Part shown: one piece after another, positions 1-64,000 of the stretch | How positions within the stretch are numbered: position 1 is the stretch's first letter | Layout of the letters: the number at the start of each line of letters is the position of its first letter | NCBI RefSeq assembly: GCF_014651635.1 | Contig: NZ_BMXG01000015.1 | Span: 1 to 64,000, forward strand | Origin: Cerasicoccus arenae | GTDB lineage: Bacteria > Verrucomicrobiota > Verrucomicrobiia > Opitutales > Cerasicoccaceae | Direction of reading: 5' to 3' | Length of the DNA: 64,000 nucleotides | The notes under the pieces: generated by a model | What the model saw: the letters and a program-made list of their open reading frames with translations, nothing else | What the model was told of the DNA's origin: nothing | The model's database searches: none | Translations under genes and position numbers: made by a program

Positions 1-1440
1 GGGGGGGGGGCGGACATTTGGTGGGGGGGCGGGTGGAGCCAGTACTTGAGTGGGAGGCGGCGCTAAGCCTGCGGCTCCGGCTCCACCAAATAAGGAAAAA
101 GCAGTAATCCGCTCCACTGGGCCATCTTCGTCGGCAATGATGTCGCCCATGAGGCTGATTTCATAAATACGCAAGGTTGCCCCGGAGCCCGGATCGGGCA
201 TAAAACGAATGATTAAGAAGCGGCCAGTGAGGTTGGAGAAATCAATGCGGAAGCGTTCAGCACTTCCGTCGACCTTCTGTTCCACAGTGGGGGAGAGTTC
301 ACTGAAAAAGTCACCGGGTAGTGAAATAGTGCTAAAGATGGCGTCTCCTGCGAAATTGACGATAGAACTGAGAGCATCGTCTCCATTTTGAGCGAGTAAG
401 AGTGGCTCCCACTGGCCTCGATTGAAGATCATCGCCATGTCGTCGTCAGCTTTTGTCGTTGAGGAATCGGCCTTTTTGGCGGCATCTTTTTCCTGACGAT
501 CGAGGACATCCTTCACATCGTCGGGCAGTTTATTGACGACATAGAAGTCGAAGTTGCCGGGGCCGGATTCAAACAGCATAGAGACGCTGTTGACTTCTCG
601 CTGATCACTGAGATCGACGATAACGACGTTTTCTTGATCGCTGCTATCGAAGTCGTAGAAGCTCTCTACGTCGTCGTCGATCATGGACATTGCATAATCG
701 GCCTGACCGGAACTGACGTAGCTGACGCGTGAGTCCGCATGGGCGGAGGCATAGTTGAACTTAACGGGCTTGCTTTTGGTTGAGCTGGCGGTGTTGGCGG
801 CAATATTTTCATCTCGTTTCTGTTCGCGCATTCTGACTTCGGCAACCGATAGGTTGCCAAATGCCCCCATGTTGCCAATGACGCCAGCCTGATCGATGAC
901 GAGGTGAGCCATTAGGTAGCGAGCTTGGAAGGGCTTGAATTTCGGGCTAACAACTTGATTGAGACCAAATTTGTCTGCCGGAGCCGCACTTTTCCAACTA
1001 CTGGCGTCAGGAGCCTCGAGGGAGGGCGAATAATAGAGCTGCACGCTTCCTAGAGAGGTGAAGTTCTTGAAATTAAATCGGTTAACCATGAAGGAATCAT
1101 TGAGATCAACGACAAAGCGGTATTCACCTGGCTTAACATCAAACGAGGCGGTGGGGTCATCGGTCATTAAGGAACCCATCGTGTCTGTACTGTCCGCTTC
1201 TTGCCAACTGACGGGACTTAGGAAATTTTCCGACGCATCATAAAGAGTTGCCCCCATGTGCCATCGGGCCAAGTTTTTCTGTTTATCTAAGAGTTCCTCC
1301 TTGCTGACATCGGGCACTTCTAGCAGCGTCAATTCCGATTTATCAGAATTGCTCGTTGAGGTGTCAGCCCATAGCGACAAAGTCACCATCGAAATGAGTC
1401 CGATAGCGAAGCGCTTGTGAAATTTGGTTATACTTCTCAT
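1..1440 (-). CDS. Secreted discoidin-like protein, C-terminus cut by window edge
   Basis: An open frame of 480 codons with no stop runs from an ATG at 1440 off the left edge. It starts MRSITKFHKR, then a hydrophobic stretch ending near SLWADT, which reads as a signal peptide. Two stretches (about residues 95-180 and 235-300) have the beta-strand rhythm of galactose-binding-like (F5/8 type C) domains, for example VVIVDLSDQREVNSVSMLF. A third similar stretch (about 400-445) ends RIYEISLMGD. The last visible 35 residues are Pro/Ala/Gly rich and contain runs of 10 and 7 bases of G on the + strand at 1-10 and 23-29. It is divergent from the exopolysaccharide export genes, so a surface or matrix role is plausible. 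I do not recognise a specific family; the discoidin comparison is inference from pattern only. Confidence 0.75.
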   Translation of the reverse strand, partial: MRSITKFHKRFAIGLISMVTLSLWADTSTSNSDKSELTLLEVPDVSKEELLDKQKNLARWHMGATLYDASENFLSPVSWQEADSTDTMGSLMTDDPTASFDVKPGEYRFVVDLNDSFMVNRFNFKNFTSLGSVQLYYSPSLEAPDASSWKSAAPADKFGLNQVVSPKFKPFQARYLMAHLVIDQAGVIGNMGAFGNLSVAEVRMREQKRDENIAANTASSTKSKPVKFNYASAHADSRVSYVSSGQADYAMSMIDDDVESFYDFDSSDQENVVIVDLSDQREVNSVSMLFESGPGNFDFYVVNKLPDDVKDVLDRQEKDAAKKADSSTTKADDDMAMIFNRGQWEPLLLAQNGDDALSSIVNFAGDAIFSTISLPGDFFSELSPTVEQKVDGSAERFRIDFSNLTGRFLIIRFMPDPGSGATLRIYEISLMGDIIADEDGPVERITAFSLFGGAGAAGLAPPPTQVLAPPAPPPNVRPPP

Positions 1441-1605
1441 CAATTAAACCTCTATAATATATCTATTTTCAGCTAAATTGATAGTAAATTCAGCCGTTCT
1501 CCTCTTTATAATTGGGAGTTTATCGTCAGATTTGTTGATTCTCTTAAAGAAATGTTGCATAGAAAATTTATTCTATCGTAAAGCTTGTCTAGATAAATAT
1601 CTTTT
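1441..1605. promoter_or_regulatory. AT-rich divergent promoter region of the polysaccharide cluster
   Basis: This 165-base gap separates two outward-facing genes and is clearly AT-richer than its surroundings. It contains TATAAT-like boxes at 1453-1458 and 1507-1512, but neither has a convincing -35 box at the right distance, so I do not assign transcription starts. No clear operator palindrome is visible. Confidence 0.3.
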
Positions 1606-2871
1606 ATGAAAATGGGGTGTATGTTTTATTTGAATTGCTGTAAAAGGGCCAGGCGATCATGGGGCTTGTTTGCCCTAGTGTGGCTATGCTTTATCCAGTA
1701 CGCCCATGCTCAGAATGAGAATTTTAAGCTTGGGGGCTTCCTTTTCGACTTAGCAGCGACTCTGGAGGTTATTTACGACGATAACATCAATTACGCAGAA
1801 TACAATCCGCGGTGGGACATTATCATCCAGCCTGGAATCTCGTTAAATGGACGTTATCAGGTCTCAGAATTGAATACACTGAGCGTCAATGTAGGCATTG
1901 GTTACTCTAAGTATCTCCGTACACCGGAATTGGACTCGATTAACAATTTTCTGAATATCAATCCAGATACGGAAATTGCGTTCACTATTTTCATTGATGA
2001 TGTAACAATCGAGTTTTATGACCGATTGGCCTATAGTGTCGATGCCTCGGACGCCTTTGGGCTAAATGGAGCAGTGGTTTCCTCCAACCCTCTTGACTAT
2101 GGAAGATTCACGAATATCGCAGGTGTAGATGTTGATTGGGATCTCAACGATATTGTTCTGTTCGCTGGTTTCAGTAGAATGGACATCATTCCTACTTCTT
2201 CAACTTTTGACTACACACGTCGCCACGATTATAGCTTGGTTGGCGGCCCTCGTTTTCTCGTGGCCGATAACTTGACACTGGGCGTTACCGCGACTGGATC
2301 ACGCAATATCTACGATGAGAATGTTAATAACAACAGCTGGAGTTGGTCGGCTGGCCCGATGGCGATTTGGCAGGCTTCGGAGAATCTCAGTTTTTCAGGC
2401 AATATTGCATATCAGGAATTTTACTTCGACGACACAGGATCGATCAATGATTCTAGCCAGCCGAGTGGTTTGGTTGGCGCTGCCGCGGTTAGCCATCGGT
2501 GGTCCAGTGTATTTGAGCACTCCTTGTCGGCAGCGCACAGTTTTAATTTCGGTTACCTCTCCAACGTCGATTCTGTCTTTTCACTCACGTATGCATTTAA
2601 CTGGCGTATGAACAGTAAGATTAGTCCACGAGGGCAGGCTTATTGGGAATTGGGCTCAGATTCCGGTGGTTCTGGCTTCAACGCACTCGGTTTCCCGGTA
2701 TCAACTGCGGAAAATTATAGTCGCTATGGCATCGGTGTTGGCATAGATTACCGATTATCCACAAAAATCACAACCAGCTTGGATTATGCCTTTACCCATA
2801 AAAAATCCAACTTGTTTAACCGGTCCTATTACCAGAACCAGGTCACTCTTGGTCTGCGTTATGATTTTTAG
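1606..2871 (+). CDS. Outer-membrane beta-barrel of the polysaccharide export cluster (BBP2_2-like)
   Basis: The 421-residue product has an N-terminal signal peptide (hydrophobic core about residues 18-34, cleavage likely after AHA). The rest alternates polar and aromatic residues as in a beta-barrel and ends in the sequence RYDF with a terminal phenylalanine, typical of outer-membrane proteins. The opening strand motif EVIYDDNINYAE resembles barrel porins of the BBP2_2 type that accompany capsule and exopolysaccharide loci. The stop overlaps the start of the Wza-like gene by 11 bases, so the two are probably translationally coupled. Its likely job is a pore or scaffold for polymer exit; this is inferred from context. 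ATGs at 1606, 1612 and 1621 are all possible starts. Confidence 0.75.
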   Translation: MKMGCMFYLNCCKRARRSWGLFALVWLCFIQYAHAQNENFKLGGFLFDLAATLEVIYDDNINYAEYNPRWDIIIQPGISLNGRYQVSELNTLSVNVGIGYSKYLRTPELDSINNFLNINPDTEIAFTIFIDDVTIEFYDRLAYSVDASDAFGLNGAVVSSNPLDYGRFTNIAGVDVDWDLNDIVLFAGFSRMDIIPTSSTFDYTRRHDYSLVGGPRFLVADNLTLGVTATGSRNIYDENVNNNSWSWSAGPMAIWQASENLSFSGNIAYQEFYFDDTGSINDSSQPSGLVGAAAVSHRWSSVFEHSLSAAHSFNFGYLSNVDSVFSLTYAFNWRMNSKISPRGQAYWELGSDSGGSGFNALGFPVSTAENYSRYGIGVGIDYRLSTKITTSLDYAFTHKKSNLFNRSYYQNQVTLGLRYDF

Positions 2872-3871
2872 GTTGCTGGTGATTTTTGCGTTGGTGGGAT
2901 TGCCCACGGGTTTTGCGCAACCGGAGACTTTGCCCACCGCTCCGGGGACTAATATTGTGGGGACTAATAATGCGGGGAGTCCTGTCGCTGAGCCAGTCCC
3001 GGACGCTTATCTGCCACCCGCCCCGCCGATCGATCAAAATGATTCGCATGATGCGATGACTTTGCTGGACAATAAAAAGCAGATTAAAGTTGGCGATCAG
3101 CTGGAATATATGGTGGTTGAAGACCGTGAGCCTCCAGAGGTGCTTTTAGTGGATGAAGATGGACAAATCGAAATCCCGCTTTTAGGCAAAATGCCAGCAG
3201 ACAGCCACACTGCCCAAGATCTTGCGTTCACAATCAGCGAAGCGCTCAAAAAGGAACATTACTATCAGGCGACGGTGTTGATATCAGAGCATCAGGCGGC
3301 AAATCGACGAGGCATCGTGCTTGTGATGGGTGAAGTCCAGCGGGAAGGCGTCGTTGAAATCCCTTCGGGGGACATTCTTCGTGTGAGTGACGCGATCATG
3401 CGTGCTGGTGGGTTTAATCTCTATGCTGACCCAACGCGGGTTTCAATGATTCGCCCAAATGCGCAGAATCCAGAATCATCGCAGCGTTTTGACATTAATG
3501 TGGGCCAAATTTTGGAAACCGGTCGTCTGGATCAAGATTTGATTCTTCGAGCCAATGACCGGATTTTTGTTGGACGCCGTGGTGATTCTAGCGGTCAGTA
3601 TACACTGAGCGGTGCTGTGCGCTCGCCAGGCGTTTACCCAATTTCAATTGGTCAAAAAATTACACTTAGCGAGGCGATTTTGATCTCTGGTGGTTTCACG
3701 GAATTTGGCGACGGTAGCGATGTTACGCTCATGCGCTATGGCGAAGATGGATCGCGTACCGAGCGGGAAATCAATGTAAACGAGATATTGGAAAAGGGAC
3801 GGCAGGACAACGATGTGCTGCTGCAACCCGGAGACCGAATAATCGTGGACGAAAAGTGGGTCACTTTCTAA
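2861..3871 (+). CDS. Polysaccharide export protein (Wza-like, poly_export plus two SLBB domains)
   Basis: I start the gene at the ATG at 2861, which overlaps the previous stop and gives a clean signal peptide (MIFRLLVIFALVGLPTGFAQ); the frame is open further upstream to 2786. The 336-residue product has a poly_export domain at about residues 65-150 (IKVGDQLEYMVVEDREPPEV). Two SLBB domains follow, one at about 165-215 (VLVMGEVQREGVVEIPSG) and one at about 250-330 (YTLSGAVRSPGVYPISIGQ). In this family the protein forms the outer-membrane translocon for capsule or exopolysaccharide. No lipobox cysteine is visible at the signal cleavage site, unlike E. coli Wza. It lies 3 bases from the co-polymerase/kinase gene. 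Confidence 0.9.
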   Translation: MIFRLLVIFALVGLPTGFAQPETLPTAPGTNIVGTNNAGSPVAEPVPDAYLPPAPPIDQNDSHDAMTLLDNKKQIKVGDQLEYMVVEDREPPEVLLVDEDGQIEIPLLGKMPADSHTAQDLAFTISEALKKEHYYQATVLISEHQAANRRGIVLVMGEVQREGVVEIPSGDILRVSDAIMRAGGFNLYADPTRVSMIRPNAQNPESSQRFDINVGQILETGRLDQDLILRANDRIFVGRRGDSSGQYTLSGAVRSPGVYPISIGQKITLSEAILISGGFTEFGDGSDVTLMRYGEDGSRTEREINVNEILEKGRQDNDVLLQPGDRIIVDEKWVTF

Positions 3872-3874
3872 ATT

Positions 3875-5971
3875 ATGGCGCAGAGCGGATTTAATGACCA
3901 AGATAAAGATTTCGAATGGTCGGAGATGCTCCGTTCATTCTATTTTCGTGGCCGCCTGGTGCTTGCGCGGCTCTGGTGGGTGATCGTGCTTTGTTTGGCC
4001 ATTGGTATCAGTATTCAGTGGTTCAAGCAGTCTCAGCGGAAGCCGGTTTACCAGTCCAACGCGCAGATGGTCATTGACGGTCAAGTGACGATTCCCGAGG
4101 GCGCGCGTTATCAGGAAGTCTTCCTCAATTTCTTTGGTACCCAGATCAAGCTGATGAATAGTCAGCAAGTCAAAGAACGTGCGGAGCAGCGAGTGGCGGC
4201 GCTTCACCCGGAGCTTAAGCCCGTCTATGTGCATGTTAGCGTTTTACAGTCTGTCGACGCCAGTGCATTCGATCTCTCGGCAGTTGGCGAAGAACCTAAA
4301 TATGTCAGCGCTTATTTGGATGCGGTCATGCATGAATTCCTCGCTTATAAGGAAGAGCGCCGTAATCAGACCACAGAAAAATTCTTCCTGACGATCATGG
4401 AGAAAGTCCTCGAAAAACAAGCTGAGATTGAGGATTTGGAAGAACAGAAACTGAATTTTCAGCGGTCCAACAATATCGTCTTTATCACGGAGCAGGGGAA
4501 CAATGCGGGTTCCTATTTGGCTGAGTTGAACAATCAGCGGGCTGGTTTGCGGACGGAGATCCGGATTCTCAATTCCATGGGACATGAGAAGGATACGAAT
4601 CTCGATGCACTCACTGAATCGAAACTTAGTTCACTGGACAATGGCTACGAGCGGGCCAAACGCCAAGTCGAGCAATTGCGTGCTGAGCGTGACGAGTTCG
4701 CAATCTACATGAAGCCCGCGCACCCGAAAATCCGCCGGCTTAATCAGGAGATCGAGCGTCAGGCGAATTTGCTTAACATTTTTCGCCGCCAGACTCTTGG
4801 TCAGCTAGAAGACCGCCGTAAGCAGTTGGAGGCGGAATTAGTGAATCTTGACGCCATTATTGCCGATTGGGAAATCAAGGCGCTGAAATTTAGCACGCTG
4901 CTTGCTGAATTTGGTCGGCTGAATTCACGGCTGGAAAGCGCCAAGGCTGTCCACGCACGGTTGTTGGCCTCCATCGATTCGATCGATATTACGCAAAATA
5001 CTCACCAGGAAACGATTTCGATTCTGGAGTATGCCAGTGTGGCGTATCCGGTTGTCATGGATAAGAACAAGCAAATTGCTCTTGGTGCGCTGATGGGCCT
5101 CATGATGGGTTCCGGCATTTTGGCAATGGTCTCCATGCTGGATACGCGAATCGTGTCTGCCGAGGATATCGGTGCACGCTATACGCCGCCAGTTCTGGGA
5201 GTCATCCCTCTACAACAGCAAAAGAAAGGGGCGCGGTTGCAACTCCTCCAGCCAGGTGATGATCGGGTAATGTTTGCGGAATCGTGCCGCAATATTCGTT
5301 CTTCGCTGCTGTTTATGGATTTAGATGGCAAGCGCCCTCAGATGATCGTGCTTACCAGCTCAGTGCCTGCTGAGGGGAAATCGACCTTGGCAAGTAACTT
5401 GGGCATCACGCTCGCATTTGCTCAGTCCAGAACCCTATTGGTCGATGCGGATTTGCGCCGCGGACGCATTCATACAGAATTCGATATTACGGTAACTCCT
5501 GGGCTAGCCGAATTAATCGAAGATCCGTCACTGACGCTGGAAGATGTCACCATCCAGACTGAAACAGAGAATCTGCATGTCATTCCATGTGGGGATTATC
5601 CTGAGCGCCCAGGCGAACTGTTGCTGAGTAAGCGCTTCGAAGAGCTTCTCGCGCTCATGCGTTCGAGATATGATTATGTGATCTTCGACTGCCCGCCTGT
5701 GTTGGCGACAGATGACACCCCGAGCTTCGCGACCAAGGCCGACGCAGTAATTTTCATGGTGCGGTCTAATTATACCCGCTCTGGCCAGATTAAATCCTCT
5801 CTGGACATCTTAGAGCTGCGCGGTGTGCAAGTAGACGGATTTGTGCTGAACTTCGTGGATACTCGTCAGCCTAGTCATTATTACTACTACAACCGCTACA
5901 ACGATTATTACAACTACCGCGCCAAGAAGAAGGATCCTGTAAAGGATAAAGCAAAATTCTCAGCTTCCTGA
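3875..5971 (+). CDS. Polysaccharide co-polymerase with tyrosine autokinase (Wzc-like)
   Basis: The 698-residue inner-membrane protein has two membrane segments (about residues 29-47 and 405-425). They flank a long periplasmic Wzz-type region with coiled-coil stretches (about 165-360). The cytoplasmic BY-kinase domain shows Walker A (SVPAEGKST, about 498-506), Walker A' (LLVDADLRRG, about 520) and Walker B (YVIFDCPP, about 602). The C-terminal tail carries eight tyrosines within 15 residues, the usual autophosphorylation cluster. In this family, phosphorylation cycles control chain length and export. It follows the Wza-like gene by 3 bases. Fusion of the co-polymerase and kinase halves is the Gram-negative arrangement. 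Confidence 0.93.
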   Translation: MAQSGFNDQDKDFEWSEMLRSFYFRGRLVLARLWWVIVLCLAIGISIQWFKQSQRKPVYQSNAQMVIDGQVTIPEGARYQEVFLNFFGTQIKLMNSQQVKERAEQRVAALHPELKPVYVHVSVLQSVDASAFDLSAVGEEPKYVSAYLDAVMHEFLAYKEERRNQTTEKFFLTIMEKVLEKQAEIEDLEEQKLNFQRSNNIVFITEQGNNAGSYLAELNNQRAGLRTEIRILNSMGHEKDTNLDALTESKLSSLDNGYERAKRQVEQLRAERDEFAIYMKPAHPKIRRLNQEIERQANLLNIFRRQTLGQLEDRRKQLEAELVNLDAIIADWEIKALKFSTLLAEFGRLNSRLESAKAVHARLLASIDSIDITQNTHQETISILEYASVAYPVVMDKNKQIALGALMGLMMGSGILAMVSMLDTRIVSAEDIGARYTPPVLGVIPLQQQKKGARLQLLQPGDDRVMFAESCRNIRSSLLFMDLDGKRPQMIVLTSSVPAEGKSTLASNLGITLAFAQSRTLLVDADLRRGRIHTEFDITVTPGLAELIEDPSLTLEDVTIQTETENLHVIPCGDYPERPGELLLSKRFEELLALMRSRYDYVIFDCPPVLATDDTPSFATKADAVIFMVRSNYTRSGQIKSSLDILELRGVQVDGFVLNFVDTRQPSHYYYYNRYNDYYNYRAKKKDPVKDKAKFSAS

Positions 5972-6028
5972 TTCATTATATAAGTTTGTGTTGCCAATAG
6001 CGACTGGCCCTTAAAGCTGGCAAATTTT

Positions 6029-8584
6029 ATGGAAGATAAACCGGGCAGTCGACCATACGCCGATATTCATATTGGCGTTGTTATGGAATCGAGTCGCAAA
6101 AAGGAGATTGAATCTCCATTGCCGACCAGCCCAACTCATCTGGTTCATTTCTTGGTGGTCATTGGCCTGATTGGGCTGGTGTTGCTCAGTGGTGGTAAAT
6201 TCCTCTGGGTTAAAGGTCTGTTTGTGGGGATCATTGGGTTGCTGTTGATTCTGCGGCCTCCTCAATCGACGCTAGACCCTAAGCTAGACTGGACGGTTAT
6301 GATCTTACTGGTCATTGCCAGCTTTGCCTTTATTCCTGCTGGATACTTGGATTTTCTTCCAAGTATGTTTTTTGGGCGTTCTGGCTGGTGGAAATCCATT
6401 AGCGGATCAGGGGTAGAACTGCCCGTTACGGTTTCGCCACAGCCGTTGAAGTCGTTGGAACATTTAGTTCTATTGGTGGCAGGTTTATCTTACCTGTATC
6501 TGCTGATTAATTCGCGTTTTCGACTGGATGATCGTTGGCGTTTGCTCCAATGCTTTGTTCTGCTAGGTGGATTATTGGCAGGTTTGGTGGTCGTCGGGAA
6601 TCTATCTGGTACGCAGTATTTTGATACGGACCGAGCCGCTAGTTTCAGCTTTTTTGATAACCGGAACCAAACATCGATCCTCTTGGTGACGATTGGCATC
6701 GTGGCGCTGGGGATGACGTTCTTTGGGGCAACGAAGCATTGGATTTGGGCAGTATTATCAGGCCTCGCGTTTCTGTTGTGCGCATTGGCGATATCAATGA
6801 GCCTATCTCGGGCTGGCCTCCTACTTTTTGTGTTGGGTTGCGGGGTATGGATAATCCTTCGTTTTACCGTTCTCGGTGGTAAGGGGGCCCTTCGGGTGGT
6901 GGTGCCGCTGGTTGCACTGAGCTTCAGCTTGATGCTGATAACTGGGCAGGAGACCTTATCGCGCTTCAGTGATTGGCTCGGTTCTGAAGAGAGCATGTTC
7001 GACGATTTTCGCTGGGTTGTTTACCGGGACACTGTTTCCCTGATTGCGGAGCAGCCAGCAACTGGAGTCGGGCTAGGTAATTTTGCTGCTGTTTTTCCAC
7101 ATTATCGGGATCAGTCCCTTTCGCCTCAGCCGATTATTCATCCGGAAAGTGACTGGATGTGGATTGCCGCCGAGATGGGAGCGCCCGGTTTCTCGATCAT
7201 GGCCACATTGGTATTCTACCTGTTTTGGATGGCTTTTCCCCTTGGAACGGATCGTTTAGCCTTGGTGCGAATGGCCGCCTTGATCGCGGTCTCGGTCTTC
7301 CTGTTACATACATTTTTCGACGTGTCTGGTCATCAACTGGGTGTGGTGCTGATTGCCATTTGGTTGTTTCGGATGGCGATGCCGCATCTCAAAAACGATT
7401 ATCCATGTAAATTTCCAACTTGGTCGTGGCAAGCTGCTGGTGGCTTACTGATCCTCGCTGGGGGGCTCTGGATAACGGCTGATACGACCGGCCTGATGTT
7501 GCATTCTTCGATTGTGAAGCAGGAAATCCCGGTCCGCGTTGCCGAAGCGCTTGAGGTTGGAAAAAGTGAGACAATTGCCGACGATATTGAAACTGGTCTG
7601 ATTTTCCTGCCGATGGATTGGGAGCTTTACCTGCAGCGTGGTCAGGCACGTTTGTACATCGAGAACAACACCAACGGTGCTCGCCAAGACTTTCAGCGCG
7701 CACGTGCGATTGAGCCTGTGCTGGTTGCCCCAGCGCTTTATGAGGGCCAGGTGTGGTTGCCGCGAAGCACACACTACGCATACGAAGCATGGGCAGATGC
7801 ACTAACGCGCCAATCGGAGAACCCCGGTGAGCTACACCACCGCATTATTTTGGAATCGACCAAGAATCCCCGCTTTGCCCGGGATTTGGACAGACTCAGT
7901 CAGATTACGCCTGAATTTCGTAAAAACTACCTAGCATCGCTCAAAAAGGAAGACTTTCTACGGGCGCTCAGCGAAGACTTACGCCGTGATCCTCAGTTAA
8001 CTGGGTTTACCCCTGAACAGCGCGAACGCATCATGAAAATCTGGCTGGAACGAGGTGATTCCGGTCGTCTAATCCGTTTTCTTGAGGAGAACCCCGACGC
8101 TGCGCCGAATTCTTGGTATTACCGGGCCAACGCATTGGCCCGCATGGGTAACTATCCCGCAGCGATTCAGCTTGCCCAAGAGTATGCGCCGATTCCACAG
8201 ATTCCCGCAATGGAGTCGCTGATGTTGCGCGATATACGCGAACAACGGGCACTTTTTGCATCGCGGACCACTGATGTCGTGCGCGGTGGAATTCTTCTGC
8301 AGACTCAACTGAACAATCAGGATACCGAAGGTGCGCGTTGGACGATCGAGCAACTGCTGAAGCTTAAGAATCCGCCGCCCTATGTCTATTATTGGCAGGG
8401 TGAACTTAGCCGCCTCGACAATAATTACGCTGATGCTTGGAGCGGGTGGAAACAATATCTGAAGGAAGTCGTGGAGCGCAAAATTGAGCTGAAGACGACA
8501 CAAGCTGAAATGTTTGATGGGATTAAGGATACCGGCGATAATCCCTTGCTTTGGGAACTCGTGGAGCCTTTCCAGCGGAAGTAG
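6029..8584 (+). CDS. O-antigen ligase/Wzy-like polymerase fused to a C-terminal TPR-like domain
   Basis: The 851-residue protein has about 12 predicted membrane segments in residues 30-480. It carries the Wzy_C signature region: FDNRNQTS, then SRAGLLLFVLG, then GVGLGNFAAVF followed by HPESDWMWIAAEMGAPG. In this superfamily the large loop with these residues polymerises repeat units or ligates glycan. Residues about 510-851 are soluble and read as TPR-like helix pairs, for example YYRANALARMGNYPAAIQLA. That may make the periplasmic half a docking or chain-handling platform. The gene is 57 bases after the kinase gene. A second in-frame ATG at 6083 is possible; neither has a strong Shine-Dalgarno. 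Whether it acts as polymerase or ligase cannot be told from sequence alone. Confidence 0.85.
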   Translation: MEDKPGSRPYADIHIGVVMESSRKKEIESPLPTSPTHLVHFLVVIGLIGLVLLSGGKFLWVKGLFVGIIGLLLILRPPQSTLDPKLDWTVMILLVIASFAFIPAGYLDFLPSMFFGRSGWWKSISGSGVELPVTVSPQPLKSLEHLVLLVAGLSYLYLLINSRFRLDDRWRLLQCFVLLGGLLAGLVVVGNLSGTQYFDTDRAASFSFFDNRNQTSILLVTIGIVALGMTFFGATKHWIWAVLSGLAFLLCALAISMSLSRAGLLLFVLGCGVWIILRFTVLGGKGALRVVVPLVALSFSLMLITGQETLSRFSDWLGSEESMFDDFRWVVYRDTVSLIAEQPATGVGLGNFAAVFPHYRDQSLSPQPIIHPESDWMWIAAEMGAPGFSIMATLVFYLFWMAFPLGTDRLALVRMAALIAVSVFLLHTFFDVSGHQLGVVLIAIWLFRMAMPHLKNDYPCKFPTWSWQAAGGLLILAGGLWITADTTGLMLHSSIVKQEIPVRVAEALEVGKSETIADDIETGLIFLPMDWELYLQRGQARLYIENNTNGARQDFQRARAIEPVLVAPALYEGQVWLPRSTHYAYEAWADALTRQSENPGELHHRIILESTKNPRFARDLDRLSQITPEFRKNYLASLKKEDFLRALSEDLRRDPQLTGFTPEQRERIMKIWLERGDSGRLIRFLEENPDAAPNSWYYRANALARMGNYPAAIQLAQEYAPIPQIPAMESLMLRDIREQRALFASRTTDVVRGGILLQTQLNNQDTEGARWTIEQLLKLKNPPPYVYYWQGELSRLDNNYADAWSGWKQYLKEVVERKIELKTTQAEMFDGIKDTGDNPLLWELVEPFQRK

Positions 8585-8586
8585 AA

Positions 8587-8605
8587 CTCCCCAAGAAGGG
8601 GGGAG
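8587..8605 (+). other. Short GC stem-loop after the polymerase gene
   Basis: CTCCCC (8587-8592) pairs with GGGGAG (8600-8605) directly after the stop at 8584. No T-run follows, so it is more likely an RNA-stabilising or weak attenuating hairpin than a terminator. Confidence 0.35.
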
Positions 8606-8659
8606 ATTATCGACGTTATCAGGATTGCTAAAACGAAAAAAAACCGATTTGCTGCGCGC

Positions 8660-9553
8660 ATGTTAATACAAAAACCTCTCATTGTTTCTGCTCTTCTCAC
8701 TCTCACCCTAAGCAGCCTTTATGCGCAGAACCTGCAGCCTGCAGGGGACGTGGCATCAGCGCCGCCAGATGAGAAGTTTGCGGTCAACACGGAAGCATGG
8801 GACAGCTTTATCAGTTTCAATGGAGCGCGGATCATGGGTGACCCGGCAGACCATATGTTTGTGCCGAGTGCCAGTTATTACACATCGTATACTTCTGTGG
8901 GTAAGCGTTTGTCCAAGAGCACAATTGTGCCCAGCTTTTCAACCAGCGGCCCACTCTTTGGCGGTGACGGCTATTTGACACTATCAGGCGTGTTGCCGTT
9001 TGATGGAGATGATACTTACCAGTTCAACACACTTGGCGGCTGGAAATATCGCTTATTGGAATACCTCGACATTGATGTCGGCGGTGGTTTGGCCCTTTAT
9101 GATCAGAATAGCTTTGGTGCCGGCCAGCCCAGCCAACTTGGTTCTTACTATCGCAGTGCTTTTTTCTTTGGTATCATTGGTCGGCTTCCGCTGAACCCTG
9201 CGGCATATGTCACTTATGACTCCCAACTGGAGCAGGTTCAGGCTATCGTCGGTGTTTCGGAAACATGGAAGCTTGCAGAGGAGTGGACTCTTTTCGCAGA
9301 AGCTCGTCTTGGTCAGCTTAGTTCGCAGTCTTACCTTGGTGACAGTAAGTCGCCGGTTAGTGGCAAATGGCGCAATGGTTACACCTATTGGTTGACCACG
9401 GCCGAGATTTCCTGGACGCCGATCAAGAACGGCACGATTGCCGCAGGTATTGGCTACACCGGCAATAACGATGGCACAAGGGGCATCGAGAACATTGATC
9501 TAGGCCCCGAAAACACTGTTTACGGGAAGTTTAGTATCGCCTACAGCTTCTAG
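8660..9553 (+). CDS. Secreted protein, probable outer-membrane beta-barrel, function unknown
   Basis: The 297-residue product begins with a clear signal peptide (MLIQKPLIVSALLTLTLSSL, cleavage near YAQ). It continues with alternating aromatic and polar strands, for example LSGVLPFDGDDTYQFN and WKLAEEWTLFAEARLGQL, and ends in KFSIAYSF with a terminal Phe. That pattern fits an outer-membrane barrel of roughly 10-12 strands. It closes the exopolysaccharide cluster and is followed by a strong terminator. I recognise no specific family. A role in surface polymer display or as a porin is inference from location. Confidence 0.65.
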   Translation: MLIQKPLIVSALLTLTLSSLYAQNLQPAGDVASAPPDEKFAVNTEAWDSFISFNGARIMGDPADHMFVPSASYYTSYTSVGKRLSKSTIVPSFSTSGPLFGGDGYLTLSGVLPFDGDDTYQFNTLGGWKYRLLEYLDIDVGGGLALYDQNSFGAGQPSQLGSYYRSAFFFGIIGRLPLNPAAYVTYDSQLEQVQAIVGVSETWKLAEEWTLFAEARLGQLSSQSYLGDSKSPVSGKWRNGYTYWLTTAEISWTPIKNGTIAAGIGYTGNNDGTRGIENIDLGPENTVYGKFSIAYSF

Positions 9554-9576
9554 CCCTAGGTGTATATTTTCATCTT

Positions 9577-9618
9577 ATTGCCGGACTTTGCATGATTGCG
9601 AGGGCCGGCAATTTTTTT
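9577..9618 (+). terminator. Rho-independent terminator of the exopolysaccharide cluster
   Basis: ATTGCCGG (9577-9584) pairs perfectly with CCGGCAAT (9605-9612), and a run of T follows at 9612-9618. It sits 24 bases after the stop at 9553 and in front of a convergent gene. Confidence 0.85.
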
Positions 9619-9660
9619 CCAAAGGTCAACAATTAAGGTAGCTTGGATTTGACCACGCTC

Positions 9661-10593
9661 TTATGCGTATTCCAGTATATTACGTCCCAGCAGACGTTCT
9701 TTCGCCTCCAAACAGAGGCCGACAAAGGTTTCCTCAAACAGCGTCAGTTCATGCTGGCGCGCCCAAAAGCAGGACCAGTTCCGTTTTAGGCCACTATCGA
9801 CAACTGGTCGGAGCGTCAGGCTTCCTTTGGTTAAATCCAGACCGGCAACCCATTTGGGCACAAAGGCCAAGCCTTGGCCAATTTTAACCATTTCCAAAAT
9901 GGCTTCCATGCTGCCTACTTCGATCAACTCGGCCGGGCGGACGCCTTGACTGTGTAGTTTATCTTTAATGATTTCATCCGCTGGATTGCCACCGCCGTGC
10001 AAATGCAGTGTTTCGCCGCTGAGGTCATTGAGGTCGATCTCACTCTTTTGCGCTAAGGGATGGAAAGGAGGCATCACGACTTGAAGCTCGTCTTCAAACC
10101 ATTCGAGTGATTCGAGGTCTGTGGCATCGGAACCAACATTGAATGCAAGGACGAGGTCGACCTCGTTGCGACGAAGCCGTTCAATGTTTTGCTTGCCGGA
10201 GCTTGGGCTGATACTGATCGAGCAGCCTGGAAAACTCTGCTTAAATTCGCGGATGATCTCGGGTAAAACAAGGTGAGCGCAGGCGGGCGTGGCACCGACT
10301 CGCAGGCGTCCCCGGCCCCAACCATCAAAATTGCCAATGCGTTCACGCATGGATTCCAGCCGGGCGAGGATCTCCGTCGCCTCACGAATAATAAATTCTC
10401 CGGGTTCAGTCGGGCGAATACGTCGGCCTTCACGTTCGAAAAGGCGGTGGCCAATGTCATTTTCAAGCGCTTTTACTGCATGGCTAACAGCGGATTGTGT
10501 TAAATGCAGGGACTTTGCCGCTTCGGTAAAACTTCGTGTTCGGGCAACGGCGACGACGGTCATTAACTGGCGGGTATCTAGTGGTGCGATCAT
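9661..10593 (-). CDS. LysR-family transcriptional regulator, probably of nitrate assimilation
   Basis: A start at the ATG at 10593 gives a standard 310-residue LysR protein. The frame stays open to 10659, but those 22 extra residues are not typical of the family. The winged helix-turn-helix lies at about residues 8-65 (TRSFTEAAKSLHLTQSAVSH). The effector domain lies at about 90-295, with HPLAQKSEIDLNDLSGETL and a typical hinge. It is divergent from the soluble nitrate-binding-like gene and the nrt operon. LysR proteins such as NtcB, Nac and CysB control nitrogen and sulfur assimilation in other bacteria, so regulation of the adjacent genes is a reasonable inference. The effector is unknown. 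Confidence 0.85.
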   Translation of the reverse strand: MIAPLDTRQLMTVVAVARTRSFTEAAKSLHLTQSAVSHAVKALENDIGHRLFEREGRRIRPTEPGEFIIREATEILARLESMRERIGNFDGWGRGRLRVGATPACAHLVLPEIIREFKQSFPGCSISISPSSGKQNIERLRRNEVDLVLAFNVGSDATDLESLEWFEDELQVVMPPFHPLAQKSEIDLNDLSGETLHLHGGGNPADEIIKDKLHSQGVRPAELIEVGSMEAILEMVKIGQGLAFVPKWVAGLDLTKGSLTLRPVVDSGLKRNWSCFWARQHELTLFEETFVGLCLEAKERLLGRNILEYA

Positions 10594-10595
10594 GA

Positions 10596-10612
10596 TGGCA
10601 TGGGAATAGCTA
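10596..10612 (+). promoter_or_regulatory. Sigma-54-like -24/-12 promoter before the NasS-like gene
   Basis: TGGCATG is followed by a GC at the exact sigma-54 distance: GG at 10597-10598, ten bases, then GC at 10609-10610. Consensus is TGGCAC-N5-TTGC. The same seven-base -24 block TGGCATG recurs in the site before nrtA. A start near 10622 would give a short leader to the ATG at 10661. Assignment is by pattern only. Confidence 0.4.
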
Positions 10613-10660
10613 GCATTCGCCATACCATTCATGGCTTCTACTCCAGATAATACTAGCACG

Positions 10661-11641
10661 ATGAAAATCGGGTTGGTGCGGCTGCTTGACGCTGCACCTT
10701 ACATTTTGGCGGGTGAGCTGGGATATTTTCAAGAAGAGGGCCTAAGAGTACAACTGCACTGGGAACTCGGATGGGCCACGATAAAGCATAAAATTGCTTA
10801 TGGTGAGCTGGATGCCGCACACGCGCTTGCTCCGCAGCCTTTAGCAATTTCGGTCGGATATGATGTTGCCGCACGCCCATGCCGAGCGCTGATGGTGACG
10901 AGTCGATTGGGCAACGGTATTACACTTTCAAATAACATTCGAGAACGTGGAGTAAGCTCTTCCGATGATTTTCGCGCCGAAGTGCGTTCCATGCGCGGTC
11001 AGCGTTTATATAAGCTGGGTGTGGTTTCACTTGACTCGTGTCATTACTTTTTACTCCGACAATGGCTGACGAGCATCCGGCTGGATCCAGACCGTGACGT
11101 TAAGATTGTTGTGATTCCACCGGGCCAGGCAGTTCGCAACCTGCGAGCGGCTACATTGGACGGTTTCTGCGTCGGTGAGCCGTGGAACAGCCTTGCTGTG
11201 CGTGAAGGATTGGGCTGGACCGTGGCGATGAGCAATGACCTTGCCCCGAATCATCCAGAGAAAGTTCTAATTGCACTGGAATCCAAGATTGCTGATCGAC
11301 CGGATCAGTACGAGGGGTTGATTAAAGCGCTTAAGCGTGCCTGTCAATTTTGCTCAAATCCCGAAAATAATTCACGCGTTGCCCGCCAGATGCGGCGCTC
11401 CCAAGTCCTCGGAACAACGGCGCAAGGCATAGAGAAAATCTTGCGAGGGGAGTATGACCGCGGAACTGGCTTAGATTTCTTGCCCGAGCCAGTGATTGAT
11501 TTTGGTGCCAATGGCGGAACAGATATTTCTGCGGCGGATGTGGCTTGGATAATACTTAGCACAAAGTTGGCCGAGTGGCGTGGAACGAGCGCGAGCGAGA
11601 TCATAGAATTGGCCTCCAAGGTCTATCCAACAGCCAAATAA
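10661..11641 (+). CDS. Soluble NasS/NrtA-like nitrate-binding protein (probable cytoplasmic nitrate sensor)
   Basis: The 326-residue product belongs to the NrtA/CmpA/SsuA-type binding-protein fold. It has the start MKIGLVRLLDAAPYILAGEL, the ligand region GELDAAHALAPQPLAISVGY, and the hallmark DGFCVGEPWNSLAV, which is nearly repeated in NrtA at 11932-13293. It has no signal peptide, so it should stay in the cytoplasm. Such proteins (NasS) sense nitrate/nitrite and hold the ANTAR antiterminator NasT in other bacteria, but no NasT is encoded in this window. An ATG at 10631 would add ten residues. It is divergent from the LysR gene and 290 bases upstream of nrtA, so a sensor role is inferred from missing signal peptide plus context. 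Confidence 0.75.
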   Translation: MKIGLVRLLDAAPYILAGELGYFQEEGLRVQLHWELGWATIKHKIAYGELDAAHALAPQPLAISVGYDVAARPCRALMVTSRLGNGITLSNNIRERGVSSSDDFRAEVRSMRGQRLYKLGVVSLDSCHYFLLRQWLTSIRLDPDRDVKIVVIPPGQAVRNLRAATLDGFCVGEPWNSLAVREGLGWTVAMSNDLAPNHPEKVLIALESKIADRPDQYEGLIKALKRACQFCSNPENNSRVARQMRRSQVLGTTAQGIEKILRGEYDRGTGLDFLPEPVIDFGANGGTDISAADVAWIILSTKLAEWRGTSASEIIELASKVYPTAK

Positions 11642-11931
11642 ATGGCCACTGCGGTCAATTTTTGTCGTTTCTGCTGCCTAAAAATAGGCACTCAGTATGC
11701 CTGTTGAGGCGGAATTACACATGAGCACCTTTCATCAATGTGCTGAAAACAAAACACAGGCATTCATGCATAACGTTTATGCCTAGATTTTGAATAAATG
11801 AATAAAATTCATGAGTGGCATGATTTTTATCACCTGTGGATTTGGGCTCACAAATCCAATTTGGCATGTGCAGTGCAATGTAAGGGGACGAACGCAAATA
11901 CTATCTGCACACCTTCCACTCAAAAACGCAT
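11642..11931 (+). promoter_or_regulatory. Dyad-rich control region between the NasS-like gene and nrtA
   Basis: This gene-free stretch holds four alternating complementary blocks: TGCCT (11675-11679), AGGCA (11686-11690), TGCCT (11698-11702) and AGGC (11707-11710). Block 1 can pair with 2 (six-base loop), 2 with 3, or 3 with 4. Further inverted repeats are AGCAC/GTGCT (11724-11728, 11740-11744), AGGCAT/ATGCCT (11758-11763, 11779-11784) and an eight-base stem TGGATTTG/CAAATCCA with a six-base loop (11837-11858). A sigma-54-like promoter at 11862-11877 would put these repeats upstream of the transcript, where activator sites for enhancer-binding proteins usually lie. If transcription instead reads in from 10661, they would form an attenuation-type leader RNA. 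Both readings are open. Confidence 0.55.
11862..11877 (+). promoter_or_regulatory. Sigma-54-like -24/-12 promoter of the nrt operon
   Basis: TGGCATG (11862-11868) with GG at 11863-11864 is followed after exactly ten bases by GC at 11875-11876 in the context GTGCA. This matches the GG-N10-GC rule and most of the TGGCACG-N4-TTGCA consensus. The predicted start near 11888 gives a leader of about 44 bases to the nrtA ATG. Sigma-54 control of nitrate assimilation is common in other bacteria, which supports the call. Confidence 0.5.
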
Positions 11932-13293
11932 ATGAAACGCATTATTGTTAACACAGCCGCTGCGCTCGCTCTGAGTTTATCTCCGGCCTACGCCGATCTC
12001 GACTTGGAGAAGGATGAGCTCAAGTTCGGCTTTATTAAACTGACGGACTGCGCACCGCTCGTCATTGCCAAGGAAAAAGGCTTTTTCGAAGACGAAGGCA
12101 TTCAGGCCGAAGTCATTGCTCAGCCAAACTGGAAAACGCTGCTCGATAATGTCATTAATGGAAACCTAGACGGTGCGCACATGCTCTCGGGCCAGCCCAT
12201 TGCTGCTACGATTGGCATCGGCACTCAAGCCAATGTCATCACCGCCTTCACGATGGATCTAAACGGTAACGGCATCACCGTTTCCAACTCGATTTGGGAG
12301 GAAATGCAGTATAACGATCCGGCCCTCGATACACCTACGCCGAAGCACCCAATTTCCGCCGACTCGCTCAAGCCGATTGTTAAAGAAAAACTCGATGCCG
12401 GCGAGAAACTCCAGATGGGTATGGTATTCCCGGTATCCACGCACAATTACGAACTCCGTTATTGGTTGGCTGCCTCGGGCATCAATCCTGGAATGTATAC
12501 CGAAAGTGACACTGGCGGTCGCACGGATGCGGAAGTCGAGCTGTCGGTGACCCCCCCCCCTATGATGCCAACCGTGCTCGAAGCCGGAAATATTCAGGGA
12601 TATTGCGTTGGTGAGCCTTGGAACCAACAGGCCGTCGTCAAAGGAATCGGTGTGCCCGTCACCACTAATTACGATATCTGGAAGAACAATCCGGAAAAAG
12701 TTTTCGGCGTAACTCAGGAATGGTCTGATGCCAATCCAAACACCCATGTCGCTGTTGTGAAGGCGCTGATCCGCGCGGGTAAATGGTTGGATGAAAAGGA
12801 CGCCAGCGGTAATTTTGTCAACCGTGAAGAGGCGGTCCGCATTTTGTCTCAGCCCAATTATGTGGGGGCAGACTATGACGTGATCAAAAGCTCGATGACA
12901 GGCTCGTTCACTTTCCAAAAGAGCGATGTACGCTCGATGCCGGAGTTCAATGTATTCTTTGATGATTACGCCACATTTCCGTGGTATAGTGATGGCATCT
13001 GGTTTCTCACGCAAATGCGTCGGTGGGGCCAAATCAACGAGGCCAAGTCGCCGACTTGGTATCTTGAAACGGTGATGAAGGTCTACAAGCCCGACATCTA
13101 CTTGCACGCCGCCAAGCTCCTCCTAGAGGAGGGTCTCATCGAGAAATCCGAAGTGCCGTGGGATAGCGATGGTTTCAAACCTGCCACGGACGAATTTATT
13201 GACGGCGTTGTCTATGATGCTCACGACCCGATCGGCTACTTGAACTCGCATAAAATTGGCAACAAGGATCCAGCCGGACTGACCGCTAACTAA
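11932..13293 (+). CDS. nrtA: Nitrate ABC transporter, periplasmic substrate-binding protein
   Basis: The 453-residue protein starts with a Sec-type signal peptide ([21 protein letters not shown]). It then shows the NrtA pattern: [20 protein letters not shown], the ligand-region motif [31 protein letters not shown], and [19 protein letters not shown]. In NrtA these surround nitrate in the cleft between two lobes. There is no lipobox cysteine, so unlike cyanobacterial NrtA it should be soluble in the periplasm. The Pro-Pro-Pro in the VTPPP motif is encoded by a run of ten C (12551-12560). A GC hairpin separates it from nrtB, consistent with higher expression of the binding protein. Confidence 0.92.
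12551..12560 (+). repeat. C10 homopolymer inside nrtA
   Basis: A run of ten C in frame encodes Pro-Pro-Pro of the conserved VTPPP motif. A one-base slip would shift the frame about halfway through the protein. Confidence 0.9.
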
Positions 13294-13310
13294 CTTCCCG
13301 TATAGTCCAA

Positions 13311-13342
13311 GCCTGGCGGTTGGTTTCATTCTGCCGCCGGGC
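13311..13342 (+). other. Intergenic hairpin between nrtA and nrtB
   Basis: GCCTGGCGG (13311-13319) pairs with CCGCCGGGC (13334-13342), nine pairs with one G-U. No T-run follows, so readthrough into nrtB is expected. Hairpins at this place in ABC import operons usually protect the upstream transcript, raising binding protein over membrane components. Confidence 0.6.
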
Positions 13343-13381
13343 CCTTGACCTGACATTTCACATAAAACGCTGACCGTTTCC

Positions 13382-14944
13382 ATGAAATTCAAAATTCTAA
13401 AAGCACTCGATGTCGCAGGCCTACAAGTCTTCGATCCAGTCGTCCGCCTTATTTGCGGCGAAAATCCACCTGAGCAGTTCCGTAAAATCCTGCTGTTTAT
13501 CGGCATTCCGATAATCACTTTTCTTATCTTCATCGGCATCTGGACCTATCTGGCACCGCGTCACACAACCAAAGCTGGAGAAGTGCCCACGCCTGGTGTC
13601 GTGAAAAATGCTGCTGATGGTATCTGGGTTTTCCATGTGCGTGAGAACCAGAAAGCTGAGGACTTTCTGCTCGAAGGTCCTGCCCGGGAAAAGGCTTTAG
13701 CTGGAGTCCAAGCGAGAATTGCAGAACTGACGCCACTCGCCTCGGCTGCTCGCACGAAGCTTGGTGAATTAGAAACAGCATCCAAGTCACAAATCGATCA
13801 GCAAGTTGGCCCGCTCCAAGAGAAGTATAATGCCTTGCGTAAGCAAACCCGTGCCGACGAAAAAGCACGCGAGGAGGCGTTGATTGCTCAGGCCGATTCA
13901 CTGCCGATCGGAGATGCCAAGGCCCGTGATGCCTTCCTTGCCAAGGTTTCTGAACACGAAGTCAAGTCGGGGACTGAGAAGCAGGCGTTGAAAGATTTTA
14001 AGTCCACGATCGACGCTGCCTATGCGGATAAATTCCCGGAGATGGAAAGTGTTCGCATTCAATACAACGCCTACGAGGAAGAGCTGCAATATCTAAGCAA
14101 GCGTTTGGATTACCTGACCGAGGGCAACCAGTCGGTGAAAATCAGCGAAGGACAATCCGAGCTTGTCGATCTGCAATCAGCATTTTTAACCGCTGAGGGG
14201 GGCAAGGCGACCTTGAAGGCGGCTGAGAAGGTGCTCAAGCAAGAAGAGTCTATCGCGCGTATTGCCGAGAGTTCTTACTCTCGGCCCTGGACTTTTCCTC
14301 GGCAAATCGTACGTAGCGTCGCCTGCGTTTTTGTCGGCTTCTTTATTGGCTCAGCCATCGCGATTCCACTCGGTGTTCTTTGTGGTATCAGCCGCGTGTT
14401 TATGGCCGCGCTCACACCACTCATTGCGCTGTTCAAACCAGTCTCACCGATAGTTTGGTTGCCGATTGTTTTCATCATCGTAGGTGGCTTCATTTCCGAT
14501 CCGGAAACCGCGTTCGTCCACCCCGCGTTCCTGTCCTCCGCGATCACGGTGGCGCTCTGCTCACTGTGGCCAACTTTGGTCAATACTGCTCTCGGCGTAG
14601 CTTCAGTGGAGAAGGACCACATCAACGTGGCCCGCGTGCTGCGCTTGGGTTTCTTCAGCCGATTGTTCAAAATCGTCCTGCCATCCGCACTGCCGCTTAT
14701 CTTCGCCGGATTGCGCATTTCGCTAGGTGTGGGCTGGATGGTGCTCATCGCCGCAGAGCTGCTTTGCTCCAGTGAAGGCATTGGCAAGTTCGTCTGGGAT
14801 ATGTTCAACAACGGCTCTTCACAGACTTTTGCCCAGATGTTCGTGGTGGTCTTTGTGGTGGGCGTTATCGGGCTCTTGCTCGACCGCATCATGATCGTGC
14901 TCCAGCGCTCGGTCTCCTTCGATGGCGCACCAACTGCTATATAA
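13382..14944 (+). CDS. nrtB: Nitrate ABC transporter permease with a large coiled-coil insertion
   Basis: At 520 residues this is far longer than ordinary NrtB proteins (about 280-320). The first membrane segment is at about residues 36-58. The permease core occupies about 305-515 and includes the coupling region: [20 protein letters not shown], then [20 protein letters not shown]. Between them sits an insertion of about 225 residues (80-305), very rich in Glu, Lys, Ala and Gln. It reads as long helices or a coiled coil (for example [20 protein letters not shown]). By the family's topology this loop should face the periplasm. The gene lies between nrtA and two ATPase genes, so nitrate is the probable substrate. 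What the insertion does is unknown; contact with NrtA is one option. Confidence 0.88.
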
Positions 14945-14978
14945 TCTGCAATCCAGAGCAACTTTAACACTTCAATTT

Positions 14979-15824
14979 ATGTCTTTCCTGGAAATGGAAA
15001 ATGTCAGCGTGGGCTTCGGTCTGGAAGGCTTTCGGACCGAAGTCTTGCGCGACGCATCTCTCTCGGTTGAGGAGAATGAATTCATCGCTGTGATCGGTTT
15101 TTCCGGTAGCGGCAAGAGCACGTTGGTTTCAATGCTGACTGGCCTTTTGCGGCCTGATAAGGGAGTGATCAAGCTTAAGGGTAAAGAAATTACCCGGCCC
15201 GGTCCTCATCTGGGCATTGTCTTCCAGAACTACTCCCTGCTGCCGTGGCTATCGGTTTACGGCAACATCGAGCTGGCTGCTAAGAAGGTCTTCCCAGAAT
15301 ATAGCAAGGCCCAGCGGAAGGAACATATCGAGCGCTATATCGAAATGGTGAGCTTGACGCCTGCCCGCGATAAAAAGCCAGGCGAACTCTCCGGTGGGAT
15401 GCGCCAACGCGTATCTCTCGCACGAACGCTTTGTATGCAGCCTGAAGTGTTGATCATGGACGAACCGTTAAGTGCACTGGACGCCTTGACCCGCGCCAAC
15501 CTGCAAGACGAACTCGTCCGAATCTGGGAGGAGGACAAACGTACGGTGGTGATGATCACTAACGACGTGGACGAAGCCGTTCTGCTGGCTGACCGTATAG
15601 TGCCCTTGACGATGGGCCCAGCAGCGACGTTAGCCGAGTCGTTCCCCGTTACGCTACCACGCCCACGGGACCGCACATCGCTCAACACCAACCCGGAGTT
15701 TAAGAAGCTCCGCAATGAGATTATCCACTTCATGACCGCTATGAACAAGGAAGCCAAGATGCTCCGCGTCGACCGAGGCCTTTCCATGCCGGACGTGAAA
15801 CCCTTCGATTTTACCGCCGCTTAA
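14979..15824 (+). CDS. nrtC: Nitrate ABC transporter ATP-binding protein 1
   Basis: The ATG at 14979 gives a 281-residue ATPase whose start matches the family ([14 protein letters not shown]). The frame is also open from 14922 inside nrtB. It has Walker [10 protein letters not shown] (about 38-46), the ABC signature [10 protein letters not shown] (about 140), and Walker [14 protein letters not shown] (about 160). The switch region reads [10 protein letters not shown], with Asn in place of the usual switch His. It lacks the C-terminal substrate-binding-like domain that cyanobacterial NrtC carries, so the nrtC/nrtD names are positional. The Asn-for-His change is seen in some nitrate/sulfonate-type ATPases, and its effect on activity is unclear. 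Confidence 0.88.
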
Positions 15825-15864
15825 TCGCGGCTCCAACCTATTCAATCATCAACGCTGACACACT

Positions 15865-16716
15865 ATGATTGACAACAGATACGTAGAAATTTCCAACTTG
15901 GTAAAAGCCTATCCAAATCCATTCGGTGAGGAAATCCGGGTTGTTGATGGTTTTAACCTGACCATGCAAAAAGGCGAAGTCATCGGAGTCATTGGACACT
16001 CCGGTTGCGGTAAATCCACCGTGCTAACGATGGTCGCTGGTCTCAATGAAATCTCCGACGGCGGCATCGTCGTTGCGGGTAAGGAAATCGATGGCCCAGG
16101 GCCCGACCGTGCAGTCGTGTTCCAAGCACCTTGCCTCCTGCCTTGGATGACGACTTTTCAGAACGTCATGATGGGCGTGAAGCAGGTCTATCCACATGCC
16201 TCCAAGCAGCAACGCCGCGTTATCGTGGAATACTCGTTAAGTGTCGTTGGCCTAGCCGACGCCATGCACAAGTATCCGCGGGAAATGTCTGGCGGTATGC
16301 AGCAACGAGTTGGCATCGCCCGCGCCATTGCGCTCAAGCCCAAGGTGTTGCTGCTTGACGAGCCCTTTGGCCGTCTCGACTCGCTGACTCGTATGGAACT
16401 GCAGGACGTTATCTTGGGCATTCTTGATCGCGAGAAAATTACCACGATGATCATCACGCACGATCCAGACGAAGCCATCTTCATGTGCGACCGTATTTGC
16501 ATGATGACTAATGGGCCGCATGCGCGGGTAGGGCAAGTAATGTCGATTGATTTCGAACGCCCCCGCAACCGTGAGGAAATCATGGAGACGGACGAGTTCT
16601 ACCAGTATCGCCAACGACTCCTGCAATTCCTCGACGACTGCGAAGCCGAGAAACATGGCAAGGGTCCAATCCGTTTTGATCAGCCCACCGAACCGGCCGT
16701 TGTCCAAGTTGGGTAA
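15865..16716 (+). CDS. nrtD: Nitrate ABC transporter ATP-binding protein 2
   Basis: The 283-residue ATPase has Walker [10 protein letters not shown] (about 45-53), a Q-loop in [13 protein letters not shown], signature [10 protein letters not shown] (about 148), Walker [14 protein letters not shown] (about 168) and a normal switch histidine in [10 protein letters not shown]. It closely resembles NrtD. Paired with the preceding ATPase, which has Asn at the switch position, it suggests a heterodimer with one canonical and one altered site. It is 40 bases after that gene and 18 before the Fe-S/anchor gene, all on one strand. Confidence 0.9.
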
Positions 16717-16734
16717 CTATCAGAGTAACTATTC

Positions 16735-18288
16735 ATGATCTCTGAACTGCAGTCATCGAGCGAGGGTACTCCGATCGATCGGCTCCTTCGTGAACAGGGG
16801 CGCTTGCAAACGCCCGTAGCCGACTTCTCTCGGCGCTATGATGCGGGGGACGTGAGCGGTCCGTTCCGTGAGCTGATTCCTTTGGAGAATCCGAAGGCAG
16901 ACGAACAGTTTGCCTTCGAAGTCGACCTCGATCGTTGCACTGGCTGCAAAGCCTGCGTTGCTGGCTGCCACAGCTTAAATGGACTGGAGGAAAATGAAAC
17001 TTGGCGCGATGTCGGGTTGATTCAAGGGCTTGTCGAAGGTGAGGCTTATCAGCAGACGGTTACCACCGCATGCCACCATTGCGCTGACCCTGGTTGCCTG
17101 AATGGTTGCCCAGTCAATGCATACGAAAAAGATTCGGTTACTGGCATCGTGCTGCACTTGGACGACCAATGCATCGGCTGCCAGTACTGCGTCCTCAAGT
17201 GCCCTTACGATGTGCCGAAATACAGCAAGCGGTTGGGAATCGTCCGCAAGTGCGATATGTGCTACAGCCGCCTTTCGGTTGGCGAAGCTCCGGCTTGCGT
17301 GCAGTCCTGCCCGACGGAGGCAATCCGTATTGTCACCGTCAATAAGGATGCGGTACAACGCAAAGCTGAAGAAGCAAATACCCCTGCGTTTTTGCCTGCT
17401 TCGCCGCACCAGTCTTTCACGAAGCCGACGACTGCTTATGTTTCGGTCAAACATATTCCGCAAAACGCTGTAGCTGGCGATGCCACTGTTCTTCGCCCGC
17501 AGCATGCACATTGGCCGCTGGTTATCATGCTGAGCCTCACACAAATTTCGGTTGGCCTTACAATAGCTGCCGCGCTTTGGCCCGCACACCAACGTTTCCT
17601 TTTGCTCGTCTCCAGTGTGATCTGCATGATGGGCCTTGGTGCAAGTGCTTTGCACTTGGGACAACCGCTTAAAGCCTGGCGCGCCTTTCTAGGAATTATG
17701 CATTCCTGGCTTAGTCGTGAGATCGTGACTTTTGGTGGTTACGCACCCATCTTGATCGGCCTAACTGCTGCTCAATTTATATCTCTGCCGATAGAGTTAC
17801 CCACTGCGGCCGTCTGGCTGCCCGTCTTGATCGGTCTCGCTGGCGTCTTCACATCGGTGATGATCTACGCGGACACGCCACGTCCGTTTTGGCGCTTTCA
17901 GCTGACGGCCTCTCGATTCTTCGGGTCTACGATGATTGCTCTTGGCGCGGGTGGTTGTGTGTTCGGTGTCGGGCTCTCGGCGATCCTTTTACTTGGCTTG
18001 GGCTTAATCGCCAAAGTGGCTGTTGATGTCGTGGGCATGATCGAGATTTTCAATGCAGACTTTTCCCCCGACAAGCATTCCGCGCTGATCCAAATGAAGT
18101 GCGAACGCAAGGTCTTCATATCGCGTTGGCTCCTCACGGTAGCGGGCACCGTCATGGTGGCGTTGTCACCGCTCTCAGCTTTCGCCATTGGCGGTGCTTT
18201 GTTGCTCATTGGCGGTGAAGTTTCCGAGCGCTACCTATTCTTCCGCGCAGTCGCAGCACCGAAAATGCCAGGAGGTATCCGCCCATGA
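16735..18288 (+). CDS. DmsB-DmsC fusion: four-cluster ferredoxin-like subunit joined to a membrane anchor
   Basis: The 517-residue protein joins two families. Residues about 60-215 hold four cysteine groups of the DmsB/NrfC type: [37 protein letters not shown], and CDMC with CVQSCP. Together they could bind four 4Fe-4S clusters. Residues about 255-510 hold roughly eight membrane segments of the DmsC (quinol-oxidising anchor) type. The stop overlaps the nitrate reductase start by four bases (ATGA), after a strong AGGAGGT site. No Tat signal is present on either protein, so the Fe-S part and the reductase should both be cytoplasmic. The likely role is feeding quinol electrons to the reductase, inferred from families and order. 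Confidence 0.85.
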
Positions 18289-20501
18289 AGACTCGCTTAA
18301 CTCCACGCTCGGATAAGAACACGCCATTTCGCCAATGGACGGGCCCGTTGACCGAAGAGATTGTTTTGCGTCCGGCGGAGTTCGGCCTTGGTCAATTACC
18401 TAACCCGCAACAGCCCGATGCTACTACGGAAAGTGTCTGCGGCTATTGCGCAACGGGCTGTTCGTTAAAAGTGCACTTGAAGGACAGCGAGGCGTTCAAC
18501 CTTTCGGCGGACGCAAATTATCCCGTAAACCTTGGCATGGCTTGTCCGAAAGGATGGGAGTCCCTCGCACCGCTTAAGGCAACGGATCGCGCTACGACCC
18601 CGCTACTCCGTGATGCTTCCGGCAAACTGAACCCGATTACTTGGGAAGAGGCAATGCTGGAGATGATCACGCGCTTTAAGTCGATCAAACAGCGCCATGG
18701 TGGACGCGCACTTTCCTGGCTCAGCACTGGGCAAATTCCCTCTGAGGAAATGGCTTTCCTCGGTGCACTGTGCAAATTTGGCATGGGCATGATTCACGGA
18801 GATGGCAACACTCGTCAGTGCATGGCGACAGCAGTGGCGGCGTATAAAGAATCGTTTGGCTTCGACGCGCCGCCCTACACCTACCAAGATTTTGAAGAGT
18901 CGGACGTGCTGGTTTTTGTCGGCTCGAACCTTTGTATCACGCACCCGATCATGTGGCAGCGCGTCATGCGTAATCGCCGTAATCCTGAGATCATCGTCCT
19001 CGATCCGCGTCGCACGGAAACAGCAATGGCGGCAACCAAGCACTTGCCGCTGCGTCCGAAGTCTGACTTGGCGCTGCTCTATTGCTTTGCCCGTTTGTTG
19101 GTTGAGAACGACTGGTTGGACAACGACTTTATCCAGGCGCACACCGAAGGTTTTTCAGAACTGAAAGAGTTCCTCCTCAACGGACCATACGATCTTGCTA
19201 CCGTGGCGGAATTGTCTGGACTGGATCAAGGCGCGATCTTCGAGGTCGCACGCATGATAGGTAGCGGTAAGCGCGTTTCCCTATGGTGGACGATGGGCGT
19301 CAACCAAAGCTACGAAGGTACCCGGGTCGCCCAAGCGATCATTAACTTGGCGCTGTTAACCGGCAATATTGGCAAGCCCGGTACGGGCGCTAACTCGATC
19401 ACTGGTCAGTGTAACGCCATGGGTTCGCGCTTGTTCAGCAATTCGACAAACTTGCTCGGTGGCCACAAGTTTACCCTCGCTAAAGATCGCTCAAAAATAG
19501 CAGGGATACTTGGCATTGAGGAAGACTGCATCCCGCAAGAAGACTCTTGGGCATACGATGAAATTCTGGAAGGCGTGGAACGCGGTGAGATCAAGGGTCT
19601 CTGGATTATTGCAACCAATACTGCGCACTCTTGGATTAACCAGAACCGCTGGAACAAGCTCCGTGAACAACTGGATTTCATGGTGGTGCAAGACATGTAT
19701 CACACTTCAGAAACAGCGCAGATGGCTGATCTCGTCTTGCCTGCTGCAGGTTGGGGTGAGAAGGAAGGCACCTTCATTAATAGCGAGCGACGCATTGGCC
19801 GGACGCGCAAAGTCAGTCGCGCACCTGGGCAGGCCTTGGCGGATTTTCACATCTTTCAACTCGTGGCGCATTACTGGGGCTGTGGGGAATTGTTTAATCG
19901 TTGGAACTCGCCCGAGGCGGTGTTTAAGATTTTAACCGAGGTTTCTAAAGGCCAGCCTTGCGATATTTCGGGCATCAAAGACTACGCCATGATCGAGTCG
20001 GAGGGGGGCATTCAATGGCCTTTACCCGAAGGCACAGAAGCATTTGACACGCAGCGCCGCCTCTTCGCCGATGGTCAATTTTTCTATCCGAGTGGCCGAG
20101 CAAAATTGATCTTTGAAGCGCCTCGCAAACTGCCCGAAGCGACCGACGTAGAGTATCCTTTTACGCTACTCACTGGTCGCGGTTCTTCGTCGCAATGGCA
20201 CACGCAGACACGCACTGGAAAGTCCGACGTTTTGCGCAAACTTTATCCCGCGAAAAGCTATATAGAAATCAATCCCAAAGATGCGGAGCGCCTCGGTATA
20301 GAGTCCGAAAGCAAGGTGGTCATCAGCTCCCGACGAGGCGAAATCACTGCCTCCGCTCACCTCACGCCAATTACGCCAGTAGGCTCGATATTTGCTCCTA
20401 TGCATTATCGCGAGGTGAACCAACTCACGCATTCATCCTTCGATCCGCAGTCGCGCCAGCCAAATTACAAGGCTTGTGCGGTGCAGGTCTGCAAGGCCTG
20501 A
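18285..20501 (+). CDS. narB: Assimilatory nitrate reductase, molybdopterin catalytic subunit (NarB/NasA type)
   Basis: The 738-residue molybdopterin protein has the N-terminal 4Fe-4S motif [12 protein letters not shown] plus MACPKG (about residues 50-90). The Mo-bis-MGD domains follow, with landmarks [33 protein letters not shown] (Cys is the expected Mo ligand region) and [15 protein letters not shown], and the cofactor-capping end [20 protein letters not shown]. The absence of a Tat leader marks it as cytoplasmic, as expected for assimilation. It lacks the extra C-terminal 2Fe-2S (BFD-like) domain of some NasA enzymes. It sits between the DmsBC fusion and nirA. Strong translational coupling (AGGAGGT, ATGA overlap) to the fusion suggests a complex. 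Confidence 0.93.
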
Positions 20502-20528
20502 AATTTTCAAATTTAACGACTGACAATC

Positions 20529-22295
20529 ATGAGCTCGAATCAGGAATTTAGCACGGTTCAGAAGCAGTATCTACAAGGCTTTTTCGCCGGAGTGTCCCAG
20601 CGTGGACAATTCTTCGTCGGACAGACTGCCAATGGGCAATATACCAACGATCCCAACTCCTCAGCCGGAGGCAACATGATCGAGGAGACCGTCCATGGTA
20701 CGCCAATTGATGACCTTTGTAAGGAAGAGAAAATCAAGTATGAACAGAATGGCCTCGACGTGTGGGACAAGATGCTTGACAACGCCGCCAAGAATAAATT
20801 CCCCGAAGGCGGAGACGTGTTTCGCTACAAGTTTCATGGTTTGTTCTTTGTGACGCCAGCTCAAGAATCCATGATGCTGCGCTGCCGCATTCCTGGTTGT
20901 GTATTGCGCTCGGAGCAGATGATTGGCCTGGCGGAGATTGCGGAAGATTGGGGAGGGGGGTACGCTCATATTACCACGCGTGGAAATTTTCAGATACGTG
21001 AAATTATGCCCAAGTACAGCGTCGATGTGCTGGTGAAAATGCGCGAAGTTGGTCTGACGGCTCAAGGATCAGGCGCAGACAACGTGCGTAATATTACCGC
21101 ATCGCCCACGAGTGGCTTCGATGCTCTTGAGCTAACTGACGTGCTGCCACTGGCCAAGGCGATGCATCATTACATCCTTAATAATCGTGATCTTTATGAC
21201 CTACCGCGTAAGTTCAATATCGCCTTTGATAATGGGGGCGCGATTAGCGTTTGCGCTGACACCAATGACATTGCGTTCTACGCGGTGCGAGTCGGTGAAG
21301 GGCAGGATGTCGAACCCGGCGTTTACTTTCGAGTGCAACTTTGCGGCATCACGGGCCATAAGCAATTCGCTACGGACTGCGGGCTTCTGCTCAAGGCGAA
21401 CGAATGCGTGGCGGTCGCCGCTGCGATGCTTCGTGTTTTTCAGGAGCACGGTGATCGCACGAACCGGAAGAAGGCACGCCTGAAGTACCTCGTCGATAAA
21501 TGGGGTGTTGAGAAGTATTTGGAAGAGGTGGGCAAGAAGCTCGCCTTTGAACTACGTTACTTTGCACTGCAAAGCTGTGAGCCTCGCCATCCGATCACTC
21601 GCCACGGCTACATCGGCGTTTATCCGCAAAAACAGGCAGGGCTCAACTATGTCGGCATCACGGTGCCAGTGGGCCATATGACGCCTGACCAGATGAAAGG
21701 CACCGCAAGGCTGGCCGCCAAGTATGGCAAGGGCGAAATCCGGCTGACCGTCTGGCAGAATTTAATCATCCCACACATCCCTACGGAGAGCCTCGACGCT
21801 TTTACGGAAGAGCTTCGCGCAATGGGTTTTGATTACACCCACGACCCGATTACCAACGGTCTGGTTGCCTGCACGGGCAGTGCTGGTTGTAAATTTGCGG
21901 CGTCCGCCACCAAGGCGCAGTCACTGCTGCTCGGCGAGCACCTACGCTCAACTGTCAATCTCGACCAGCCCATTAATATTCACCTTACCGGCTGCCCGAA
22001 CTCCTGCGCTCAGCACTACGTGGGGGACATTGGTCTGCAAGGCGTGAAAGTCAAAGTGGATGGCGAGTCCGTCGAAGGATATCACATTGTTTTGGGTGGC
22101 GGCGTTGATAACGAGCAGGGAATTGGCCAAGAAGTTTTCCCAAGCGTGCCTTTTGCGGACGTGCCTCCACTGCTGGAGCGCGTTCTGAAAACCTACATGC
22201 AGTCGCGTGTTGAGGACGAAAGCTTCCTTGAATTCACGCGTCGTCACACCACTGAAGAACTCAAGCAAATCTTTACTGACCATGTCCTCAACTAA
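20529..22295 (+). CDS. nirA: Ferredoxin-type nitrite reductase (siroheme, 4Fe-4S)
   Basis: The 588-residue enzyme has two ferrodoxin-like/nitrite-sulfite repeats. The siroheme-cluster ligands are clear: CTGSAGC (C-x5-C) about residue 440 and GCPNSC (C-x3-C) about residue 485. The N-terminal region ([20 protein letters not shown]) is of the NirA type and unlike sulfite reductase CysI. The family reduces nitrite to ammonium with six electrons. It is 27 bases after narB and overlaps the diflavin reductase gene by 14 bases, which suggests that reductase as the electron donor. Confidence 0.92.
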
Positions 22296-24060
22296 CCCTC
22301 AGGCTTTATTTCCGTTTTTACCGGACAACGCACCTTTCTCGCCGGATCAGCGAGCTTACCTCAACGGCTTGCTTGCTGGCATGTTCTCCAGCTCGCCTGC
22401 GATGTCGGACTTCGCGGAAGACTCCGCACCGGCGCGGCCACTCACGATCCTCTTTGGCTCGCAGACAGGCAACGCCGAGTCTGTGGCTAAGCAGGCTGCC
22501 AAGAAGGCAAACGTGCAGGGCTTTCAGACGACGGTCTTCGATATGGAAGCCTACCCGAAGGAAAATCTTGCGGCAGAGCAGAACCTATTGATCATCACGT
22601 CGACTTATGGCGAGGGTGAACCACCCGACAACGCCATGGAGCTGCACGCATTTCTCTTGTCTGATGCCGCGCCGAAGTTAGAGAATGTTCACTTCTCGGT
22701 GCTGGGTCTGGGCGACTCCAATTATCCAGATTTCAATGAGTGCGCGAAGCAGTTTGACGTCCGTCTAGCCGAGTTAGGTGCCCAGCGTATGCACGATGGC
22801 GTCTACTGCGATGTTGATTTCGACGACGACTTCGAGGCGTGGCTCACGGGCACACTGGCCGCTGCAGGAGACGTCACTGCTACCACGAGCTCTGCAACGC
22901 AAAGTCAAACTGTAGCTCCAGTAGCTGTTGAAGCGCCTGCTGGTCATAGCCGCAAAAATCCATTTCCCGCCAAACTACTTTCGAACTACAACCTGAACAA
23001 GGTTGGCTCGGCTAAAGAAACCCGCCATGTGGAAATTTGCTTGGAAGGCTCTGGTTTGGAATACGAGGCCGGCGATGCATTGGGCGTGTTCCCGGTCAAT
23101 TGCACGGATTTGGTCGAGGAGTTGCTTGCCCTCACTGGTTTTGACGGTGAGGAGGCTGTTCCAGGAATGGACGGGGCGGAGGTCGCGCTACGTTTAGCGC
23201 TCGCCGAGCACTATGACATCACCAATTTGTCCAAGCTATTTCTGGCGAATCTGGCACCATTTTCCAACCATGAGAAACTCAATAAGCTACTTGCGGATGG
23301 CAACGGCAACATAGACGAATACATCAAGGGACGCCAGATCATTGACCCGCTAGTCGACTTTCCAGGTAAGTGGAGTTCGGCGGCGGAGTTTATCGATATG
23401 TTCAAGAAGCTGGCCCCGCGTCTGTATTCGATTTCTTCCAGCCCGAAGGCGCATCCAGGGCATGTTCACCTGACCGTTGGTGCGGTGCGGTACGAAACAC
23501 ATGGTCGGTCGCGCAAAGGTGTCTGCTCGACCTTTCTGGCAGACCTGCCTGCCGGGACGCCGGTTCGGGTGTATGTCCACCCCAATAAACATTTCAAGCC
23601 GCCTGCCGACCCGAATCGCCCCATGATTATGGTCGGGCCGGGCACGGGCATTGCCCCGTTTCGTGCCTTCTTGGAAGAACGACACGCGGTCGATGCGCCG
23701 GGAAAGAACTGGCTGTTCTTTGGTGACCAGAAGAGCGCATTCGACTTCCTCTATGAAGATCAGCTCAACGAACTTAAAGAAGCGGAAAAGTTGCATCGTC
23801 TCGATCTAGCCTTTTCACGGGATAGTGCTGAGAAATTTTATGTGCAGCATCTTATGATTCAGCAGGGAGAGGAGTTGTTTACTTGGCTCGAAGAGGGTGG
23901 GCACTTTTATGTGTGCGGTGACGCCTCTCGCATGGCTAAAGATGTAGACGCCGCTCTGCACGAGATCGTCAAGACTGTGGGTCGTAAGACTGAAGAAGAG
24001 GCCGCCGCTTACATCGATGATTTACGGAAGCAGAAGCGCTATGTGCGTGACGTTTACTAA
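22282..24060 (+). CDS. CysJ-like NADPH diflavin reductase of the nitrate operon
   Basis: I use the ATG at 22282, inside the end of nirA; the frame is open upstream to 22207. The 592-residue product has a flavodoxin domain ([28 protein letters not shown], about residues 55-190) and a linker rich in Thr/Ser/Ala. A ferredoxin-reductase module follows: [15 protein letters not shown] for [12 protein letters not shown], and [18 protein letters not shown] for NADPH; the C-terminus ends in VRDVY. CysJ normally serves sulfite reductase. No cysI is present here and the gene overlaps nirA, so NADPH electrons probably go to nitrite (and perhaps nitrate) reduction. Sulfite reduction by a NirA/CysJ pair cannot be excluded. 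Confidence 0.88.
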
Positions 24061-24247
24061 AAAATGTCGGTCTTCTTTGAAGCAAATACTGCAGCTTAAG
24101 GCGATGGTAGATGTGTATCTAGACTGGTGCGCTGTTGCGATAAGCGAACCTCTATTGGATTGCGTGAGTCGGGAAAACTTATATCAGAGAGATCGATTTG
24201 ATTGAACTTACTTGACTCATGCGTGTCAGTGTCTGATCAATCACATC

Positions 24248-24643
24248 ATGCTTCGCCAGCGCATCATCAGCTTTATGCTGTTCAGCTTCATCGTCTGGAA
24301 CACCGTCCTCGGCGGTGCAGGCGATTTGCTGCTTTGTAGTCATCATGATGGTGACGCCCATTTGGTGGGTGAATACATGGTTGATTGTCATGGGGAAAAT
24401 GAAGCAGAAACTGCGTTCTTTAGCCATTGCGATGATTTTGAGTTAGCTGGTGTTGATCTGTTAACATCATCGCGGCATGAACGACTCGTGCTGATGGCAT
24501 CGCAATGCGCCCTTACTGGTCTCGTGCCTGAGCACCTTCCACGATTTGAGGGCGTGTGGATCAAGTGCTTGCCAAATCGTGGGCCACCGCTGGCCCTGGC
24601 GCAATCGATTCTCGTCGTACAGACGACGGTACTGCGTTTGTAA
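24248..24643 (+). CDS. Small secreted Cys/His-rich protein upstream of the metal efflux pump
   Basis: The ATG at 24248 gives 131 residues with a signal-like start (MLRQRIISFMLFSFIVWNTV). Then come CSHHDGDAHLVGEYMVDCHG and FFSHCDDFE, a cluster of Cys, His and acidic residues that could bind a metal ion. The remainder is hydrophobic and ends in TTVLRL. The stop is two bases before the folded RNA element ahead of the efflux genes. I recognise no named family. Proteins like this often precede Cus/Czc operons in related bacteria, so a periplasmic metal-sensing or chaperone role is a guess from composition and position. An earlier in-frame start at 24212 is possible. Confidence 0.6.
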   Translation: MLRQRIISFMLFSFIVWNTVLGGAGDLLLCSHHDGDAHLVGEYMVDCHGENEAETAFFSHCDDFELAGVDLLTSSRHERLVLMASQCALTGLVPEHLPRFEGVWIKCLPNRGPPLALAQSILVVQTTVLRL

Positions 24644-24644
24644 A

Positions 24645-24722
24645 ATCCTGATGTAGTTATCGGCGGATTTTCGCCGGTTGATTGCTAGCCTCGGCTGGCA
24701 TTTTAACTCAACGCATCAGGAT
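24645..24722 (+). ncRNA. Three-way-junction leader that hides the ribosome binding site of the czcC-like gene
   Basis: A perfect nine-pair outer stem joins ATCCTGATG (24645-24653) to CATCAGGAT (24714-24722). It encloses two hairpins: CGGCG/CGCCG (24661-24665, 24672-24676, six-base loop) and GCTAGC/GCTGGC (24684-24689, 24694-24699, loop CTCG). The 3' strand of the outer stem contains AGGA (24718-24721), six bases before the ATG at 24728. Closed, the stem would therefore block translation. The layout resembles a translational riboswitch or thermosensor. I do not recognise a known class. Confidence 0.5.
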
Positions 24723-24727
24723 TTATC

Positions 24728-25987
24728 ATGTACTCATTTTTAAGAAATTGTCTTTTTATTCTAGCTCCCGTAGGAGCGTTATTCGCCCAGATGGAACCAC
24801 CGGATTTTTCGCATCCGGTAAACTACGCGACCGCTGTGCAATGGGCTGTGGCGCGCGACCCTCGAGTCGCCTTAGCCCGGGAGGAAGCGGAGGCTGCGGA
24901 AGGACAGATCGAGCAGGCAGACCTCCCGCCTAATCCCATTTTCGGCTTCGACATGGAGAACTTCTGGGGATCCGGTCCGGTTGATGGAGCGGAAGGCATT
25001 GAGGTAACATTCGCCGCCAGCCAGGTCATTGAGACGGCGGGAAAACAGCAGCGCCGCACTACGCTAGCTCGCCGTGAACGTGAGCTTGTCGATTGGCGGT
25101 ATGAGTTGATCATAGCCGGAATTGAGGCCGACGTACGCACAAGTTTTGTCCAGTTGTTGCTTGCTCAAGAGACGATGGAGTTGCGTCAAGAGCAGTTAGC
25201 GTTGGCCGAAGAAAGCGCAAGGGAAACGACTCGACTCGTCGAAGCGGCGAGGGTGCCATTGCTTGAGCAGACTAGGGCGGAGCTAGAGATACGCAAACAG
25301 CGTTTCGCCTTGGGACAGGCTGAGCGCGACTTGCTGGCAACGCGGACGGCGCTTGCGGTCTTATGGGGGCTCGCGCCCGCTCCGGAATTCACCGTTGATG
25401 GCGAAATTCAATTAGAGCCTGAGCTGCCAGTATTACGCGAGATCCTTGGCCGATTGTCTGAGACCGCGATGCTCGCGCAATACGCTGCTTTGGCGCGTAC
25501 TCGCGAAGCTGTATTGGACTTGGAAAAGTCGAACGCGGCACCGGACTTGGAAATCTTTGCTGGTGGGCGCTACTTCAATGAGGGAGACGGCGACTTTGGC
25601 TTCATTGCTGGTTTTGAAATTCCAATACCGGTTTTCGATCGCAATCAAGGGAATATCCGCACGGCGCGGGCTCAGTTACGTGCTGTTGAGCACGAACGAG
25701 AGGTCACGCGACGGGCATTGCTGAAGAGTGTCAGTGGTGCCTATCAGGCATTAACGGCCGCACACGCGGAAGCCTTTGCCGTGCAAAGTGAACTACTCGA
25801 AGCCGCACAGCAAAGTCTGACTGATACTCAGACTGGATACGAACGTGGGCAATACAACCAGCTCGCTGTGTTGGAAAGTCGCGAGATGCTCTTTGATATT
25901 CGCGAGACATATCTGAACGCCCTGAGGCGCTATGCTGAGGCCAAGGCTCAACTCGATGCCCTGACGCGCCCGGCGAAACTTAATTAA
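24728..25987 (+). CDS. czcC: CzcC/CusC-like outer-membrane efflux channel (TolC family)
   Basis: The 419-residue protein starts with a signal peptide (MYSFLRNCLFILAPVGALFA). Two outer-membrane efflux repeats follow, with TolC-type heptad helices: VALAREEAEAAEGQIEQADL, then NPIFGFDMENFWG, then LIIAGIEADVRTSFVQLLLA, and the second copy at about 250-400 with LEIFAGGRYF and PVFDRNQGNIRTARAQL. Its family forms the outer-membrane exit of three-part RND metal pumps. Translation is probably controlled by the folded leader just upstream. The adaptor and pump genes follow at short spacing on the same strand. The czc name is by overall similarity and the metal is not certain. Confidence 0.88.
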   Translation: MYSFLRNCLFILAPVGALFAQMEPPDFSHPVNYATAVQWAVARDPRVALAREEAEAAEGQIEQADLPPNPIFGFDMENFWGSGPVDGAEGIEVTFAASQVIETAGKQQRRTTLARRERELVDWRYELIIAGIEADVRTSFVQLLLAQETMELRQEQLALAEESARETTRLVEAARVPLLEQTRAELEIRKQRFALGQAERDLLATRTALAVLWGLAPAPEFTVDGEIQLEPELPVLREILGRLSETAMLAQYAALARTREAVLDLEKSNAAPDLEIFAGGRYFNEGDGDFGFIAGFEIPIPVFDRNQGNIRTARAQLRAVEHEREVTRRALLKSVSGAYQALTAAHAEAFAVQSELLEAAQQSLTDTQTGYERGQYNQLAVLESREMLFDIRETYLNALRRYAEAKAQLDALTRPAKLN

Positions 25988-26003
25988 TAACGTTAATCCT
26001 TCA

Positions 26004-27062
26004 ATGACAATGAAACCTTTCTCTATTCACTTTACGCGACAACGTTTCTTTCAAGTGCTGGTATTCAGCATTTTTATCAGCTCTGTAACACAAGCCGCCG
26101 ATGAGCACGATCATGCTGCTAAAAAGGAGCCAGCGGCCCATGATGATCACAAGGATCACGGCCATGAGGAATACGCCGCCAAGTCTGCCGATCAAGATAC
26201 CCACGATGATCATGGCCACGAGGATCATGCCGATCACGCTGCTCGCGTGTCGCCCGCTGTCCTACAGGAGTTTGGTGTAGTGTTGAGCAAGGTTGGCCCA
26301 GGAGTGTTGCACGAGGAGATCATTTTGCCGGGGGAAATTCAGTTTAACCGAGAGGCGTTGGCATATGCGACGCCGCGCTACAATGGCGTGCTGACTAAGA
26401 TCAATGCACGCCTAGCCGATCACGTGGAGGCTGGTCAAGTAATCGCCACACTGGAAAGCACGGACACGCTGCGGCCCTTTGACCTCAAGGCCCCGATTGA
26501 TGGAACGATCGTTAACTATGACGTGACGCCGGGGCAAACTGTTGAGGCCGGCACGCCGCTTTACACCATTGCCAATCTGTCGACCGTTTGGGCGGATTTA
26601 CGCATTTACCAACGCGATATGGCCAAGATTGAAAAAGGGCAAAGTGTACTTATTGACGGTGGTCATAACCTGAAGCCATTTCGCGGCAAGATCGCTTACA
26701 TTGCGCCAACAGTAGACGAGCATACGCGCACAGGGCTTGCCCGAGTCATTGTCGAAAATCATCAGCGGGATTGGAAACCCGGCCAATTTATCAAAGGAAA
26801 CGTGGCGGTCGATGAGCATCAGGCGGCCATGATCGTGCCACGCACCGCGGTGCTTACGCACGAAGGAGCGAAGGTCGTTTTCGTGCAAACAGCGGAGGGG
26901 TTCGAACCGCGACCAGTTGTGCTCGGTCACAGCGATGCGCAGTTTTTTGAAGTCCTGAGTGGGCTCAAACTCGGTGAAACTATCGCGACGAAAAACCCGA
27001 TCTCGCTGAAGGCAGAGCTGGGTAAGGCGTCCTTCGGTGGCCACGAAGGTCATGCTCATTAA
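26004..27062 (+). CDS. czcB: CzcB/CusB-like periplasmic adaptor with His-rich N-terminus
   Basis: The 352-residue product has an uncleaved or signal N-terminus (about residues 12-32). A strongly His/Asp/Lys-rich segment follows at about 33-80 (for example HDDHKDHGHEEYAAK and HDDHGHEDHADHAA) and is likely to bind divalent metal. Next come the membrane-fusion core: beta-barrel strand pieces at 95-130, the lipoyl half-motifs VEAGQVIATLES and FDLKAPIDGTIVNYDVTPGQ, and a second barrel near 230-300. It ends in another short His patch (GGHEGHAH). No long coiled-coil hairpin is obvious between the lipoyl halves, as in short metal adaptors. Lies 16 bases after the channel gene and 15 before the pump. 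Confidence 0.9.
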   Translation: MTMKPFSIHFTRQRFFQVLVFSIFISSVTQAADEHDHAAKKEPAAHDDHKDHGHEEYAAKSADQDTHDDHGHEDHADHAARVSPAVLQEFGVVLSKVGPGVLHEEIILPGEIQFNREALAYATPRYNGVLTKINARLADHVEAGQVIATLESTDTLRPFDLKAPIDGTIVNYDVTPGQTVEAGTPLYTIANLSTVWADLRIYQRDMAKIEKGQSVLIDGGHNLKPFRGKIAYIAPTVDEHTRTGLARVIVENHQRDWKPGQFIKGNVAVDEHQAAMIVPRTAVLTHEGAKVVFVQTAEGFEPRPVVLGHSDAQFFEVLSGLKLGETIATKNPISLKAELGKASFGGHEGHAH

Positions 27063-27077
27063 GTGGAGATAACAACC

Positions 27078-30000
27078 ATGTGGACGAAATTAATCGATGC
27101 GGTTCTCCGCAATAAGTTGATCGTTGTGCTGCTCACCCTTGCGGTGATGGCGGGCGGTTATTGGAGTTATGAACAGTTGCCGGTGGATGCGTTTCCTGAT
27201 GTATCGCCAGTGCTTGTGCAGGTCTTTACGGTGACCGATGGCCTAGGGCCGGAGGAAGTGGAGAAGTTCGTAACTTTCCCAGTAGAGGCCGCGATGAGCG
27301 GCCTGCCCAAGGTAAAGGAGACACGATCAGTATCGAACTTCGGACTATCGGTAGTTAGCGTGTATTTCGAGGATGGCGTGGATATTTACTTTGCCCGCCA
27401 AGTCGTCGGAGAGCGTTTGTCTGAAGCACGCGAGGCGATCCCCGAAGGATTTGGCGAGCCTGAGATGGGGCCGATCTCAACCGGCCAAGGCCTTGTTCTT
27501 TATTATAATTTGATTGATGAAAGCGGTGAGTATTCACTTGAAGAACTGCGTACCATGCAGGATTGGATTGTGAAGTTCAACTTGCAGACTGTGCCTGGTG
27601 TTACCGAGGTGCTCGGTATTGGCGGCTTCGTGAAGCAATTTCAGGTTAATATCAACCCTGATGCTTTGCTGCGTTACGGCCTTACCTTACACGAAGTTAT
27701 TGAGCGGATTGAGGCGAATAACCAGAACGTTGGCGGGCAATTTATTGAACGCAACGGTGAGATGTTCATTGTCCGTTCGGAGGGATTGGCGCAGCGAATT
27801 GAAGACCTAGAAACCATCGTCGTAGCGCATGAGGATGGCACTCCTGTGCTACTCGGCGACGTGGCCGCCATCGAGATTGGCGGCGAAATTCGCCAAGGGC
27901 TTGAGACAATGAACGGCGAACGTGAGGTCGTGTCCGGGATGGTCGTGAAGCTCTACGGCACGAACTCGTCGACCGTGATCGACGCCGTCGAAGCGAAGCT
28001 GGTGGAGATTCAAGCCGCATTGCCCGAAGGCGTGATTATCAAACCTTACTATGAGCAGAAAACACTCGTGCAGAATTCGGTCAACACGGTGACGTCTGCG
28101 CTGACGCAGGGCATCGTGCTGGTGGCGCTGGTTTTGCTGGTTTTCGTGGGCGGGTTTCGCCCGAGTGTGGTGGTTGCGTTATCGATCCCGTTTTCGGTGC
28201 TCTTTGCGACGACTGCCATGCATTTTTTCGGCATCTCAGCGAACTTGATGTCGCTGGGCGGTCTGGCGATTGCGATCGGTATGATGGTTGACGGGGCCAT
28301 CGTGATGACGGAAAACACCGACCGCATGCTGCGCTCCGCGCACGGTGATGAAACCAAGGCGCAGGTGATTTCCCGCGCTTGTAGTGAAGTCGTGAAACCA
28401 CTGAGTTTCTCGATCCTGATCGTGATCCTCGTGTTCCTGCCGCTCTTTACATTACAAGGAGTTGAAGGCAAAACGTTCCGCCCGCTGGCTTACACGGTGT
28501 CGCTGGCGATGTTGGGTTCGTTGCTTTACGCGGTGCTTGCGGCACCCGTTTACGCCTGGGTTTTTATGGGAAAACCCAAGCGGAAAGACGACTCGGCTGA
28601 GGTTAAGGAAATCCTGATCGTGCGGGTGCTCGTGGCCATTTATCGGCCGATCGTTTCGTTTTTCGTGCGGCTTCGTTTGGCGGCAATCGTGATTGCATTT
28701 GCCTTGCTTGGGCTGGGCGCATGGGTTTTTCCACAACTGGGCTCTGAGTTCACGCCTCGCTTGGAAGAAGGGGCGATCATTGCGAATTTATCGATGGCAC
28801 CCTCGGTGTCGTTGGAGGAAACCAAACGCAACACGATGCTCGCGGAAAAGCGCATCATGCAGATTCCTGAAGTCGTCTCGACGCATTCGCGGATTGGGCG
28901 CGGCGAAGTTGGCGCGCACGCTGACCCCATCAACTCCGTGCACATGATGGTCGTCCTTAAGCCATCCAATGAATGGCGAGCGGGTGTGAAGCAGGCGGAT
29001 ATCGAGCATGAAATGCGTGAGGCGTTGGAGGACATGCCCGGCGTACTGGCGAACATGACGCAGCCCATTCAACTGACCGTGGATGAGCTCGTGGGCGGGT
29101 CGAAGGCCGAACTGGCGATCAAGTTATTCGGGCCCGATTTGGATATCCTGAAAACCAAGGCTGACGAAATTGCGGCGGTGGTCTCCGACATCTCCGGCGC
29201 GGCAGATGTCCAACCCGGCCAAGTGACTGGTTCGCCGCAAATTGTGGTCCGTCCAGACCGCGCTGCGATTGCGCGATTCGGCATGAACCTTGCCGAAGTC
29301 CAAGAGCTGATCGAGGCCGCCGTGGGTGGTGTGGCAGCGGGGCAAGTATTCGAAGGCGTCCAGCGCTACGACATTTACGTGCGCTATCAGGAGCAAGCGC
29401 GTGATACGGTGGAGGACTTGGGCCAGTTGATCGTGCGCTCGCCTGATGGCGCGTTGATTCCGCTGGATGAGATTGCGGAGATCGAAGAGGTCGTTGGACC
29501 GCGACAGATTATTCGTGAGAACAGCCAGCGCTACATCGAAGTCCAAGCCAACGTGGTGGACCGCGACATTGGCAGTTTCGTTGCCGAAGCGCAAAAGGCG
29601 CTGGATAAATCCGTGACGCTGCCGACAGGTTACGTGTTGACCTGGGGCGGGCAATTTGAGCTCCAACAGGAGGCCAACAAACGCTTGATTGTGGTTGTTC
29701 CGGTTACGTTGGCCTTGATTGCGATCATGCTTTACTTGAGCCTAGGCTCGATCAAAAATACGGCGTTGATCCTTTTGAATATACCGCTGGCGCTGGTTGG
29801 TGGCGTGGTTGCACTTTGGTTGGCCGGAGAAAATTTGTCTGTGCCGGCGAGTGTTGGCTTCATCGCTTTATTCGGTATTGCGTTGGGTAACGGCATGGTG
29901 CTCGTCACCTGCCTGAATCAACTGATCTCTGACGGTATGCCAGTGGTGGAGGCGAGTATTCATGGTGCGTGCCTACGTTTGCGTCCGGTGCTGATGACTG

Positions 30001-30173
30001 CGGCGACAACGGCGTTGGGGCTGATCCCGCTGCTGATGGCCGATGGCTCGGGCAGCGAGGTGCAACGCCCCTTGGCGACGGTGGTCATTGGCGGACTTGT
30101 CTCTTCAACGATTCTGACACTACTCGTCGTGCCCGCGCTGTATCCGTGGTTTTCCCGTACAAATCGAATCTAG
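27078..30173 (+). CDS. czcA: CzcA/CusA-like heavy-metal RND pump
   Basis: The ATG at 27078 has a GGAG site seven bases upstream and gives 1031 residues; a GTG five codons earlier is less likely. The protein shows the 12-segment HME-RND layout with two large periplasmic loops. Proton-relay region in segment 4 reads AIAIGMMVDGAIVMTEN: the central Asp and the later Glu of the family are kept, but the first Asp found in Zn/Co/Cd pumps is Ala, as in Cu/Ag pumps. In the porter domain, SMAPS and HMMVVLKP keep Met where CusA has two of its three metal Met. The third position reads DELVGG, more like CzcA. The substrate is therefore uncertain. Confidence 0.9.
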   Translation: MWTKLIDAVLRNKLIVVLLTLAVMAGGYWSYEQLPVDAFPDVSPVLVQVFTVTDGLGPEEVEKFVTFPVEAAMSGLPKVKETRSVSNFGLSVVSVYFEDGVDIYFARQVVGERLSEAREAIPEGFGEPEMGPISTGQGLVLYYNLIDESGEYSLEELRTMQDWIVKFNLQTVPGVTEVLGIGGFVKQFQVNINPDALLRYGLTLHEVIERIEANNQNVGGQFIERNGEMFIVRSEGLAQRIEDLETIVVAHEDGTPVLLGDVAAIEIGGEIRQGLETMNGEREVVSGMVVKLYGTNSSTVIDAVEAKLVEIQAALPEGVIIKPYYEQKTLVQNSVNTVTSALTQGIVLVALVLLVFVGGFRPSVVVALSIPFSVLFATTAMHFFGISANLMSLGGLAIAIGMMVDGAIVMTENTDRMLRSAHGDETKAQVISRACSEVVKPLSFSILIVILVFLPLFTLQGVEGKTFRPLAYTVSLAMLGSLLYAVLAAPVYAWVFMGKPKRKDDSAEVKEILIVRVLVAIYRPIVSFFVRLRLAAIVIAFALLGLGAWVFPQLGSEFTPRLEEGAIIANLSMAPSVSLEETKRNTMLAEKRIMQIPEVVSTHSRIGRGEVGAHADPINSVHMMVVLKPSNEWRAGVKQADIEHEMREALEDMPGVLANMTQPIQLTVDELVGGSKAELAIKLFGPDLDILKTKADEIAAVVSDISGAADVQPGQVTGSPQIVVRPDRAAIARFGMNLAEVQELIEAAVGGVAAGQVFEGVQRYDIYVRYQEQARDTVEDLGQLIVRSPDGALIPLDEIAEIEEVVGPRQIIRENSQRYIEVQANVVDRDIGSFVAEAQKALDKSVTLPTGYVLTWGGQFELQQEANKRLIVVVPVTLALIAIMLYLSLGSIKNTALILLNIPLALVGGVVALWLAGENLSVPASVGFIALFGIALGNGMVLVTCLNQLISDGMPVVEASIHGACLRLRPVLMTAATTALGLIPLLMADGSGSEVQRPLATVVIGGLVSSTILTLLVVPALYPWFSRTNRI

Positions 30174-30182
30174 GATAAAAGG

Positions 30183-30223
30183 CGATTTTTACCTGATCCA
30201 AAATCGAGAATTGCGTTTTTTTT
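30183..30223 (+). terminator. Possible terminator after the metal efflux operon
   Basis: CGATTTT (30183-30189) pairs with AAAATCG (30200-30206); an eight-base T-run follows at 30216-30223, nine bases later. The stem is AT-rich and the gap is long, so this is a weak call. Confidence 0.4.
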
Positions 30224-30226
30224 GAT

Positions 30227-30259
30227 GCTGCGCTTACGTTCGAAAGGCGCAAGCGTAGC
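30227..30259. other. Stem-loop in the gap between efflux operon and carbonic anhydrase
   Basis: GCTGCGCTT (30227-30235) pairs with AAGCGTAGC (30251-30259) with one G-U. It lies between two convergent transcripts and has no T-run on either strand. It may stabilise either 3' end. Confidence 0.4.
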
Positions 30260-30363
30260 GTTCTCATAGCAGCGGAGAGTGACACCATATTTAATGGCCT
30301 ACAGATCGTAACCCAGAGAGAGCACCGTTTCGCTGTATGTGATCAATGCAATCGCTCTTTGGT

Positions 30364-31071
30364 CTAGGTTGACTTTGAAGCAGAAGTGATTGGATTTCTT
30401 ACAAGCGATAAATCGAGCATCTCCTTGGAAAGAGGTGCCAGCAGCGGCGAGTCGCGGCTGATGTCGGGGCCCGATTCTCCATTTACGTTGAGTAGGATAA
30501 TACGTCCAATGCCCCGCTGATAGAGGTTGGCGAAATCATAGACACAGCCCACAATGGCCAAGGAGCCATCAGCGACTTTCTCTCGATAACGTTGCATGGC
30601 CAAATCACATTGATAGTGGACATTGCGCTCGACGGCGCGGAGCCATTCTATTTCGGGATCACCGTTGGGATCGATGTCACGCACTGGCAGGTGAAGGCCG
30701 TTGAGCTCTTGGACCAAGTGGAGGGATTCGCCGCGATAGTCGGAGCAGGCTGCTTTGATCGCACCGCACCGGGTATGGCCGAGAATGAGGAGCAGGGGCG
30801 TATGGAGGTGACGTACGCCAAAGTCTACAGAGCCGCAGGTGGCGGCTAATTGGTTGCCGATGTTGCGGATAACAAAGACGTCATCGGATGGTTGCTCGTC
30901 AGCGAGGAAGGCCCGGATTCGCACACGTGAGTCACAGCAGGTAAGCACCGTGATGTAGGGGTTCTGCTCATGTTGGATGTGGTCGAATTCATCCGGCGGA
31001 AGGTCTTCGGCAAACGTTTGGTTATCTGCCAGCATTTTTTGCAGAGCAGATGATGGAGTTTCAGATGTCAT
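30364..31071 (-). CDS. can: Beta-class carbonic anhydrase
   Basis: The 235-residue enzyme interconverts carbon dioxide and bicarbonate. The zinc ligands are visible: Cys45 in CCDSR (the catalytic Asp-Arg pair is Asp47/Arg49), and His99 and Cys102 in GHTRCGA. The stretch RNIGNQLAATCGSVDFGV matches the conserved RNAGN and SLEYAV-type blocks, although RNAGN is RNIGN here. Length is in the usual range. It stands alone, convergent with the metal efflux operon. No signal peptide, so it is cytoplasmic. Supplies bicarbonate for carboxylases; PEP carboxykinase at 53275-55086 uses carbon dioxide in the opposite context. Confidence 0.93.
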   Translation of the reverse strand: MTSETPSSALQKMLADNQTFAEDLPPDEFDHIQHEQNPYITVLTCCDSRVRIRAFLADEQPSDDVFVIRNIGNQLAATCGSVDFGVRHLHTPLLLILGHTRCGAIKAACSDYRGESLHLVQELNGLHLPVRDIDPNGDPEIEWLRAVERNVHYQCDLAMQRYREKVADGSLAIVGCVYDFANLYQRGIGRIILLNVNGESGPDISRDSPLLAPLSKEMLDLSLVRNPITSASKST

Positions 31072-31217
31072 CGATGTCAGTAGTATGATTGATCTTTAGA
31101 ATCAGTGAGTGGTGAAGCAGCAAATCGGCTCAATGTCATTAGGCACTGTGTTCATGTCGATTGGTTCACTGCACAGATTATTGTGGTTTATTAAGTCTGT
31201 CAAAAAACCAAAGCAGT

Positions 31218-32597
31218 TTAGTAGCTGACCGTTATCGAGTTAGGATATTCGATGGTGAGTTGCGCACCGCCATTACCTGATTCTGCTTGTTCGATGGTGG
31301 GAGATTGGCCTTCAATATCACGTAGGTAGCGCATTAGGCGCTCACGCATTGCCGCTCGGACTGGCGCATGGCTTTTCTTGTCCACAAGGTTTGCCAGCTC
31401 ATATGAGTCCGTTTGGAGATCATAGAGATGGGTTTCTTGATAAATGCTGGCATTCGGTTGGCCCTTAGAGTCATCGGGTGCAGTAACAGCGTATTTCCAG
31501 CGATTGGTACGAATTGCGCGGCCTGGAGGCATGAAGTTATCGCCAAACTGGATAAAGGTTTCCTCGGGCCAATTGGTGTTATCATTTCGAGCTAACGGAA
31601 GTAGCGAACGGCCTTCCACACCCTCTGGAATGGCGATGTCTGCACTGTCGAGTAACGTGGGCATCAGGTCGACTAAGCTAGCCGATTCTAGCCGCTCGCC
31701 GCCGCCGTTCCATTTCGGTCCCCAAATCGCAAAGGGCACACGGATAGACGACTCATGCGGGCTGCGTTTGTATTCCGAATTACGGGTTTTGAAATGGCAA
31801 CCGTGGTCGCTGATAAAAGCCACAATGGTGTTTTCGGCTAAGCCAGTGGATTCCAAGGAGTCCATTAGTCGCCCGAGGGCTTCATCAAGCCGTTTGATCA
31901 TGCCACAGTAGCCAGCCCAGTGTTCCGGCGCACTACCGGTCAGGCTTTGGAGGTCGGGCGGCAGTGGCGTATCACGGTATTGCTCCGTATAGCCATGAGG
32001 GGCAGGGTAGGAGTCATCCGTGTTCTGGTGATGCGGCTCAATATAGGAGTGAAAGAGGAGGAAAGGCTGACGCGATTCATCTGGTTTGGCAGCGTGTTCG
32101 CCAATATAGCGAATCATAGCATCTGTTTGTGCATCGGAGCGATAGCCGGGCAGTTGGACTTCATTGTCATTCACGTCCCAGAGGCGAGCTGAGTAAGGGC
32201 CGCTGGTGGTTTCGATGGTGTTGGCCGCGAGCCAGTCCTGATAACCTGCGCGTTTTTCTTTGGGAACGGCTTGTTTTCCGGTACTGTTTGAAAGATGCCA
32301 CTTGCCGAAGTATGCCGTCCGGTAACCTGCTCCACTGAATAACTCTGCAAGCTTTGGAGAGTCGTCGTTCAGATCTATGCCGTTGGCAAAGCATTTTGTC
32401 GTTGTTGCATATTGTCCAGTTTGGAGGCAACTGCGCGCTGGGCCGCAAACCGGTTGTGGTGTTACGCCATGCTTAAAAAAGGTTCCTTGCCGTGCGAAAC
32501 GATCAAAGTTTGGAGTGAGACCTGCCCGACAGCCATTGAGGCCGAGGGTGTCCCAGCGTTGCTGGTCGGTGAAGAAAACGATGACGTTGGGTTTCAT
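31218..32597 (-). CDS. Sulfatase (formylglycine-dependent), no signal peptide
   Basis: I start at the ATG at 32597, giving 459 residues and the usual sulfatase beginning (MKPNVIVFFTDQQRWDTLG) with the metal-binding Asp11. The frame is open to 32675 but the extra 26 residues are not a signal peptide. The sulfatase motif CGPARS puts the formylglycine Cys at residue 51. Other marks are YFGKWHLS (catalytic Lys) and FISDHGCHFKTRN (metal-binding Asp-His). Unlike most secreted sulfatases of this phylum, it should act in the cytoplasm. It is divergent from a beta-glucuronidase gene, so the substrate may be a sulfated, uronic-acid-containing oligosaccharide. No formylglycine-generating enzyme is in the window. 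Confidence 0.88.
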   Translation of the reverse strand: MKPNVIVFFTDQQRWDTLGLNGCRAGLTPNFDRFARQGTFFKHGVTPQPVCGPARSCLQTGQYATTTKCFANGIDLNDDSPKLAELFSGAGYRTAYFGKWHLSNSTGKQAVPKEKRAGYQDWLAANTIETTSGPYSARLWDVNDNEVQLPGYRSDAQTDAMIRYIGEHAAKPDESRQPFLLFHSYIEPHHQNTDDSYPAPHGYTEQYRDTPLPPDLQSLTGSAPEHWAGYCGMIKRLDEALGRLMDSLESTGLAENTIVAFISDHGCHFKTRNSEYKRSPHESSIRVPFAIWGPKWNGGGERLESASLVDLMPTLLDSADIAIPEGVEGRSLLPLARNDNTNWPEETFIQFGDNFMPPGRAIRTNRWKYAVTAPDDSKGQPNASIYQETHLYDLQTDSYELANLVDKKSHAPVRAAMRERLMRYLRDIEGQSPTIEQAESGNGGAQLTIEYPNSITVSY

Positions 32598-32694
32598 AGG
32601 CGAGTTTGTTGAGGAATGTCTCGTAGGTTGGCGATCCAAGTTCATTATGGCAAGCGTGCCGTTTATACATGTCATTGAGCGATACAGTCATTGA

Positions 32695-32724
32695 CTTACA
32701 CGTGTGAGATTGTTGACTAAGTCA
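32695..32724. promoter_or_regulatory. Two palindromes in the sulfatase/glucuronidase divergent promoter
   Basis: CTTACACGTGTGAG (32695-32708, one mismatched pair) and TGACTAAGTCA (32714-32724, perfect around a central A) lie 11-40 bases before the glucuronidase ATG, between two divergent genes. They are plausible operators for the LacI-type regulator encoded at 34583-35656, or for another dimeric repressor. The rest of the 32598-32734 gap shows nothing further. Confidence 0.45.
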
Positions 32725-32734
32725 CAAATTTCTA

Positions 32735-34438
32735 ATGAACACAACACATACCCTTCGCTCTACAACAAGCCTCAGCGGCCTGTGGGACTTTACGTTCTGC
32801 CGTGAATCGCTCAATTCTATCACGCTGGCGGATATTGCCTTCAATGACCGTATTCCGGTTCCGATGGCCTTCGACGCTTTGCCGATGTATCCAAAGCACC
32901 GCGGTATTGGCTGCTATCGGACGACGATCTCAGTGCCTGCTGGCAGCCCGGCGTATTTGATGTTTGAGGCAGTCTCGATGACAGGTCGCATCTACATCGA
33001 CGGCCAACTGTGTGCCGAAAATAAGTGCGGATACGAGCCGTTCAAAGTCACCGTTCCGATGAGCGATAATGCATCGCGCGAACTTATTGTATTGGCTGAC
33101 AATCGCTTCGATTTCGGGGCGCGTCCGATGCACGAGGAGTATTTTGACTTCTATCAATACGGCGGTATTACTCGCGGCGTTACGCTCCACATTTTACCTG
33201 TTGAACGATCCTCGATTCGTGGCCTCTATATCACGCCACTACCCGGGTATCGTGAGGGTGAAGTTCGCGTCGATCTTGATCTGGATAACGCAGCGGCCAA
33301 GCAGCGTTTCAATTTCTCCATTGATGGCGAAACGATCCCCGTCGAGGTCGGCCAGCCTGACGCGACCGGCAAGATCCATTTCACGACTAAAGTGGCCGAT
33401 CCGACCATTTGGTCGCCGGCAACTCCCAACCTGCACATCGCCCGCGCCGAGCTACTTGACGAAAATGAAGCTGCTTATGACGACGCCCAAGTCCGCTTTG
33501 GCCTTCGTCGCATTGAAGCACGCGGCCAGAATCTCTTTTTGAACGGTGAACCGTTGGAACTGCGTGGCTACAATCGCCATGAGTTCCACCCGAATTTTGG
33601 CCCGACGACTCCGGAACTACAAATGTTCCAGGACATCCACTTGATGAAAGGCATGGGCTGTAACTTTGTCCGCGGGTCGCATTACCATCAGGACCAGCGT
33701 TTCCTCGATTTGTGCGATGAACTTGGCCTGCTCGTGTGGGAAGAAAATCTTGGCTGGGGGCAGCGAGAAAAGACTTTCAAGCATCCAGACTTTGCCGCAC
33801 AGCATGACAAAGCCCTTCGCTCGATGGTGGACATGAGCTTCAACCATCCGTCGATCATCATGTGGGGATTCCTGAATGAATGCGGTAGTAATGAGGACTA
33901 CGCTCGTCCGGTCTTCGAGGAAAGTGTTCAGACGCTGCGTGCCTTGGATTCTTCACGACTGATCACCTTTGCTACCATGTTTGTTGAGGGCGATAAGATG
34001 TTAGACCTCGTGGACATCATCAGCATAAACATTTATCCGGGCTGGTATGGTGCTTTGGACGTCGAAGATCCAGTTTCTCAGGTTGCGCCAAGAATTGAGG
34101 CCGTCATTGAATCGGTTAATAGCCGCGGGTTTGCTGACAAGCCATTGATGGTCTCTGAGATTGGGGCCGAGGCACTCTATGGCTGGCGTGATGCGCACGA
34201 AGATTTCTTCACGGAGCAATATCAGGCGCGCCTTTTGGCTGAGGCCTGTCGTTCAGTGCTGGATAATCCACGTATGTGCGGAATCTGTCTGTGGCATTTT
34301 AGCGACGCCCGCACCTACAGCGCAGGCTATTCGATTGGTCGTCCACGCACTTTTAACAACAAAGGGACATTCGACGAATACCGCCGTCCGAAGCTAGCCC
34401 ACGCGGCGGTGAAAGATATTTTCCTCGGAAGAGACTGA
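32735..34438 (+). CDS. uidA: Beta-glucuronidase, glycoside hydrolase family 2
   Basis: The 567-residue enzyme follows the GH2 order: sugar-binding jelly roll (about 10-170, SLSGLWDFTFCRE), immunoglobulin-like domain (175-270) and TIM barrel (275-565). The acid/base is Glu382 in WGFLNEC and the nucleophile is Glu475 in VSEIGAEALYG. Near the end FNNKGTF supplies the N-x-K motif that recognises the uronic acid carboxylate in true beta-glucuronidases, so I prefer that over beta-galactosidase. No signal peptide. It is divergent from the sulfatase and followed by a LacI-type regulator, consistent with an inducible cytoplasmic degradation set. Confidence 0.88.
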   Translation: MNTTHTLRSTTSLSGLWDFTFCRESLNSITLADIAFNDRIPVPMAFDALPMYPKHRGIGCYRTTISVPAGSPAYLMFEAVSMTGRIYIDGQLCAENKCGYEPFKVTVPMSDNASRELIVLADNRFDFGARPMHEEYFDFYQYGGITRGVTLHILPVERSSIRGLYITPLPGYREGEVRVDLDLDNAAAKQRFNFSIDGETIPVEVGQPDATGKIHFTTKVADPTIWSPATPNLHIARAELLDENEAAYDDAQVRFGLRRIEARGQNLFLNGEPLELRGYNRHEFHPNFGPTTPELQMFQDIHLMKGMGCNFVRGSHYHQDQRFLDLCDELGLLVWEENLGWGQREKTFKHPDFAAQHDKALRSMVDMSFNHPSIIMWGFLNECGSNEDYARPVFEESVQTLRALDSSRLITFATMFVEGDKMLDLVDIISINIYPGWYGALDVEDPVSQVAPRIEAVIESVNSRGFADKPLMVSEIGAEALYGWRDAHEDFFTEQYQARLLAEACRSVLDNPRMCGICLWHFSDARTYSAGYSIGRPRTFNNKGTFDEYRRPKLAHAAVKDIFLGRD

Positions 34439-34582
34439 TCGATCAAATTATCGCACTGGCTTTCATTAAGCCATCTCAACGGGAACGCTTCGATGGCCTG
34501 AAGGCGCTACTTTGGGCCAACGAATCGCTCCACGGGGATTTGCCTTGCCTAAAATCAAGTGCTGGCTGAACTCGTTAAGTTA

Positions 34583-35656
34583 ATGAGTAAGCCGAAGGCG
34601 TACACGATTCGAGAACTGGCTGAGGTGGCAGGTTTAAGCGTGGGCGCAGTTTCTTATGCATTGCGGGGACACCCCTCTGTTTCTGATGCTACGATTGAGC
34701 GTGTCCGTGCGTTGGCGGTGGAAATGGACTATCGTCCAGACCCGCGTTTATCGACACTGATGGCGCAGATTCGCCGTAGCCAATCGCCAAGAGAGCGTGA
34801 GGTGCTTGGCTGGATTTGGCTTTCCTCGAAAAAAATATCGGAGCAGCATTTTGGCCAAATGGTTTTTGCCGGAGCTCAACGCCGCGCCGAGCAGTTGGGC
34901 TGTTCCTTGGAACCGTTTTGGCTGAATGGGGCAGGCATGACACCCAAGCGACTACACAAAATCCTAAGAACGAGAGGCATTTCTGGCATTCTTTTATCGC
35001 CGGAGATGGAGCGCAATTACATGACGGTTGACTGGGATTGGTCAGCGTTTGCTTGCGCTATTATTGGGATGACAGAGTGGAGCCCAGTGTTACACCGGGT
35101 TGGCCATGACTACTACCGCAGTGTCTGGATTAGTATGCAGCGTATGCGCGAGGCGGGCTTAAAGCAGCCAGCATTTATTATGAGCCGGAGTATCGACGAT
35201 CGCCTGCACCATATGCAGCTTGCGGCTTTTCGTACGATGCATCCTGATCCGTCGATTGCAGATTCTCTGATTCAATATGTAGATGATAGCGAAAAGCCGG
35301 AACTAAAACCCTGGCCCAAGGATTTTCAGCCAGACGCCATCTTATTGGCAATGGGGGCGGATGATCGATTTTATCGCATTCTCCGACAGTGTTTTCCGAC
35401 AGTAAAACATTACTTCACGCTCAATTGGGGAGAGACTGGCGTTGTGCCTGGGATTTGCACTCGATACGATTTAATTGCCGGTGTTGCTGTGGACTTAGTG
35501 CTGGCGCAATTGCATCGAAATGAGCGCGGCATACCGGACCCCGCCACCGCTGTCTTGCTTCAAGGCGAATGGCGAGAGGTGCCGAATGTGGTACTCGGTA
35601 CGCCTCTCAAGCGACAAAAGCCTGCCAAGAAAAAGCGCGTCAAGAAGGCCTCTTAA
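34583..35656 (+). CDS. LacI-family regulator of the sugar cluster
   Basis: The ATG at 34583 gives 357 residues. The N-terminal helix-turn-helix and hinge helix are typical (YTIRELAEVAGLSVGAVSYA, then SVSDATIERVRALAVEMDYR). The following periplasmic-binding-like domain (about 70-340) is divergent, as in the large LacI-like groups of this phylum. A basic tail (KRQKPAKKKRVKKAS) ends the protein. It sits between the glucuronidase gene and a convergent GH43-like gene that it overlaps by four bases. It probably binds the palindromes at 32695-32724; this is inference. The frame extends to a GTG at 34559 but without advantage. Confidence 0.88.
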   Translation: MSKPKAYTIRELAEVAGLSVGAVSYALRGHPSVSDATIERVRALAVEMDYRPDPRLSTLMAQIRRSQSPREREVLGWIWLSSKKISEQHFGQMVFAGAQRRAEQLGCSLEPFWLNGAGMTPKRLHKILRTRGISGILLSPEMERNYMTVDWDWSAFACAIIGMTEWSPVLHRVGHDYYRSVWISMQRMREAGLKQPAFIMSRSIDDRLHHMQLAAFRTMHPDPSIADSLIQYVDDSEKPELKPWPKDFQPDAILLAMGADDRFYRILRQCFPTVKHYFTLNWGETGVVPGICTRYDLIAGVAVDLVLAQLHRNERGIPDPATAVLLQGEWREVPNVVLGTPLKRQKPAKKKRVKKAS

Positions 35657-36591
35657 CGTAGCTCGATATCTAGCTCCGCCAGTGCGATGCCTTCTTCGCC
35701 CGCAATGCTGTAATAGAGATAGGTTAGGCCCTCGTCCTCCAAAATACAGGGATCGCGCAGTTGGCGAACACCAATGCCAGCGCCGAGGACGGAAGGCTGA
35801 TTGGAGTACATGCTACCTTCGTAATCCATTTCAGGTTGAATTACGTCGATCGGTGTAGATGCAAGCCATTCGCCCCAGTCGTTCGTTAGTTTCACAGTGG
35901 TGGCGAGGATGCGTTCTGGCGCGTCTTGTTTACGGCTATAAAAGAGGATCATCGTGTCACCCTTAAGCAGCATGGCGCAGTGGCGAATACTGGTTTCGCG
36001 TTGGCCAAATTTGTCCTGAATCATGACTGGGAAAACGATTTTTTTTGCCCGCATTTCCCATCCACTGTCAGCGTGCCTGGAGCGATAGAGATTACCATAG
36101 ACATCGACACCGTAGAGCCAACCGTCCCACTGAAAGACTCGCAAGTAAGACCATGCCAGAAAGTCTTTGCCGGCAGTAAAGTTAATCCCATCACATGAGG
36201 TTGCGAGCAGGGTTTTTTGGTCCTTACTACCTGGGACGAGGCCATGAAAATACATCCGTAGCTGGCGCTGTTCGTGATCTATATGTACATCGGGCGAAGC
36301 CAGGTGACCGAAAATTGCTGGGACGTTTGCTACAGGCAGTACGCCGGGGTCATAAATTGTCCAAGGACCGTGTGGATTATCTGCGTAAGCCAAACGGATA
36401 AACTGCCCGCCATGATGCCCAAAATACAGATAGTATTTGCCGAGGGGATTGGGTAGCCAACTGGGGACTCGGATCGCAGTTGGGCCGTTGATATTCTGGC
36501 CGAGGGTAGGGGAGCTGTTGAAAGTGATTAGCGGATTGTGGCGACTACGGCGGGCGGTTATCTTGGAAATCGCGTTGAGCGGGGCATTCAT
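35653..36591 (-). CDS. GH43-like five-bladed propeller protein, probable glycosidase
   Basis: The 312-residue product from the ATG at 36591 has the strand rhythm of a five-bladed beta-propeller. Marks include NPLGKYYLYFGHHGG, LAYADNPHGPWTIYD, SPDVHIDHEQRQLRMYFHG and RDPCILEDEGLTYLYYSIAGE. The last resembles the blade with the conserved RDP of GH43/GH32-type and related families. Acidic catalytic residues cannot be fixed by eye. No signal peptide is present. It ends four bases inside the convergent LacI gene. Context suggests action on an oligosaccharide with uronic acid or sulfate. The exact family (GH43, GH117 or a DUF) is uncertain. Confidence 0.65.
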   Translation of the reverse strand: MNAPLNAISKITARRSRHNPLITFNSSPTLGQNINGPTAIRVPSWLPNPLGKYYLYFGHHGGQFIRLAYADNPHGPWTIYDPGVLPVANVPAIFGHLASPDVHIDHEQRQLRMYFHGLVPGSKDQKTLLATSCDGINFTAGKDFLAWSYLRVFQWDGWLYGVDVYGNLYRSRHADSGWEMRAKKIVFPVMIQDKFGQRETSIRHCAMLLKGDTMILFYSRKQDAPERILATTVKLTNDWGEWLASTPIDVIQPEMDYEGSMYSNQPSVLGAGIGVRQLRDPCILEDEGLTYLYYSIAGEEGIALAELDIELR

Positions 36592-36716
36592 GAGCAATAG
36601 TTAGGCGGTGAATTGAAGGCGCGTAAATATTTTTAGGCGCTTGGCGATCATTACCCCAATTCGATATGAATGCAGCTTGGGGGATCGGCTGACCTTCTGT
36701 TCTGAGCGTTGGATTT

Positions 36717-37982
36717 TTAATAACCAATTCGCATGAAGCGAGGCGCTCCCGATGTTATGGGGACTGCGTCGCGCACGGTAACCGTCCAGGTGCTGCCATG
36801 GTCGGTCGCGGCAGTCACGGTGGCAACGCCAGCATTGCCAGTTCCCCAACTACCCGTATAGGCCAGAGTGGTCGTGTTCCAACCGTCTAAATCGCTACCG
36901 GTCATTACCGTGTAGCCAATGTAATTATCGGCCTCCCGTAATTGTACCGTTATCTCCGTATAAATCGTTCCGGCCGCGTCGATGGTATCAACGGTGGTCT
37001 CGGTGGCGTGGTCATAGGCAATGGGATCGGAGACCAGCGCATATTCTTCATAATTCGTCATCCCGTCGTTGTCATAGTCATAGCTGGGCGTCATGAGCGT
37101 CAGGTCAGTTTCCCCGTCAAATGAGGTACCGATCCATGTGCCATATTCTTTGCTCAGGTTGAGGCCCGCAAAGGCGTCGATTACGGCTTGGATTTCTGTG
37201 GCAAAATTGCCCACGTAGGAGAACGCGCTGTAGTTACGTGTTCCAAGCGCCGTCAAGTCATTGTGGATAAACCAGTTGAGGCCGATGATCGTTAGCTCGC
37301 CATTCACATCACGAATCATGGGCGCGCCCGAGTCGTGATCCTGTAAATACGCTTCGTAAGCAATGAAGTTCGGGTCCCCTGACTGGTCTTGAAATGCGCG
37401 GATGGCGTTGCCGGTTGCGGAATAGCCACCCGCGCCGTTTACCGTGATATTGCTATACCAGTCGGTCAGAATGTTTTGGCCAACGGCCATATCCAGCGCA
37501 ACGTCCGGGCTGGTGGAGGAGATTCCGACAAGGAAAGCAGTGGCGTCATGATGTGAGGAGAAATTGAACTGGATGGCGCTGTTGATGTTATCCGTGGTAA
37601 AGGCCAGCGGTTCGTAACTGGCAGGGAGCGGGGCATTGAGCACGCCAACCCATACGTCAGAGACGCCAAAGCGCTCGCCGGCAACAACAGTGCGTGTTTC
37701 ACTTGCGCCATTCGGATCGTTGGTGGCGTAAAAGACGATACTTTGACCAATAATTGGATGGAAATGGTTGGCGGAGATGATGACATTACTGCTCACCAAA
37801 GTGCCCCATCGGTCATTGCTGCACCGGCCTATGCCCGAAAGATTGTAACTATTTGCGATAAACGCAGGGTCGTTAGTGAAGCGGTCATTGGTCGCGTTGG
37901 TAAAGCCATCGATGATGCTATTGCCCAATAATGACCCAAGGGGGAAGGCCATCATGACGAGTAATGTGACTATTCGGGGCAT
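36717..37982 (-). CDS. Secreted trypsin-like serine protease with calcium-type repeat
   Basis: From the ATG at 37982 the product is 421 residues with a signal peptide (MPRIVTLLVMMAFPLGSLLG). The chymotrypsin-like marks are VIISANHFHP (likely catalytic His73), an Asp in VSDVWVGVL and DHDSGAPMI (Ser218, equivalent to GDSGGP). A single DxDxDGxxxxEE repeat (YDYDNDGMTNYEEYA, about 305) follows, as in type-3 thrombospondin or dockerin-like calcium sites. The last ~90 residues form a C-terminal domain ending PRFMRIGY, common on secreted proteins of this phylum. Substrate unknown. The usual GDSGGP is altered to HDSGAP, so activity should be confirmed. It has no obvious operon partner. Confidence 0.7.
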   Translation of the reverse strand: MPRIVTLLVMMAFPLGSLLGNSIIDGFTNATNDRFTNDPAFIANSYNLSGIGRCSNDRWGTLVSSNVIISANHFHPIIGQSIVFYATNDPNGASETRTVVAGERFGVSDVWVGVLNAPLPASYEPLAFTTDNINSAIQFNFSSHHDATAFLVGISSTSPDVALDMAVGQNILTDWYSNITVNGAGGYSATGNAIRAFQDQSGDPNFIAYEAYLQDHDSGAPMIRDVNGELTIIGLNWFIHNDLTALGTRNYSAFSYVGNFATEIQAVIDAFAGLNLSKEYGTWIGTSFDGETDLTLMTPSYDYDNDGMTNYEEYALVSDPIAYDHATETTVDTIDAAGTIYTEITVQLREADNYIGYTVMTGSDLDGWNTTTLAYTGSWGTGNAGVATVTAATDHGSTWTVTVRDAVPITSGAPRFMRIGY

Positions 37983-38105
37983 AGTTATGTAGATTGATCT
38001 AAAGCAAGACCGCGGGAAATGCAATCCTCCGACGTTGCCATAACGGCGCTGGTGGACCTCAAATTAACCTCGCGCCCAGTCGCAGGTTTCGCTTTTACTG
38101 GAGTT

Positions 38106-38759
38106 TTACGCTTTGCGCGTTGCTTTCGGGCTTTTGCGGGCCGGATAAAGAGTCTGGCAGATTTCACACACGGTTCCATTGCACCCGCGGGCGCTGCAAT
38201 GTTCCCGTCCATAATAGATGATCTGCAAATGGAGTTTATTCCAACGTTCACGAGGGAAAAGGTCCTTCAAATCGCGTTCAGTCTGTTTGACGCTTTGCCC
38301 ACTGGTCAGCCCCCAGCGTTGCGCCAAACGATGAATGTGCGTGTCCACGGGGAAGCTTGGAATGCCAAATGCTTGTGCCATAACGACTTGCGCTGTTTTG
38401 TGCCCGACGCCTGGCAGGGCCTCCAGTGACTCAATATCCGCCGGGACCCCCCCCCCATGCTTCTGAACGAGGATCTTCGAAAGCCCTTGGATTGCTTGAG
38501 CTTTTCGTGGGGCCAAGCCGCAGGGACGCACGATGGCGTTGATTGCATCCACGTCCTGTTGGGCCATGTCAGCCGGGTTGTCTGCTAATGCAAACAGCGC
38601 AGGAGTGGTCAAATTAACGCGTACATCGGTGCATTGCGCCGAGAGCAGCACCGCTACTAACAAAGTATAGGGGTCTCGGTGATCAAGCGGAATCGGCGGG
38701 TCGGGGTATAACTCCGCCAATCTCTGGTCAACGTAGGCCGCTCGCTCCTTTTTTGTCAC
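38106..38759 (-). CDS. nth: Endonuclease III (DNA glycosylase/AP lyase) with unusual Fe-S loop
   Basis: The 217-residue enzyme excises oxidised pyrimidines. The helix-hairpin-helix LEALPGVGHKTAQVV contains the catalytic Lys, and VDTHIHRLAQRWG contains the catalytic Asp. The C-terminal cysteines are spaced C-x4-C-x4-C-x2-C (CSARGCNGTVCEIC) in place of the classical C-x6-C-x2-C-x5-C, so the 4Fe-4S loop is shortened or re-wired. A Gly-Gly-Gly just before the hairpin is encoded by a run of ten G on the coding strand (38447-38456). Its start is two bases from the stop of the outer-membrane barrel gene upstream, so the two may share a transcript. Confidence 0.9.
   Translation of the reverse strand: MTKKERAAYVDQRLAELYPDPPIPLDHRDPYTLLVAVLLSAQCTDVRVNLTTPALFALADNPADMAQQDVDAINAIVRPCGLAPRKAQAIQGLSKILVQKHGGGVPADIESLEALPGVGHKTAQVVMAQAFGIPSFPVDTHIHRLAQRWGLTSGQSVKQTERDLKDLFPRERWNKLHLQIIYYGREHCSARGCNGTVCEICQTLYPARKSPKATRKA
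38447..38456 (-). repeat. G10 homopolymer (coding strand) inside nth
   Basis: Ten C on the + strand, read as GGG GGG GGG G by the gene, encode Gly-Gly-Gly between helices before the catalytic hairpin. A slip would remove the catalytic half. Confidence 0.9.
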
Positions 38760-38761
38760 CT

Positions 38762-39685
38762 TTAGAAATTCCAGCCGCCTTGGATACCGATGGCGAGAGC
38801 CGGGTCGGTCTTAATGGACTGGTAGGTGCTTTGGTTTTGGCGAAACTCAAATTTGCGATAGAGAATGCCCTTCAAATAACCGCGGATGTAGAGACCATTT
38901 TCAAAACGTTGGGTTACCCCCCCCGCAACTACGATGGATTCTGTTTCGGCGACTGGTGTTCGCGTAAGGCCGGGAGCGAGCGTCTGGGTCTTCATGCGGA
39001 AGAGGTCGTTTTCGTATTCGGTAGTAAAGTCTAGCACGGTCGACATATCGCCCGAAACGTCGTAGCTGAGCGTAAAGCCGTTGAAGGTGCGAAGAATGAG
39101 GTCATCGGTAATGTACCAGTTGAGAATGGGCAAGGGCAGGGCGTACATTTCGCGTTGCTCTTGGCCAATTGCCATTACTCCGAGACTAAAGGAGTTTAGC
39201 TCGCCCCAGAAGTAGGTGACGCCGACTCCAGCGCGATAAGACCCCCCCCCCGCGAGGTTCCCCCCGTCATATTCAGCACCCAAGGTCGCGCCCAACACAG
39301 CAAACATGCCCCAGTCAGAATCAACAAAACGCTGACCAAAAATCGTCTGAAGCGTCATTTCATAGGTGTCGTTCAGGTAAGTTGGCCCCCCCCATTGCCA
39401 ATCCGTATACTCAAAAGCGAAACCAACGCGCCAGAACCCACGATCCCAGTAGGTGGCGTAATCGATTGCTGTAGTGAAGACATTGGAGGCGAGGTCTCCG
39501 TTGTAATTGCCCTGTAGATCCGAGGCGAAGTCGTACTCATAGTTCTGAGTTATTGTAAAGCCCAGTTCCTTCTGAGAAGAAATGATGTCGAGGAAAGACA
39601 CCCCCCCCGTCGTCGTTTGCGCCCGCAGGATTCCTGTGGCGGCAAGCATGAAACTGAATGCGAAAAGCAGCTTGGATCGTGACAT
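38762..39685 (-). CDS. Outer-membrane beta-barrel with four coding poly-G tracts
   Basis: From the ATG at 39685 the 307-residue product has a signal peptide (MSRSKLLFAFSFMLAATGIL, cleavage near RAQ). About ten to twelve amphipathic strands follow, for example WRVGFAFEYTDWQW, YRAGVGVTYFWGEL and YIRGYLKGILYRKFEF, and it ends GIQGGWNF with a terminal Phe. The function is unknown and it could be a porin or adhesin. Four runs of eight to ten G on the coding strand (+ strand 38917-38924, 39242-39251, 39386-39393 and 39601-39608) each encode Gly-Gly or Gly-Gly-Gly. The last sits a few residues after the signal peptide. Such tracts in a surface protein are typical of phase-variable genes. Frame stays open further upstream to 39787. 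Confidence 0.75.
   Translation of the reverse strand: MSRSKLLFAFSFMLAATGILRAQTTTGGVSFLDIISSQKELGFTITQNYEYDFASDLQGNYNGDLASNVFTTAIDYATYWDRGFWRVGFAFEYTDWQWGGPTYLNDTYEMTLQTIFGQRFVDSDWGMFAVLGATLGAEYDGGNLAGGGSYRAGVGVTYFWGELNSFSLGVMAIGQEQREMYALPLPILNWYITDDLILRTFNGFTLSYDVSGDMSTVLDFTTEYENDLFRMKTQTLAPGLTRTPVAETESIVVAGGVTQRFENGLYIRGYLKGILYRKFEFRQNQSTYQSIKTDPALAIGIQGGWNF
38917..39608 (-). repeat. Four poly-G tracts within one surface barrel gene
   Basis: Tracts of 8, 10, 8 and 8 at 38917-38924, 39242-39251, 39386-39393 and 39601-39608 (C on the + strand), with a further run of 6 at 39260-39265. All keep the frame as given. Confidence 0.9.
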
Positions 39686-39863
39686 GACGGGCCAGCGTGC
39701 GACGTTCCTTGGCAAAATCAACACCCAAACAGCTCTTTTACGCTGTGGTGTTCTAATTACCACCGATCGTTTCGGTCTCAATGGCAATTCGGACTGATCT
39801 GATACGCTGTTGGTTTTCGTTTGCCATACGGTTCAGACTTTGCCTACTTAGCGGGCTTTTCTC

Positions 39864-41660
39864 ATGAAGCGGACCCATACTTGCAGCCAGTTAAATAAAG
39901 CCAACGCAGACGACACCGTCACACTCATTGGATGGGTGGAATCAGTGCGCGACCACGGCGGTGTGCTCTTTGTAGATTTGCGCGATCGCGCAGGCCTCAC
40001 GCAAATTGTCTTTCATCCAGACTATCCCGAGCTGCATACGCAGGCGGGCCGTCTTAAAGATGAATCAGTCATTCAAGTGACAGGCATCGTAAAGTTGCGT
40101 GAGCCGTCGACGGTTAATTCGGGCCTGCCTACCGGGGAAATTGAAGTCTCCGCACGCGAGATCATCATTCACAATTTATGCGAAACGCTGCCGTTTCCGC
40201 TGCAGGACGAGAAGGCTGAGAAGGTCAATGAAGACCTCCGCCTGCAGTATCGCTACCTTGACCTGCGTCGCCCGAAAATGCGTCGGATGATGACGATTCG
40301 TAGCACCGCCGCCAAGAGCTGTCGTGACTATTTGGCCGACGAGGGCTTCCTCGAAATCGAGACCCCGGCCATGTTCAAGTCTACCCCCGAAGGCGCGCGC
40401 GAATTTCTCGTGCCGAGCCGTTTGAATCCGGGTGACTTCTACGCACTGTCCCAGAGTCCGCAACAATACAAGCAGATGTTGATGGTTGCCGGGATCGAGC
40501 GTTATTACCAGATCGCACGTTGTTTCCGCGACGAAGACCTTCGCGCCGACCGCCAGCCTGAGTTTACTCAAATTGACTTGGAAATGTCGTTCATTGAGCG
40601 CGAAGACATGTATACGCTTATTGAGGGCATGCTCAAGAAGATGTGGAAGGACGTGCTCAACGTCGATGTGCCCACGCCGTTCCAGCGTTTGACCTATAAA
40701 GACGCGATGAACCGCTATGGCGTCGACAAGCCTGACACTCGCTTCAATATGGAGTTGGTCGACCTCTCAGAAGATCTTAAAGACACTGGTTTCAAAGTCT
40801 TCTCCTCCGTCATCAAGGGGGGGGGGGTAGTCAAGGCCATGAACGCCAAGGGCCTCGGTGACATTTCCCAAGGCGAAGTCAAGGCGATGGAAGACGTGGC
40901 CAAGTCGCTCGGCGCCAAGGGCCTGGCCTACATCGTAGTGCGTGGTGACGACGTTAAGGAATGGCGCTCGCCGATCATCAAATTTTTCTCTGAAGACGAG
41001 CTCAATGCGTTGAAGACCAAGCTCAGTATCGAAGACGGCGACCTGATTTTGTTCGCTGCCTCGAAATGGGAGCAAGCCTGTGCAATTCTCGGCCGTATCC
41101 GCTTGGAAAGCGCCCAATTACTCAAGAAACGCGGTAAGCTGGAAATTTCTGACTCCCAGTATAACTTCCTGTGGGTCGTGGACTTCCCGCTCATGTTGTT
41201 TGATGAGGACGAGGGCCGCTATGTTGCTGCGCACCACCCGTTTACTGCGCCGCATCCGGACGATATCGACAAACTCGACACGGACACGAAGAACTGCCGT
41301 TCACAAGCTTACGACGTCGTGCTGAACGGCTCGGAAATCGGCGGCGGCTCGATTCGTATCCACCAACCCGAGCTGCAAGACAAGGTCTTTAAGAACGTTC
41401 TCGCGATGTCGCCAGAAGTCGTGGAATCCCGTTTCGGCTACATGCTGAAGGCCTTCAAATTCGGTGCCCCGCCTCACGGTGGCATTGCGCTTGGTCTCGA
41501 CCGCTTGGCCGCGATTCTCGGCAATGTTAAGTCAATCCGCGAAGTTATTGCATTCCCGAAGACTCAAAAGGGCCAAGACTTGATGACGAGTGCTCCTGGT
41601 CCAGCGACCGACAAGCAGCTTCGCGATCTCCATATCGCGGTGACCAAGCTCGAAGACTAA
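39864..41660 (+). CDS. aspS: Aspartyl-tRNA synthetase
   Basis: The 598-residue class II synthetase has the anticodon-binding OB fold first (about 1-105, VTLIGWVESVRDHGG). Class II motif 1 follows, then motif 2 (RYYQIARCFRDEDLRADRQP) at about 215. The bacterial GAD insertion is at about 290-420, and motif 3 (GIALGLDRLAAILG) at about 545. Length fits bacterial AspRS. It attaches aspartate to tRNA-Asp. A run of eleven G (40817-40827) encodes Gly-Gly-Gly within the GAD domain. Transcription ends at a good hairpin at 41708-41745. It starts 178 bases from the divergent barrel gene. Confidence 0.96.
   Translation: MKRTHTCSQLNKANADDTVTLIGWVESVRDHGGVLFVDLRDRAGLTQIVFHPDYPELHTQAGRLKDESVIQVTGIVKLREPSTVNSGLPTGEIEVSAREIIIHNLCETLPFPLQDEKAEKVNEDLRLQYRYLDLRRPKMRRMMTIRSTAAKSCRDYLADEGFLEIETPAMFKSTPEGAREFLVPSRLNPGDFYALSQSPQQYKQMLMVAGIERYYQIARCFRDEDLRADRQPEFTQIDLEMSFIEREDMYTLIEGMLKKMWKDVLNVDVPTPFQRLTYKDAMNRYGVDKPDTRFNMELVDLSEDLKDTGFKVFSSVIKGGGVVKAMNAKGLGDISQGEVKAMEDVAKSLGAKGLAYIVVRGDDVKEWRSPIIKFFSEDELNALKTKLSIEDGDLILFAASKWEQACAILGRIRLESAQLLKKRGKLEISDSQYNFLWVVDFPLMLFDEDEGRYVAAHHPFTAPHPDDIDKLDTDTKNCRSQAYDVVLNGSEIGGGSIRIHQPELQDKVFKNVLAMSPEVVESRFGYMLKAFKFGAPPHGGIALGLDRLAAILGNVKSIREVIAFPKTQKGQDLMTSAPGPATDKQLRDLHIAVTKLED
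40817..40827 (+). repeat. G11 homopolymer inside aspS
   Basis: Eleven consecutive G, in frame as aaG GGG GGG GGG Gta, encode Lys-Gly-Gly-Gly-Val in an essential gene, so frequent slippage here should be costly. Confidence 0.9.
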
Positions 41661-41696
41661 GGCACGATCACGACCTTACCCACCAATGCAGTCGCA

Positions 41697-41707
41697 GGGG
41701 GGGGGGG
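41697..41707 (+). repeat. G11 homopolymer in the aspS 3' region
   Basis: Eleven G directly touch the 5' side of the aspS terminator stem. It is non-coding, so it is free to vary in length. Confidence 0.85.
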
Positions 41708-41745
41708 AAGCGCATGTTCAACTAAACTTGGCCATGCGCTTTTTT
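41708..41745 (+). terminator. Rho-independent terminator of aspS
   Basis: AAGCGCATG (41708-41716) pairs with CATGCGCTT (41733-41741), followed by T to 41745. It lies 48 bases after the aspS stop. Confidence 0.85.
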
Positions 41746-41754
41746 ATTAATGTC

Positions 41755-42000
41755 TTAGTTTGAGCTGCTTGGGGTGCTGCCTTCGTCGAGATAGTTCAAT
41801 GTGCCTTCGACGAGGTTTTCAGTGCCTTGTGCGGTCTCCATGTCGCCTAAACCATTATCTCGGTCTTGGTGGCCTTCAACGAGCTGTTTTGCCCCCATGC
41901 CCATTTGCTCTTCGGGTGTGGGTTTCTGGCAGCCAGTTAATGCCAATGAGAGTAGGCTAGCGCAGATGAAACCTAAAGATATTTGCTGTTTTATATGCAT
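41755..42000 (-). CDS. Small lipoprotein, function unknown
   Basis: From the ATG at 42000 the product is 81 residues. It has a type II signal peptide (MHIKQQISLGFICASLLSLA) and a lipobox LTGC, then a short acidic, Gln/Gly-rich chain without recognisable domain. It should be anchored to a membrane by lipid on the Cys. It precedes (in reading direction, follows) the MarR gene by 48 bases on the same strand and may be co-transcribed with it. No function can be assigned. Confidence 0.65.
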   Translation of the reverse strand: MHIKQQISLGFICASLLSLALTGCQKPTPEEQMGMGAKQLVEGHQDRDNGLGDMETAQGTENLVEGTLNYLDEGSTPSSSN

Positions 42001-42048
42001 TTTTTGGTTATAATTCGTTTGCCCGAACAAGCAAGAAAATAGGGTGTT

Positions 42049-42540
42049 TCATTTACTGTCTTTTTTGTCGTTTGACCGCTGGATATTTGCCCGAATTTGG
42101 GTGAGTAATTGGAGCAATTTCTGACAGTCGGCGTCAGAAAGATCGTGGACGGCTAATTCAGTCAAGTGGTTAAGCTGGTCAATCAGGGATTCATTGATTT
42201 TCGTTCCTTCGGTAGTCAAAGAAAGAAGTTGGCTGCGGCGGTCGTTTGGATCTTCTTCACCAATGAGCAAACCTTGTTCCTTGAGGGTCTTTATCGTGCG
42301 GGCAAGCTGTCCTTTGTCACGTCCGGTATGGATAACAAGCTCGCGGAGTGTTGCCCCGGGATTTTGGGAGAAGTAAGCCAGCATTTTGCCCTCCATGTGT
42401 GTCAGCTGATAGGGGCTGTCACGCAGCACCCGATACTGTTCTGAGCGAATCAAATGCATTAGGGTGTGGATTGCCTCAAAAACTGCTTCGGCATTTTTCT
42501 GAGATTTTTTGTTGATAATGTCAACCTTCTGGCTTTTCAT
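42049..42540 (-). CDS. MarR-family transcriptional regulator
   Basis: The ATG at 42540 gives 163 residues. The winged helix-turn-helix is clear: YQLTHMEGKMLAYFSQNPGA, ATLRELVIHTGRDKGQLART and the wing EEDPNDRRSQLLSLTTEG with the family's D-x-R-S/R motif. Helices at both ends form the dimer. MarR proteins usually repress efflux or stress genes and respond to phenolic ligands. The nearest targets are its own divergent promoter and the O-methyltransferase, and possibly the EmrAB-like pump at 45139-48046. The frame extends to 42624 but those residues are not typical. Confidence 0.88.
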   Translation of the reverse strand: MKSQKVDIINKKSQKNAEAVFEAIHTLMHLIRSEQYRVLRDSPYQLTHMEGKMLAYFSQNPGATLRELVIHTGRDKGQLARTIKTLKEQGLLIGEEDPNDRRSQLLSLTTEGTKINESLIDQLNHLTELAVHDLSDADCQKLLQLLTQIRANIQRSNDKKDSK

Positions 42541-42586
42541 ATTGTTGTCAAAGTCAACTAAGTGGGCGTGGACACAAAAGTAAACG

Positions 42587-42618
42587 TTCAATTGGCTTTT
42601 GACTGAATCATAATTGAA
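42587..42618. promoter_or_regulatory. Inverted repeat in the marR/methyltransferase divergent promoter
   Basis: TTCAATT (42587-42593) and AATTGAA (42612-42618) form a seven-base inverted repeat 18 bases apart, just before the ATG at 42631. AT-rich inverted repeats like this are common MarR operators, though the spacing is wide. Only a weak candidate. Confidence 0.35.
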
Positions 42619-42630
42619 AAACAAAAATCC

Positions 42631-43311
42631 ATGACCAATACACTTCTAGATTCCCCTGCCGCTCACGTGCTGGATAAACTCTTTGCTGATGCGGAGCAGC
42701 AGATGGCCAAGTTCCGCGATGCGGCACAAAATCAGCCTAAGCCCGAGCCAGTCGATCAGACGCCTTTTGAGCGCTTTTCTGCGCGTAAAGACCTCTACAT
42801 GCCGATCGATCGGCCCTTCGGAAACCTGATGTATTCGCTGATCCGTGCGACTCAGGCTCGGACGGTTGTTGAGTTCGGCACGTCGTTCGGCATTTCGACG
42901 ATTTATCTGGCTGCTGCGGTGCGTGACAACGGGGCGGGGAAAGTCATTACCTCGGAATTCATTCCAGAAAAAGCCGAAACGGCGAAGAAGAACCTCACCG
43001 ATGCTGATTTAGTTGACCTAATTGATTTTCGAGTTGGCGATGCTCTGATGACGTTGAATGAGCCCCTGCCTGGGCAGGTGGATTTCGTTTTTCTCGACGG
43101 CGAAAAATCAATGTATCTCGACATACTCAAGGTGCTAGAGCCGCACATGAAGTCTGGCTGCCTCATTTCATCGGACAACACCGACCACGACGGCGTGGAG
43201 AATTTCCTAGCTTATCTACATGATCCGGCTAACGGCTACGTTTCCACTCCCTTGCTAACGCTAGGTGGGTCGAAACATCACAGCGGGCACGAGGTGTCAC
43301 TCCGCCTTTAG
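42631..43311 (+). CDS. Class I SAM-dependent O-methyltransferase
   Basis: The 226-residue protein has the SAM-binding motif I VVEFGTSFGISTIYLAAAV (about 80-98), the acidic loop after strand 2 (ITSEFIPEKA) and the strand-4 motif VDFVFLDGEKSMYLDIL (about 148) seen in catechol/caffeoyl-CoA-type O-methyltransferases. The substrate is unknown. It is divergent from the marR gene, so a role in detoxifying a phenolic compound sensed by MarR is possible but unproven. A 65-base gap follows before the ThuA-like gene. Confidence 0.82.
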   Translation: MTNTLLDSPAAHVLDKLFADAEQQMAKFRDAAQNQPKPEPVDQTPFERFSARKDLYMPIDRPFGNLMYSLIRATQARTVVEFGTSFGISTIYLAAAVRDNGAGKVITSEFIPEKAETAKKNLTDADLVDLIDFRVGDALMTLNEPLPGQVDFVFLDGEKSMYLDILKVLEPHMKSGCLISSDNTDHDGVENFLAYLHDPANGYVSTPLLTLGGSKHHSGHEVSLRL

Positions 43312-43376
43312 CGAGTTGCGCGCCTCGTTTATGACGTGGAATCAACCAATTTGATTGCACTGATTAATCAGATGCA

Positions 43377-44033
43377 ATGAATGGAAACATGTCTCAAAAT
43401 GCCTTAATATTCTACGGAGGCTGGTCTGGCCATTCCCCTGATGTCATTGCCCGCCGTTTTGCTGATTCACTCACTGGCAATGACTATGATGTGGAGTTAT
43501 GTGAAGGGCTTGACTGCCTTGACGAAGCGGAGCGTCTAGCTGAGTTTGATCTTATCATACCCTGTGTTACCATGGCGGAGCTTTCGGCGGAGCGCGAATC
43601 AGCACTAACGCAAGCAATCCATAACGGGACTGGTCTGGCTGGCACGCATGGAGCTGGAGACGCTTTTCGTGGTGCCTTGAACTACTGTCACATGATGGGC
43701 GGGCAGTTTGTCTCCCACCCTCATGTTGGGGACTACACCGTCCGGGTGACACAGGCAGAGCACGCGTTGACCGCGGATTTGCCTCAACAGTTTAATTACA
43801 ATTCCGAGCAATACTACCTGCACGTTGATCCGGGCAATGACGTGTTGTTGGCCACGGATTATCATTACGAGGGTAAGACGATCAATATGCCCGTTGCCTG
43901 GACGAAGAATTGGGGCATTGGTAAAGTTTTTTACTGTGCGCTTGGTCATAAGCCGGAGGAATACGATGAACATCTGCACGTCTGGAATTTTATCGTCGAT
44001 GGCGCACTTTGGGCGGCACGTAAGCCTGTGTAG
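43377..44033 (+). CDS. ThuA-like (trehalose-utilisation) domain protein
   Basis: The 218-residue product has the glutamine-amidotransferase-like ThuA fold: ALIFYGGWSGHSP near the start, GLAGTHGAGDAFRG at about 83 and MMGGQFVSHPHVG at about 105, then AWTKNWGIGKVFYCALGH near the end. All of these are landmarks of the family, and no nucleophile Cys of true amidotransferases is seen. ThuA proteins are linked to sugar (trehalose, 3-keto-sugar) metabolism, but the reaction here is unknown. It could start at 43377 or 43389. Confidence 0.82.
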   Translation: MNGNMSQNALIFYGGWSGHSPDVIARRFADSLTGNDYDVELCEGLDCLDEAERLAEFDLIIPCVTMAELSAERESALTQAIHNGTGLAGTHGAGDAFRGALNYCHMMGGQFVSHPHVGDYTVRVTQAEHALTADLPQQFNYNSEQYYLHVDPGNDVLLATDYHYEGKTINMPVAWTKNWGIGKVFYCALGHKPEEYDEHLHVWNFIVDGALWAARKPV

Positions 44034-44276
44034 CAGTGCGCGTTGAGGCCAAGCTTGTTGTGTTGATTTTTTAAACGCAGATTTCGTTGTAACAGTCGAC
44101 GACGAGGTCAGTGCGTTTAATGGGCTAAACGAGAAAATACGGGAATTAGATGCGCTGTTTGGGTATCTAATAATTAGGAGAAATGTGGATGGAAAATGCG
44201 GAGCAAAGTTTTTGTTCCCTTTGATGTCGATTGGCTTGCGCCACCAGAAATCCATGATAGTCTTCACCATATTCCC

Positions 44277-45038
44277 ATGAGCGAACCCACCCAGCGATTC
44301 AGTCAGCGGGTAGACGATTACGCCAAGTATCGCCCCAGCTATCCAAGTGCCGCCGCCGCAATTTTGCGGGATGAATGCGGCCTTGAACCAGGAGCGCCGA
44401 TTGCCGATATCGGTTCTGGAACTGGTATTTTTTCTCGGCTGTTATTGCGCCAAGGCTTTCGCGTGATCGGAGTCGAGCCAAACCGCGAAATGCGCGAGGC
44501 AGGTACTCGTCAATTACGTTGCTACCCGCTTTATCAGAGCTGGGATGGCCGTTCGGAAGAGACAGGCTTGCCTGATCGGACCTTGGAGGCAATCACAGCG
44601 GCACAAGCCTTTCATTGGTTTGACCGAAGCGCGACCCGCCGCGAATTTCGTCGCATTCTGAAGCCGGGTGGATGGGTTTACATCATCTGGAATCATCGGC
44701 GTATGGAGGGCTCGGCTTTCCAACGCGCGTATGAATGCCTGCTGGAAGAATTTGGCACGGATTACCATCAAGTTGATCACCAAGGACCAAGTCGCTCAGA
44801 TTTCGCAGAATTCATTGGTGATAGCCATGTGGAGTCGCGCATTTTTCCAAACCGTCAGGACTGCAATTGGGAACAGCTGCGTGGTCGGCTCTTGTCGTGC
44901 TCCTATGTGCCCGCTCCAGGTGATCCCGATTGTCTAACGATGCTGCGTCGGCTAGAGCAGATATTCCTCCAGCACCATATCAGCAACCGTGTTACGTTGG
45001 AATACGATACGCGTGTATTCTGGGGACGAATTGCATAA
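44277..45038 (+). CDS. SAM-dependent methyltransferase
   Basis: From the ATG at 44277 the protein has 253 residues and begins as its family does (RFSQRVDDYAKYRPSYPSAA). Motif I is ADIGSGTGIFSRLLL (about 41), followed by VIGVEPNREMREAG and the post-motif AITAAQAFHWFD (about 100), typical of the Methyltransf_11/25 type. The substrate is unknown. The 44034-44276 gap holds a strong AGGAG (44176-44180) five bases or less from a 13-codon open frame (44183-44224). The same stretch could instead start a longer form of this protein at 44196. No other signal was found in that gap. Confidence 0.82.
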   Translation: MSEPTQRFSQRVDDYAKYRPSYPSAAAAILRDECGLEPGAPIADIGSGTGIFSRLLLRQGFRVIGVEPNREMREAGTRQLRCYPLYQSWDGRSEETGLPDRTLEAITAAQAFHWFDRSATRREFRRILKPGGWVYIIWNHRRMEGSAFQRAYECLLEEFGTDYHQVDHQGPSRSDFAEFIGDSHVESRIFPNRQDCNWEQLRGRLLSCSYVPAPGDPDCLTMLRRLEQIFLQHHISNRVTLEYDTRVFWGRIA

Positions 45039-45138
45039 ATAGGTTCGTCAGCCGTTTCATTCATCCATTAGTAAATAGGTACGCTAATTTCTATGCGTGC
45101 ATTTTTACGACGATATGAACTGACGAATTAATTGATTA

Positions 45139-46497
45139 ATGGCTGAAATAAAGGAGAAAACAAAGGAAGCGGTCCGTAGCCGATTTAACTGGTTAATCTG
45201 GCCTGTGGCAATCATCGGACTCATTGCTGCAGGGATCTACGGTTATCAGCGGCTTCAATTCGATGAGGCGCACATTGTCACCGACAATGCTCAGGTGCAG
45301 GGACAATTGATCAAAATTCTGGCACCCGAACGAGGTTGGCTGAACACTGTATCGGTATTCGAAAACCAACCCGTTACAGAGGGCACCATTCTGGGCGAAC
45401 TGGAGAACCAGTATTACCAACTGGAGGTGGAGCGTGCCCAAGCTAAACTGAATGCGTTGCAGGCGCGTAAGGGAACCTCTGGCACGAAGGATGGCAGCGG
45501 ACTAGCTCAGGCTAAATTGGCCACAGCACAGGCTAATCTGGAGGTTGTTCAGGCTCAGCTTTCCGAAGCGCAGTCCACCGCCAAGCAGTCCACTGCTCAG
45601 CTTCAGCGCATGCAGTCCAACAAGATCAGCCAGACCTTTGTGCAGTCTCAATTAGATATGGCTCAGGGCAGTGCGGATCAAGCAAACGCCCGTCTACTAA
45701 CTCTGCAGAAAGAGGCCTATGCCGCCCAACAGGAGGTTCAAGAAGCGATGGCTGGTGCCCAGCTCCTCGATTACAACATTGAGGAGGCCAAGGCAGAGCT
45801 TGCCCAAGCCCAACTGAACCTCTCATCCACGGAAATTAAGTCGCCAATCAACGGCCATATTGCCCAGCTCAAGGTCAACCCCGGCACAATGGTTGAGCAG
45901 GGCCAGTATCTGATGACCGTGGTTTCGGACGACGATAAATGGCTTGTGGCCAACATTAAGGAAACTCTGTTTGAACGCATTTATCTCGGCGATAAGGTCG
46001 ATGTCACGATAGACGCTTTTCCAGGCACGGATTTCAAAGGCGTAGTAGCTAGTTTAGCCCCCGCTGCGGGCAACCAATTTAGCATCATTCCGCGAAATGC
46101 AGCCAGTGGTAATTTTATCAAGGTCGAAGCCCTTATCCCTGTTGTGATTCGCTTTACGGAACCACTCAGTGACATTGAAAAACTTGTCCCAGGCATGAGC
46201 GCAGAGGTGACAATCAGTGTGGATGCCAAGCGTAAATGGGAGCCGGTTATCGATCCAAGCAAACCGCTTAAAGCCTCACCAGCTAAGGACAGTAATAAAG
46301 CCGCCAGCTCAGCACCTCCTGAAACACCGACCCCTATTCCTTCAACACCAACAGCCTCAGTGAAGCCCACTAACACGGCTACACCCGTCAATATCGCCAC
46401 GCCGGTTAAGACAGCCAAGCCGGTCGACACAGCTACACCCGTCAGCGCGGAGCCTGCCCCCCCCCCCGCAAACGTAGATACGGCTAATGCCCACTGA
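45139..46497 (+). CDS. EmrA-like membrane fusion protein with Pro/Thr-rich tail
   Basis: The 452-residue protein has one membrane segment (about 19-36, WLIWPVAIIGLIAAGIYGY). The family's THDAQV-like stretch (HIVTDNAQVQGQL) is next, then a long coiled coil of Ala/Gln repeats (about 95-240) between lipoyl half-motifs, ending IKSPINGHIAQLKVNPG. The beta-barrel part follows. The last ~65 residues are a low-complexity tail with repeats of the type TATPV and a terminal Pro-Pro-Pro encoded by eleven C (46457-46467). Its stop overlaps the transporter gene by 11 bases. Together they form an EmrAB-type drug export pair. The outer-membrane partner is not next to them. Confidence 0.88.
   Translation: MAEIKEKTKEAVRSRFNWLIWPVAIIGLIAAGIYGYQRLQFDEAHIVTDNAQVQGQLIKILAPERGWLNTVSVFENQPVTEGTILGELENQYYQLEVERAQAKLNALQARKGTSGTKDGSGLAQAKLATAQANLEVVQAQLSEAQSTAKQSTAQLQRMQSNKISQTFVQSQLDMAQGSADQANARLLTLQKEAYAAQQEVQEAMAGAQLLDYNIEEAKAELAQAQLNLSSTEIKSPINGHIAQLKVNPGTMVEQGQYLMTVVSDDDKWLVANIKETLFERIYLGDKVDVTIDAFPGTDFKGVVASLAPAAGNQFSIIPRNAASGNFIKVEALIPVVIRFTEPLSDIEKLVPGMSAEVTISVDAKRKWEPVIDPSKPLKASPAKDSNKAASSAPPETPTPIPSTPTASVKPTNTATPVNIATPVKTAKPVDTATPVSAEPAPPPANVDTANAH
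46457..46467 (+). repeat. C11 homopolymer at the emrA-emrB-like junction
   Basis: Eleven C encode Ala-Pro-Pro-Pro near the end of the fusion protein, 20 bases before the transporter start at 46487. Slipping by one base ends the first protein at TAG (46475) or at TAA (46485), both at or before the start of the second gene. Confidence 0.9.
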
Positions 46498-48046
46498 GGA
46501 AGCAAAGGGGCACCCTCAGCGGTATTGGATTGCTTTGGCGGTGACGCTTTCCTCGCTCGTCGAGGGCTTGGATACGTCGGTTGTCAATGTGTCGGTGCCG
46601 CAGATGATGGGGAGTTTCGGCGTGTCCCTCGACGCCATCGCATGGGTCTCGACGGGCTACATTCTTTCTAATGTGATTATCATCCCATTGACGGGTTGGT
46701 TGGCGTCGCTCTTTGGACGAAAACGGTATTTTACGGGTTCATTGGCACTGTTCACTCTGGCGAGTTTCCTTTGCGGACACGCGGGTTCACTGGAGTCCCT
46801 GATTTTCTGGCGTGTGGTGCAGGGGATTGGCGGGGGAGCGTTGGTCGCCACATCGCAGGCGATTCTTTACGAGGTATTCCCCCCCCGGGAGCACTCTCGA
46901 GCAATGGCGATTTGGGGAATGGGTATCATGGTCGGCCCAGCGATGGGCCCCGTGCTCGGTGGCTACCTGACAGAGACCATGTCATGGCCATGGATTTTCT
47001 ACATCAATATTCCGGTCTGTATCGCGGCGCTTATTCTGGTGGTGTTTTTAGTGCCAGAGTCGAAGTATCGCGAAAAGGTGCGCAAAGTGGATTTTCTAGG
47101 GCTGTTGCTCTTGGCGATTGGTTTGGGTGCCTGCCAATTATTGTTGGAAGATGGAAACAAAATCGGCTGGCTTGCGTCCGCGGCTGGCTGGGAATTAACA
47201 GGGCTTACACTGTTCTGCCTCGGACTTTTCATTTGGCGAGAGCTGACTTTTGAAAGCCCGGTCGTGGATTTACGGATCGTTGGCAATCTCCAGTTTTCTG
47301 CCTGCTGCCTGTTTACTTTTGTGCAAGCATTGTGCACGTTGGCGATCGTATTTGTCACGCCATTACTGTTACTCGACCTGATGGGCTACAGTGCTCTGCA
47401 AACTGGTTTTATCATGCTGCCAGTTGCCGTGGGCACGAGCCTGGTGATGTTCGTTGTGGGACGTATTTCGCATTTATGTAACCCCTATGGTCTAATCTTG
47501 GGCGGGGTCGCTATTTTCCTCTACGCAATGTGGAAATACAGCTACTTTGACGTTTTGACGCCGGACACTGCCTTTACCTTTCCGCTACTATTAAGGGGCA
47601 TTGGCTTGGGGATGATCTTTGTGCCACTCAATGCGTTGGCGGTTGCCGACCTCCCCCCCAGTAAACAAGCTGCTGCTACTGGGCTGTTAAACCTGACCCG
47701 CCAGTTCGGCGCGAGTGTCGGTGTCGCGGTTGCGGCGGCGGTTCTCGGTAGTATGCAGGGGCAATTTGAAGCGCAATTAATCGACGCTGCAACCAGTAGT
47801 TCGCCAGAGCTGACCATTGTAGGCCAAGATGTAATGAACATGCTTCACAGCGAGGGGGTTATCAATCCAACTGCTCACTATACGGCGCTTAAACTCTTGC
47901 ATGACTACACGCATCAGCAGGCGACGAGTATCGCTTTTGATCGGATCTTCACAATCTTCGGCCTAGCTTTGCTAGCTGCTGTGCCATTGATCGTCTTTAT
48001 GCGCAAAAATCCGGACCGCAGTAATCCGGCTCCAACTGGGCATTGA
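46487..48046 (+). CDS. EmrB/QacA-like major facilitator drug exporter (14 segments)
   Basis: The 519-residue protein belongs to the DHA2 group. Its segment-1 motif is LSSLVEGLDTSVVNVSVPQM (the Leu-Asp-x-Thr-Val-Val-Asn-Val pattern) and motif A reads GWLASLFGRKRYF. Motif C (GPAMGPVLGGYLTETMSWPW) marks it as an antiporter that exports drugs with protons. Two further C runs fall in the gene (46879-46886 coding Pro-Pro in PPREHSR, and 47653-47659 coding Pro-Pro in LPPSKQA). It overlaps and is probably coupled with the EmrA-like gene. The substrate is unknown; a MarR gene lies 4 kb upstream. Confidence 0.9.
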   Translation: MPTEEAKGHPQRYWIALAVTLSSLVEGLDTSVVNVSVPQMMGSFGVSLDAIAWVSTGYILSNVIIIPLTGWLASLFGRKRYFTGSLALFTLASFLCGHAGSLESLIFWRVVQGIGGGALVATSQAILYEVFPPREHSRAMAIWGMGIMVGPAMGPVLGGYLTETMSWPWIFYINIPVCIAALILVVFLVPESKYREKVRKVDFLGLLLLAIGLGACQLLLEDGNKIGWLASAAGWELTGLTLFCLGLFIWRELTFESPVVDLRIVGNLQFSACCLFTFVQALCTLAIVFVTPLLLLDLMGYSALQTGFIMLPVAVGTSLVMFVVGRISHLCNPYGLILGGVAIFLYAMWKYSYFDVLTPDTAFTFPLLLRGIGLGMIFVPLNALAVADLPPSKQAAATGLLNLTRQFGASVGVAVAAAVLGSMQGQFEAQLIDAATSSSPELTIVGQDVMNMLHSEGVINPTAHYTALKLLHDYTHQQATSIAFDRIFTIFGLALLAAVPLIVFMRKNPDRSNPAPTGH

Positions 48047-48101
48047 TGCTATATTCGTCAAATTGAGGACAGGCGACTAAGAACATTGTGCGGGAACTGC
48101 C

Positions 48102-49079
48102 TCACTGCATCCACTGAACCCAGTCTTGGCTGTAGCTCTTTAAGTTGTTTCGGCTGATGACTTCACCGCCGGTTTGAATGACCCTTAGGGGGGGGGGCTG
48201 TTTGAGGTGGACTGCATTGATCGCCGCTTCCATTGCGAGATAGCCCCAGCGATAGTAAAGCTGCGCGACAAGCGCATCTACTTGCTTTTGGCCAACGTAG
48301 GCAAGCATTGGGGGCAGCGCATCTACTGCTACACAGACCTGTTCTCCAGGCTTCCAGGGGAGGGGAGTTACGCCCAACAACGGCCATGGTCCTAATAGAA
48401 TCCATCCATCGATCGCTTCGTCTTGATCTGTAGCCTGAACTTCGCGTAGGACGTTGATTGCGCCGTCAACGGTCTCGATACAGGGGTAGACAGCTTGAAT
48501 GCTAACTTGAGGATTTGCCTCTGCTGCAAGCTGAACTGCGGCAAGGCGCTCTTGATTAACTGGGGCATCGGCGTTACCCACGAGAACCGCCAAATTGCCA
48601 CCGCGTGGTAGCTTTTTGGCGGCATGATCGAAGGCGATTTGGCCGATTGCTGCGTTGTCTGTGGAGACTGTTGCCAGCCGTGGGCTATCTGGCGCATCTT
48701 GGTCGAAGGTGACAATGTGGACGCCTTGGCGGGCCATCAGATCGAACTCCTTTTCGATCGTTTTCGGCTCAGAAACGCTGATCAAGACCGCGTGTGCTCC
48801 CTTAATAAATGCTTCGCGTAGCGCAGATGACTGGCCGTTTCCAGGTGTTGGTGTCAGATCGACAAGCGTGATTGCCAAGTGATGCTGATGTTCCAGAACC
48901 TTAGCGGCGTCCAGTGCGCCCTGTCGAGCTGGACCATTAATCAGATTCGTGGTGTCTTCGCCGATAAAGGCTACGGTGTAGCGCTCCCAAATTTCGCGAG
49001 GTCGTTCGCCTTGAGCAGAGCCAGCGAACAGTACGCAAATGAAGAAAAAAGCGGAGAAAAAAAGAGATCGGGTATTCAT
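48102..49079 (-). CDS. Orphan periplasmic sugar-binding protein (peripla_BP_4-like)
   Basis: The 325-residue product has a signal peptide (MNTRSLFFSAFFFICVLFAG, cleavage near AQG). It then shows the ribose-binding-like fold: VAFIGEDTTNLINGPARQGAL, HIVTFDQDAPDSPRLATVSTD, GNLAVLVGNADAPVNQERL and PPMLAYVGQKQVDALVAQ. These are typical of ABC sugar receptors and LuxP/RbsB-like sensors. No permease or ATPase gene is adjacent, so it may serve a distant transporter or a sensor kinase. Near the C-terminus, ten C on the coding strand (48188-48197 on the + strand as G) encode Pro-Pro-Pro. Confidence 0.78.
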   Translation of the reverse strand: MNTRSLFFSAFFFICVLFAGSAQGERPREIWERYTVAFIGEDTTNLINGPARQGALDAAKVLEHQHHLAITLVDLTPTPGNGQSSALREAFIKGAHAVLISVSEPKTIEKEFDLMARQGVHIVTFDQDAPDSPRLATVSTDNAAIGQIAFDHAAKKLPRGGNLAVLVGNADAPVNQERLAAVQLAAEANPQVSIQAVYPCIETVDGAINVLREVQATDQDEAIDGWILLGPWPLLGVTPLPWKPGEQVCVAVDALPPMLAYVGQKQVDALVAQLYYRWGYLAMEAAINAVHLKQPPPLRVIQTGGEVISRNNLKSYSQDWVQWMQ

Positions 49080-49143
49080 CTATGTGGTTTATCGTTGCCA
49101 GCAACGCTAAGGTTGGACGGGGTAGATTGGCATAGGTTCCCTT

Positions 49144-50529
49144 ATGGATGCAACATTGGGCATAGTCGTATTCGTAATCGGTCTCATTATTGGGGCGGGT
49201 GTCGCGTGGGTGGTGATGAGCAAGGGCTTCAAGGCTGCTCGTGAGCTTGGCCAGGCCGAGGCTGGGACTCAGCTCGCGCTTGCCCAGCAGCAGAGCGAAC
49301 AACATGCCGCCCGAGCTGATGCACTGGAAAAAGAACTCGCGGTACGAACTCAGACTGCTAACGAAAGCGCTTTGCGTTTGCGCGAGGCCGAGACTCGGCG
49401 AGAGCAGGAGCGCCAGTCTGCCGAAGAAAAAATACGGCTGATCGACGAAGCCCAGATCAAGCTTCTTGATGCCTTTAAGGGCCTTTCGGCCGATGCCCTC
49501 CGTGCCAACAACGACGAATTCCTTAAGCAAGCAAAGCAAAATCTGGAGCGTTATCAGGAAGGGGCTAAGGGCGATCTCGAACAACGTCAGACCTCGATCA
49601 AGCAGCTCGTTTCACCACTTCGGGAATCTCTGGACAAGGTTCAGGAGAAGATTACCTCGCTTGAAAAGGCGCGCGAGGGGGCTTATCAGGGCATGAACGA
49701 GCAGATCAAGGGTATGCTTGTCACCCAGCGTTCCTTGGAGTCTGAGACGGCTAATTTAGTCCGTGCTCTCCGTGCCCCGCAGGTCCGTGGACGATGGGGG
49801 GAAATGCAGCTGCGACGCACCGTCGAGGTTGCTGGTATGCTGAACTATTGTGACTTTTTTGAGCAAGAAAACGTGACCACTGATGAAGGGCGCTTGCGGC
49901 CCGATATGATCATCCGCCTACCCAACGGGCGCCAGATGATCGTCGACGCCAAGGCTCCGCTCGAAGGCTACCTCAACGCGCTTAATTGCACCGATGTGGA
50001 CGAGCAAAAGCTTCGTTTGGCAGACCATGCACGCCAAGTGCGCGATCATTTGAAGAAACTCGGCGAAAAACGCTACTGGAGCCAGTTTGAAGCAACGCCG
50101 GAGTTCGTGGTCCTTTTTCTACCAGGCGAGGCCTTTTTCAGTGCAGCGTTGGAGCAGGACCCAACGCTGATCGAATTTGGCTCAGACAACCGCGTGATTC
50201 TCGCGACACCTACGACCCTCATTGCACTGCTCAAGGCTGTGGCCTATGGCTGGCGACAGGAGGAGATTGCCAAGGAGGCCAAGAAGATCAGTGAACTTGG
50301 GGCCGAGCTCTACGACCGCATCGCGACCATGGCCGGGCATTTTGATAAAATACGCCGTGGCCTCGATAACGCTACCAGCGCCTACAATGGTGCGGTCTCA
50401 TCCTTTGAAAGCCGTGTGCTGGTTTCTGCGCGCCGCTTTAAGGATATGCACGCAACCTCCTCCCCTGCGCTCCCTAACGCTCAGGAGGCCAATACCCAGC
50501 TCAAGCAATCGCCGACGGTGGAGGACTGA
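49144..50529 (+). CDS. rmuC: RmuC-family DNA recombination protein
   Basis: The 461-residue protein has an N-terminal membrane segment (about 5-25, [20 protein letters not shown]). A long coiled coil follows (about 30-190, [20 protein letters not shown]). The RmuC nuclease-like domain (about 195-390) contains [34 protein letters not shown] and [20 protein letters not shown], all diagnostic of the family. Its genetic role in E. coli is limiting inversions at short repeats, which is of interest given the homopolymer-rich neighbourhood. No partner gene is apparent. Confidence 0.93.
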
Positions 50530-50585
50530 TATTGCCCGCATTTTCGTTTTGCCTTTTGTCTCGATCATTTTGAATTCTTCCTGCC

Positions 50586-51551
50586 ATGCCCGCATTCGAT
50601 TATCCGCTTGAGAAACTAAAAACTTACATGGGGCAAAGCCCATGCCCGGCTGATTTTGACGTCTACTGGACGGAGGCACTCGAAGAGATGAAGGCAGTGG
50701 ACGCCCAACCAGAACGCGTTGCTGCGAGCTTTTCGACGGCCTTTGCCGACTGCTACGAGTTTTACTTCGCTGGTGTTGGCGGTGCCCGAGTGCATGCCAA
50801 ACTTGTTGTACCCAAGAGCGTTCCCAAGGGGGGCTGCCCGGCCATCGTGCAGTTTCACGGCTATAGTGGTAGCAGCACCGAATGGTCTGGCCTGCTGACG
50901 ATGGCGGCTTCTGGATTTGTCATGGCTGCGCTGGATTGCCGGGGCCAAGCGGGTGAGTCGCAGGAAATCGTTTCCGCAAACCTTAGCACATTCAAGGGAC
51001 ACATCATCCGCGGGTTACGCAATGGTCCGAAGCACTTGGCCTTTCGTTCGATTTTTCTCGATGCGGCGCAACTCGCTGGGCTAGTCATGGACATGCCCGA
51101 AGTTGACGCCACCCGTGTGGCGTCTCAGGGAGGCAGTCAGGGGGGGGCGCTTTCACTGGCTTGCGCAGCACTTGAGCCGCGTATTGCGAAGGTGGTTGCA
51201 CAATACCCATTTTTGTCGGACTACTATCGCGTTTGGCAGATGGACCTCGCGGAGAATGCCTACGATGAACTTCGCGCATTTTTCCGTCAGGTCGATCCTC
51301 TTCACGAGAAGGAGGAAGAAACGTTTAACACGCTTGGCTACATCGATGTAAAGAATCTGGCACCGCGCATTAAGGGCAATACACTGATGGCTATTACTTT
51401 GATGGATAAAATCTGCCCGCCATCCACGCAGTTTGCAGCTTACAACAACATCCACGCCCCCAAGCGCCATATTATATACTACGACTACGGCCACGAGGGA
51501 CTTCCGAACTGGTCAGACCACGCCTACGATTTCTATCGAGACTGGATGTAG
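50586..51551 (+). CDS. Acetyl-xylan esterase / cephalosporin-C deacetylase family hydrolase
   Basis: The 321-residue alpha/beta hydrolase matches the AXE1 family: FDVYWTEALEEMKAVDAQPE at the start and PAIVQFHGYSGSSTEWSG. The oxyanion region is ALDCRGQAGES and the nucleophile elbow is GGSQGGALSLA (Ser about 184). The Asp lies in MAITLMDKICPPSTQF and the His in DYGHEGLP. It removes acetyl groups from sugars. No signal peptide, so it is cytoplasmic and likely acts on imported oligosaccharides. Eight G (51140-51147) encode the Gly-Gly right after the nucleophile Gln. Confidence 0.9.
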   Translation: MPAFDYPLEKLKTYMGQSPCPADFDVYWTEALEEMKAVDAQPERVAASFSTAFADCYEFYFAGVGGARVHAKLVVPKSVPKGGCPAIVQFHGYSGSSTEWSGLLTMAASGFVMAALDCRGQAGESQEIVSANLSTFKGHIIRGLRNGPKHLAFRSIFLDAAQLAGLVMDMPEVDATRVASQGGSQGGALSLACAALEPRIAKVVAQYPFLSDYYRVWQMDLAENAYDELRAFFRQVDPLHEKEEETFNTLGYIDVKNLAPRIKGNTLMAITLMDKICPPSTQFAAYNNIHAPKRHIIYYDYGHEGLPNWSDHAYDFYRDWM

Positions 51552-51676
51552 GTGGTTTTTTCGGTGTATGGAACACCACGATTGTTTTTCACTCTTGGTC
51601 GCGAAGCATTCACTAGACCTTGGTGCTGACTTTTTTTGTGTAACTCCGAGGCTAGCACGATTCTGAGCCTACTGGC

Positions 51677-52417
51677 TCAATGTCCGGTAATAGGCTTGAT
51701 GCCGCCGAAGGCTGCGAAGCAGGAATTTTTGTGGAGGATGTCGACAGGGCGAAAGCCGACACGGTGCATCAGTTCGATCTGATAAGTTACGGAGCGAGGG
51801 GAGTCCTCGCGGTCAATGTATGAAAAGACCTTCTTTGCGTAGTCTGCGCCACCAAGTCCTGTAAGGTATTCGCCGTAGCGTCGCCACATCAGCAAGTGTA
51901 CTTGCTCGGATTCATGGGCGACCAAGTCAGTGATCCAAAATGAACCGCCGGGCCGCAACAGGCTAAAGATCATGGCAAAAGCAGCCTCCCAATCGGCATC
52001 GTCGCGCAGGTGATGCATGACCGCTGCTGCGATAACTACATCGAAGGTGGCCGTCGGGAAGGCAATGTCGCGGAAGTCGCCTTGGTAAACACGTACGACG
52101 CCATCGTTCTCGGCTTTCAAGCGCTCTTCCGCGCGTTCCAACATGGGCAAACTGAGGTCGCAAATGTCGCAATCGAAGTCCTCGCCGTATTCTCGCCGCA
52201 GTTTGATGGTGTTGTTTGCCGCGCCACATCCGATGTCGAGCACTCGCCGGATAGTTGGCGTTGCTGCGATTGCTGCTTGAGTGATGAGGTCCATCGCCAG
52301 TGGGGCATCAATGGTCGCCGCCTGACCAGTTTCGAGATTCGAAAATCGCTCAACATCGGCGTCAAAGCGCCCGCGGATTTCATCAATGGTGGACTTTTCG
52401 TGTAACGGCGTGGCCAT
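51677..52417 (-). CDS. SAM-dependent methyltransferase (Methyltransf_25/12 type)
   Basis: The 246-residue protein has motif I VLDIGCGAANNTIKL (about 59), CDICDLSLPMLERAEERL (acidic loop) and motif post-I VVIAAAVMHHLRDDADWE (about 128), followed by LLRPGGSFWITDLVAHES. The region after FWITD resembles small-molecule and tRNA-cmo5U-type methyltransferases, but no specific family can be set. It stands alone, convergent with the esterase gene. Confidence 0.82.
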   Translation of the reverse strand: MATPLHEKSTIDEIRGRFDADVERFSNLETGQAATIDAPLAMDLITQAAIAATPTIRRVLDIGCGAANNTIKLRREYGEDFDCDICDLSLPMLERAEERLKAENDGVVRVYQGDFRDIAFPTATFDVVIAAAVMHHLRDDADWEAAFAMIFSLLRPGGSFWITDLVAHESEQVHLLMWRRYGEYLTGLGGADYAKKVFSYIDREDSPRSVTYQIELMHRVGFRPVDILHKNSCFAAFGGIKPITGH

Positions 52418-52514
52418 GGGATTATGTTGTAGTAATTCCCCGAGCGCGTCAACTCATCACGCTGCCTTAGCGTTGGTCTTCAGACGGTGGAAATCTGGCG
52501 AGCTACTGGAAAGA

Positions 52515-52522
52515 GGGGGGGG
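52515..52522. repeat. G8 homopolymer in the gap before the Imm42-like gene's 3' end
   Basis: Eight G in the non-coding stretch between the methyltransferase start and the stop of the gene at 52530. Confidence 0.85.
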
Positions 52523-52529
52523 CGGTCAA

Positions 52530-53033
52530 TTACTCATCAGGCGTTTCTATCCAACGTAAAAACGCGCTGACGCTTTCTTGAAATGCATCGACGCTGACGG
52601 TGCCGGATTGAATTTCGTCGCCATCATTGCAGAAGATAATCTGGACCTGTTGTTCGGCGCGTACAATGAAGGACTTGGAGCCGTCAAAGGATTCGCCGCC
52701 ATTGGTCAGGAAGTCATAGCGGTAATCGAAATTGTCGCCCAGGGGGTCATCGATTGGTTCAATGCCTTCGGTATAAAGCGCTTGATCAAGGCACTTAAAG
52801 GCCATGCGGGCTGTTAGCGAACTGAGCGTGGAATTCGACAGGTTATCGAGCGTGCGTAGCTTCACGCGAAGGAAATCTGCCGTTACGTTGAGCATGCACA
52901 TGGGCTGATTGACATTGCCTAAGGGCAAGCCGTTGACCCAACAACACATGCGTCCAAAGACCCATTGTCGCTTACTATCTACCTTGGTTGCATAGGCCTC
53001 GATGGCAAATACTTCACGTTTACCAAAATCCAT
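52530..53033 (-). CDS. Imm42-like immunity protein, orphan
   Basis: The 167-residue protein has no signal peptide. Its first 60 residues (FAIEAYATKVDSKRQWVFGR, then CCWVNGLPLGNVNQPMCMLN) follow the pattern of the Imm42 immunity family: FAIE..., W-x-FG, then W-x-NG-x-x-x-G. These proteins usually protect bacteria from toxins of polymorphic toxin systems. No toxin or secretion gene is visible next to it. Stand-alone immunity genes are known as acquired defences against neighbours' toxins. The family call is from memory of pattern, so it should be tested. The gene lies between the methyltransferase and pckG. Confidence 0.55.
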   Translation of the reverse strand: MDFGKREVFAIEAYATKVDSKRQWVFGRMCCWVNGLPLGNVNQPMCMLNVTADFLRVKLRTLDNLSNSTLSSLTARMAFKCLDQALYTEGIEPIDDPLGDNFDYRYDFLTNGGESFDGSKSFIVRAEQQVQIIFCNDGDEIQSGTVSVDAFQESVSAFLRWIETPDE

Positions 53034-53274
53034 GGATTGACTGAATGCGATGCGAGCGGAGTCGTCAATTCATGCTGTTGAGGTTCTTCTAAAACCGTTA
53101 TCCCCGCCGCATCCTTTAGGAGGAGGGGGGGAGATTTGAGGAGATACCACAACTTTGGTTTTGATTAGGGTTTCTAATAGGCGCTAGTAGGGTATTTTTC
53201 TAAAGTTAAGGTTGTTTCAAAGGCCCGCTTGATTCAGCATGAAGACTTGGCTTCACCAAACAACAGTTCTTCTA
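53034..53274. other. Gap before pckG with a G7 run
   Basis: This stretch upstream of pckG holds a run of seven G at 53125-53131 just after AGGAGGA. No open frame or clear promoter was recognised; an AT-rich part (53150-53215) could contain the pckG promoter. Confidence 0.3.
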
Positions 53275-55086
53275 ATGACATCGTCACTCGCAAAATCTGA
53301 ACCGAAAACAAATCACAAGGCGCTCCTGAAGTGGCTCGATAAAATGGTCGCTATGTGTCAGCCCGATGCGGTGCATTGGTGCGACGGTTCGCAGGAAGAG
53401 GCGGATGCATTATTTGCCGAGATGATTACCAAGGGCAGCTGCATTAAGCTCAACGAAGAGAAGCGCCCGAACAGCTATTTGTTCCGCTCCGATCCGCGCG
53501 ATGTCGCCCGCGTGGAGTCCCGTACCTTTATTTGCTCGCAGAATAAGAACGACGCTGGTCCCACGAATAATTGGGAAGAGCCGCGTAAGATGCGCCGTAA
53601 GATGAAGAACCTCTTCAACGGTTGCATGAAGGGGCGTACGATGTATGTCATCCCTTTCAGCATGGGCCCGATTGGCGGCTCGATCTCCCAGATCGGCGTG
53701 CAAGTGACAGACTCGCCTTACGTGGTGGTCAACATGCGCATTATGGCCCGAGTCGGAGCCGCCGTGTTGGAAACCTTGGGCAAAGATGGTTTCTTCGTGC
53801 CCTGCCTGCACTCAGTCGGCATGCCGTTGGAGCCCAGTCAGAAGGACGTTGCCTGGCCCTGTGACCCGGATAACACGCATATTGTCCATTTCCCCGAAGA
53901 ACGCACAATTGTTTCTTATGGCTCTGGTTATGGGGGCAATGCCTTACTTGGCAAAAAGTGTTTCGCGCTCCGCATTGCTTCCACCATGGCCCGAGACGAA
54001 GGTTGGCTGGCGGAGCACATGCTCATCCTCGGCGTCGAAGAGCCCAGTGGCAAGAAGACCTACGTGACCGCCGCTTTCCCGAGCGCCTGCGGCAAGACGA
54101 ATTTTGCGATGCTCATCCCGCCCAAGGAAATGAGCGATTACAAGGTGACCTGCGTCGGCGACGACATTGCTTGGCTCAAGCCTGGCCCTGATGGACGCGT
54201 ATATGGCATTAACCCTGAAGCCGGCTTTTTTGGCGTGGCACCAGGCACCTCGCCGGACACCAACCCGAACGCCATCGCTTCTTGCTCCAAAGACACGATT
54301 TTCACTAACGTCGCGCTGACCGATGATGGTGACATCTGGTGGGAAGGGATGACTAAGGAAAAGCCCAAGCACCTCATCGATTGGAAGGGTAAGGATTGGA
54401 CGCCCGCCAGTGATACGCCTGCCGCTCATCCGAACAGCCGCTTTACTGCGCCCGCCGCCAATTGCCCGGCGATTGACCCAGATTGGGAAAAGCCCGAAGG
54501 CGTGCCGATTAAGGCTATCATTTTTGGGGGGCGCCGCATGAAGGACATCCCGCTCGTATTCCAGTCCTTCAACTGGAGCCACGGTGTCTACTTGGGGGCT
54601 ACGATGGGCAGCGAGCGCACTGCCGCCGCCGAAGGTAAACAGGGCGAATTACGCCGCGATCCAATGGCCATGCTGCCATTCTGTGGCTACCACATGGGCG
54701 ATTATTTCCGCCACTGGTTCAATTTCCAAAAGGGCCTCGACCAGACTCCGCGCATCTTCCACGTCAATTGGTTCCGTCGCGACGAAGACGGCAACTTCCT
54801 CTGGCCCGGCTACAGCGACAATATGCGCGTGCTCAAGTGGATTGTTGATCGCTCCAGTGGCCAAAGCTTCGCCAAAGAAACGCCACTGGGCTGGATGCCG
54901 CACTACGACGATATCGACTGGCGTGGAATCGAGTACAGCGAAGATAAGTTCAAAAAGGCAATGTCCTACGACCGCCAGCGCACCCGGATGTCCATCCTCC
55001 AGCACGAAGAACTCTTCCTTCAACTCTCGGATCACCTGCCGAAGGAACTGATCTTTGAACGCGAACTGCTGATCTCGCGTCTATAG
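53275..55086 (+). CDS. pckG: Phosphoenolpyruvate carboxykinase (GTP)
   Basis: The ATG at 53275 gives 603 residues and the usual start for this family; an ATG at 53239 adds 12 residues and is possible. The GTP-PEPCK marks are all there: the substrate site [19 protein letters not shown], the P-loop [13 protein letters not shown], kinase-2 VGDDIAWL and [19 protein letters not shown] near the end. It converts oxaloacetate and GTP to PEP, carbon dioxide and GDP in gluconeogenesis. Gly-Gly in IIFGGRRM is coded by a run of six G. It is convergent with thyA, 16 bases apart. Confidence 0.95.
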
Positions 55087-55102
55087 GCAGCGACATGCTG
55101 CC
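55086..55102. terminator. Hairpin filling the pckG-thyA convergent gap
   Basis: GGCAGC (55086-55091) and GCTGCC (55097-55102) pair around a five-base loop and fill the entire 16-base space between two convergent stop codons. No T-run follows on either strand, so it may act as a weak two-way terminator or block collisions. Confidence 0.5.
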
Positions 55103-55939
55103 CTAGATGGCGATGGGGGCTTTGATGCCGGGCATGGGAGCGTAGTTGATAAGCTCAACGTCGTCGTAGTCGAAGTCTTCTAGGCGAGTGATGGCCGAGT
55201 TGAGTTTGACTTGGGGTAGGGGGCGCGGCTCGCGGGTGAGCTGCTTTTCGACTTGGGCAAAGTGGTTGCTGTAGATGTGGAGGTCGCCGAAGGTGTGGAT
55301 GAACTCCTTGGGTCGCAGGCCGACGACTTGTGCCACCATGCAGGTGAGCAGGGCATAGGAGGCGATGTTGAACGGCACGCCGAGGAAGAGGTCCGCGCTG
55401 CGCTGATAGAGTTGGCAGGACAGACCGCCGTCTTCGGAGACATAAAACTGGAAAAGCGCGTGGCAGGGCGGCAGCGCCATTTTGCCTTCACGGGCATTAT
55501 CGCGGGGTGGGCGGGTTTCATCCGGTAGATCAGCGGGGTTCCACGCACTAACAATGTGGCGGCGGCTCTGGGGCTTGTTGCGCAGGCCGTTGACAAGCTC
55601 GTCTAGCTGGTTGATGCGTCGGCCATCAGCGGTTTGCCAGTCCGTCCATTGGGCACCATAGACGCGGCCAAGGCTACCGTTTTCGTCCGCCCATTCATCC
55701 CAGATCGATACGCCGCGTTCCTGAAGCCATTTGACATTGGTTTCGCCGCGCAGGAACCAAAGCAGCTCATAAACGACGGATTTCCAATGCACCTTTTTAG
55801 TCGTCAACAGCGGGAATCCGGGTGCCAACGAATACCGCGCCTGTGCGCCAAAAACGGACCGCGTGCCGACGCCGGTACGGTCGCCGCGGTTTTCGCCGTT
55901 CTCCATTACGTGCCGCAGTAGGTCGAGATATGCCTTCAT
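55103..55939 (-). CDS. thyA: Thymidylate synthase
   Basis: The 278-residue enzyme methylates dUMP to dTMP with methylene-tetrahydrofolate. Marks are [13 protein letters not shown] near the start, [15 protein letters not shown], the catalytic Cys in [32 protein letters not shown] and HIYSNHF. Length fits long-form bacterial ThyA with a short insertion. It is cytoplasmic and stands alone, convergent with pckG. Confidence 0.96.
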
Positions 55940-56112
55940 ACGCTGCGACTATTTCGCTGAGGCAGGGCGGAGTCAAGCGAGAGGGGAAAGGGGCAGGGAG
56001 ATGTTTCTTATGAGAGCCACGAGGCTCTACTGGCCGCTGGAAGCCGTTGTGCCGTTTCCAGCAATAGAAAATGATTTCCAGCTCGGCTGCGATGTGATAC
56101 ATTATTAGTCTA

Positions 56113-56823
56113 ATGAAATTTCCCCGGACCAGCTTTGCCTTGATTGCCCTCGCCACCTTTTCCCTAGTGACGTTGGATGCTACGCCGCGTCGCCTATCCA
56201 ATCTGGGCGGCACTAATAACCTGACTGACAAGAAGTTCGACACGGGCGATTTTTCAAATCCTCGATCAGATGAGATGTTCGGTGCAGGCAGTGACCGTAT
56301 TAAGTTTGGGGAATGGCACGGGACATACTCTACTTTGGGTGATAAGAAGGTGAACTCGCTTAAGCAGCGGGGAGGTAAGGAGTTTTCAACGAAGGATGTC
56401 GAATTCGACACGGTTGAACGGCAGGAGGCGCATATATCCTTGGATTCCGATAAGCGTAAGATGGCCAGTGTGCAGAATTGGAACCGGGTTCGTGATAATG
56501 TGATGTCACACAAGTTCAGTGGGACTGAACTCAACACGCCGGATGCCCGCAAATTTTCTGAAATGGTCGATGAAGTGTCTTTGAGGGATGTTAACCGCTA
56601 TCAATTTTGGCAGAATAAGACTGACGATGGCATTCCAGTGCAGGTGGCCGGTAGCAACAGTGGCCCGCAACTTAGTGATGAGCAGCGCCGTGTGATGGCC
56701 CGGATACAAGGTTCAGAAAGCACAGTAACGGATTATAAAGAGCAAGGTGCTCAGAATATTAATCAAACAAGCTCGTTTAAAAAGTCAGAACCGAGCTTTA
56801 TTGAGTCATTGTTTGATTGGTAG
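56113..56823 (+). CDS. Secreted hypothetical protein
   Basis: The 236-residue product starts with a signal peptide (MKFPRTSFALIALATFSLVT). The remainder is polar, rich in Ser, Asp, Asn and Lys, and looks largely disordered or helical (for example GKEFSTKDVEFDTVERQEAH). It has no cysteine and no recognised domain. It is followed by a strong terminator, so it is probably a single-gene unit. Similar secreted polar proteins are common in this phylum. No function can be given. Confidence 0.65.
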   Translation: MKFPRTSFALIALATFSLVTLDATPRRLSNLGGTNNLTDKKFDTGDFSNPRSDEMFGAGSDRIKFGEWHGTYSTLGDKKVNSLKQRGGKEFSTKDVEFDTVERQEAHISLDSDKRKMASVQNWNRVRDNVMSHKFSGTELNTPDARKFSEMVDEVSLRDVNRYQFWQNKTDDGIPVQVAGSNSGPQLSDEQRRVMARIQGSESTVTDYKEQGAQNINQTSSFKKSEPSFIESLFDW

Positions 56824-56865
56824 GCCAGGTAGAGGGCGATTCGCCTCATGCTGGCAACTTTTTTT
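56824..56865 (+). terminator. Rho-independent terminator after the hypothetical protein
   Basis: GCCAG (56824-56828) pairs with CTGGC (56851-56855). Inside, GAGGGCG pairs with CGCCTC with one bulge. Seven T follow at 56859-56865. The remaining 56866-57119 holds no gene that I can support and presumably includes the act operon promoter. Confidence 0.8.
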
Positions 56866-57119
56866 CAAGAGGCTTTTGAGTCGGTTTCGTGAGATTTTCA
56901 GTGAAAAAATCACTCGAAATGACCTGAGGTAAGAAGGCTAATCCTTTGATAGACAGGCTTTGAGGGCATTTTTGAATCAGCATTGGTCGTGCAGCATAGC
57001 TAATGCTCGGGACAACAAAACCTTATGAATTTGCGCTAATGGCGGAAAGTCCATTTTTACGTTCATTTTGGGGTTGATTAGAAAAACGAATCATCCTTCA
57101 CTGCTCTACTTTCTTGCTC

Positions 57120-57311
57120 ATGGCTGACACGAATACGCATCGGAAATCTTTTCTGCAGGCACTAGCTGCGATCGCGGCAGGCGTCCTGCTCTTGCCCCGT
57201 AAATCGGGGGCTGCCCCTGCGCGTGAATTAGCGTCGGCTGAATCCGAACGCGCGAACTTCCCAGTGGAAGTACGCAAAGCGCCACGCGCCATTGAGCGCG
57301 TAAGTCGCTAA
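57120..57311 (+). CDS. Small Tat-leader-like peptide before alternative complex III
   Basis: The ATG at 57120 gives 63 residues: MADTNTHRKSFLQALAAIAA, a hydrophobic stretch to LLLP, and a basic polar tail ending KAPRAIERVSR. An Arg-Lys pair before a short hydrophobic core resembles a twin-arginine-type leader with almost no mature domain. Tiny leaders of this kind accompany formate dehydrogenase loci, where their function is not well defined. It lies 33 bases before actA on the same strand and is likely in the operon. The tail has no heme or cluster motif. It may help assemble the complex or be a small subunit. Confidence 0.55.
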   Translation: MADTNTHRKSFLQALAAIAAGVLLLPRKSGAAPARELASAESERANFPVEVRKAPRAIERVSR

Positions 57312-57344
57312 CCTGCGGTTGTAACGCAGATTTCGGTTCGAACG

Positions 57345-57998
57345 ATGGCTAATATTTTTCCCAAATGGAGCAACACTGCGCCGATCAAAATTTTGATCTG
57401 TTTGGCGCTCACAGTCGGCACTGTAGTCGCAGGAGTTACTTACTGGGCCACGCCCAAATATTTGCGCGTTGGCTACCAGCCGATACAGCCCGTTGCTTTT
57501 GAGCACTCGCTGCACGTTGACCAACTGGGCATGGATTGTCTCTATTGTCACACTTTTGTGGACCGCTCGGAGCACTCAAATGTTCCCGCCGCTTCCACTT
57601 GTATGAATTGCCATAGTATGGTGAAGAGCGACAGCCCGAAACTTGCGCCGATTCGCAACAGTTACGAATCTGGTGAGCCAGTGCCATGGGTGAAGATTCA
57701 TCGCACTCCAGACTACGTATATTTTAATCACTCGGTGCACATTAACCGAGGCGTCTCTTGCGTCCACTGCCACGGTCAAGTCAATGAAATGGAGGAGGTT
57801 TACCACGCGAAACCGCTTTCCATGGCTTTCTGTTTGGAGTGTCACCGCAATCCTGAAAACTTCATTCGACCTATCGATGAAGTGACGAACCTTAATTTCC
57901 GCTACGATAGCCGTGAGGAACAGATCGAGCAGGGCACGAAATTCGTGCACGATTGGAAAGTAAACCCACCGCAAAGCTGTTCCGGGTGCCACCGATGA
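57345..57998 (+). CDS. actA: Alternative complex III pentaheme cytochrome c subunit ActA
   Basis: The 217-residue protein has an N-terminal membrane anchor (about 11-33, ILICLALTVGTVVAGVTYWA). Five heme-binding CxxCH motifs follow: CLYCH, CMNCH, CVHCH, CLECH and CSGCH (the last ends in HR at the C-terminus). Pentaheme ActA is the known arrangement in alternative complex III, where it passes electrons from quinol oxidation to the monoheme ActE. Its stop overlaps actB by four bases (ATGA). Confidence 0.93.
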   Translation: MANIFPKWSNTAPIKILICLALTVGTVVAGVTYWATPKYLRVGYQPIQPVAFEHSLHVDQLGMDCLYCHTFVDRSEHSNVPAASTCMNCHSMVKSDSPKLAPIRNSYESGEPVPWVKIHRTPDYVYFNHSVHINRGVSCVHCHGQVNEMEEVYHAKPLSMAFCLECHRNPENFIRPIDEVTNLNFRYDSREEQIEQGTKFVHDWKVNPPQSCSGCHR

Positions 57999-60900
57999 AG
58001 CGCAAATTCCACCATCCCGAGCCCACTGCACGTGAACAGGCCGCGCCGACATACTGGCGTAGCCCGGGCGAGCTGGCCAAAACGCCTGAGTTTCAGCAAT
58101 GGCTTGAGCGCGAGTTTCCTGAAGGCTCCACCGAAGCCAATGAAACCGACCGCCGCAGCTTCCTGAAGTTGATGGGTGCCTCCGCTGGTCTCGCTGGTAT
58201 CGGCCTGACTGGTTGCCGCATGCCGGTACGCCACATCATGCCGTATTCCAAGCAGCCCGAGCTGATGGTCCCCGGCGTGCCGATGTATTATGCATCGTCA
58301 TTTCCCGGCTCGCAGGAGAATATTCCGCTGATCGTTGAAACCAACGATGCTCGCCCAACCAAGATCGAGGGTAACCCCAGTGATCCTGGATACGCTGGCG
58401 CAACCGATAGCTTTGCTCAGGCCAGCGTACTGGACCTTTATGATCCAGACCGCCTCCAGAAGTCCTTCCAAAAGGGTGGTAAGCCAGTCGACCAAGCGAG
58501 CATTCGTTCAATGTTAGCGAACCTTCAGGCCACTTATGCGGCCAATAAGGGTAAGGGCTTGGCGATACTCGCCCAGCCAGCCACTTCGCCGACGCGCCGA
58601 CGCCTCGTTGCCTCCTTGAAAAAGCAGTTTCCGGAAGTCATTTGGGCAGAATACGAACCCGTTGACACCAGCGCGCCAACGCGTGCGATCGAGAAGCTGA
58701 CTGGCAAGCCGTTACGCCCGTTCTATCAAGTCGATCAGGCCCATCGTATTCTTGCTTTGGACAGTGATTTCCTCGCCACCGAGCCTGGGCACATTCACTT
58801 CAGCAAGGGATTTGGCAAAGGCCGTGCAGTCAAAGATTCGCACGAAGTCGACCAGATGAACCGCCTTTATGCGGTTGAATCGAATTTCTCACTGACTGGC
58901 GGGATGGCTGACCACCGTTTACGTGCCGCTACGGCTCATATTCCGGCCTTCACCGCGCTCGTTGCAGCGGCGCTGATGGAGCAGAGTGGCATGAGTGCCG
59001 AGCTTGTCGATAAGCTTAAAGCTCAAGGCAAGGGCCTCGAAGTTGACCAGAAGTGGATCAACGAATGCGTCAAGGATCTGCTCGCCAATAAGGGCAAGTC
59101 GCTGATCGTTGCTGGTCCGCATTTGCCGGAAGAAGTTCACGTGCTCGTCTTCGCGATGAATGGCGTGCTTGGCGCTGATGGCCACACGGTCAAATACATT
59201 GAGCAGCCTGCTTTCGCCGAAAAGAACATTTCTGATGTCGCGGCTGGCCTGAACGATGGCTCGATCAAGACGCTCGTTGTGTTGGGTGGTAATCCAGCCT
59301 ACGATGCACCAGCTGATTTGAAATTTGCTGAAGCAATGGGCAAGGCCGAGCAGGTCATCCGCCACGGTTATTATGGCGATGAAACGTCAGAACTGGCGTC
59401 AGTGACCATCGCTTCGACTCACTATTTGGAAAGCTGGGATGATGGCCGCGCAATTTGTGGTGACTATCTGCCAGTTCAGCCGATGATTTTGCCACTGTTC
59501 CAAGGTTTCTCGGAAATCGAAGTCATGGCTCTGATGCAAGGCATTGACCCGGCGGGCAATGGTTACGAGTTGGTCAAGGAAACTTTTGGCGAAGTTACCG
59601 GCAAGACCGATGATCTTTCTTTTGAAACTTGGCTCGCAGAAGGCGTCTGGCTGGACGCGCGCTATCCTGCCGCCACGATCGGTTCGGAACCAGCGGTCAA
59701 GGCCGGTCAAATGGCTAGCGCCATGTCGATTTCTGCGCCGAAAGTGTCCGCTGAAGAACTTGAAGTGCGCATTATTCCGAGCACGCACGCCTATGATGGC
59801 CGTTATAATAATAATGGCTGGCTGATGGAGTGCCCGGACCCGATGACGAAGTTGACTTGGGATAACGCGATCCTTGTTAGCCCAAAACTCGGCAAGAAGC
59901 TGGGTATCACGCCAAGCCCGATCTTGATGGACAAGCTTGGTGAGCTTCACATGAACGCCAATCAGTTCAAGCAGGGTAAGGAAGAGGCGCACATTGGCAC
60001 GATTGAAGTCAACGGTCATAAAGTCACTGGCCCCATGCATATTCTGCCAGGTTTGGCTGACAGCACGGTGGTTGTTTCACTTGGATTTGGTCGACGGAAA
60101 ACGGGCCGCATCGGCACCGACATTTATTATCCGAACGTTGGCAAAGGCATCGGATTTGACGCTTATCCACTGACCTCGACGGACTCAATGGCTCTGGCCA
60201 CAGGGGCCAAGTTGACGAAAAGCGAAGAAACTTTCAAGCTCGCCAACACACAGGAACACTGGTCCATGGAAGGCCGCGCGATCATCCGCGAAGCTAACAA
60301 GGACGAGTATAAGGAAAATCCCGGTTTCGTTAACGAAATGGGTGTTGAGTCACATTCGCCGCCCATTTATGGCGCAGCGCGCAATGATTCGGCTGCCGAG
60401 AAGGCGCTTGATATCCCCCGGGGCGGTTCTAGCTACAAGACTCCCGCCTTCGGTGAGCCGGCTCCGAACGTCAGTGTTTGGAATACGGAAGAGGGTAAGG
60501 CCCAGTATCAGGCTCCGCAGCAGTGGGGCATGAACATTGACCTGAACACTTGCACGGCTTGTAACGCCTGTGTGATTGCCTGCCAATCTGAGAACAACAT
60601 CCCGATTGTTGGTAAGGATCAGGTTCTTCGTGGCCGAGAAATGCACTGGATTCGCCTGGACCGCTATTTTGCGACTGATCCTGGTGCAGACACTACTGAG
60701 ATTCCTGAAGATCCTCAGGTGAATTTCATGAGCATGGCTTGCCAACATTGCGAGCTGGCTCCCTGCGAATCTGTTTGCCCGGTCAACGCTACGGTGCACG
60801 ACGAACAGGGGCTTAATGTAATGGCTTACAACCGTTGTGTGGGGACTCGCTATTGCGCGAATAACTGCCCATACAAGGTGCGCCGTTTCAACTTCTTTGA

Positions 60901-61474
60901 TTTCAACAAGCGCGAGCGCGCTGATCTCTATGCGGGGCCTCTTGGGCCGAACAAATACGAGACCGAAGCAAGTCAGCTGACTCGGATGCAGAAGAACCCG
61001 AACGTCACCGTGCGCATGCGCGGGGTGATGGAAAAGTGCACTTACTGTCTCCAGCGTATCGAAATGGCCAAGATCAACCAGAAGAACAAGGCCAAGGACT
61101 CAGCAAACACTCGCGTGAAGGATGGTACGATCAAAGTAGCCTGCCAACAGGTTTGCCCAACTGAAGCCATCACATTTGGCGATGTCGCAGATCCAGAAAG
61201 CGCTGTCTCAAAAGCTAAGTCTTCTGACCGTAACTACGCCGTTCTTGGCTACTTGAACGTCCGTCCGCGCACCACTTATTTGGCCAAACTTCGCAATCCG
61301 AATCCTGCTATCAGCAAAGCGAAACCGCTGTCGCGTCAGGAATACGACGCAAAGAGCGGTCACGGAGGACACGACGAATCGCACGATACGCACAGCGAAG
61401 AACACGCTACAACAACTGAAGGCCAGGGCGAGGCGAAGCATGAAGCTCACAGCGCTGAAAAGGCCCACCACTAA
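57995..61474 (+). CDS. actB: Alternative complex III Fe-S/molybdopterin-like subunit ActB
   Basis: The ATG at 57995, overlapping actA's stop, gives 1159 residues; a start at 57953 is less likely. A twin-arginine signal with lipobox (RRSFLKLMGASAGLAGIGL then TGC) suggests Tat export and lipid anchoring. Residues about 60-780 are a molybdopterin-oxidoreductase-like domain with no cofactor expected in ActB. Residues about 840-1090 hold the ferredoxin-like part with cysteine groups CTACNACVIAC, CQHCELAPCESVCP, CVGTRYCANNCP, and CTYC with CQQVCP, consistent with three 4Fe-4S and one 3Fe-4S cluster. The C-terminus is a His/Glu-rich tail of about 40 residues (GHGGHDESHDTHSEEHA). It is the electron wire from quinol site to hemes. 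Confidence 0.95.
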   Translation: MKRKFHHPEPTAREQAAPTYWRSPGELAKTPEFQQWLEREFPEGSTEANETDRRSFLKLMGASAGLAGIGLTGCRMPVRHIMPYSKQPELMVPGVPMYYASSFPGSQENIPLIVETNDARPTKIEGNPSDPGYAGATDSFAQASVLDLYDPDRLQKSFQKGGKPVDQASIRSMLANLQATYAANKGKGLAILAQPATSPTRRRLVASLKKQFPEVIWAEYEPVDTSAPTRAIEKLTGKPLRPFYQVDQAHRILALDSDFLATEPGHIHFSKGFGKGRAVKDSHEVDQMNRLYAVESNFSLTGGMADHRLRAATAHIPAFTALVAAALMEQSGMSAELVDKLKAQGKGLEVDQKWINECVKDLLANKGKSLIVAGPHLPEEVHVLVFAMNGVLGADGHTVKYIEQPAFAEKNISDVAAGLNDGSIKTLVVLGGNPAYDAPADLKFAEAMGKAEQVIRHGYYGDETSELASVTIASTHYLESWDDGRAICGDYLPVQPMILPLFQGFSEIEVMALMQGIDPAGNGYELVKETFGEVTGKTDDLSFETWLAEGVWLDARYPAATIGSEPAVKAGQMASAMSISAPKVSAEELEVRIIPSTHAYDGRYNNNGWLMECPDPMTKLTWDNAILVSPKLGKKLGITPSPILMDKLGELHMNANQFKQGKEEAHIGTIEVNGHKVTGPMHILPGLADSTVVVSLGFGRRKTGRIGTDIYYPNVGKGIGFDAYPLTSTDSMALATGAKLTKSEETFKLANTQEHWSMEGRAIIREANKDEYKENPGFVNEMGVESHSPPIYGAARNDSAAEKALDIPRGGSSYKTPAFGEPAPNVSVWNTEEGKAQYQAPQQWGMNIDLNTCTACNACVIACQSENNIPIVGKDQVLRGREMHWIRLDRYFATDPGADTTEIPEDPQVNFMSMACQHCELAPCESVCPVNATVHDEQGLNVMAYNRCVGTRYCANNCPYKVRRFNFFDFNKRERADLYAGPLGPNKYETEASQLTRMQKNPNVTVRMRGVMEKCTYCLQRIEMAKINQKNKAKDSANTRVKDGTIKVACQQVCPTEAITFGDVADPESAVSKAKSSDRNYAVLGYLNVRPRTTYLAKLRNPNPAISKAKPLSRQEYDAKSGHGGHDESHDTHSEEHATTTEGQGEAKHEAHSAEKAHH

Positions 61475-61505
61475 TTTCTAACTTGCAACCTTTGACACCG
61501 AAACC

Positions 61506-62996
61506 ATGTCCGATTCCACCGCAGAATTGACCCTTAGCCCGGAAGCCGCGCGCCAGCGCGACGAGGTGCTGGCGCAGGTCAAGCCGGTCGATGTCCCACG
61601 CCCTGAGCTGGTCACCGGCGATCGCGACTTTCATTGGGTCACCGAGAAGATTTGCGGTATTCCCGAGTCGAAAACCCCGCGTTGGTGGTGGATCATGTTC
61701 TTGGTCGCCGCATCAATGGCGACTTTTACCTTGTTCGGCCTTACTTGGCTCGTATCGACGGGTGTTGGTGTTTGGGGCTTGGCCAATCCAGTTAATTGGG
61801 GCTGGGCGATCGTTAACTTCGTTTTCTGGATCGGTATTGGTCACGCGGGGACATTGATTTCAGCGATTCTCTGCCTATTACGGCAAAAGTGGCGTGTTTC
61901 GATTAACCGTGCCGCTGAGGCGATGACGATTTTTGCGGTGGTATGCGCCGGTCTTTTTCCTCTTTTCCACGTTGGTCGTGTCTGGTTTGCTTGGTGGCTC
62001 TTCCCGTTGCCGAACAGCAACTGGATTTGGCCGCAGTTCCGTAGTCCATTGGAATGGGACGTGTTCGCAGTTTCGACTTACGGAACGGTATCTGTGCTCT
62101 TCTGGTACATGGGCTTGATTCCTGACCTTGGCACGATGCGCGACCGTGCAATGAAGGGCGGTCGTAAGCTCAAGGCAATGGCCTATGGTCTGTTCGCCAT
62201 GGGTTGGCGAAATAGTAACCGCCATTGGCGCAATTACGAAATGGCTTATCTGCTGTTGGCTGGTCTGTCGACACCGCTCGTGCTCTCTGTGCATACGATC
62301 GTGTCCTTTGACTTCGCTGCGGCTAACCTACCAGGTTGGCATACCACAATTTTCCCACCATACTTCGTTGCTGGCGCTATTTTCTCCGGATTCGGTATGG
62401 TATTAACGCTCATGCTTCCGCTCCGCGCAGTATATGGCCTGCATAATTTGATTACGCAGTATCATATCGATTGCATGTGCAAAATTATTTTGGCGACTGG
62501 ATCAATGGTGGGCTACGCCTACTCGATGGAATTCTTCATCGCTTGGTATGGTGCTAACAATTTTGAAGTTTTTGCATTCGTGAATCGTGCTTTTGGTCAA
62601 TATGCATGGGCTTATTGGATCATGGTTTCTTGCAACGTTATTTCGCCGCAACTGTTCTGGTTCAAGAAGGTGCGTCAAAATACGGCGCTAGTCTGGATTA
62701 TCTGTGGCTTCGTTAATGTGGGTATGTGGTTCGAGCGTTTCGTTATCACTGTTACATCACTCGCCAACGACTTCCTGCCATCAAGCTGGGGCTACTATTC
62801 GCCTACTATTGTGGATATTCTTACGTTCTTCGGCACATTTGGACTGTTCTCCACGCTGTTCCTGCTGTTTGTCCGCTTCCTGCCAATGATGCCCATGGGC
62901 GAAATTAAGGCAGTCATGCCAGCTGCTGATGGACATGGGCATGGTTCGGGAACACAAGGTCAGGGTTATCCTGCTAAGGAAGGAGGGCACCACTAA
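61506..62996 (+). CDS. actC: Alternative complex III membrane subunit ActC (NrfD family)
   Basis: The 496-residue integral membrane protein belongs to the NrfD/PsrC family, about ten segments. Marks are [40 protein letters not shown] and [20 protein letters not shown]. These family members bind quinol at the membrane. In ACIII, ActC and ActF are homologous and ActC carries the quinol site. The C-terminus contains a short His-rich stretch ([11 protein letters not shown]). It follows actB by 31 bases and overlaps actD by one base. Confidence 0.94.
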
Positions 62997-63532
62997 TGAG
63001 CGCCAAATCGACCTATGCGTTGCTGGCTACGTTCAGCAAGACGCCTGAATTCTTCCAAGCGACTGCCAAAGTGCGTGACGCCGGGTTTAAAAAATGGGAC
63101 GTGTTTACTCCGTTTCCTGTTCATGGACTGGACGACCAAATGGGGGTCGGTCGCTCAAAGGTTCCGATCTTCACGCTTTGCGGTGGAGTATTCGGTTTTT
63201 GCTTGGGCACGCTCATCACTTGGTATATGAATGGCTTTGATTATCCGCTTATTGTGGGTGGCAAGCCATTCTGGAGCCCGGTATTCCCGTTCCCAGTCAT
63301 GTATGAGCTGACAATTCTTAATGCAGCTTTTGGTACATTGCTCGGCATGTTCACCATGAACCTGCTCCCGCGGCATAACCACCCGCTGTTTGAATACGAG
63401 GACTTCCTAAAGTCCAGTGACGATACTTTCTTCATCGTGATCGAAAAGGCAGACCCGCAATTCGATCTCGATAAAACTAAAGCCTTTTTAACTGAAATCG
63501 GGGCCGAAGAGGTCCACGTGGTCGAAGCCTAA
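62996..63532 (+). CDS. actD: Alternative complex III subunit ActD (DUF3341)
   Basis: The 178-residue protein has the DUF3341 layout: a cytoplasmic N-terminal part ([20 protein letters not shown], then [12 protein letters not shown]) and two membrane segments at about 60-80 and 100-125. The C-terminal soluble part ends in [15 protein letters not shown]. ActD is a known ACIII subunit lying against ActC. It shares an A of its start with actC's stop (TAATG). Confidence 0.93.
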
Positions 63533-63533
63533 G

Positions 63534-64000
63534 ATGCGCATTTTTCTGGCAGTCTGGTTATTTGTGGTCGTTGCGACGGTCTCCATTCTTGGATTCCGTG
63601 GCGATAAGTCCCGTTCCGCCCCTCGTTGGGTATTCCCGGATATGGACATACAGGCCAAATATTTGCCTCAGGGGCAGAACGAATTCTTCGCGGATGAGCG
63701 CAATGACCGGCCTATGGTTCCAGGCGCTGTTCTACGTGGCTACAATTCGGACATCAAGGAAGTCTTCGATGGTGAGTACGTCTTCGCTAAGGCCGAAAAT
63801 CCAGCGCTTTTTACTGGTCTGAATGAGAGCGGAAAGCCTGTCACGGAGTTTCCATTAGAGGTTACGTATGACTTAGTTCAGCTGGGGCAGAAGAAATACA
63901 CTATTTTCTGCCAGCCCTGTCACGGACGAGTTGGTGACGGCATGGGCATTACCAAGAAATATGGCATGAGCGCCACGCCGACATACCACGATGATGGAAA
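63534..64000 (+). CDS. actE: Alternative complex III monoheme cytochrome c ActE, cut by window edge
   Basis: The frame from the ATG at 63534, one base after actD's stop, runs open for 155 codons to the edge. It begins with a membrane anchor (IFLAVWLFVVVATVSILGF). The PMVPGAVLRGY block typical of ActE follows, with a single CxxCH motif (FCQPCHGRVGDG) about residue 123. ActE accepts electrons from ActA. ActF and probably cytochrome oxidase genes should follow outside the window; this is inferred from known operons. Confidence 0.92.
   Translation, partial: MRIFLAVWLFVVVATVSILGFRGDKSRSAPRWVFPDMDIQAKYLPQGQNEFFADERNDRPMVPGAVLRGYNSDIKEVFDGEYVFAKAENPALFTGLNESGKPVTEFPLEVTYDLVQLGQKKYTIFCQPCHGRVGDGMGITKKYGMSATPTYHDDG

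Follow-up and report, generated by a model that had tools for sequence, protein, structure and literature searches.

Excess of long G/C homopolymers across a Cerasicoccus genome and their formation by substitution at unchanged length

The window analyzed here, a stretch of 64,000 nucleotides at the start of contig C15 of Cerasicoccus arenae (Verrucomicrobiota; genome G000, 4.13 Mb), contains 14 runs of at least eight G or C. The strand given for each run is that on which it reads G. A G10 run (plus, 1-10) forms the very start of the contig, where a minus-strand open frame runs off the end. A C10 run (minus, 12551-12560) encodes Thr-Pro-Pro-Pro on the sense strand of an NMT1-like gene (11932-13293, plus); the relative G002 has identical residues there, and two third bases differ within the tract. 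The remaining runs lie farther downstream. A run reading C10 on the plus strand (minus, 38447-38456) specifies Gly-Gly-Gly in an HhH-GPD base-excision-repair gene (38106-38759, minus), in which the relative G001 has Glu in place of the third Gly. The adjacent minus-strand ORF of 341 residues (38762-39787), for which no Pfam match was found, harbors four runs, all with G on the minus strand: C8 at 38917-38924, C10 at 39242-39251, C8 at 39386-39393, and C8 at 39601-39608. In the aspartyl-tRNA synthetase gene (39864-41660), a G11 run (plus, 40817-40827) lies within Lys-Gly-Gly-Gly-Val, a sequence shared with G001 and G003, which write it with GGC and GGT codons and align without a gap. Another G11 run (plus, 41697-41707) is intergenic, with convergent ORFs on either side. 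A C11 run (minus, 46457-46467) is located close to the end of an HlyD/CusB-like gene (45139-46497), and a C8 run (minus, 46879-46886) in an MFS transporter gene (46487-48046), where G002 keeps Phe-Pro-Pro, followed by Lys for Arg, with different third bases for Phe and the first Pro. A G10 run (plus, 48188-48197) encodes Pro-Pro-Pro in the end region of a periplasmic-binding-protein gene (48102-49079, minus), and the residues at this tract are not conserved. The acetyl xylan esterase gene (50586-51551) has a G8 run (plus, 51140-51147) within Gln-Gly-Gly-Ala; the residues are the same in G002, where the codons are GGT GGG. The last run (G8, plus, 52515-52522) is intergenic; it lies past the end of the minus-strand Imm42-like gene at 52530-53033 and ahead of the start of a minus-strand methyltransferase gene at 51677-52417.

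These runs had been noticed in a sequence-only reading of the window, and all 14 were recovered at exactly the starts listed there. Its count of eight runs of at least ten bases was likewise borne out (three of length 11 and five of length 10), as was its concentration at 38.4-52.6 kb, where 12 of the 14 runs are found; three further runs have a length of 7. That reading had expected two or three runs of at least eight bases at random, in agreement with the figure of 2.28 from an independent-base model, which predicts 0.16 runs of at least ten. In 100 dinucleotide-shuffled versions of the window, runs of at least eight bases averaged 1.36 with a maximum of 4, compared with 13 counted, and runs of at least ten averaged 0.06, compared with 7; the count is 13 instead of 14 because the run at base 1 was not countable by the pattern used. 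Eleven of the 14 runs lie within ORFs of at least 150 residues that are open across the run. The earlier statement that coding runs keep the frame held for 10 of the 11 runs across which a homologue could be aligned; for the run at 46457, the sole homologue alignment was in an opposite-strand frame and gapped. An Rfam search of the window gave no match at gathering scores.

The sequence-only reading had suggested a count over the whole genome, a codon-shuffled control, and a comparison with relatives. Runs of at least nine and of at least ten bases, as well as the bases preceding the latter, were tallied on whole genomes; the other run counts come from samples of 864 kb for C. arenae, 1.2 Mb for G002, and ~0.4 Mb each for G001 and G003. 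The excess extends over the whole genome, and neither the whole-genome count nor the codon-shuffled control, run on the 864-kb sample, refutes the observation. With 331 runs of at least ten bases, C. arenae has the highest number among 288 sampled genomes of the phylum (a distant genome follows with 313, and the third in order has 81), and its 455 runs of at least nine compare with 94, 52, and 5 in genus mates, the last being G002. The 864-kb sample holds 148 runs of at least eight bases, both within and between genes, and 38.4-52.6 kb of the window is its densest 14.2 kb among windows within single pieces. Counts for lengths 6-13 in this sample were 119, 47, 49, 19, 37, 19, 11, and 8; they cease to drop at length 7 and then form a second peak, whereas counts of A/T runs drop throughout (498, 139, 35, and 4 for lengths 6-9), with none above 9. 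A/T runs of at least eight bases numbered 39 in 864 kb compared with 8, 7, and 12 in ~400 kb each of G001, G002, and G003, the G+C content of the C. arenae sample being lower (0.525 versus 0.549-0.567).

In 700 kb of coding sequence, 50 runs of at least ten bases were present, compared with ~2 after codon shuffling and none in G002, and 23 of at least 11, compared with fewer than one. By exact length, the ratio of observed to codon-shuffled counts was 0.58 at 6, 1.0 at 7, 2.7 at 8, 4 at 9, and 25 at 10, whereas in G002 it was 0.40, 0.13, and 0.13 at lengths 6, 7, and 8, with no runs of at least ten. Noncoding DNA had 30 runs of at least ten bases compared with ~0.2 expected, and it is the denser compartment (56 runs of at least eight in 165 kb versus 93 in 700 kb of coding DNA).

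Comparison with relatives shows how runs arose where alignment was possible. Spanning DNA alignments were available for 21 tracts; in the first one listed for each, 19 of the tracts contain no gap. For the 11 tracts in proteins that are at least 80% identical, codon positions 1 and 2 matched the relative at 58 of 64 sites (control, 0.90) and position 3 at 13 of 35 (control, 0.65). Where relatives align, stretches have thus become runs through base substitution with no change in length, and in conserved proteins most of these changes fall on third codon positions. Some tract changes do alter the protein. In the full set of 83 tract-genome pairs, which represent 50 tracts, Gly and Pro residues of tracts matched the relative in 134 of 220 cases, compared with 2380 of 3134 in the remainder of these alignments; at tract edges, positions 1 and 2 matched in 32 of 54 and 23 of 42 cases compared with 0.73. 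A gap at the tract was seen in 10 of the 83 pairs, at 25-51% identity in the seven for which this was recorded.

Gly3 and Pro3 stretches use GGG and CCC in an all-or-none manner. Gly3 stretches with zero, one, two, and three GGG codons numbered 84, 22, 9, and 17, compared with 80, 44, 8, and 0.5 expected; Pro3 stretches with the corresponding numbers of CCC codons were 14, 9, 6, and 18, compared with 18, 21, 8, and 1. For comparison, the values for G002 were 133, 31, 5, and 0 (Gly3) and 11, 18, 2, and 1 (Pro3). Gly3 stretches containing just one GGG are too few in G002 as well (31 versus 51), so that this deficit is not special.

Runs per 20 kb were Poisson-like (43 bins, mean 3.44, variance 3.54), and excess clustering was short-range: 47 of 148 runs had a neighbor within 300 bp, compared with a mean of 14.4 and a maximum of 31 in 500 uniform simulations. 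Repeated copies within the sample were compared for length variation; of 13 repeat pairs, one carried a run of 7 and none a run of at least eight. G lay on the G-rich strand in 60 of 87 coding and 39 of 50 noncoding runs on pieces with clear skew; this polarity is strong but does not exceed that of codon-shuffled genes (~79%), and a replication-strand signal was rejected. An A precedes the G run on its 5' side in 186 of the 331 runs of at least ten bases in the whole genome. In coding and noncoding runs its share was ~0.50 and 0.68, respectively, compared with 0.28 in codon-shuffled runs, and small samples of G001 (61% of 33) and G003 (55% of 22) showed it as well; the length of the runs is open-ended. 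The flank effect was more pronounced on the 5' side of the G run than on its 3' side. Long runs interrupted by A were in excess (29 versus 2.3), and C and T interruptions seem to have been lost.

The sequence-only reading had offered three partial explanations, namely a habit of composition, phase variation, and an effect of sequencing, and it is supported in part. That ordinary codon or base composition would account for the runs, given only a loosening of the avoidance that long runs normally meet, is scarcely credible. The shares of GGG and CCC codons (0.15 and 0.28) do resemble those of genus mates (0.11-0.15 and 0.29-0.33), but the excess survives codon shuffling and is therefore not a matter of composition alone; runs of 4-6 bases are still below codon-shuffled expectation, and relaxed avoidance by itself would raise the observed/expected ratio only to 1. 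Phase-variable contingency loci, in which slippage switches genes on and off as in the poly-G genes of Campylobacter, would be suggested by lengths of 8-13 G, the range that switches there, and by the frame break at the 16-base run in ilvD. In PMC6321876, Campylobacter jejuni is described with a median of 20 poly-G/C tracts per genome, 77-82% of them in ORFs and 5% with C on the coding strand, with lengths peaking at 9-10 and ON/OFF states. The C. arenae runs share with these loci the over-representation of runs of ~8-13 G/C, many inside genes, but they number several hundred, in and between genes, on mixed strands (sense-strand C in 52 of 88 ORF runs), mostly in frame where judged, and occur in housekeeping genes, among them those for aspartyl-tRNA synthetase and IlvD. 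Homologous proteins in relatives' ORFs were found for 84 of the 148 tracts (E values up to 1e-4, no identity cut). Homology was continuous through the tract in one frame for 43 of 45 judged tracts. One of the two flagged changes (L113) proved to be two neighboring paralogous genes; in the other (L006), a 16-base run, the longest in a gene with a clear homologue, sets ilvD out of the homologue's frame and represents the sole true break. Homology ended at the tract in nine further cases (three at contig starts, six with hits of 21-44% identity), which were not counted as frame changes, and 30 tracts were not judged. The quintiles along genes held 24, 19, 20, 12, and 18 of 93 runs, so there is no 5' bias. 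Of the 56 tracts outside ORFs, 19 at piece edges were left out of placement; the other 37 were co-directional (19), convergent (11), or divergent (7), roughly proportional to the 70, 27, and 21 kb of these classes, and placement at promoters or gene starts was rejected. Phase variation fits poorly because frames are kept, neither the 5' parts of genes nor divergent regions are preferred, and the gene for aspartyl-tRNA synthetase is among those with a run; we consider it quite improbable. The artefact explanation, in which interruptions of G-rich stretches are miscalled as G (e.g. as dark-channel G) or misassembled, can draw on the 11 of 27 contig starts that have a run of at least eight bases in their first 60 bases, at which assembly therefore does stumble, on the large differences between genus mates, on the apparent loss of C and T interruptions with A in excess, as a dark-G error might give, on the out-of-frame ilvD run, and on differences from the relative at codon positions 1 and 2, which with edges counted affect 5 of 11 tracts at 80% identity, 9 of 18 at 70%, and 15 of 26 at 60%. 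Inner differences, however, affect only 1 of the 11, 5 of the 18, and 10 of the 26 tracts (binomial p against 0.58 of 0.001, 0.009, and 0.035). Blind filling would often change residues, since the single interruption of length-8 near-runs in G002 falls at position 1 or 2 in 86 of 149 cases for G and 123 of 152 for C. The stronger 5' flank effect would also be contrary to carry-over on G-strand reads. A sequencing effect fits poorly because, in conserved proteins, runs leave positions 1 and 2 unchanged nearly to the same degree as other parts of the same alignments, and we regard it as improbable.

Explanations that assign a role to the sequence itself deserve somewhat more weight. A selected, recognized DNA signal consisting of a 5' A and 8-13 G, kept genome-wide for uptake, Chi-like recombination, or chromosome organization, would agree with the preferred 5' A, also in G001 and G003, and with hundreds of copies at Poisson-like density on the 20-kb scale. 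Nevertheless, enrichment climbs with length without a plateau at any motif length; strand polarity stays within the codon-shuffled ~79%; clustering below 300 bp would not be needed for a spread signal; and the genus mate G002 has only five runs of at least nine bases. We therefore judge such a signal distinctly unlikely. Possible, though still unlikely, is an undescribed sequence-aware process, either enzyme-driven conversion or a selected signal, that would write tracts of a 5' A and 8-13 G into noncoding DNA and silent positions. It would spare A, both at the border and where an interruption is tolerated, and a like state would have been reached independently in another part of the phylum (G192).

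Overall, the pattern resembles an unusual, genome-wide tendency of mutation rather than gene switching or sequencing error. The reading we favor, with about an even chance of being right, is that the runs are the product of a slippage-linked mutational ratchet on G:C homopolymers that acts genome-wide and is filtered by selection. Once a G/C stretch reaches ~7-8 bases, slipped or misaligned synthesis would set in and convert interrupting or bordering bases to the same base, outpacing the silent turnover that breaks runs; purifying selection would remove frame changes and many amino acid changes. The ilvD run departs from the frame of its homologue as slippage would have it. Two features expected of such a ratchet were found, i.e. 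ungapped conversion of interruptions and an excess that rises with run length, steeply beyond 7. The density in noncoding DNA, the lack of a gene-position or strand bias beyond composition, and a single frame break in 45 tracts weigh against phase variation, errors in base calling, and a codon habit.

In eukaryotic microsatellites, replication slippage removes interruptions. The likeness lies in interrupted repeats becoming perfect with no net change in length. In our literature searches, the 10 of 32 papers listed on this subject included no bacterial case of slippage removing repeat interruptions. No listed title dealt with long G/C runs of Cerasicoccus or with silent substitutions that build runs in bacterial genomes, which is no proof of absence. 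Where PMC9990875 treats repeats, point mutations break them, the opposite direction to the runs seen here. According to Orsi et al. 2010 (PMC2831843), the excess in prokaryotes concerns poly(A) and poly(T) of 3-7 bases near the 5' ends of genes; poly(C) and poly(G) of more than 2 bases are under-represented as a rule, and 11 and 9 of 99 genomes have an excess of 7-8-mers. In both data sets, homopolymers of coding genes exceed statistical expectation genome-wide, but here the excess concerns poly(G) and poly(C) of 8-22 bases without 5' bias. Long G:C homopolymers of bacteria are usually taken as avoided or as gene switches; in C. arenae they accumulate by point changes, all-or-none, in a genome with both mutS and mutL. 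Should the ratchet prove real, it would constitute a natural mutator specific to one sequence class, and the origin of poly-G tracts, and hence of contingency loci, would become directly testable. It would also caution against taking a tally of poly-G genes as proof that they vary in phase.

A toy simulation of the ratchet, in which stretches past a threshold length (7 or 8) are filled, approximately reproduced the all-or-none counts as well as the number of long runs; without filling, no runs of at least ten bases formed. The exact pattern at 8, 9, and 10 was missed (threshold 7 gave too many runs of 8, threshold 8 too few), as were the excess of A-interrupted runs and the 5'-A flank, even when A was made resistant. 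Loss of mutS or mutL, as in a mismatch-repair-deficient mutator, was looked for in the genome sequence and not seen: both have open frames (889 and 668 codons) without internal stops, as judged from sequence. Two matches to DinG-type helicases and a dGTPase also lack internal stops, and missing repair genes were rejected as the cause. The mycobacterial Y-family polymerase DinB2, as characterized in PMC10159617, slips more on G/C than on A/T runs and does so strongly at 6-8 bases. The length-dependent, G/C-favoring slippage from 6-8 bases upward resembles the habit proposed here, but that activity was demonstrated in vitro and with reporters, and C. arenae has fewer matches to Y-family polymerases than its genus mates (one versus two or three). 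The low number of these matches was rejected as the cause, since G005 and G009 also have one, yet contain no more than 10 and 23 runs, respectively, of nine or more bases.

Recounting uninterrupted G or C homopolymers (runs) in the window confirmed the 14 runs of at least 8 bases located by the sequence-only reading, 8 of which were at least 10 bases long. If bases were independent, 2.3 runs of at least 8 and 0.16 of at least 10 would be expected; a dinucleotide-shuffled window is expected to hold 1.4 and 0.06, respectively. The genome to which the window (C15, 1-64000) belongs comprises 4.13 Mb in 63 contigs. Among named matches, the aspartyl-tRNA synthetases of Cerasicoccus maritimus (93% identical) and C. 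frondis (92%) came closest to its own, and the window belongs to this genus (Verrucomicrobiota). Whole-genome counts over 132 genomes gave 455 runs of at least 9 for this genome, 94, 5, and 52 for its three genus mates, and at most 89 for the other 128 relatives. With 331 runs of at least 10, it also ranked highest among 288 genomes drawn from the phylum, followed by G192 with 313 and by a third genome with 81. G192, a 3.0-Mb genome from another family, is apparently an independent second case of run build-up. A search for dGTPase gave no match in G192. An 864-kb sample of the own genome, window included, held 148 G/C runs of at least 8 bases. Runs of 7 to 14 bases numbered 47, 49, 19, 37, 19, 11, 8, and 2, and the longest were one each of 16, 20, and 22; no A/T run extended beyond 9.

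A compositional habit had been offered as one explanation, and a codon-shuffled count had been proposed as a check on the excess. Synonymous codons were shuffled 30 times across the sample's 580 ORFs that reach 150 amino acids or more. Coding runs of at least 10 numbered 50, versus about 2 expected. The ratio of observed to shuffled counts was 0.83, 0.68, and 0.58 at lengths 4 to 6, then 1.0 at 7, 2.7 at 8, 4.0 at 9, and 25 at 10. Coding runs of at least 10 were absent from 1.0 Mb of coding sequence in G002 (about 1.3 expected) and numbered 4 in G001 (about 0.8 expected) and 1 in G003 (about 1.9 expected), all three being genus mates. Noncoding DNA of the own sample held 30 such runs versus about 0.2 from an order-2 Markov model; 198 kb of noncoding G002 sequence held one. 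Gly-Gly-Gly stretches were encoded entirely by GGG in 17 of 132 instances (0.5 expected) and Pro-Pro-Pro stretches entirely by CCC in 18 of 47 (1.0 expected). Stretches holding two GGG or CCC codons showed no excess, and Gly3 stretches with exactly one GGG reached half of expectation, with a similar deficit in G002. Run-codon use in these stretches is thus all-or-none, and the run excess is more than composition.

At aligned tracts, relatives mostly carried different bases at equal length. The aspartyl-tRNA synthetase gene reads AAG GGG GGG GGG GTA here versus AAG GGC GGC GGC GTG in G001, both encoding Lys-Gly-Gly-Gly-Val. No gap was present in 73 of 83 tract-genome pairs, which come from 50 of the 148 tracts. 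For the 11 tracts whose proteins share at least 80% identity with the relative, the first two codon positions together matched it in 58 of 64 cases (0.90 elsewhere) and position 3 in 13 of 35 (0.65 elsewhere). With all pairs pooled, positions 1 and 2 matched in 177/250 and 167/240 (control, 0.73). Because Gly/Pro residues agreed less in tracts (134/220) than elsewhere (2380/3134; all pairs), we deduced that some runs changed encoded residues, chiefly in genes of lower conservation, for example the 341-residue gene at 38762-39787 (minus strand; four runs, about 56% identical). Three G runs in kept order, with lengths of 10/8, 8/9, and 9/9, were also seen in the apparently orthologous regions L140:6945-9365 (G003) and L175:10156-12534 (G001); the last two were aligned, with the register of the middle run slightly shifted.

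The sequence-only reading had also proposed a sequencing effect or phase variation. Contigs did tend to start at runs (11 of 27, versus 0.8% of internal 60-mers), so that a link with assembly stands; the contig starts without a run in L102/L104 and L106/L115 (bases 1 to about 107) are shared repeats, identical over about 105 bases. As the source of the runs, a sequencing effect is unlikely, since in conserved proteins codon positions were respected. When length-8 near-runs in G002 genes were broken once, the break fell on codon position 1 or 2 in 86 of 149 cases for G and in 123 of 152 for C. Inner differences at these positions occurred in 1/11, 5/18, and 10/26 tracts at identities of at least 80, 70, and 60% (p = 0.001, 0.009, and 0.035 versus 0.58), rarer than the near-runs imply, which makes frame-blind filling by base calling improbable. 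With run edges included, the counts were 5/11, 9/18, and 15/26; ordinary divergence inflates all of these counts. The runs are probably not an artefact. Coding runs had been claimed to keep the frame, and a single frame was indeed found in 43 of 45 judged tracts. One of the two flagged tracts reflected two neighboring genes and the other a real frame change in ilvD (dihydroxy-acid dehydratase; L006:11583-11598). Here a 16-base run spans residues unlike those of the G002 homologue, and past it the homology shifts frame, which may represent a slipped state in the population or an error in the consensus length. Neither a positional bias along genes nor a bias among intergenic classes was detected. 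Together with the kept frames, this argues against switching in general, and phase variation is an unlikely general cause of the runs. G lay on the G-rich strand in 60/87 coding and 39/50 noncoding runs from pieces with clear skew. The level in codon-shuffled genes was about 79%; as far as tested, the runs are not a polar signal.

We favor the view that the runs are products of a slippage-linked ratchet, which would act once a G:C run passes a threshold near 7-8 bases and whose output selection would filter. As far as gene presence indicates, its cause is not a loss of mutS or mutL, both of which are present. Y-family polymerases gave one match in the own genome and two or three in the genus mates, a lead only. 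Mycobacterial DinB2 demonstrates that preferential slippage on G/C runs is possible for a polymerase (PMC10159617).

G runs of at least 8 were flanked on their 5' side by A in about 0.50 of the coding cases and 0.68 of the noncoding ones (shuffled coding, 0.28), a preference also present in small samples of G001 and G003. Genome-wide, A preceded 186 of the 331 runs that reach 10 bases; the counts elsewhere in the phylum survey were 115/313 (G192), 8/81 (G144), 5/46 (G029), 11/38 (G061), and 0/31 (G095). Interruptions of runs whose two arms total 10 bases or more were A in 29 cases (2.3 expected), C in 7 (4.8), and T in 6 (3.1). A simple filling model about matched the all-or-none counts and long-run numbers and did not yield the A effects. 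Runs in ORFs were clustered, 24 of 92 having a neighbor within 300 bp versus 8.2 for sites drawn from Gly-Gly/Pro-Pro (largest of 500 draws, 21).

In G001 and G003, a short element recurred in which a G run is followed by TAAA, 10-30 bases, and TATCAA. It was found in 7 of 216 loci (L141:8385-8414, L146:6541-6569, L147:11880-11909, L149:17336-17367, L152:11070-11099, L163:11185-11214, and L176:14249-14278), none from G002 or the own genome, and Rfam gave no match to it in the three loci scanned (L149, L163, and L176). Within the window, Pfam identified a gene for an Imm42-like immunity protein at 52530-53033 (minus strand).

Follow-up and report, generated by a model that had tools for sequence, protein, structure and literature searches.

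A conserved RNA stem over the czcC Shine-Dalgarno sequence of Cerasicoccus arenae, probably operated by ribosomes on an upstream Cys/His-rich small ORF

Whether an RNA placed directly in front of a metal-efflux operon controls the translation of that operon, and to what such an RNA might respond, is the question raised by an intergenic region in the 64,000-nucleotide stretch of Cerasicoccus arenae DNA analysed here (the window). On the forward strand, a spacer of 84 nt separates the stop codon of a small ORF (TAA, 24641-24643), hereafter the uORF, from the start codon of a czcC-like gene (ATG, 24728). The latter gene (24728-25987), which would be the first under the control of a switch, encodes an outer-membrane efflux protein (Pfam OEP, E=7e-40). 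It is followed on the same strand by a czcB-like adaptor with a His-rich N-terminus (26004-27062; HlyD_D23 and IhpB/CzcB-type matches) and by a czcA/cusA-like heavy-metal RND pump (27063-30173; TIGR00914, 1079.7 bits, over the cut-off).

Minimum free energy (MFE) folding of positions 24643-24724 predicts a three-way junction. Its closing stem, P1, pairs a 5′ anti-Shine-Dalgarno arm (AAATCCTGATGT, 24643-24654) with a 3′ arm (GCATCAGGATTT, 24713-24724) that contains the Shine-Dalgarno sequence (SD) AGGA (24718-24721), while inside it a short helix, P1b (GTT at 24656-24658 with AAC at 24710-24712), leads to two hairpins, P2 (24661-24676) and P3 (24677-24707). The first-pass annotation had described a perfect nine-pair stem from 24645 enclosing two hairpins, with AGGA in its 3′ arm; stem, hairpins and AGGA are all present, and only the extent of the stem has to be revised, to 12 pairs (11 Watson-Crick and one G-U) from 24643, so that P1 starts on the third base of the uORF stop codon. 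The fold is far more stable than that of dinucleotide shuffles (MFE -40.2 vs -19.9 +/- 3.0; z = -6.87), none of the 200 shuffles being equally stable, and with P1 held fixed the interior of the window leader still gives z = -3.6. The leader RNA occurs as a single copy in the C. arenae genome, which rules out a repeat or mobile element.

A covariance search for homologous leaders, proposed when the sequence was first read, was productive: a model built from six relatives, with the window sequence left out, scores the window site with 29.7 bits (genome-wide E = 5.8e-5) and also recovers further leaders across the order. With a second covariance model the family grew to include other members of the class as well as leaders from another lineage of the phylum (G744/G807), and a scan of named genomes placed leaders in Opitutales/Puniceicoccaceae, in Coraliomargarita and in one Kiritimatiellaeota bacterium. 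In total, 52 leaders were examined, from Opitutales and from a lineage further removed within the phylum. Free MFE folding yields a two-branched (three-way) junction in 49 of these and three to five branches in the others; with P1 fixed, all of 29 leader interiors are two-branched, vs 49% in shuffles, at a mean z of -4.1. Every leader examined is directly preceded by a small ORF, P1 starts about 0-6 nt from its stop codon in nearly every case, and CzcC homologues found in the same bacterial family have the same arrangement upstream. A genome pattern scan returned 45 matching stretches, among which strong folds (about -34 to -50 kcal/mol) are found essentially only after a uORF, always one with an [LI]R-type terminus or the variant of it seen in L119. 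A chance palindrome was rejected as an explanation of the uORF-linked leaders, which have the strong fold and the uORF terminus in common; the remaining matches (in Flavobacterium, Rhizobium, Bacillus and others) have weak folds and no such uORF, and we therefore attribute them to chance.

Compensatory changes in relatives, whose lack the first-pass annotation had listed as an argument against its proposal, were found in P1. Paired arms include TCCTAATAC/GTATTAGGA, ATCCAAATAC/GTATTTGGAT, AAACCTG/CAGGTTT, TTTCCTAAT/ATTAGGAAA and GCCAGATTGAA/TTCAATCTGG, and compensated departures from ATCCTGAT/ATCAGGAT are present in eight loci (L176, L177, L181, L182, L196, L201, L203 and L204). When arms were exchanged among 14 divergent leaders, own arms scored 22.9 and swapped arms 12.9, and none of 20,000 permutations reached the observed sum; the register was optimised equally for true and swapped arms in this comparison, a per-sequence choice of register being enough on its own to inflate the result. 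We also approached the RNA from the protein side, with a uORF profile search of 223 genomes that gave 30 loci with readable downstream DNA that were absent from the RNA-derived set. A P1 stem linking the stop region to a czcC-type SD is present in 23 of the 30, and in the other seven (L180, L187, L200, L202, L205, L206 and L207) it is absent or reduced to a weak closing pair. P1 is thus conserved through compensatory changes in distant relatives. The strong covariation support is for P1, not for P2 and P3; these are misaligned in the MAFFT alignment of all leaders and were therefore judged within close groups only, where the outcome of the shuffle control, 7 and 27 of 500, is modest.

In the models, the SD of czcC is sequestered by this conserved stem. 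The mean probability that the SD is unpaired, modelled over 46 leaders, is 0.02 for the free RNA, stays at 0.02 when a ribosome stands at the R[AG]PP motif of the uORF (described below) and rises to 0.36 when it stands at the stop codon, for an assumed ribosome footprint that extends some 12 nt past the first base of the A-site codon; in the window leader the value with the stop region masked is 0.32, so that the SD becomes accessible only in part. Coupling of neighbouring genes by RNA unfolding is an accepted model, of which rpmI-rplT (+52 nt) is a near analogue (PMC12548453). The 84-nt gap is long for re-initiation, a point against coupling, though in view of that example unfolding may still act across it, and the model shows what such coupling calls for: a sequestered SD, a P1 that adjoins the stop codon, and an accessibility that rises on average from 0.02 to 0.36. 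The proposal of an SD-sequestering translational switch of the CzcCBA operon is hence supported, with the compensatory changes in P1 of relatives behind it. A transcription start downstream of 24653, named beforehand as another observation that would speak against it, is unlikely in view of the conserved linkage of uORF and RNA.

The uORF (24248-24643, forward strand) encodes 131 amino acids from the ATG at 24248, near which the alignment with its homologues begins; the frame is open from a TTG at 24212. Its product is a small protein of predicted export type, as judged from a stretch of hydrophobic residues that the alignment shows at its N-terminus and at that of most homologues, and is a putative nascent-chain metal sensor. 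The frame is under purifying selection in related groups (pN/pS 0.2-0.5). Most homologues carry an [LI]LLC[LI]H..H motif and Cys clusters including CXXC and CCH, the CXXC lying about 45-50 residues before RAPP. In the window protein the candidate metal ligands are CSHH...H, DCH and HC; the first Cys of the CXXC is missing and RGPP replaces RAPP. The C-terminus follows the pattern R[AG]PP-x17-[VQ][LI]R[LIV]-stop: the RGPP codons (24578-24589), which form an arrest-type motif, place the first Pro 19 residues from the C-terminus, and a conserved 17-codon tail (LALAQSILVVQTTVLRL) with the stop TAA completes the frame (24590-24643). Nearly all homologues with the motif have its first Pro at the same 19 residues from the end, the rest at 18 to 24. 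The window protein matches within the uORF family, in a profile of which its own sequence was part; it has no Pfam or NCBIfam match, a profile search of the uORF against PDB gave nothing useful, and a search for a plasmid relative of the uORF found none.

From these observations, we hypothesize that the spacer is an intercistronic RNA switch operated by the ribosome, with the export-type Cys/His small protein as its sensor, a reading that we consider probable. P1 would hide the czcC SD as long as no terminating ribosome is present. According to the modelling, a ribosome that has translated the uORF as far as the stop codon, where P1 begins, would cover the 5′ arm and so free the SD, and CzcCBA translation would then depend on that ribosome. 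The small Cys/His-rich protein, presumably exported during its synthesis, is most likely the metal sensor, to judge from its motifs and context; metal on the nascent chain would alter the time that ribosomes spend at R[AG]PP or at the conserved V-L-R-[LI]-stop end. RAPP and RGPP are demonstrated arrest motifs (PMC10951233, PMC12992588). Since R[AG]PP lies 54 nt upstream of P1, arrest at this motif should not open the stem, while release can, which favours a chemistry like that of CruR (see below) with inverted output, metal turning expression on; such an output would suit an efflux pump. The logic that we prefer, and which is the least certain step of the proposal, is therefore as follows: in the absence of metal the ribosome would be held at RGPP with P1 closed and the pump off, and metal would release the arrest, bring the ribosome to the stop codon, open P1 and turn the pump on. 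We put forward more tentatively, as a possibility that we would not favour at present, that the nascent chain passes two checkpoints, an arrest at R[AG]PP 54 nt before the RNA that keeps the pump off and is released when metal binds the half-exported peptide, and a so far undescribed slow termination at [VQ][LI]R[LIV]-stop that parks the ribosome on P1 and turns the pump on; if true, the shift of the arrest motif would have turned CruR-type chemistry round, so that metal switches expression on.

The best-surviving alternative, although unlikely, is plain translational coupling that sets stoichiometry, with no sensing by the nascent chain and with a small protein that acts after export, for instance in the periplasm like CzcI. 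An SD-hiding stem at the stop codon suffices for this under the RNA unfolding model (PMC12548453), and one uORF homologue, L149, weakly matches the CzcI family NF045614 (E=2.6e-4, below the cut-off). The RNA is also kept in L100 and L198, in which PP is missing, so R[AG]PP is not indispensable. The fixed distance of R[AG]PP and the conserved C-terminal tail are, on the other hand, arrest-type signatures, and proteomes avoid RAPP-like sequences, which are enriched in uORFs that precede metal genes (PMC12992588). Where PP is missing, as in L198 and L204, the terminal [VQ][LI]R[LIV]-stop is still conserved (L183 has ELRL), which suggests that the stop codon holds a second element.

That the RNA senses metal itself, as the first-pass annotation had considered, is very unlikely. 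A riboswitch whose three-way junction binds a metal ion or another ligand and thereby opens or closes P1 would fit a stable, conserved junction, a sequestered SD and a metal-efflux operon. Across 17 leaders, however, the invariant columns are confined to P1, the SD and the ATG, with none in the hairpins or junction across families, although the interior aligns poorly and a small pocket could escape this comparison; P2 and P3 vary freely in length and sequence, and Rfam 15 has no match above the gathering score in the window. The RNA is always tied to a uORF and travels with it, not with czcC, and it is the Cys/His content of the uORF that tracks the downstream gene: in L064, L070 and L208 the same RNA and uORF tail accompany His runs in place of the Cys clusters, and the gene downstream is HupE/UreJ-like (a call made on the look of the sequence, without a profile) rather than czcC-like. 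Least probable of the readings is a transcription attenuator (P1 with a T-run terminator) or an RNA-processing element whose hairpins set the stability of the uORF and czcC segments: GGATTTTTT follows P1 in many leaders and a terminator-like match occurs at P3 in the window (one found, 1.0 expected), but the window T-run is interrupted (GGATTTATC) and overlaps P1 itself, conservation is centred on the SD complement and on adjacency to the stop codon, and the terminator reading was rejected because the T-run is not conserved after P2/P3.

The ribosome-operated switch that we favour has a general precedent in SecM-secA, in which an exported uORF with an arrest motif is likewise followed by an intergenic stem that hides the next SD; that system monitors the Sec pathway, unlike the metal sensing proposed here. 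The SecM arrest site adjoins the stem, whereas the R[AG]PP of the Opitutales uORFs lies 17 codons upstream of the stop. The layout is therefore already known, contrary to the initial impression that no described class has it, and it is closest in CutF-cutO of Rhodobacter capsulatus, where Cu binding prolongs stalling and unfolds a stem over the cutO SD (PMC9973294). Both systems have a small export-type uORF bearing Cys, a PP motif near its C-terminus, a short intergenic fold over the next SD and metal homeostasis genes downstream. CutF-like genes are widespread, and their commonest neighbour is OEP (CzcC/CusC), or HupE/UreJ for the His-only ones (PMC9973294); the exchange of Cys for His before the HupE/UreJ-like genes in L064 and L070 is as reported for CutF-like proteins (PMC9973294). 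The Opitutales uORFs differ in their fixed V-L-R-[LI]-stop tail, in a leader that forms a three-way junction rather than the stem-loop described for CutF-cutO, and in their hosts, which belong to Opitutales and to a remote lineage within its phylum, whereas other phyla dominate the CutF-like survey, the main text of which does not name Verrucomicrobiota (PMC9973294). Because their PP stands 19 residues from the C-terminus, they also fail the filter of that survey, PP within 15 residues of the C-terminus (PMC9973294).

Two further systems are similar in part. In CruR (DUF2946), encoded by the uORF of bfrG in Bordetella pertussis, arrest at RAPP (demonstrated in PMC12992588) is relieved by Cu (PMC9426467). 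A predicted export segment, a CXXC at similar spacing before RAPP in many homologues and a downstream metal gene recall this system in the Opitutales uORFs. The CruR RAPP lies 3 residues from the end and is followed by a 162-nt gap and Rho-dependent termination; in Opitutales it lies 17 codons before the stop and is followed by an SD-hiding stem. The window protein has no match to DUF2946 (PF11162); its best-matching homologue, L047, aligns weakly from CXXC to RAPP below the gathering score (E=0.034; 15.3 bits, cut-off 23.7), and when the uORFs are compared, profile against profile, with genuine DUF2946 proteins from the phylum, the segment from CXXC to RAPP aligns with a probability of 71%. 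CzcI of Cupriavidus metallidurans is likewise a small protein encoded upstream of czcCBA, and is classed as CutF-like (PMC9973294); it lacks a C-terminal proline motif, and no SD-hiding RNA is reported for it in that paper. The links to uORFs of the CutF, CruR and CzcI types are weak singly, but taken jointly and with genomic context these sequence comparisons support kinship or convergence.

We found no description of the Opitutales leader RNA in the literature searched. The RNA element thus appears undescribed, and the system departs from the known kind in its displaced arrest motif, in the conservation of a three-way junction and in occurring in a lineage that the survey filter leaves out. 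If our reading is true, nascent-chain metal sensors such as CutF and CruR extend to Opitutales and to efflux pumps of the CzcCBA class, in a group that surveys demanding PP near the C-terminus would miss, and with an RNA partner whose covariation support makes the mechanism directly testable. The near-invariant gap of 17 codons between R[AG]PP and the switch raises the question of how the placement of such a motif determines whether regulation is positive or negative.

Several individual loci deserve separate mention. L100 / L119 (G016, Opitutales isolate jk18x7bins.13) keep the RNA after a uORF whose C-terminus reads ...RGSFEIAPLGVMLKQAVVWLL; RGPP and the VLR terminus are both missing, which makes this variant a useful natural mutant. 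In L016 (G008:C20) uORF and czcC are kept with a spacer of about 310 nt, and a partial P1 (CTGATTTGGT/ACCGAATCAG) is possible around the large insert. The modules of L141 and L150 (JAACDF010000085/86), from a MAG labelled Gammaproteobacteria, are nearly identical to those of Opitutales, and these contigs are probably mislabelled or misbinned. Classical DUF2946 (CruR-type) genes occur in the same phylum (L071, L156, L157 and L158), with RAPP or RGPP 2-6 residues from the end; three of the four are followed by another ORF at a distance of 62-67 nt from the stop. At L200, L202 and L207 (G056:C51, G030:C87 and G005:C1), homologous uORFs that lack PP and end in IVLR[LI]-stop are followed by a cysteine-synthase-like gene (MN.LxDSIT.TIGNTPLVKINRT), and the spacers between them, of 115-118 nt, form a strong hairpin and no strong SD stem; a link between metal sensing and cysteine synthesis is possible there. 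Finally, Coraliomargarita sp. SDUM461004 (G041:C78, NZ_JARXIC010000021.1) carries four uORF-RNA modules within about 30 kb, at 17-47 kb of the contig, apparently a metal-resistance island.
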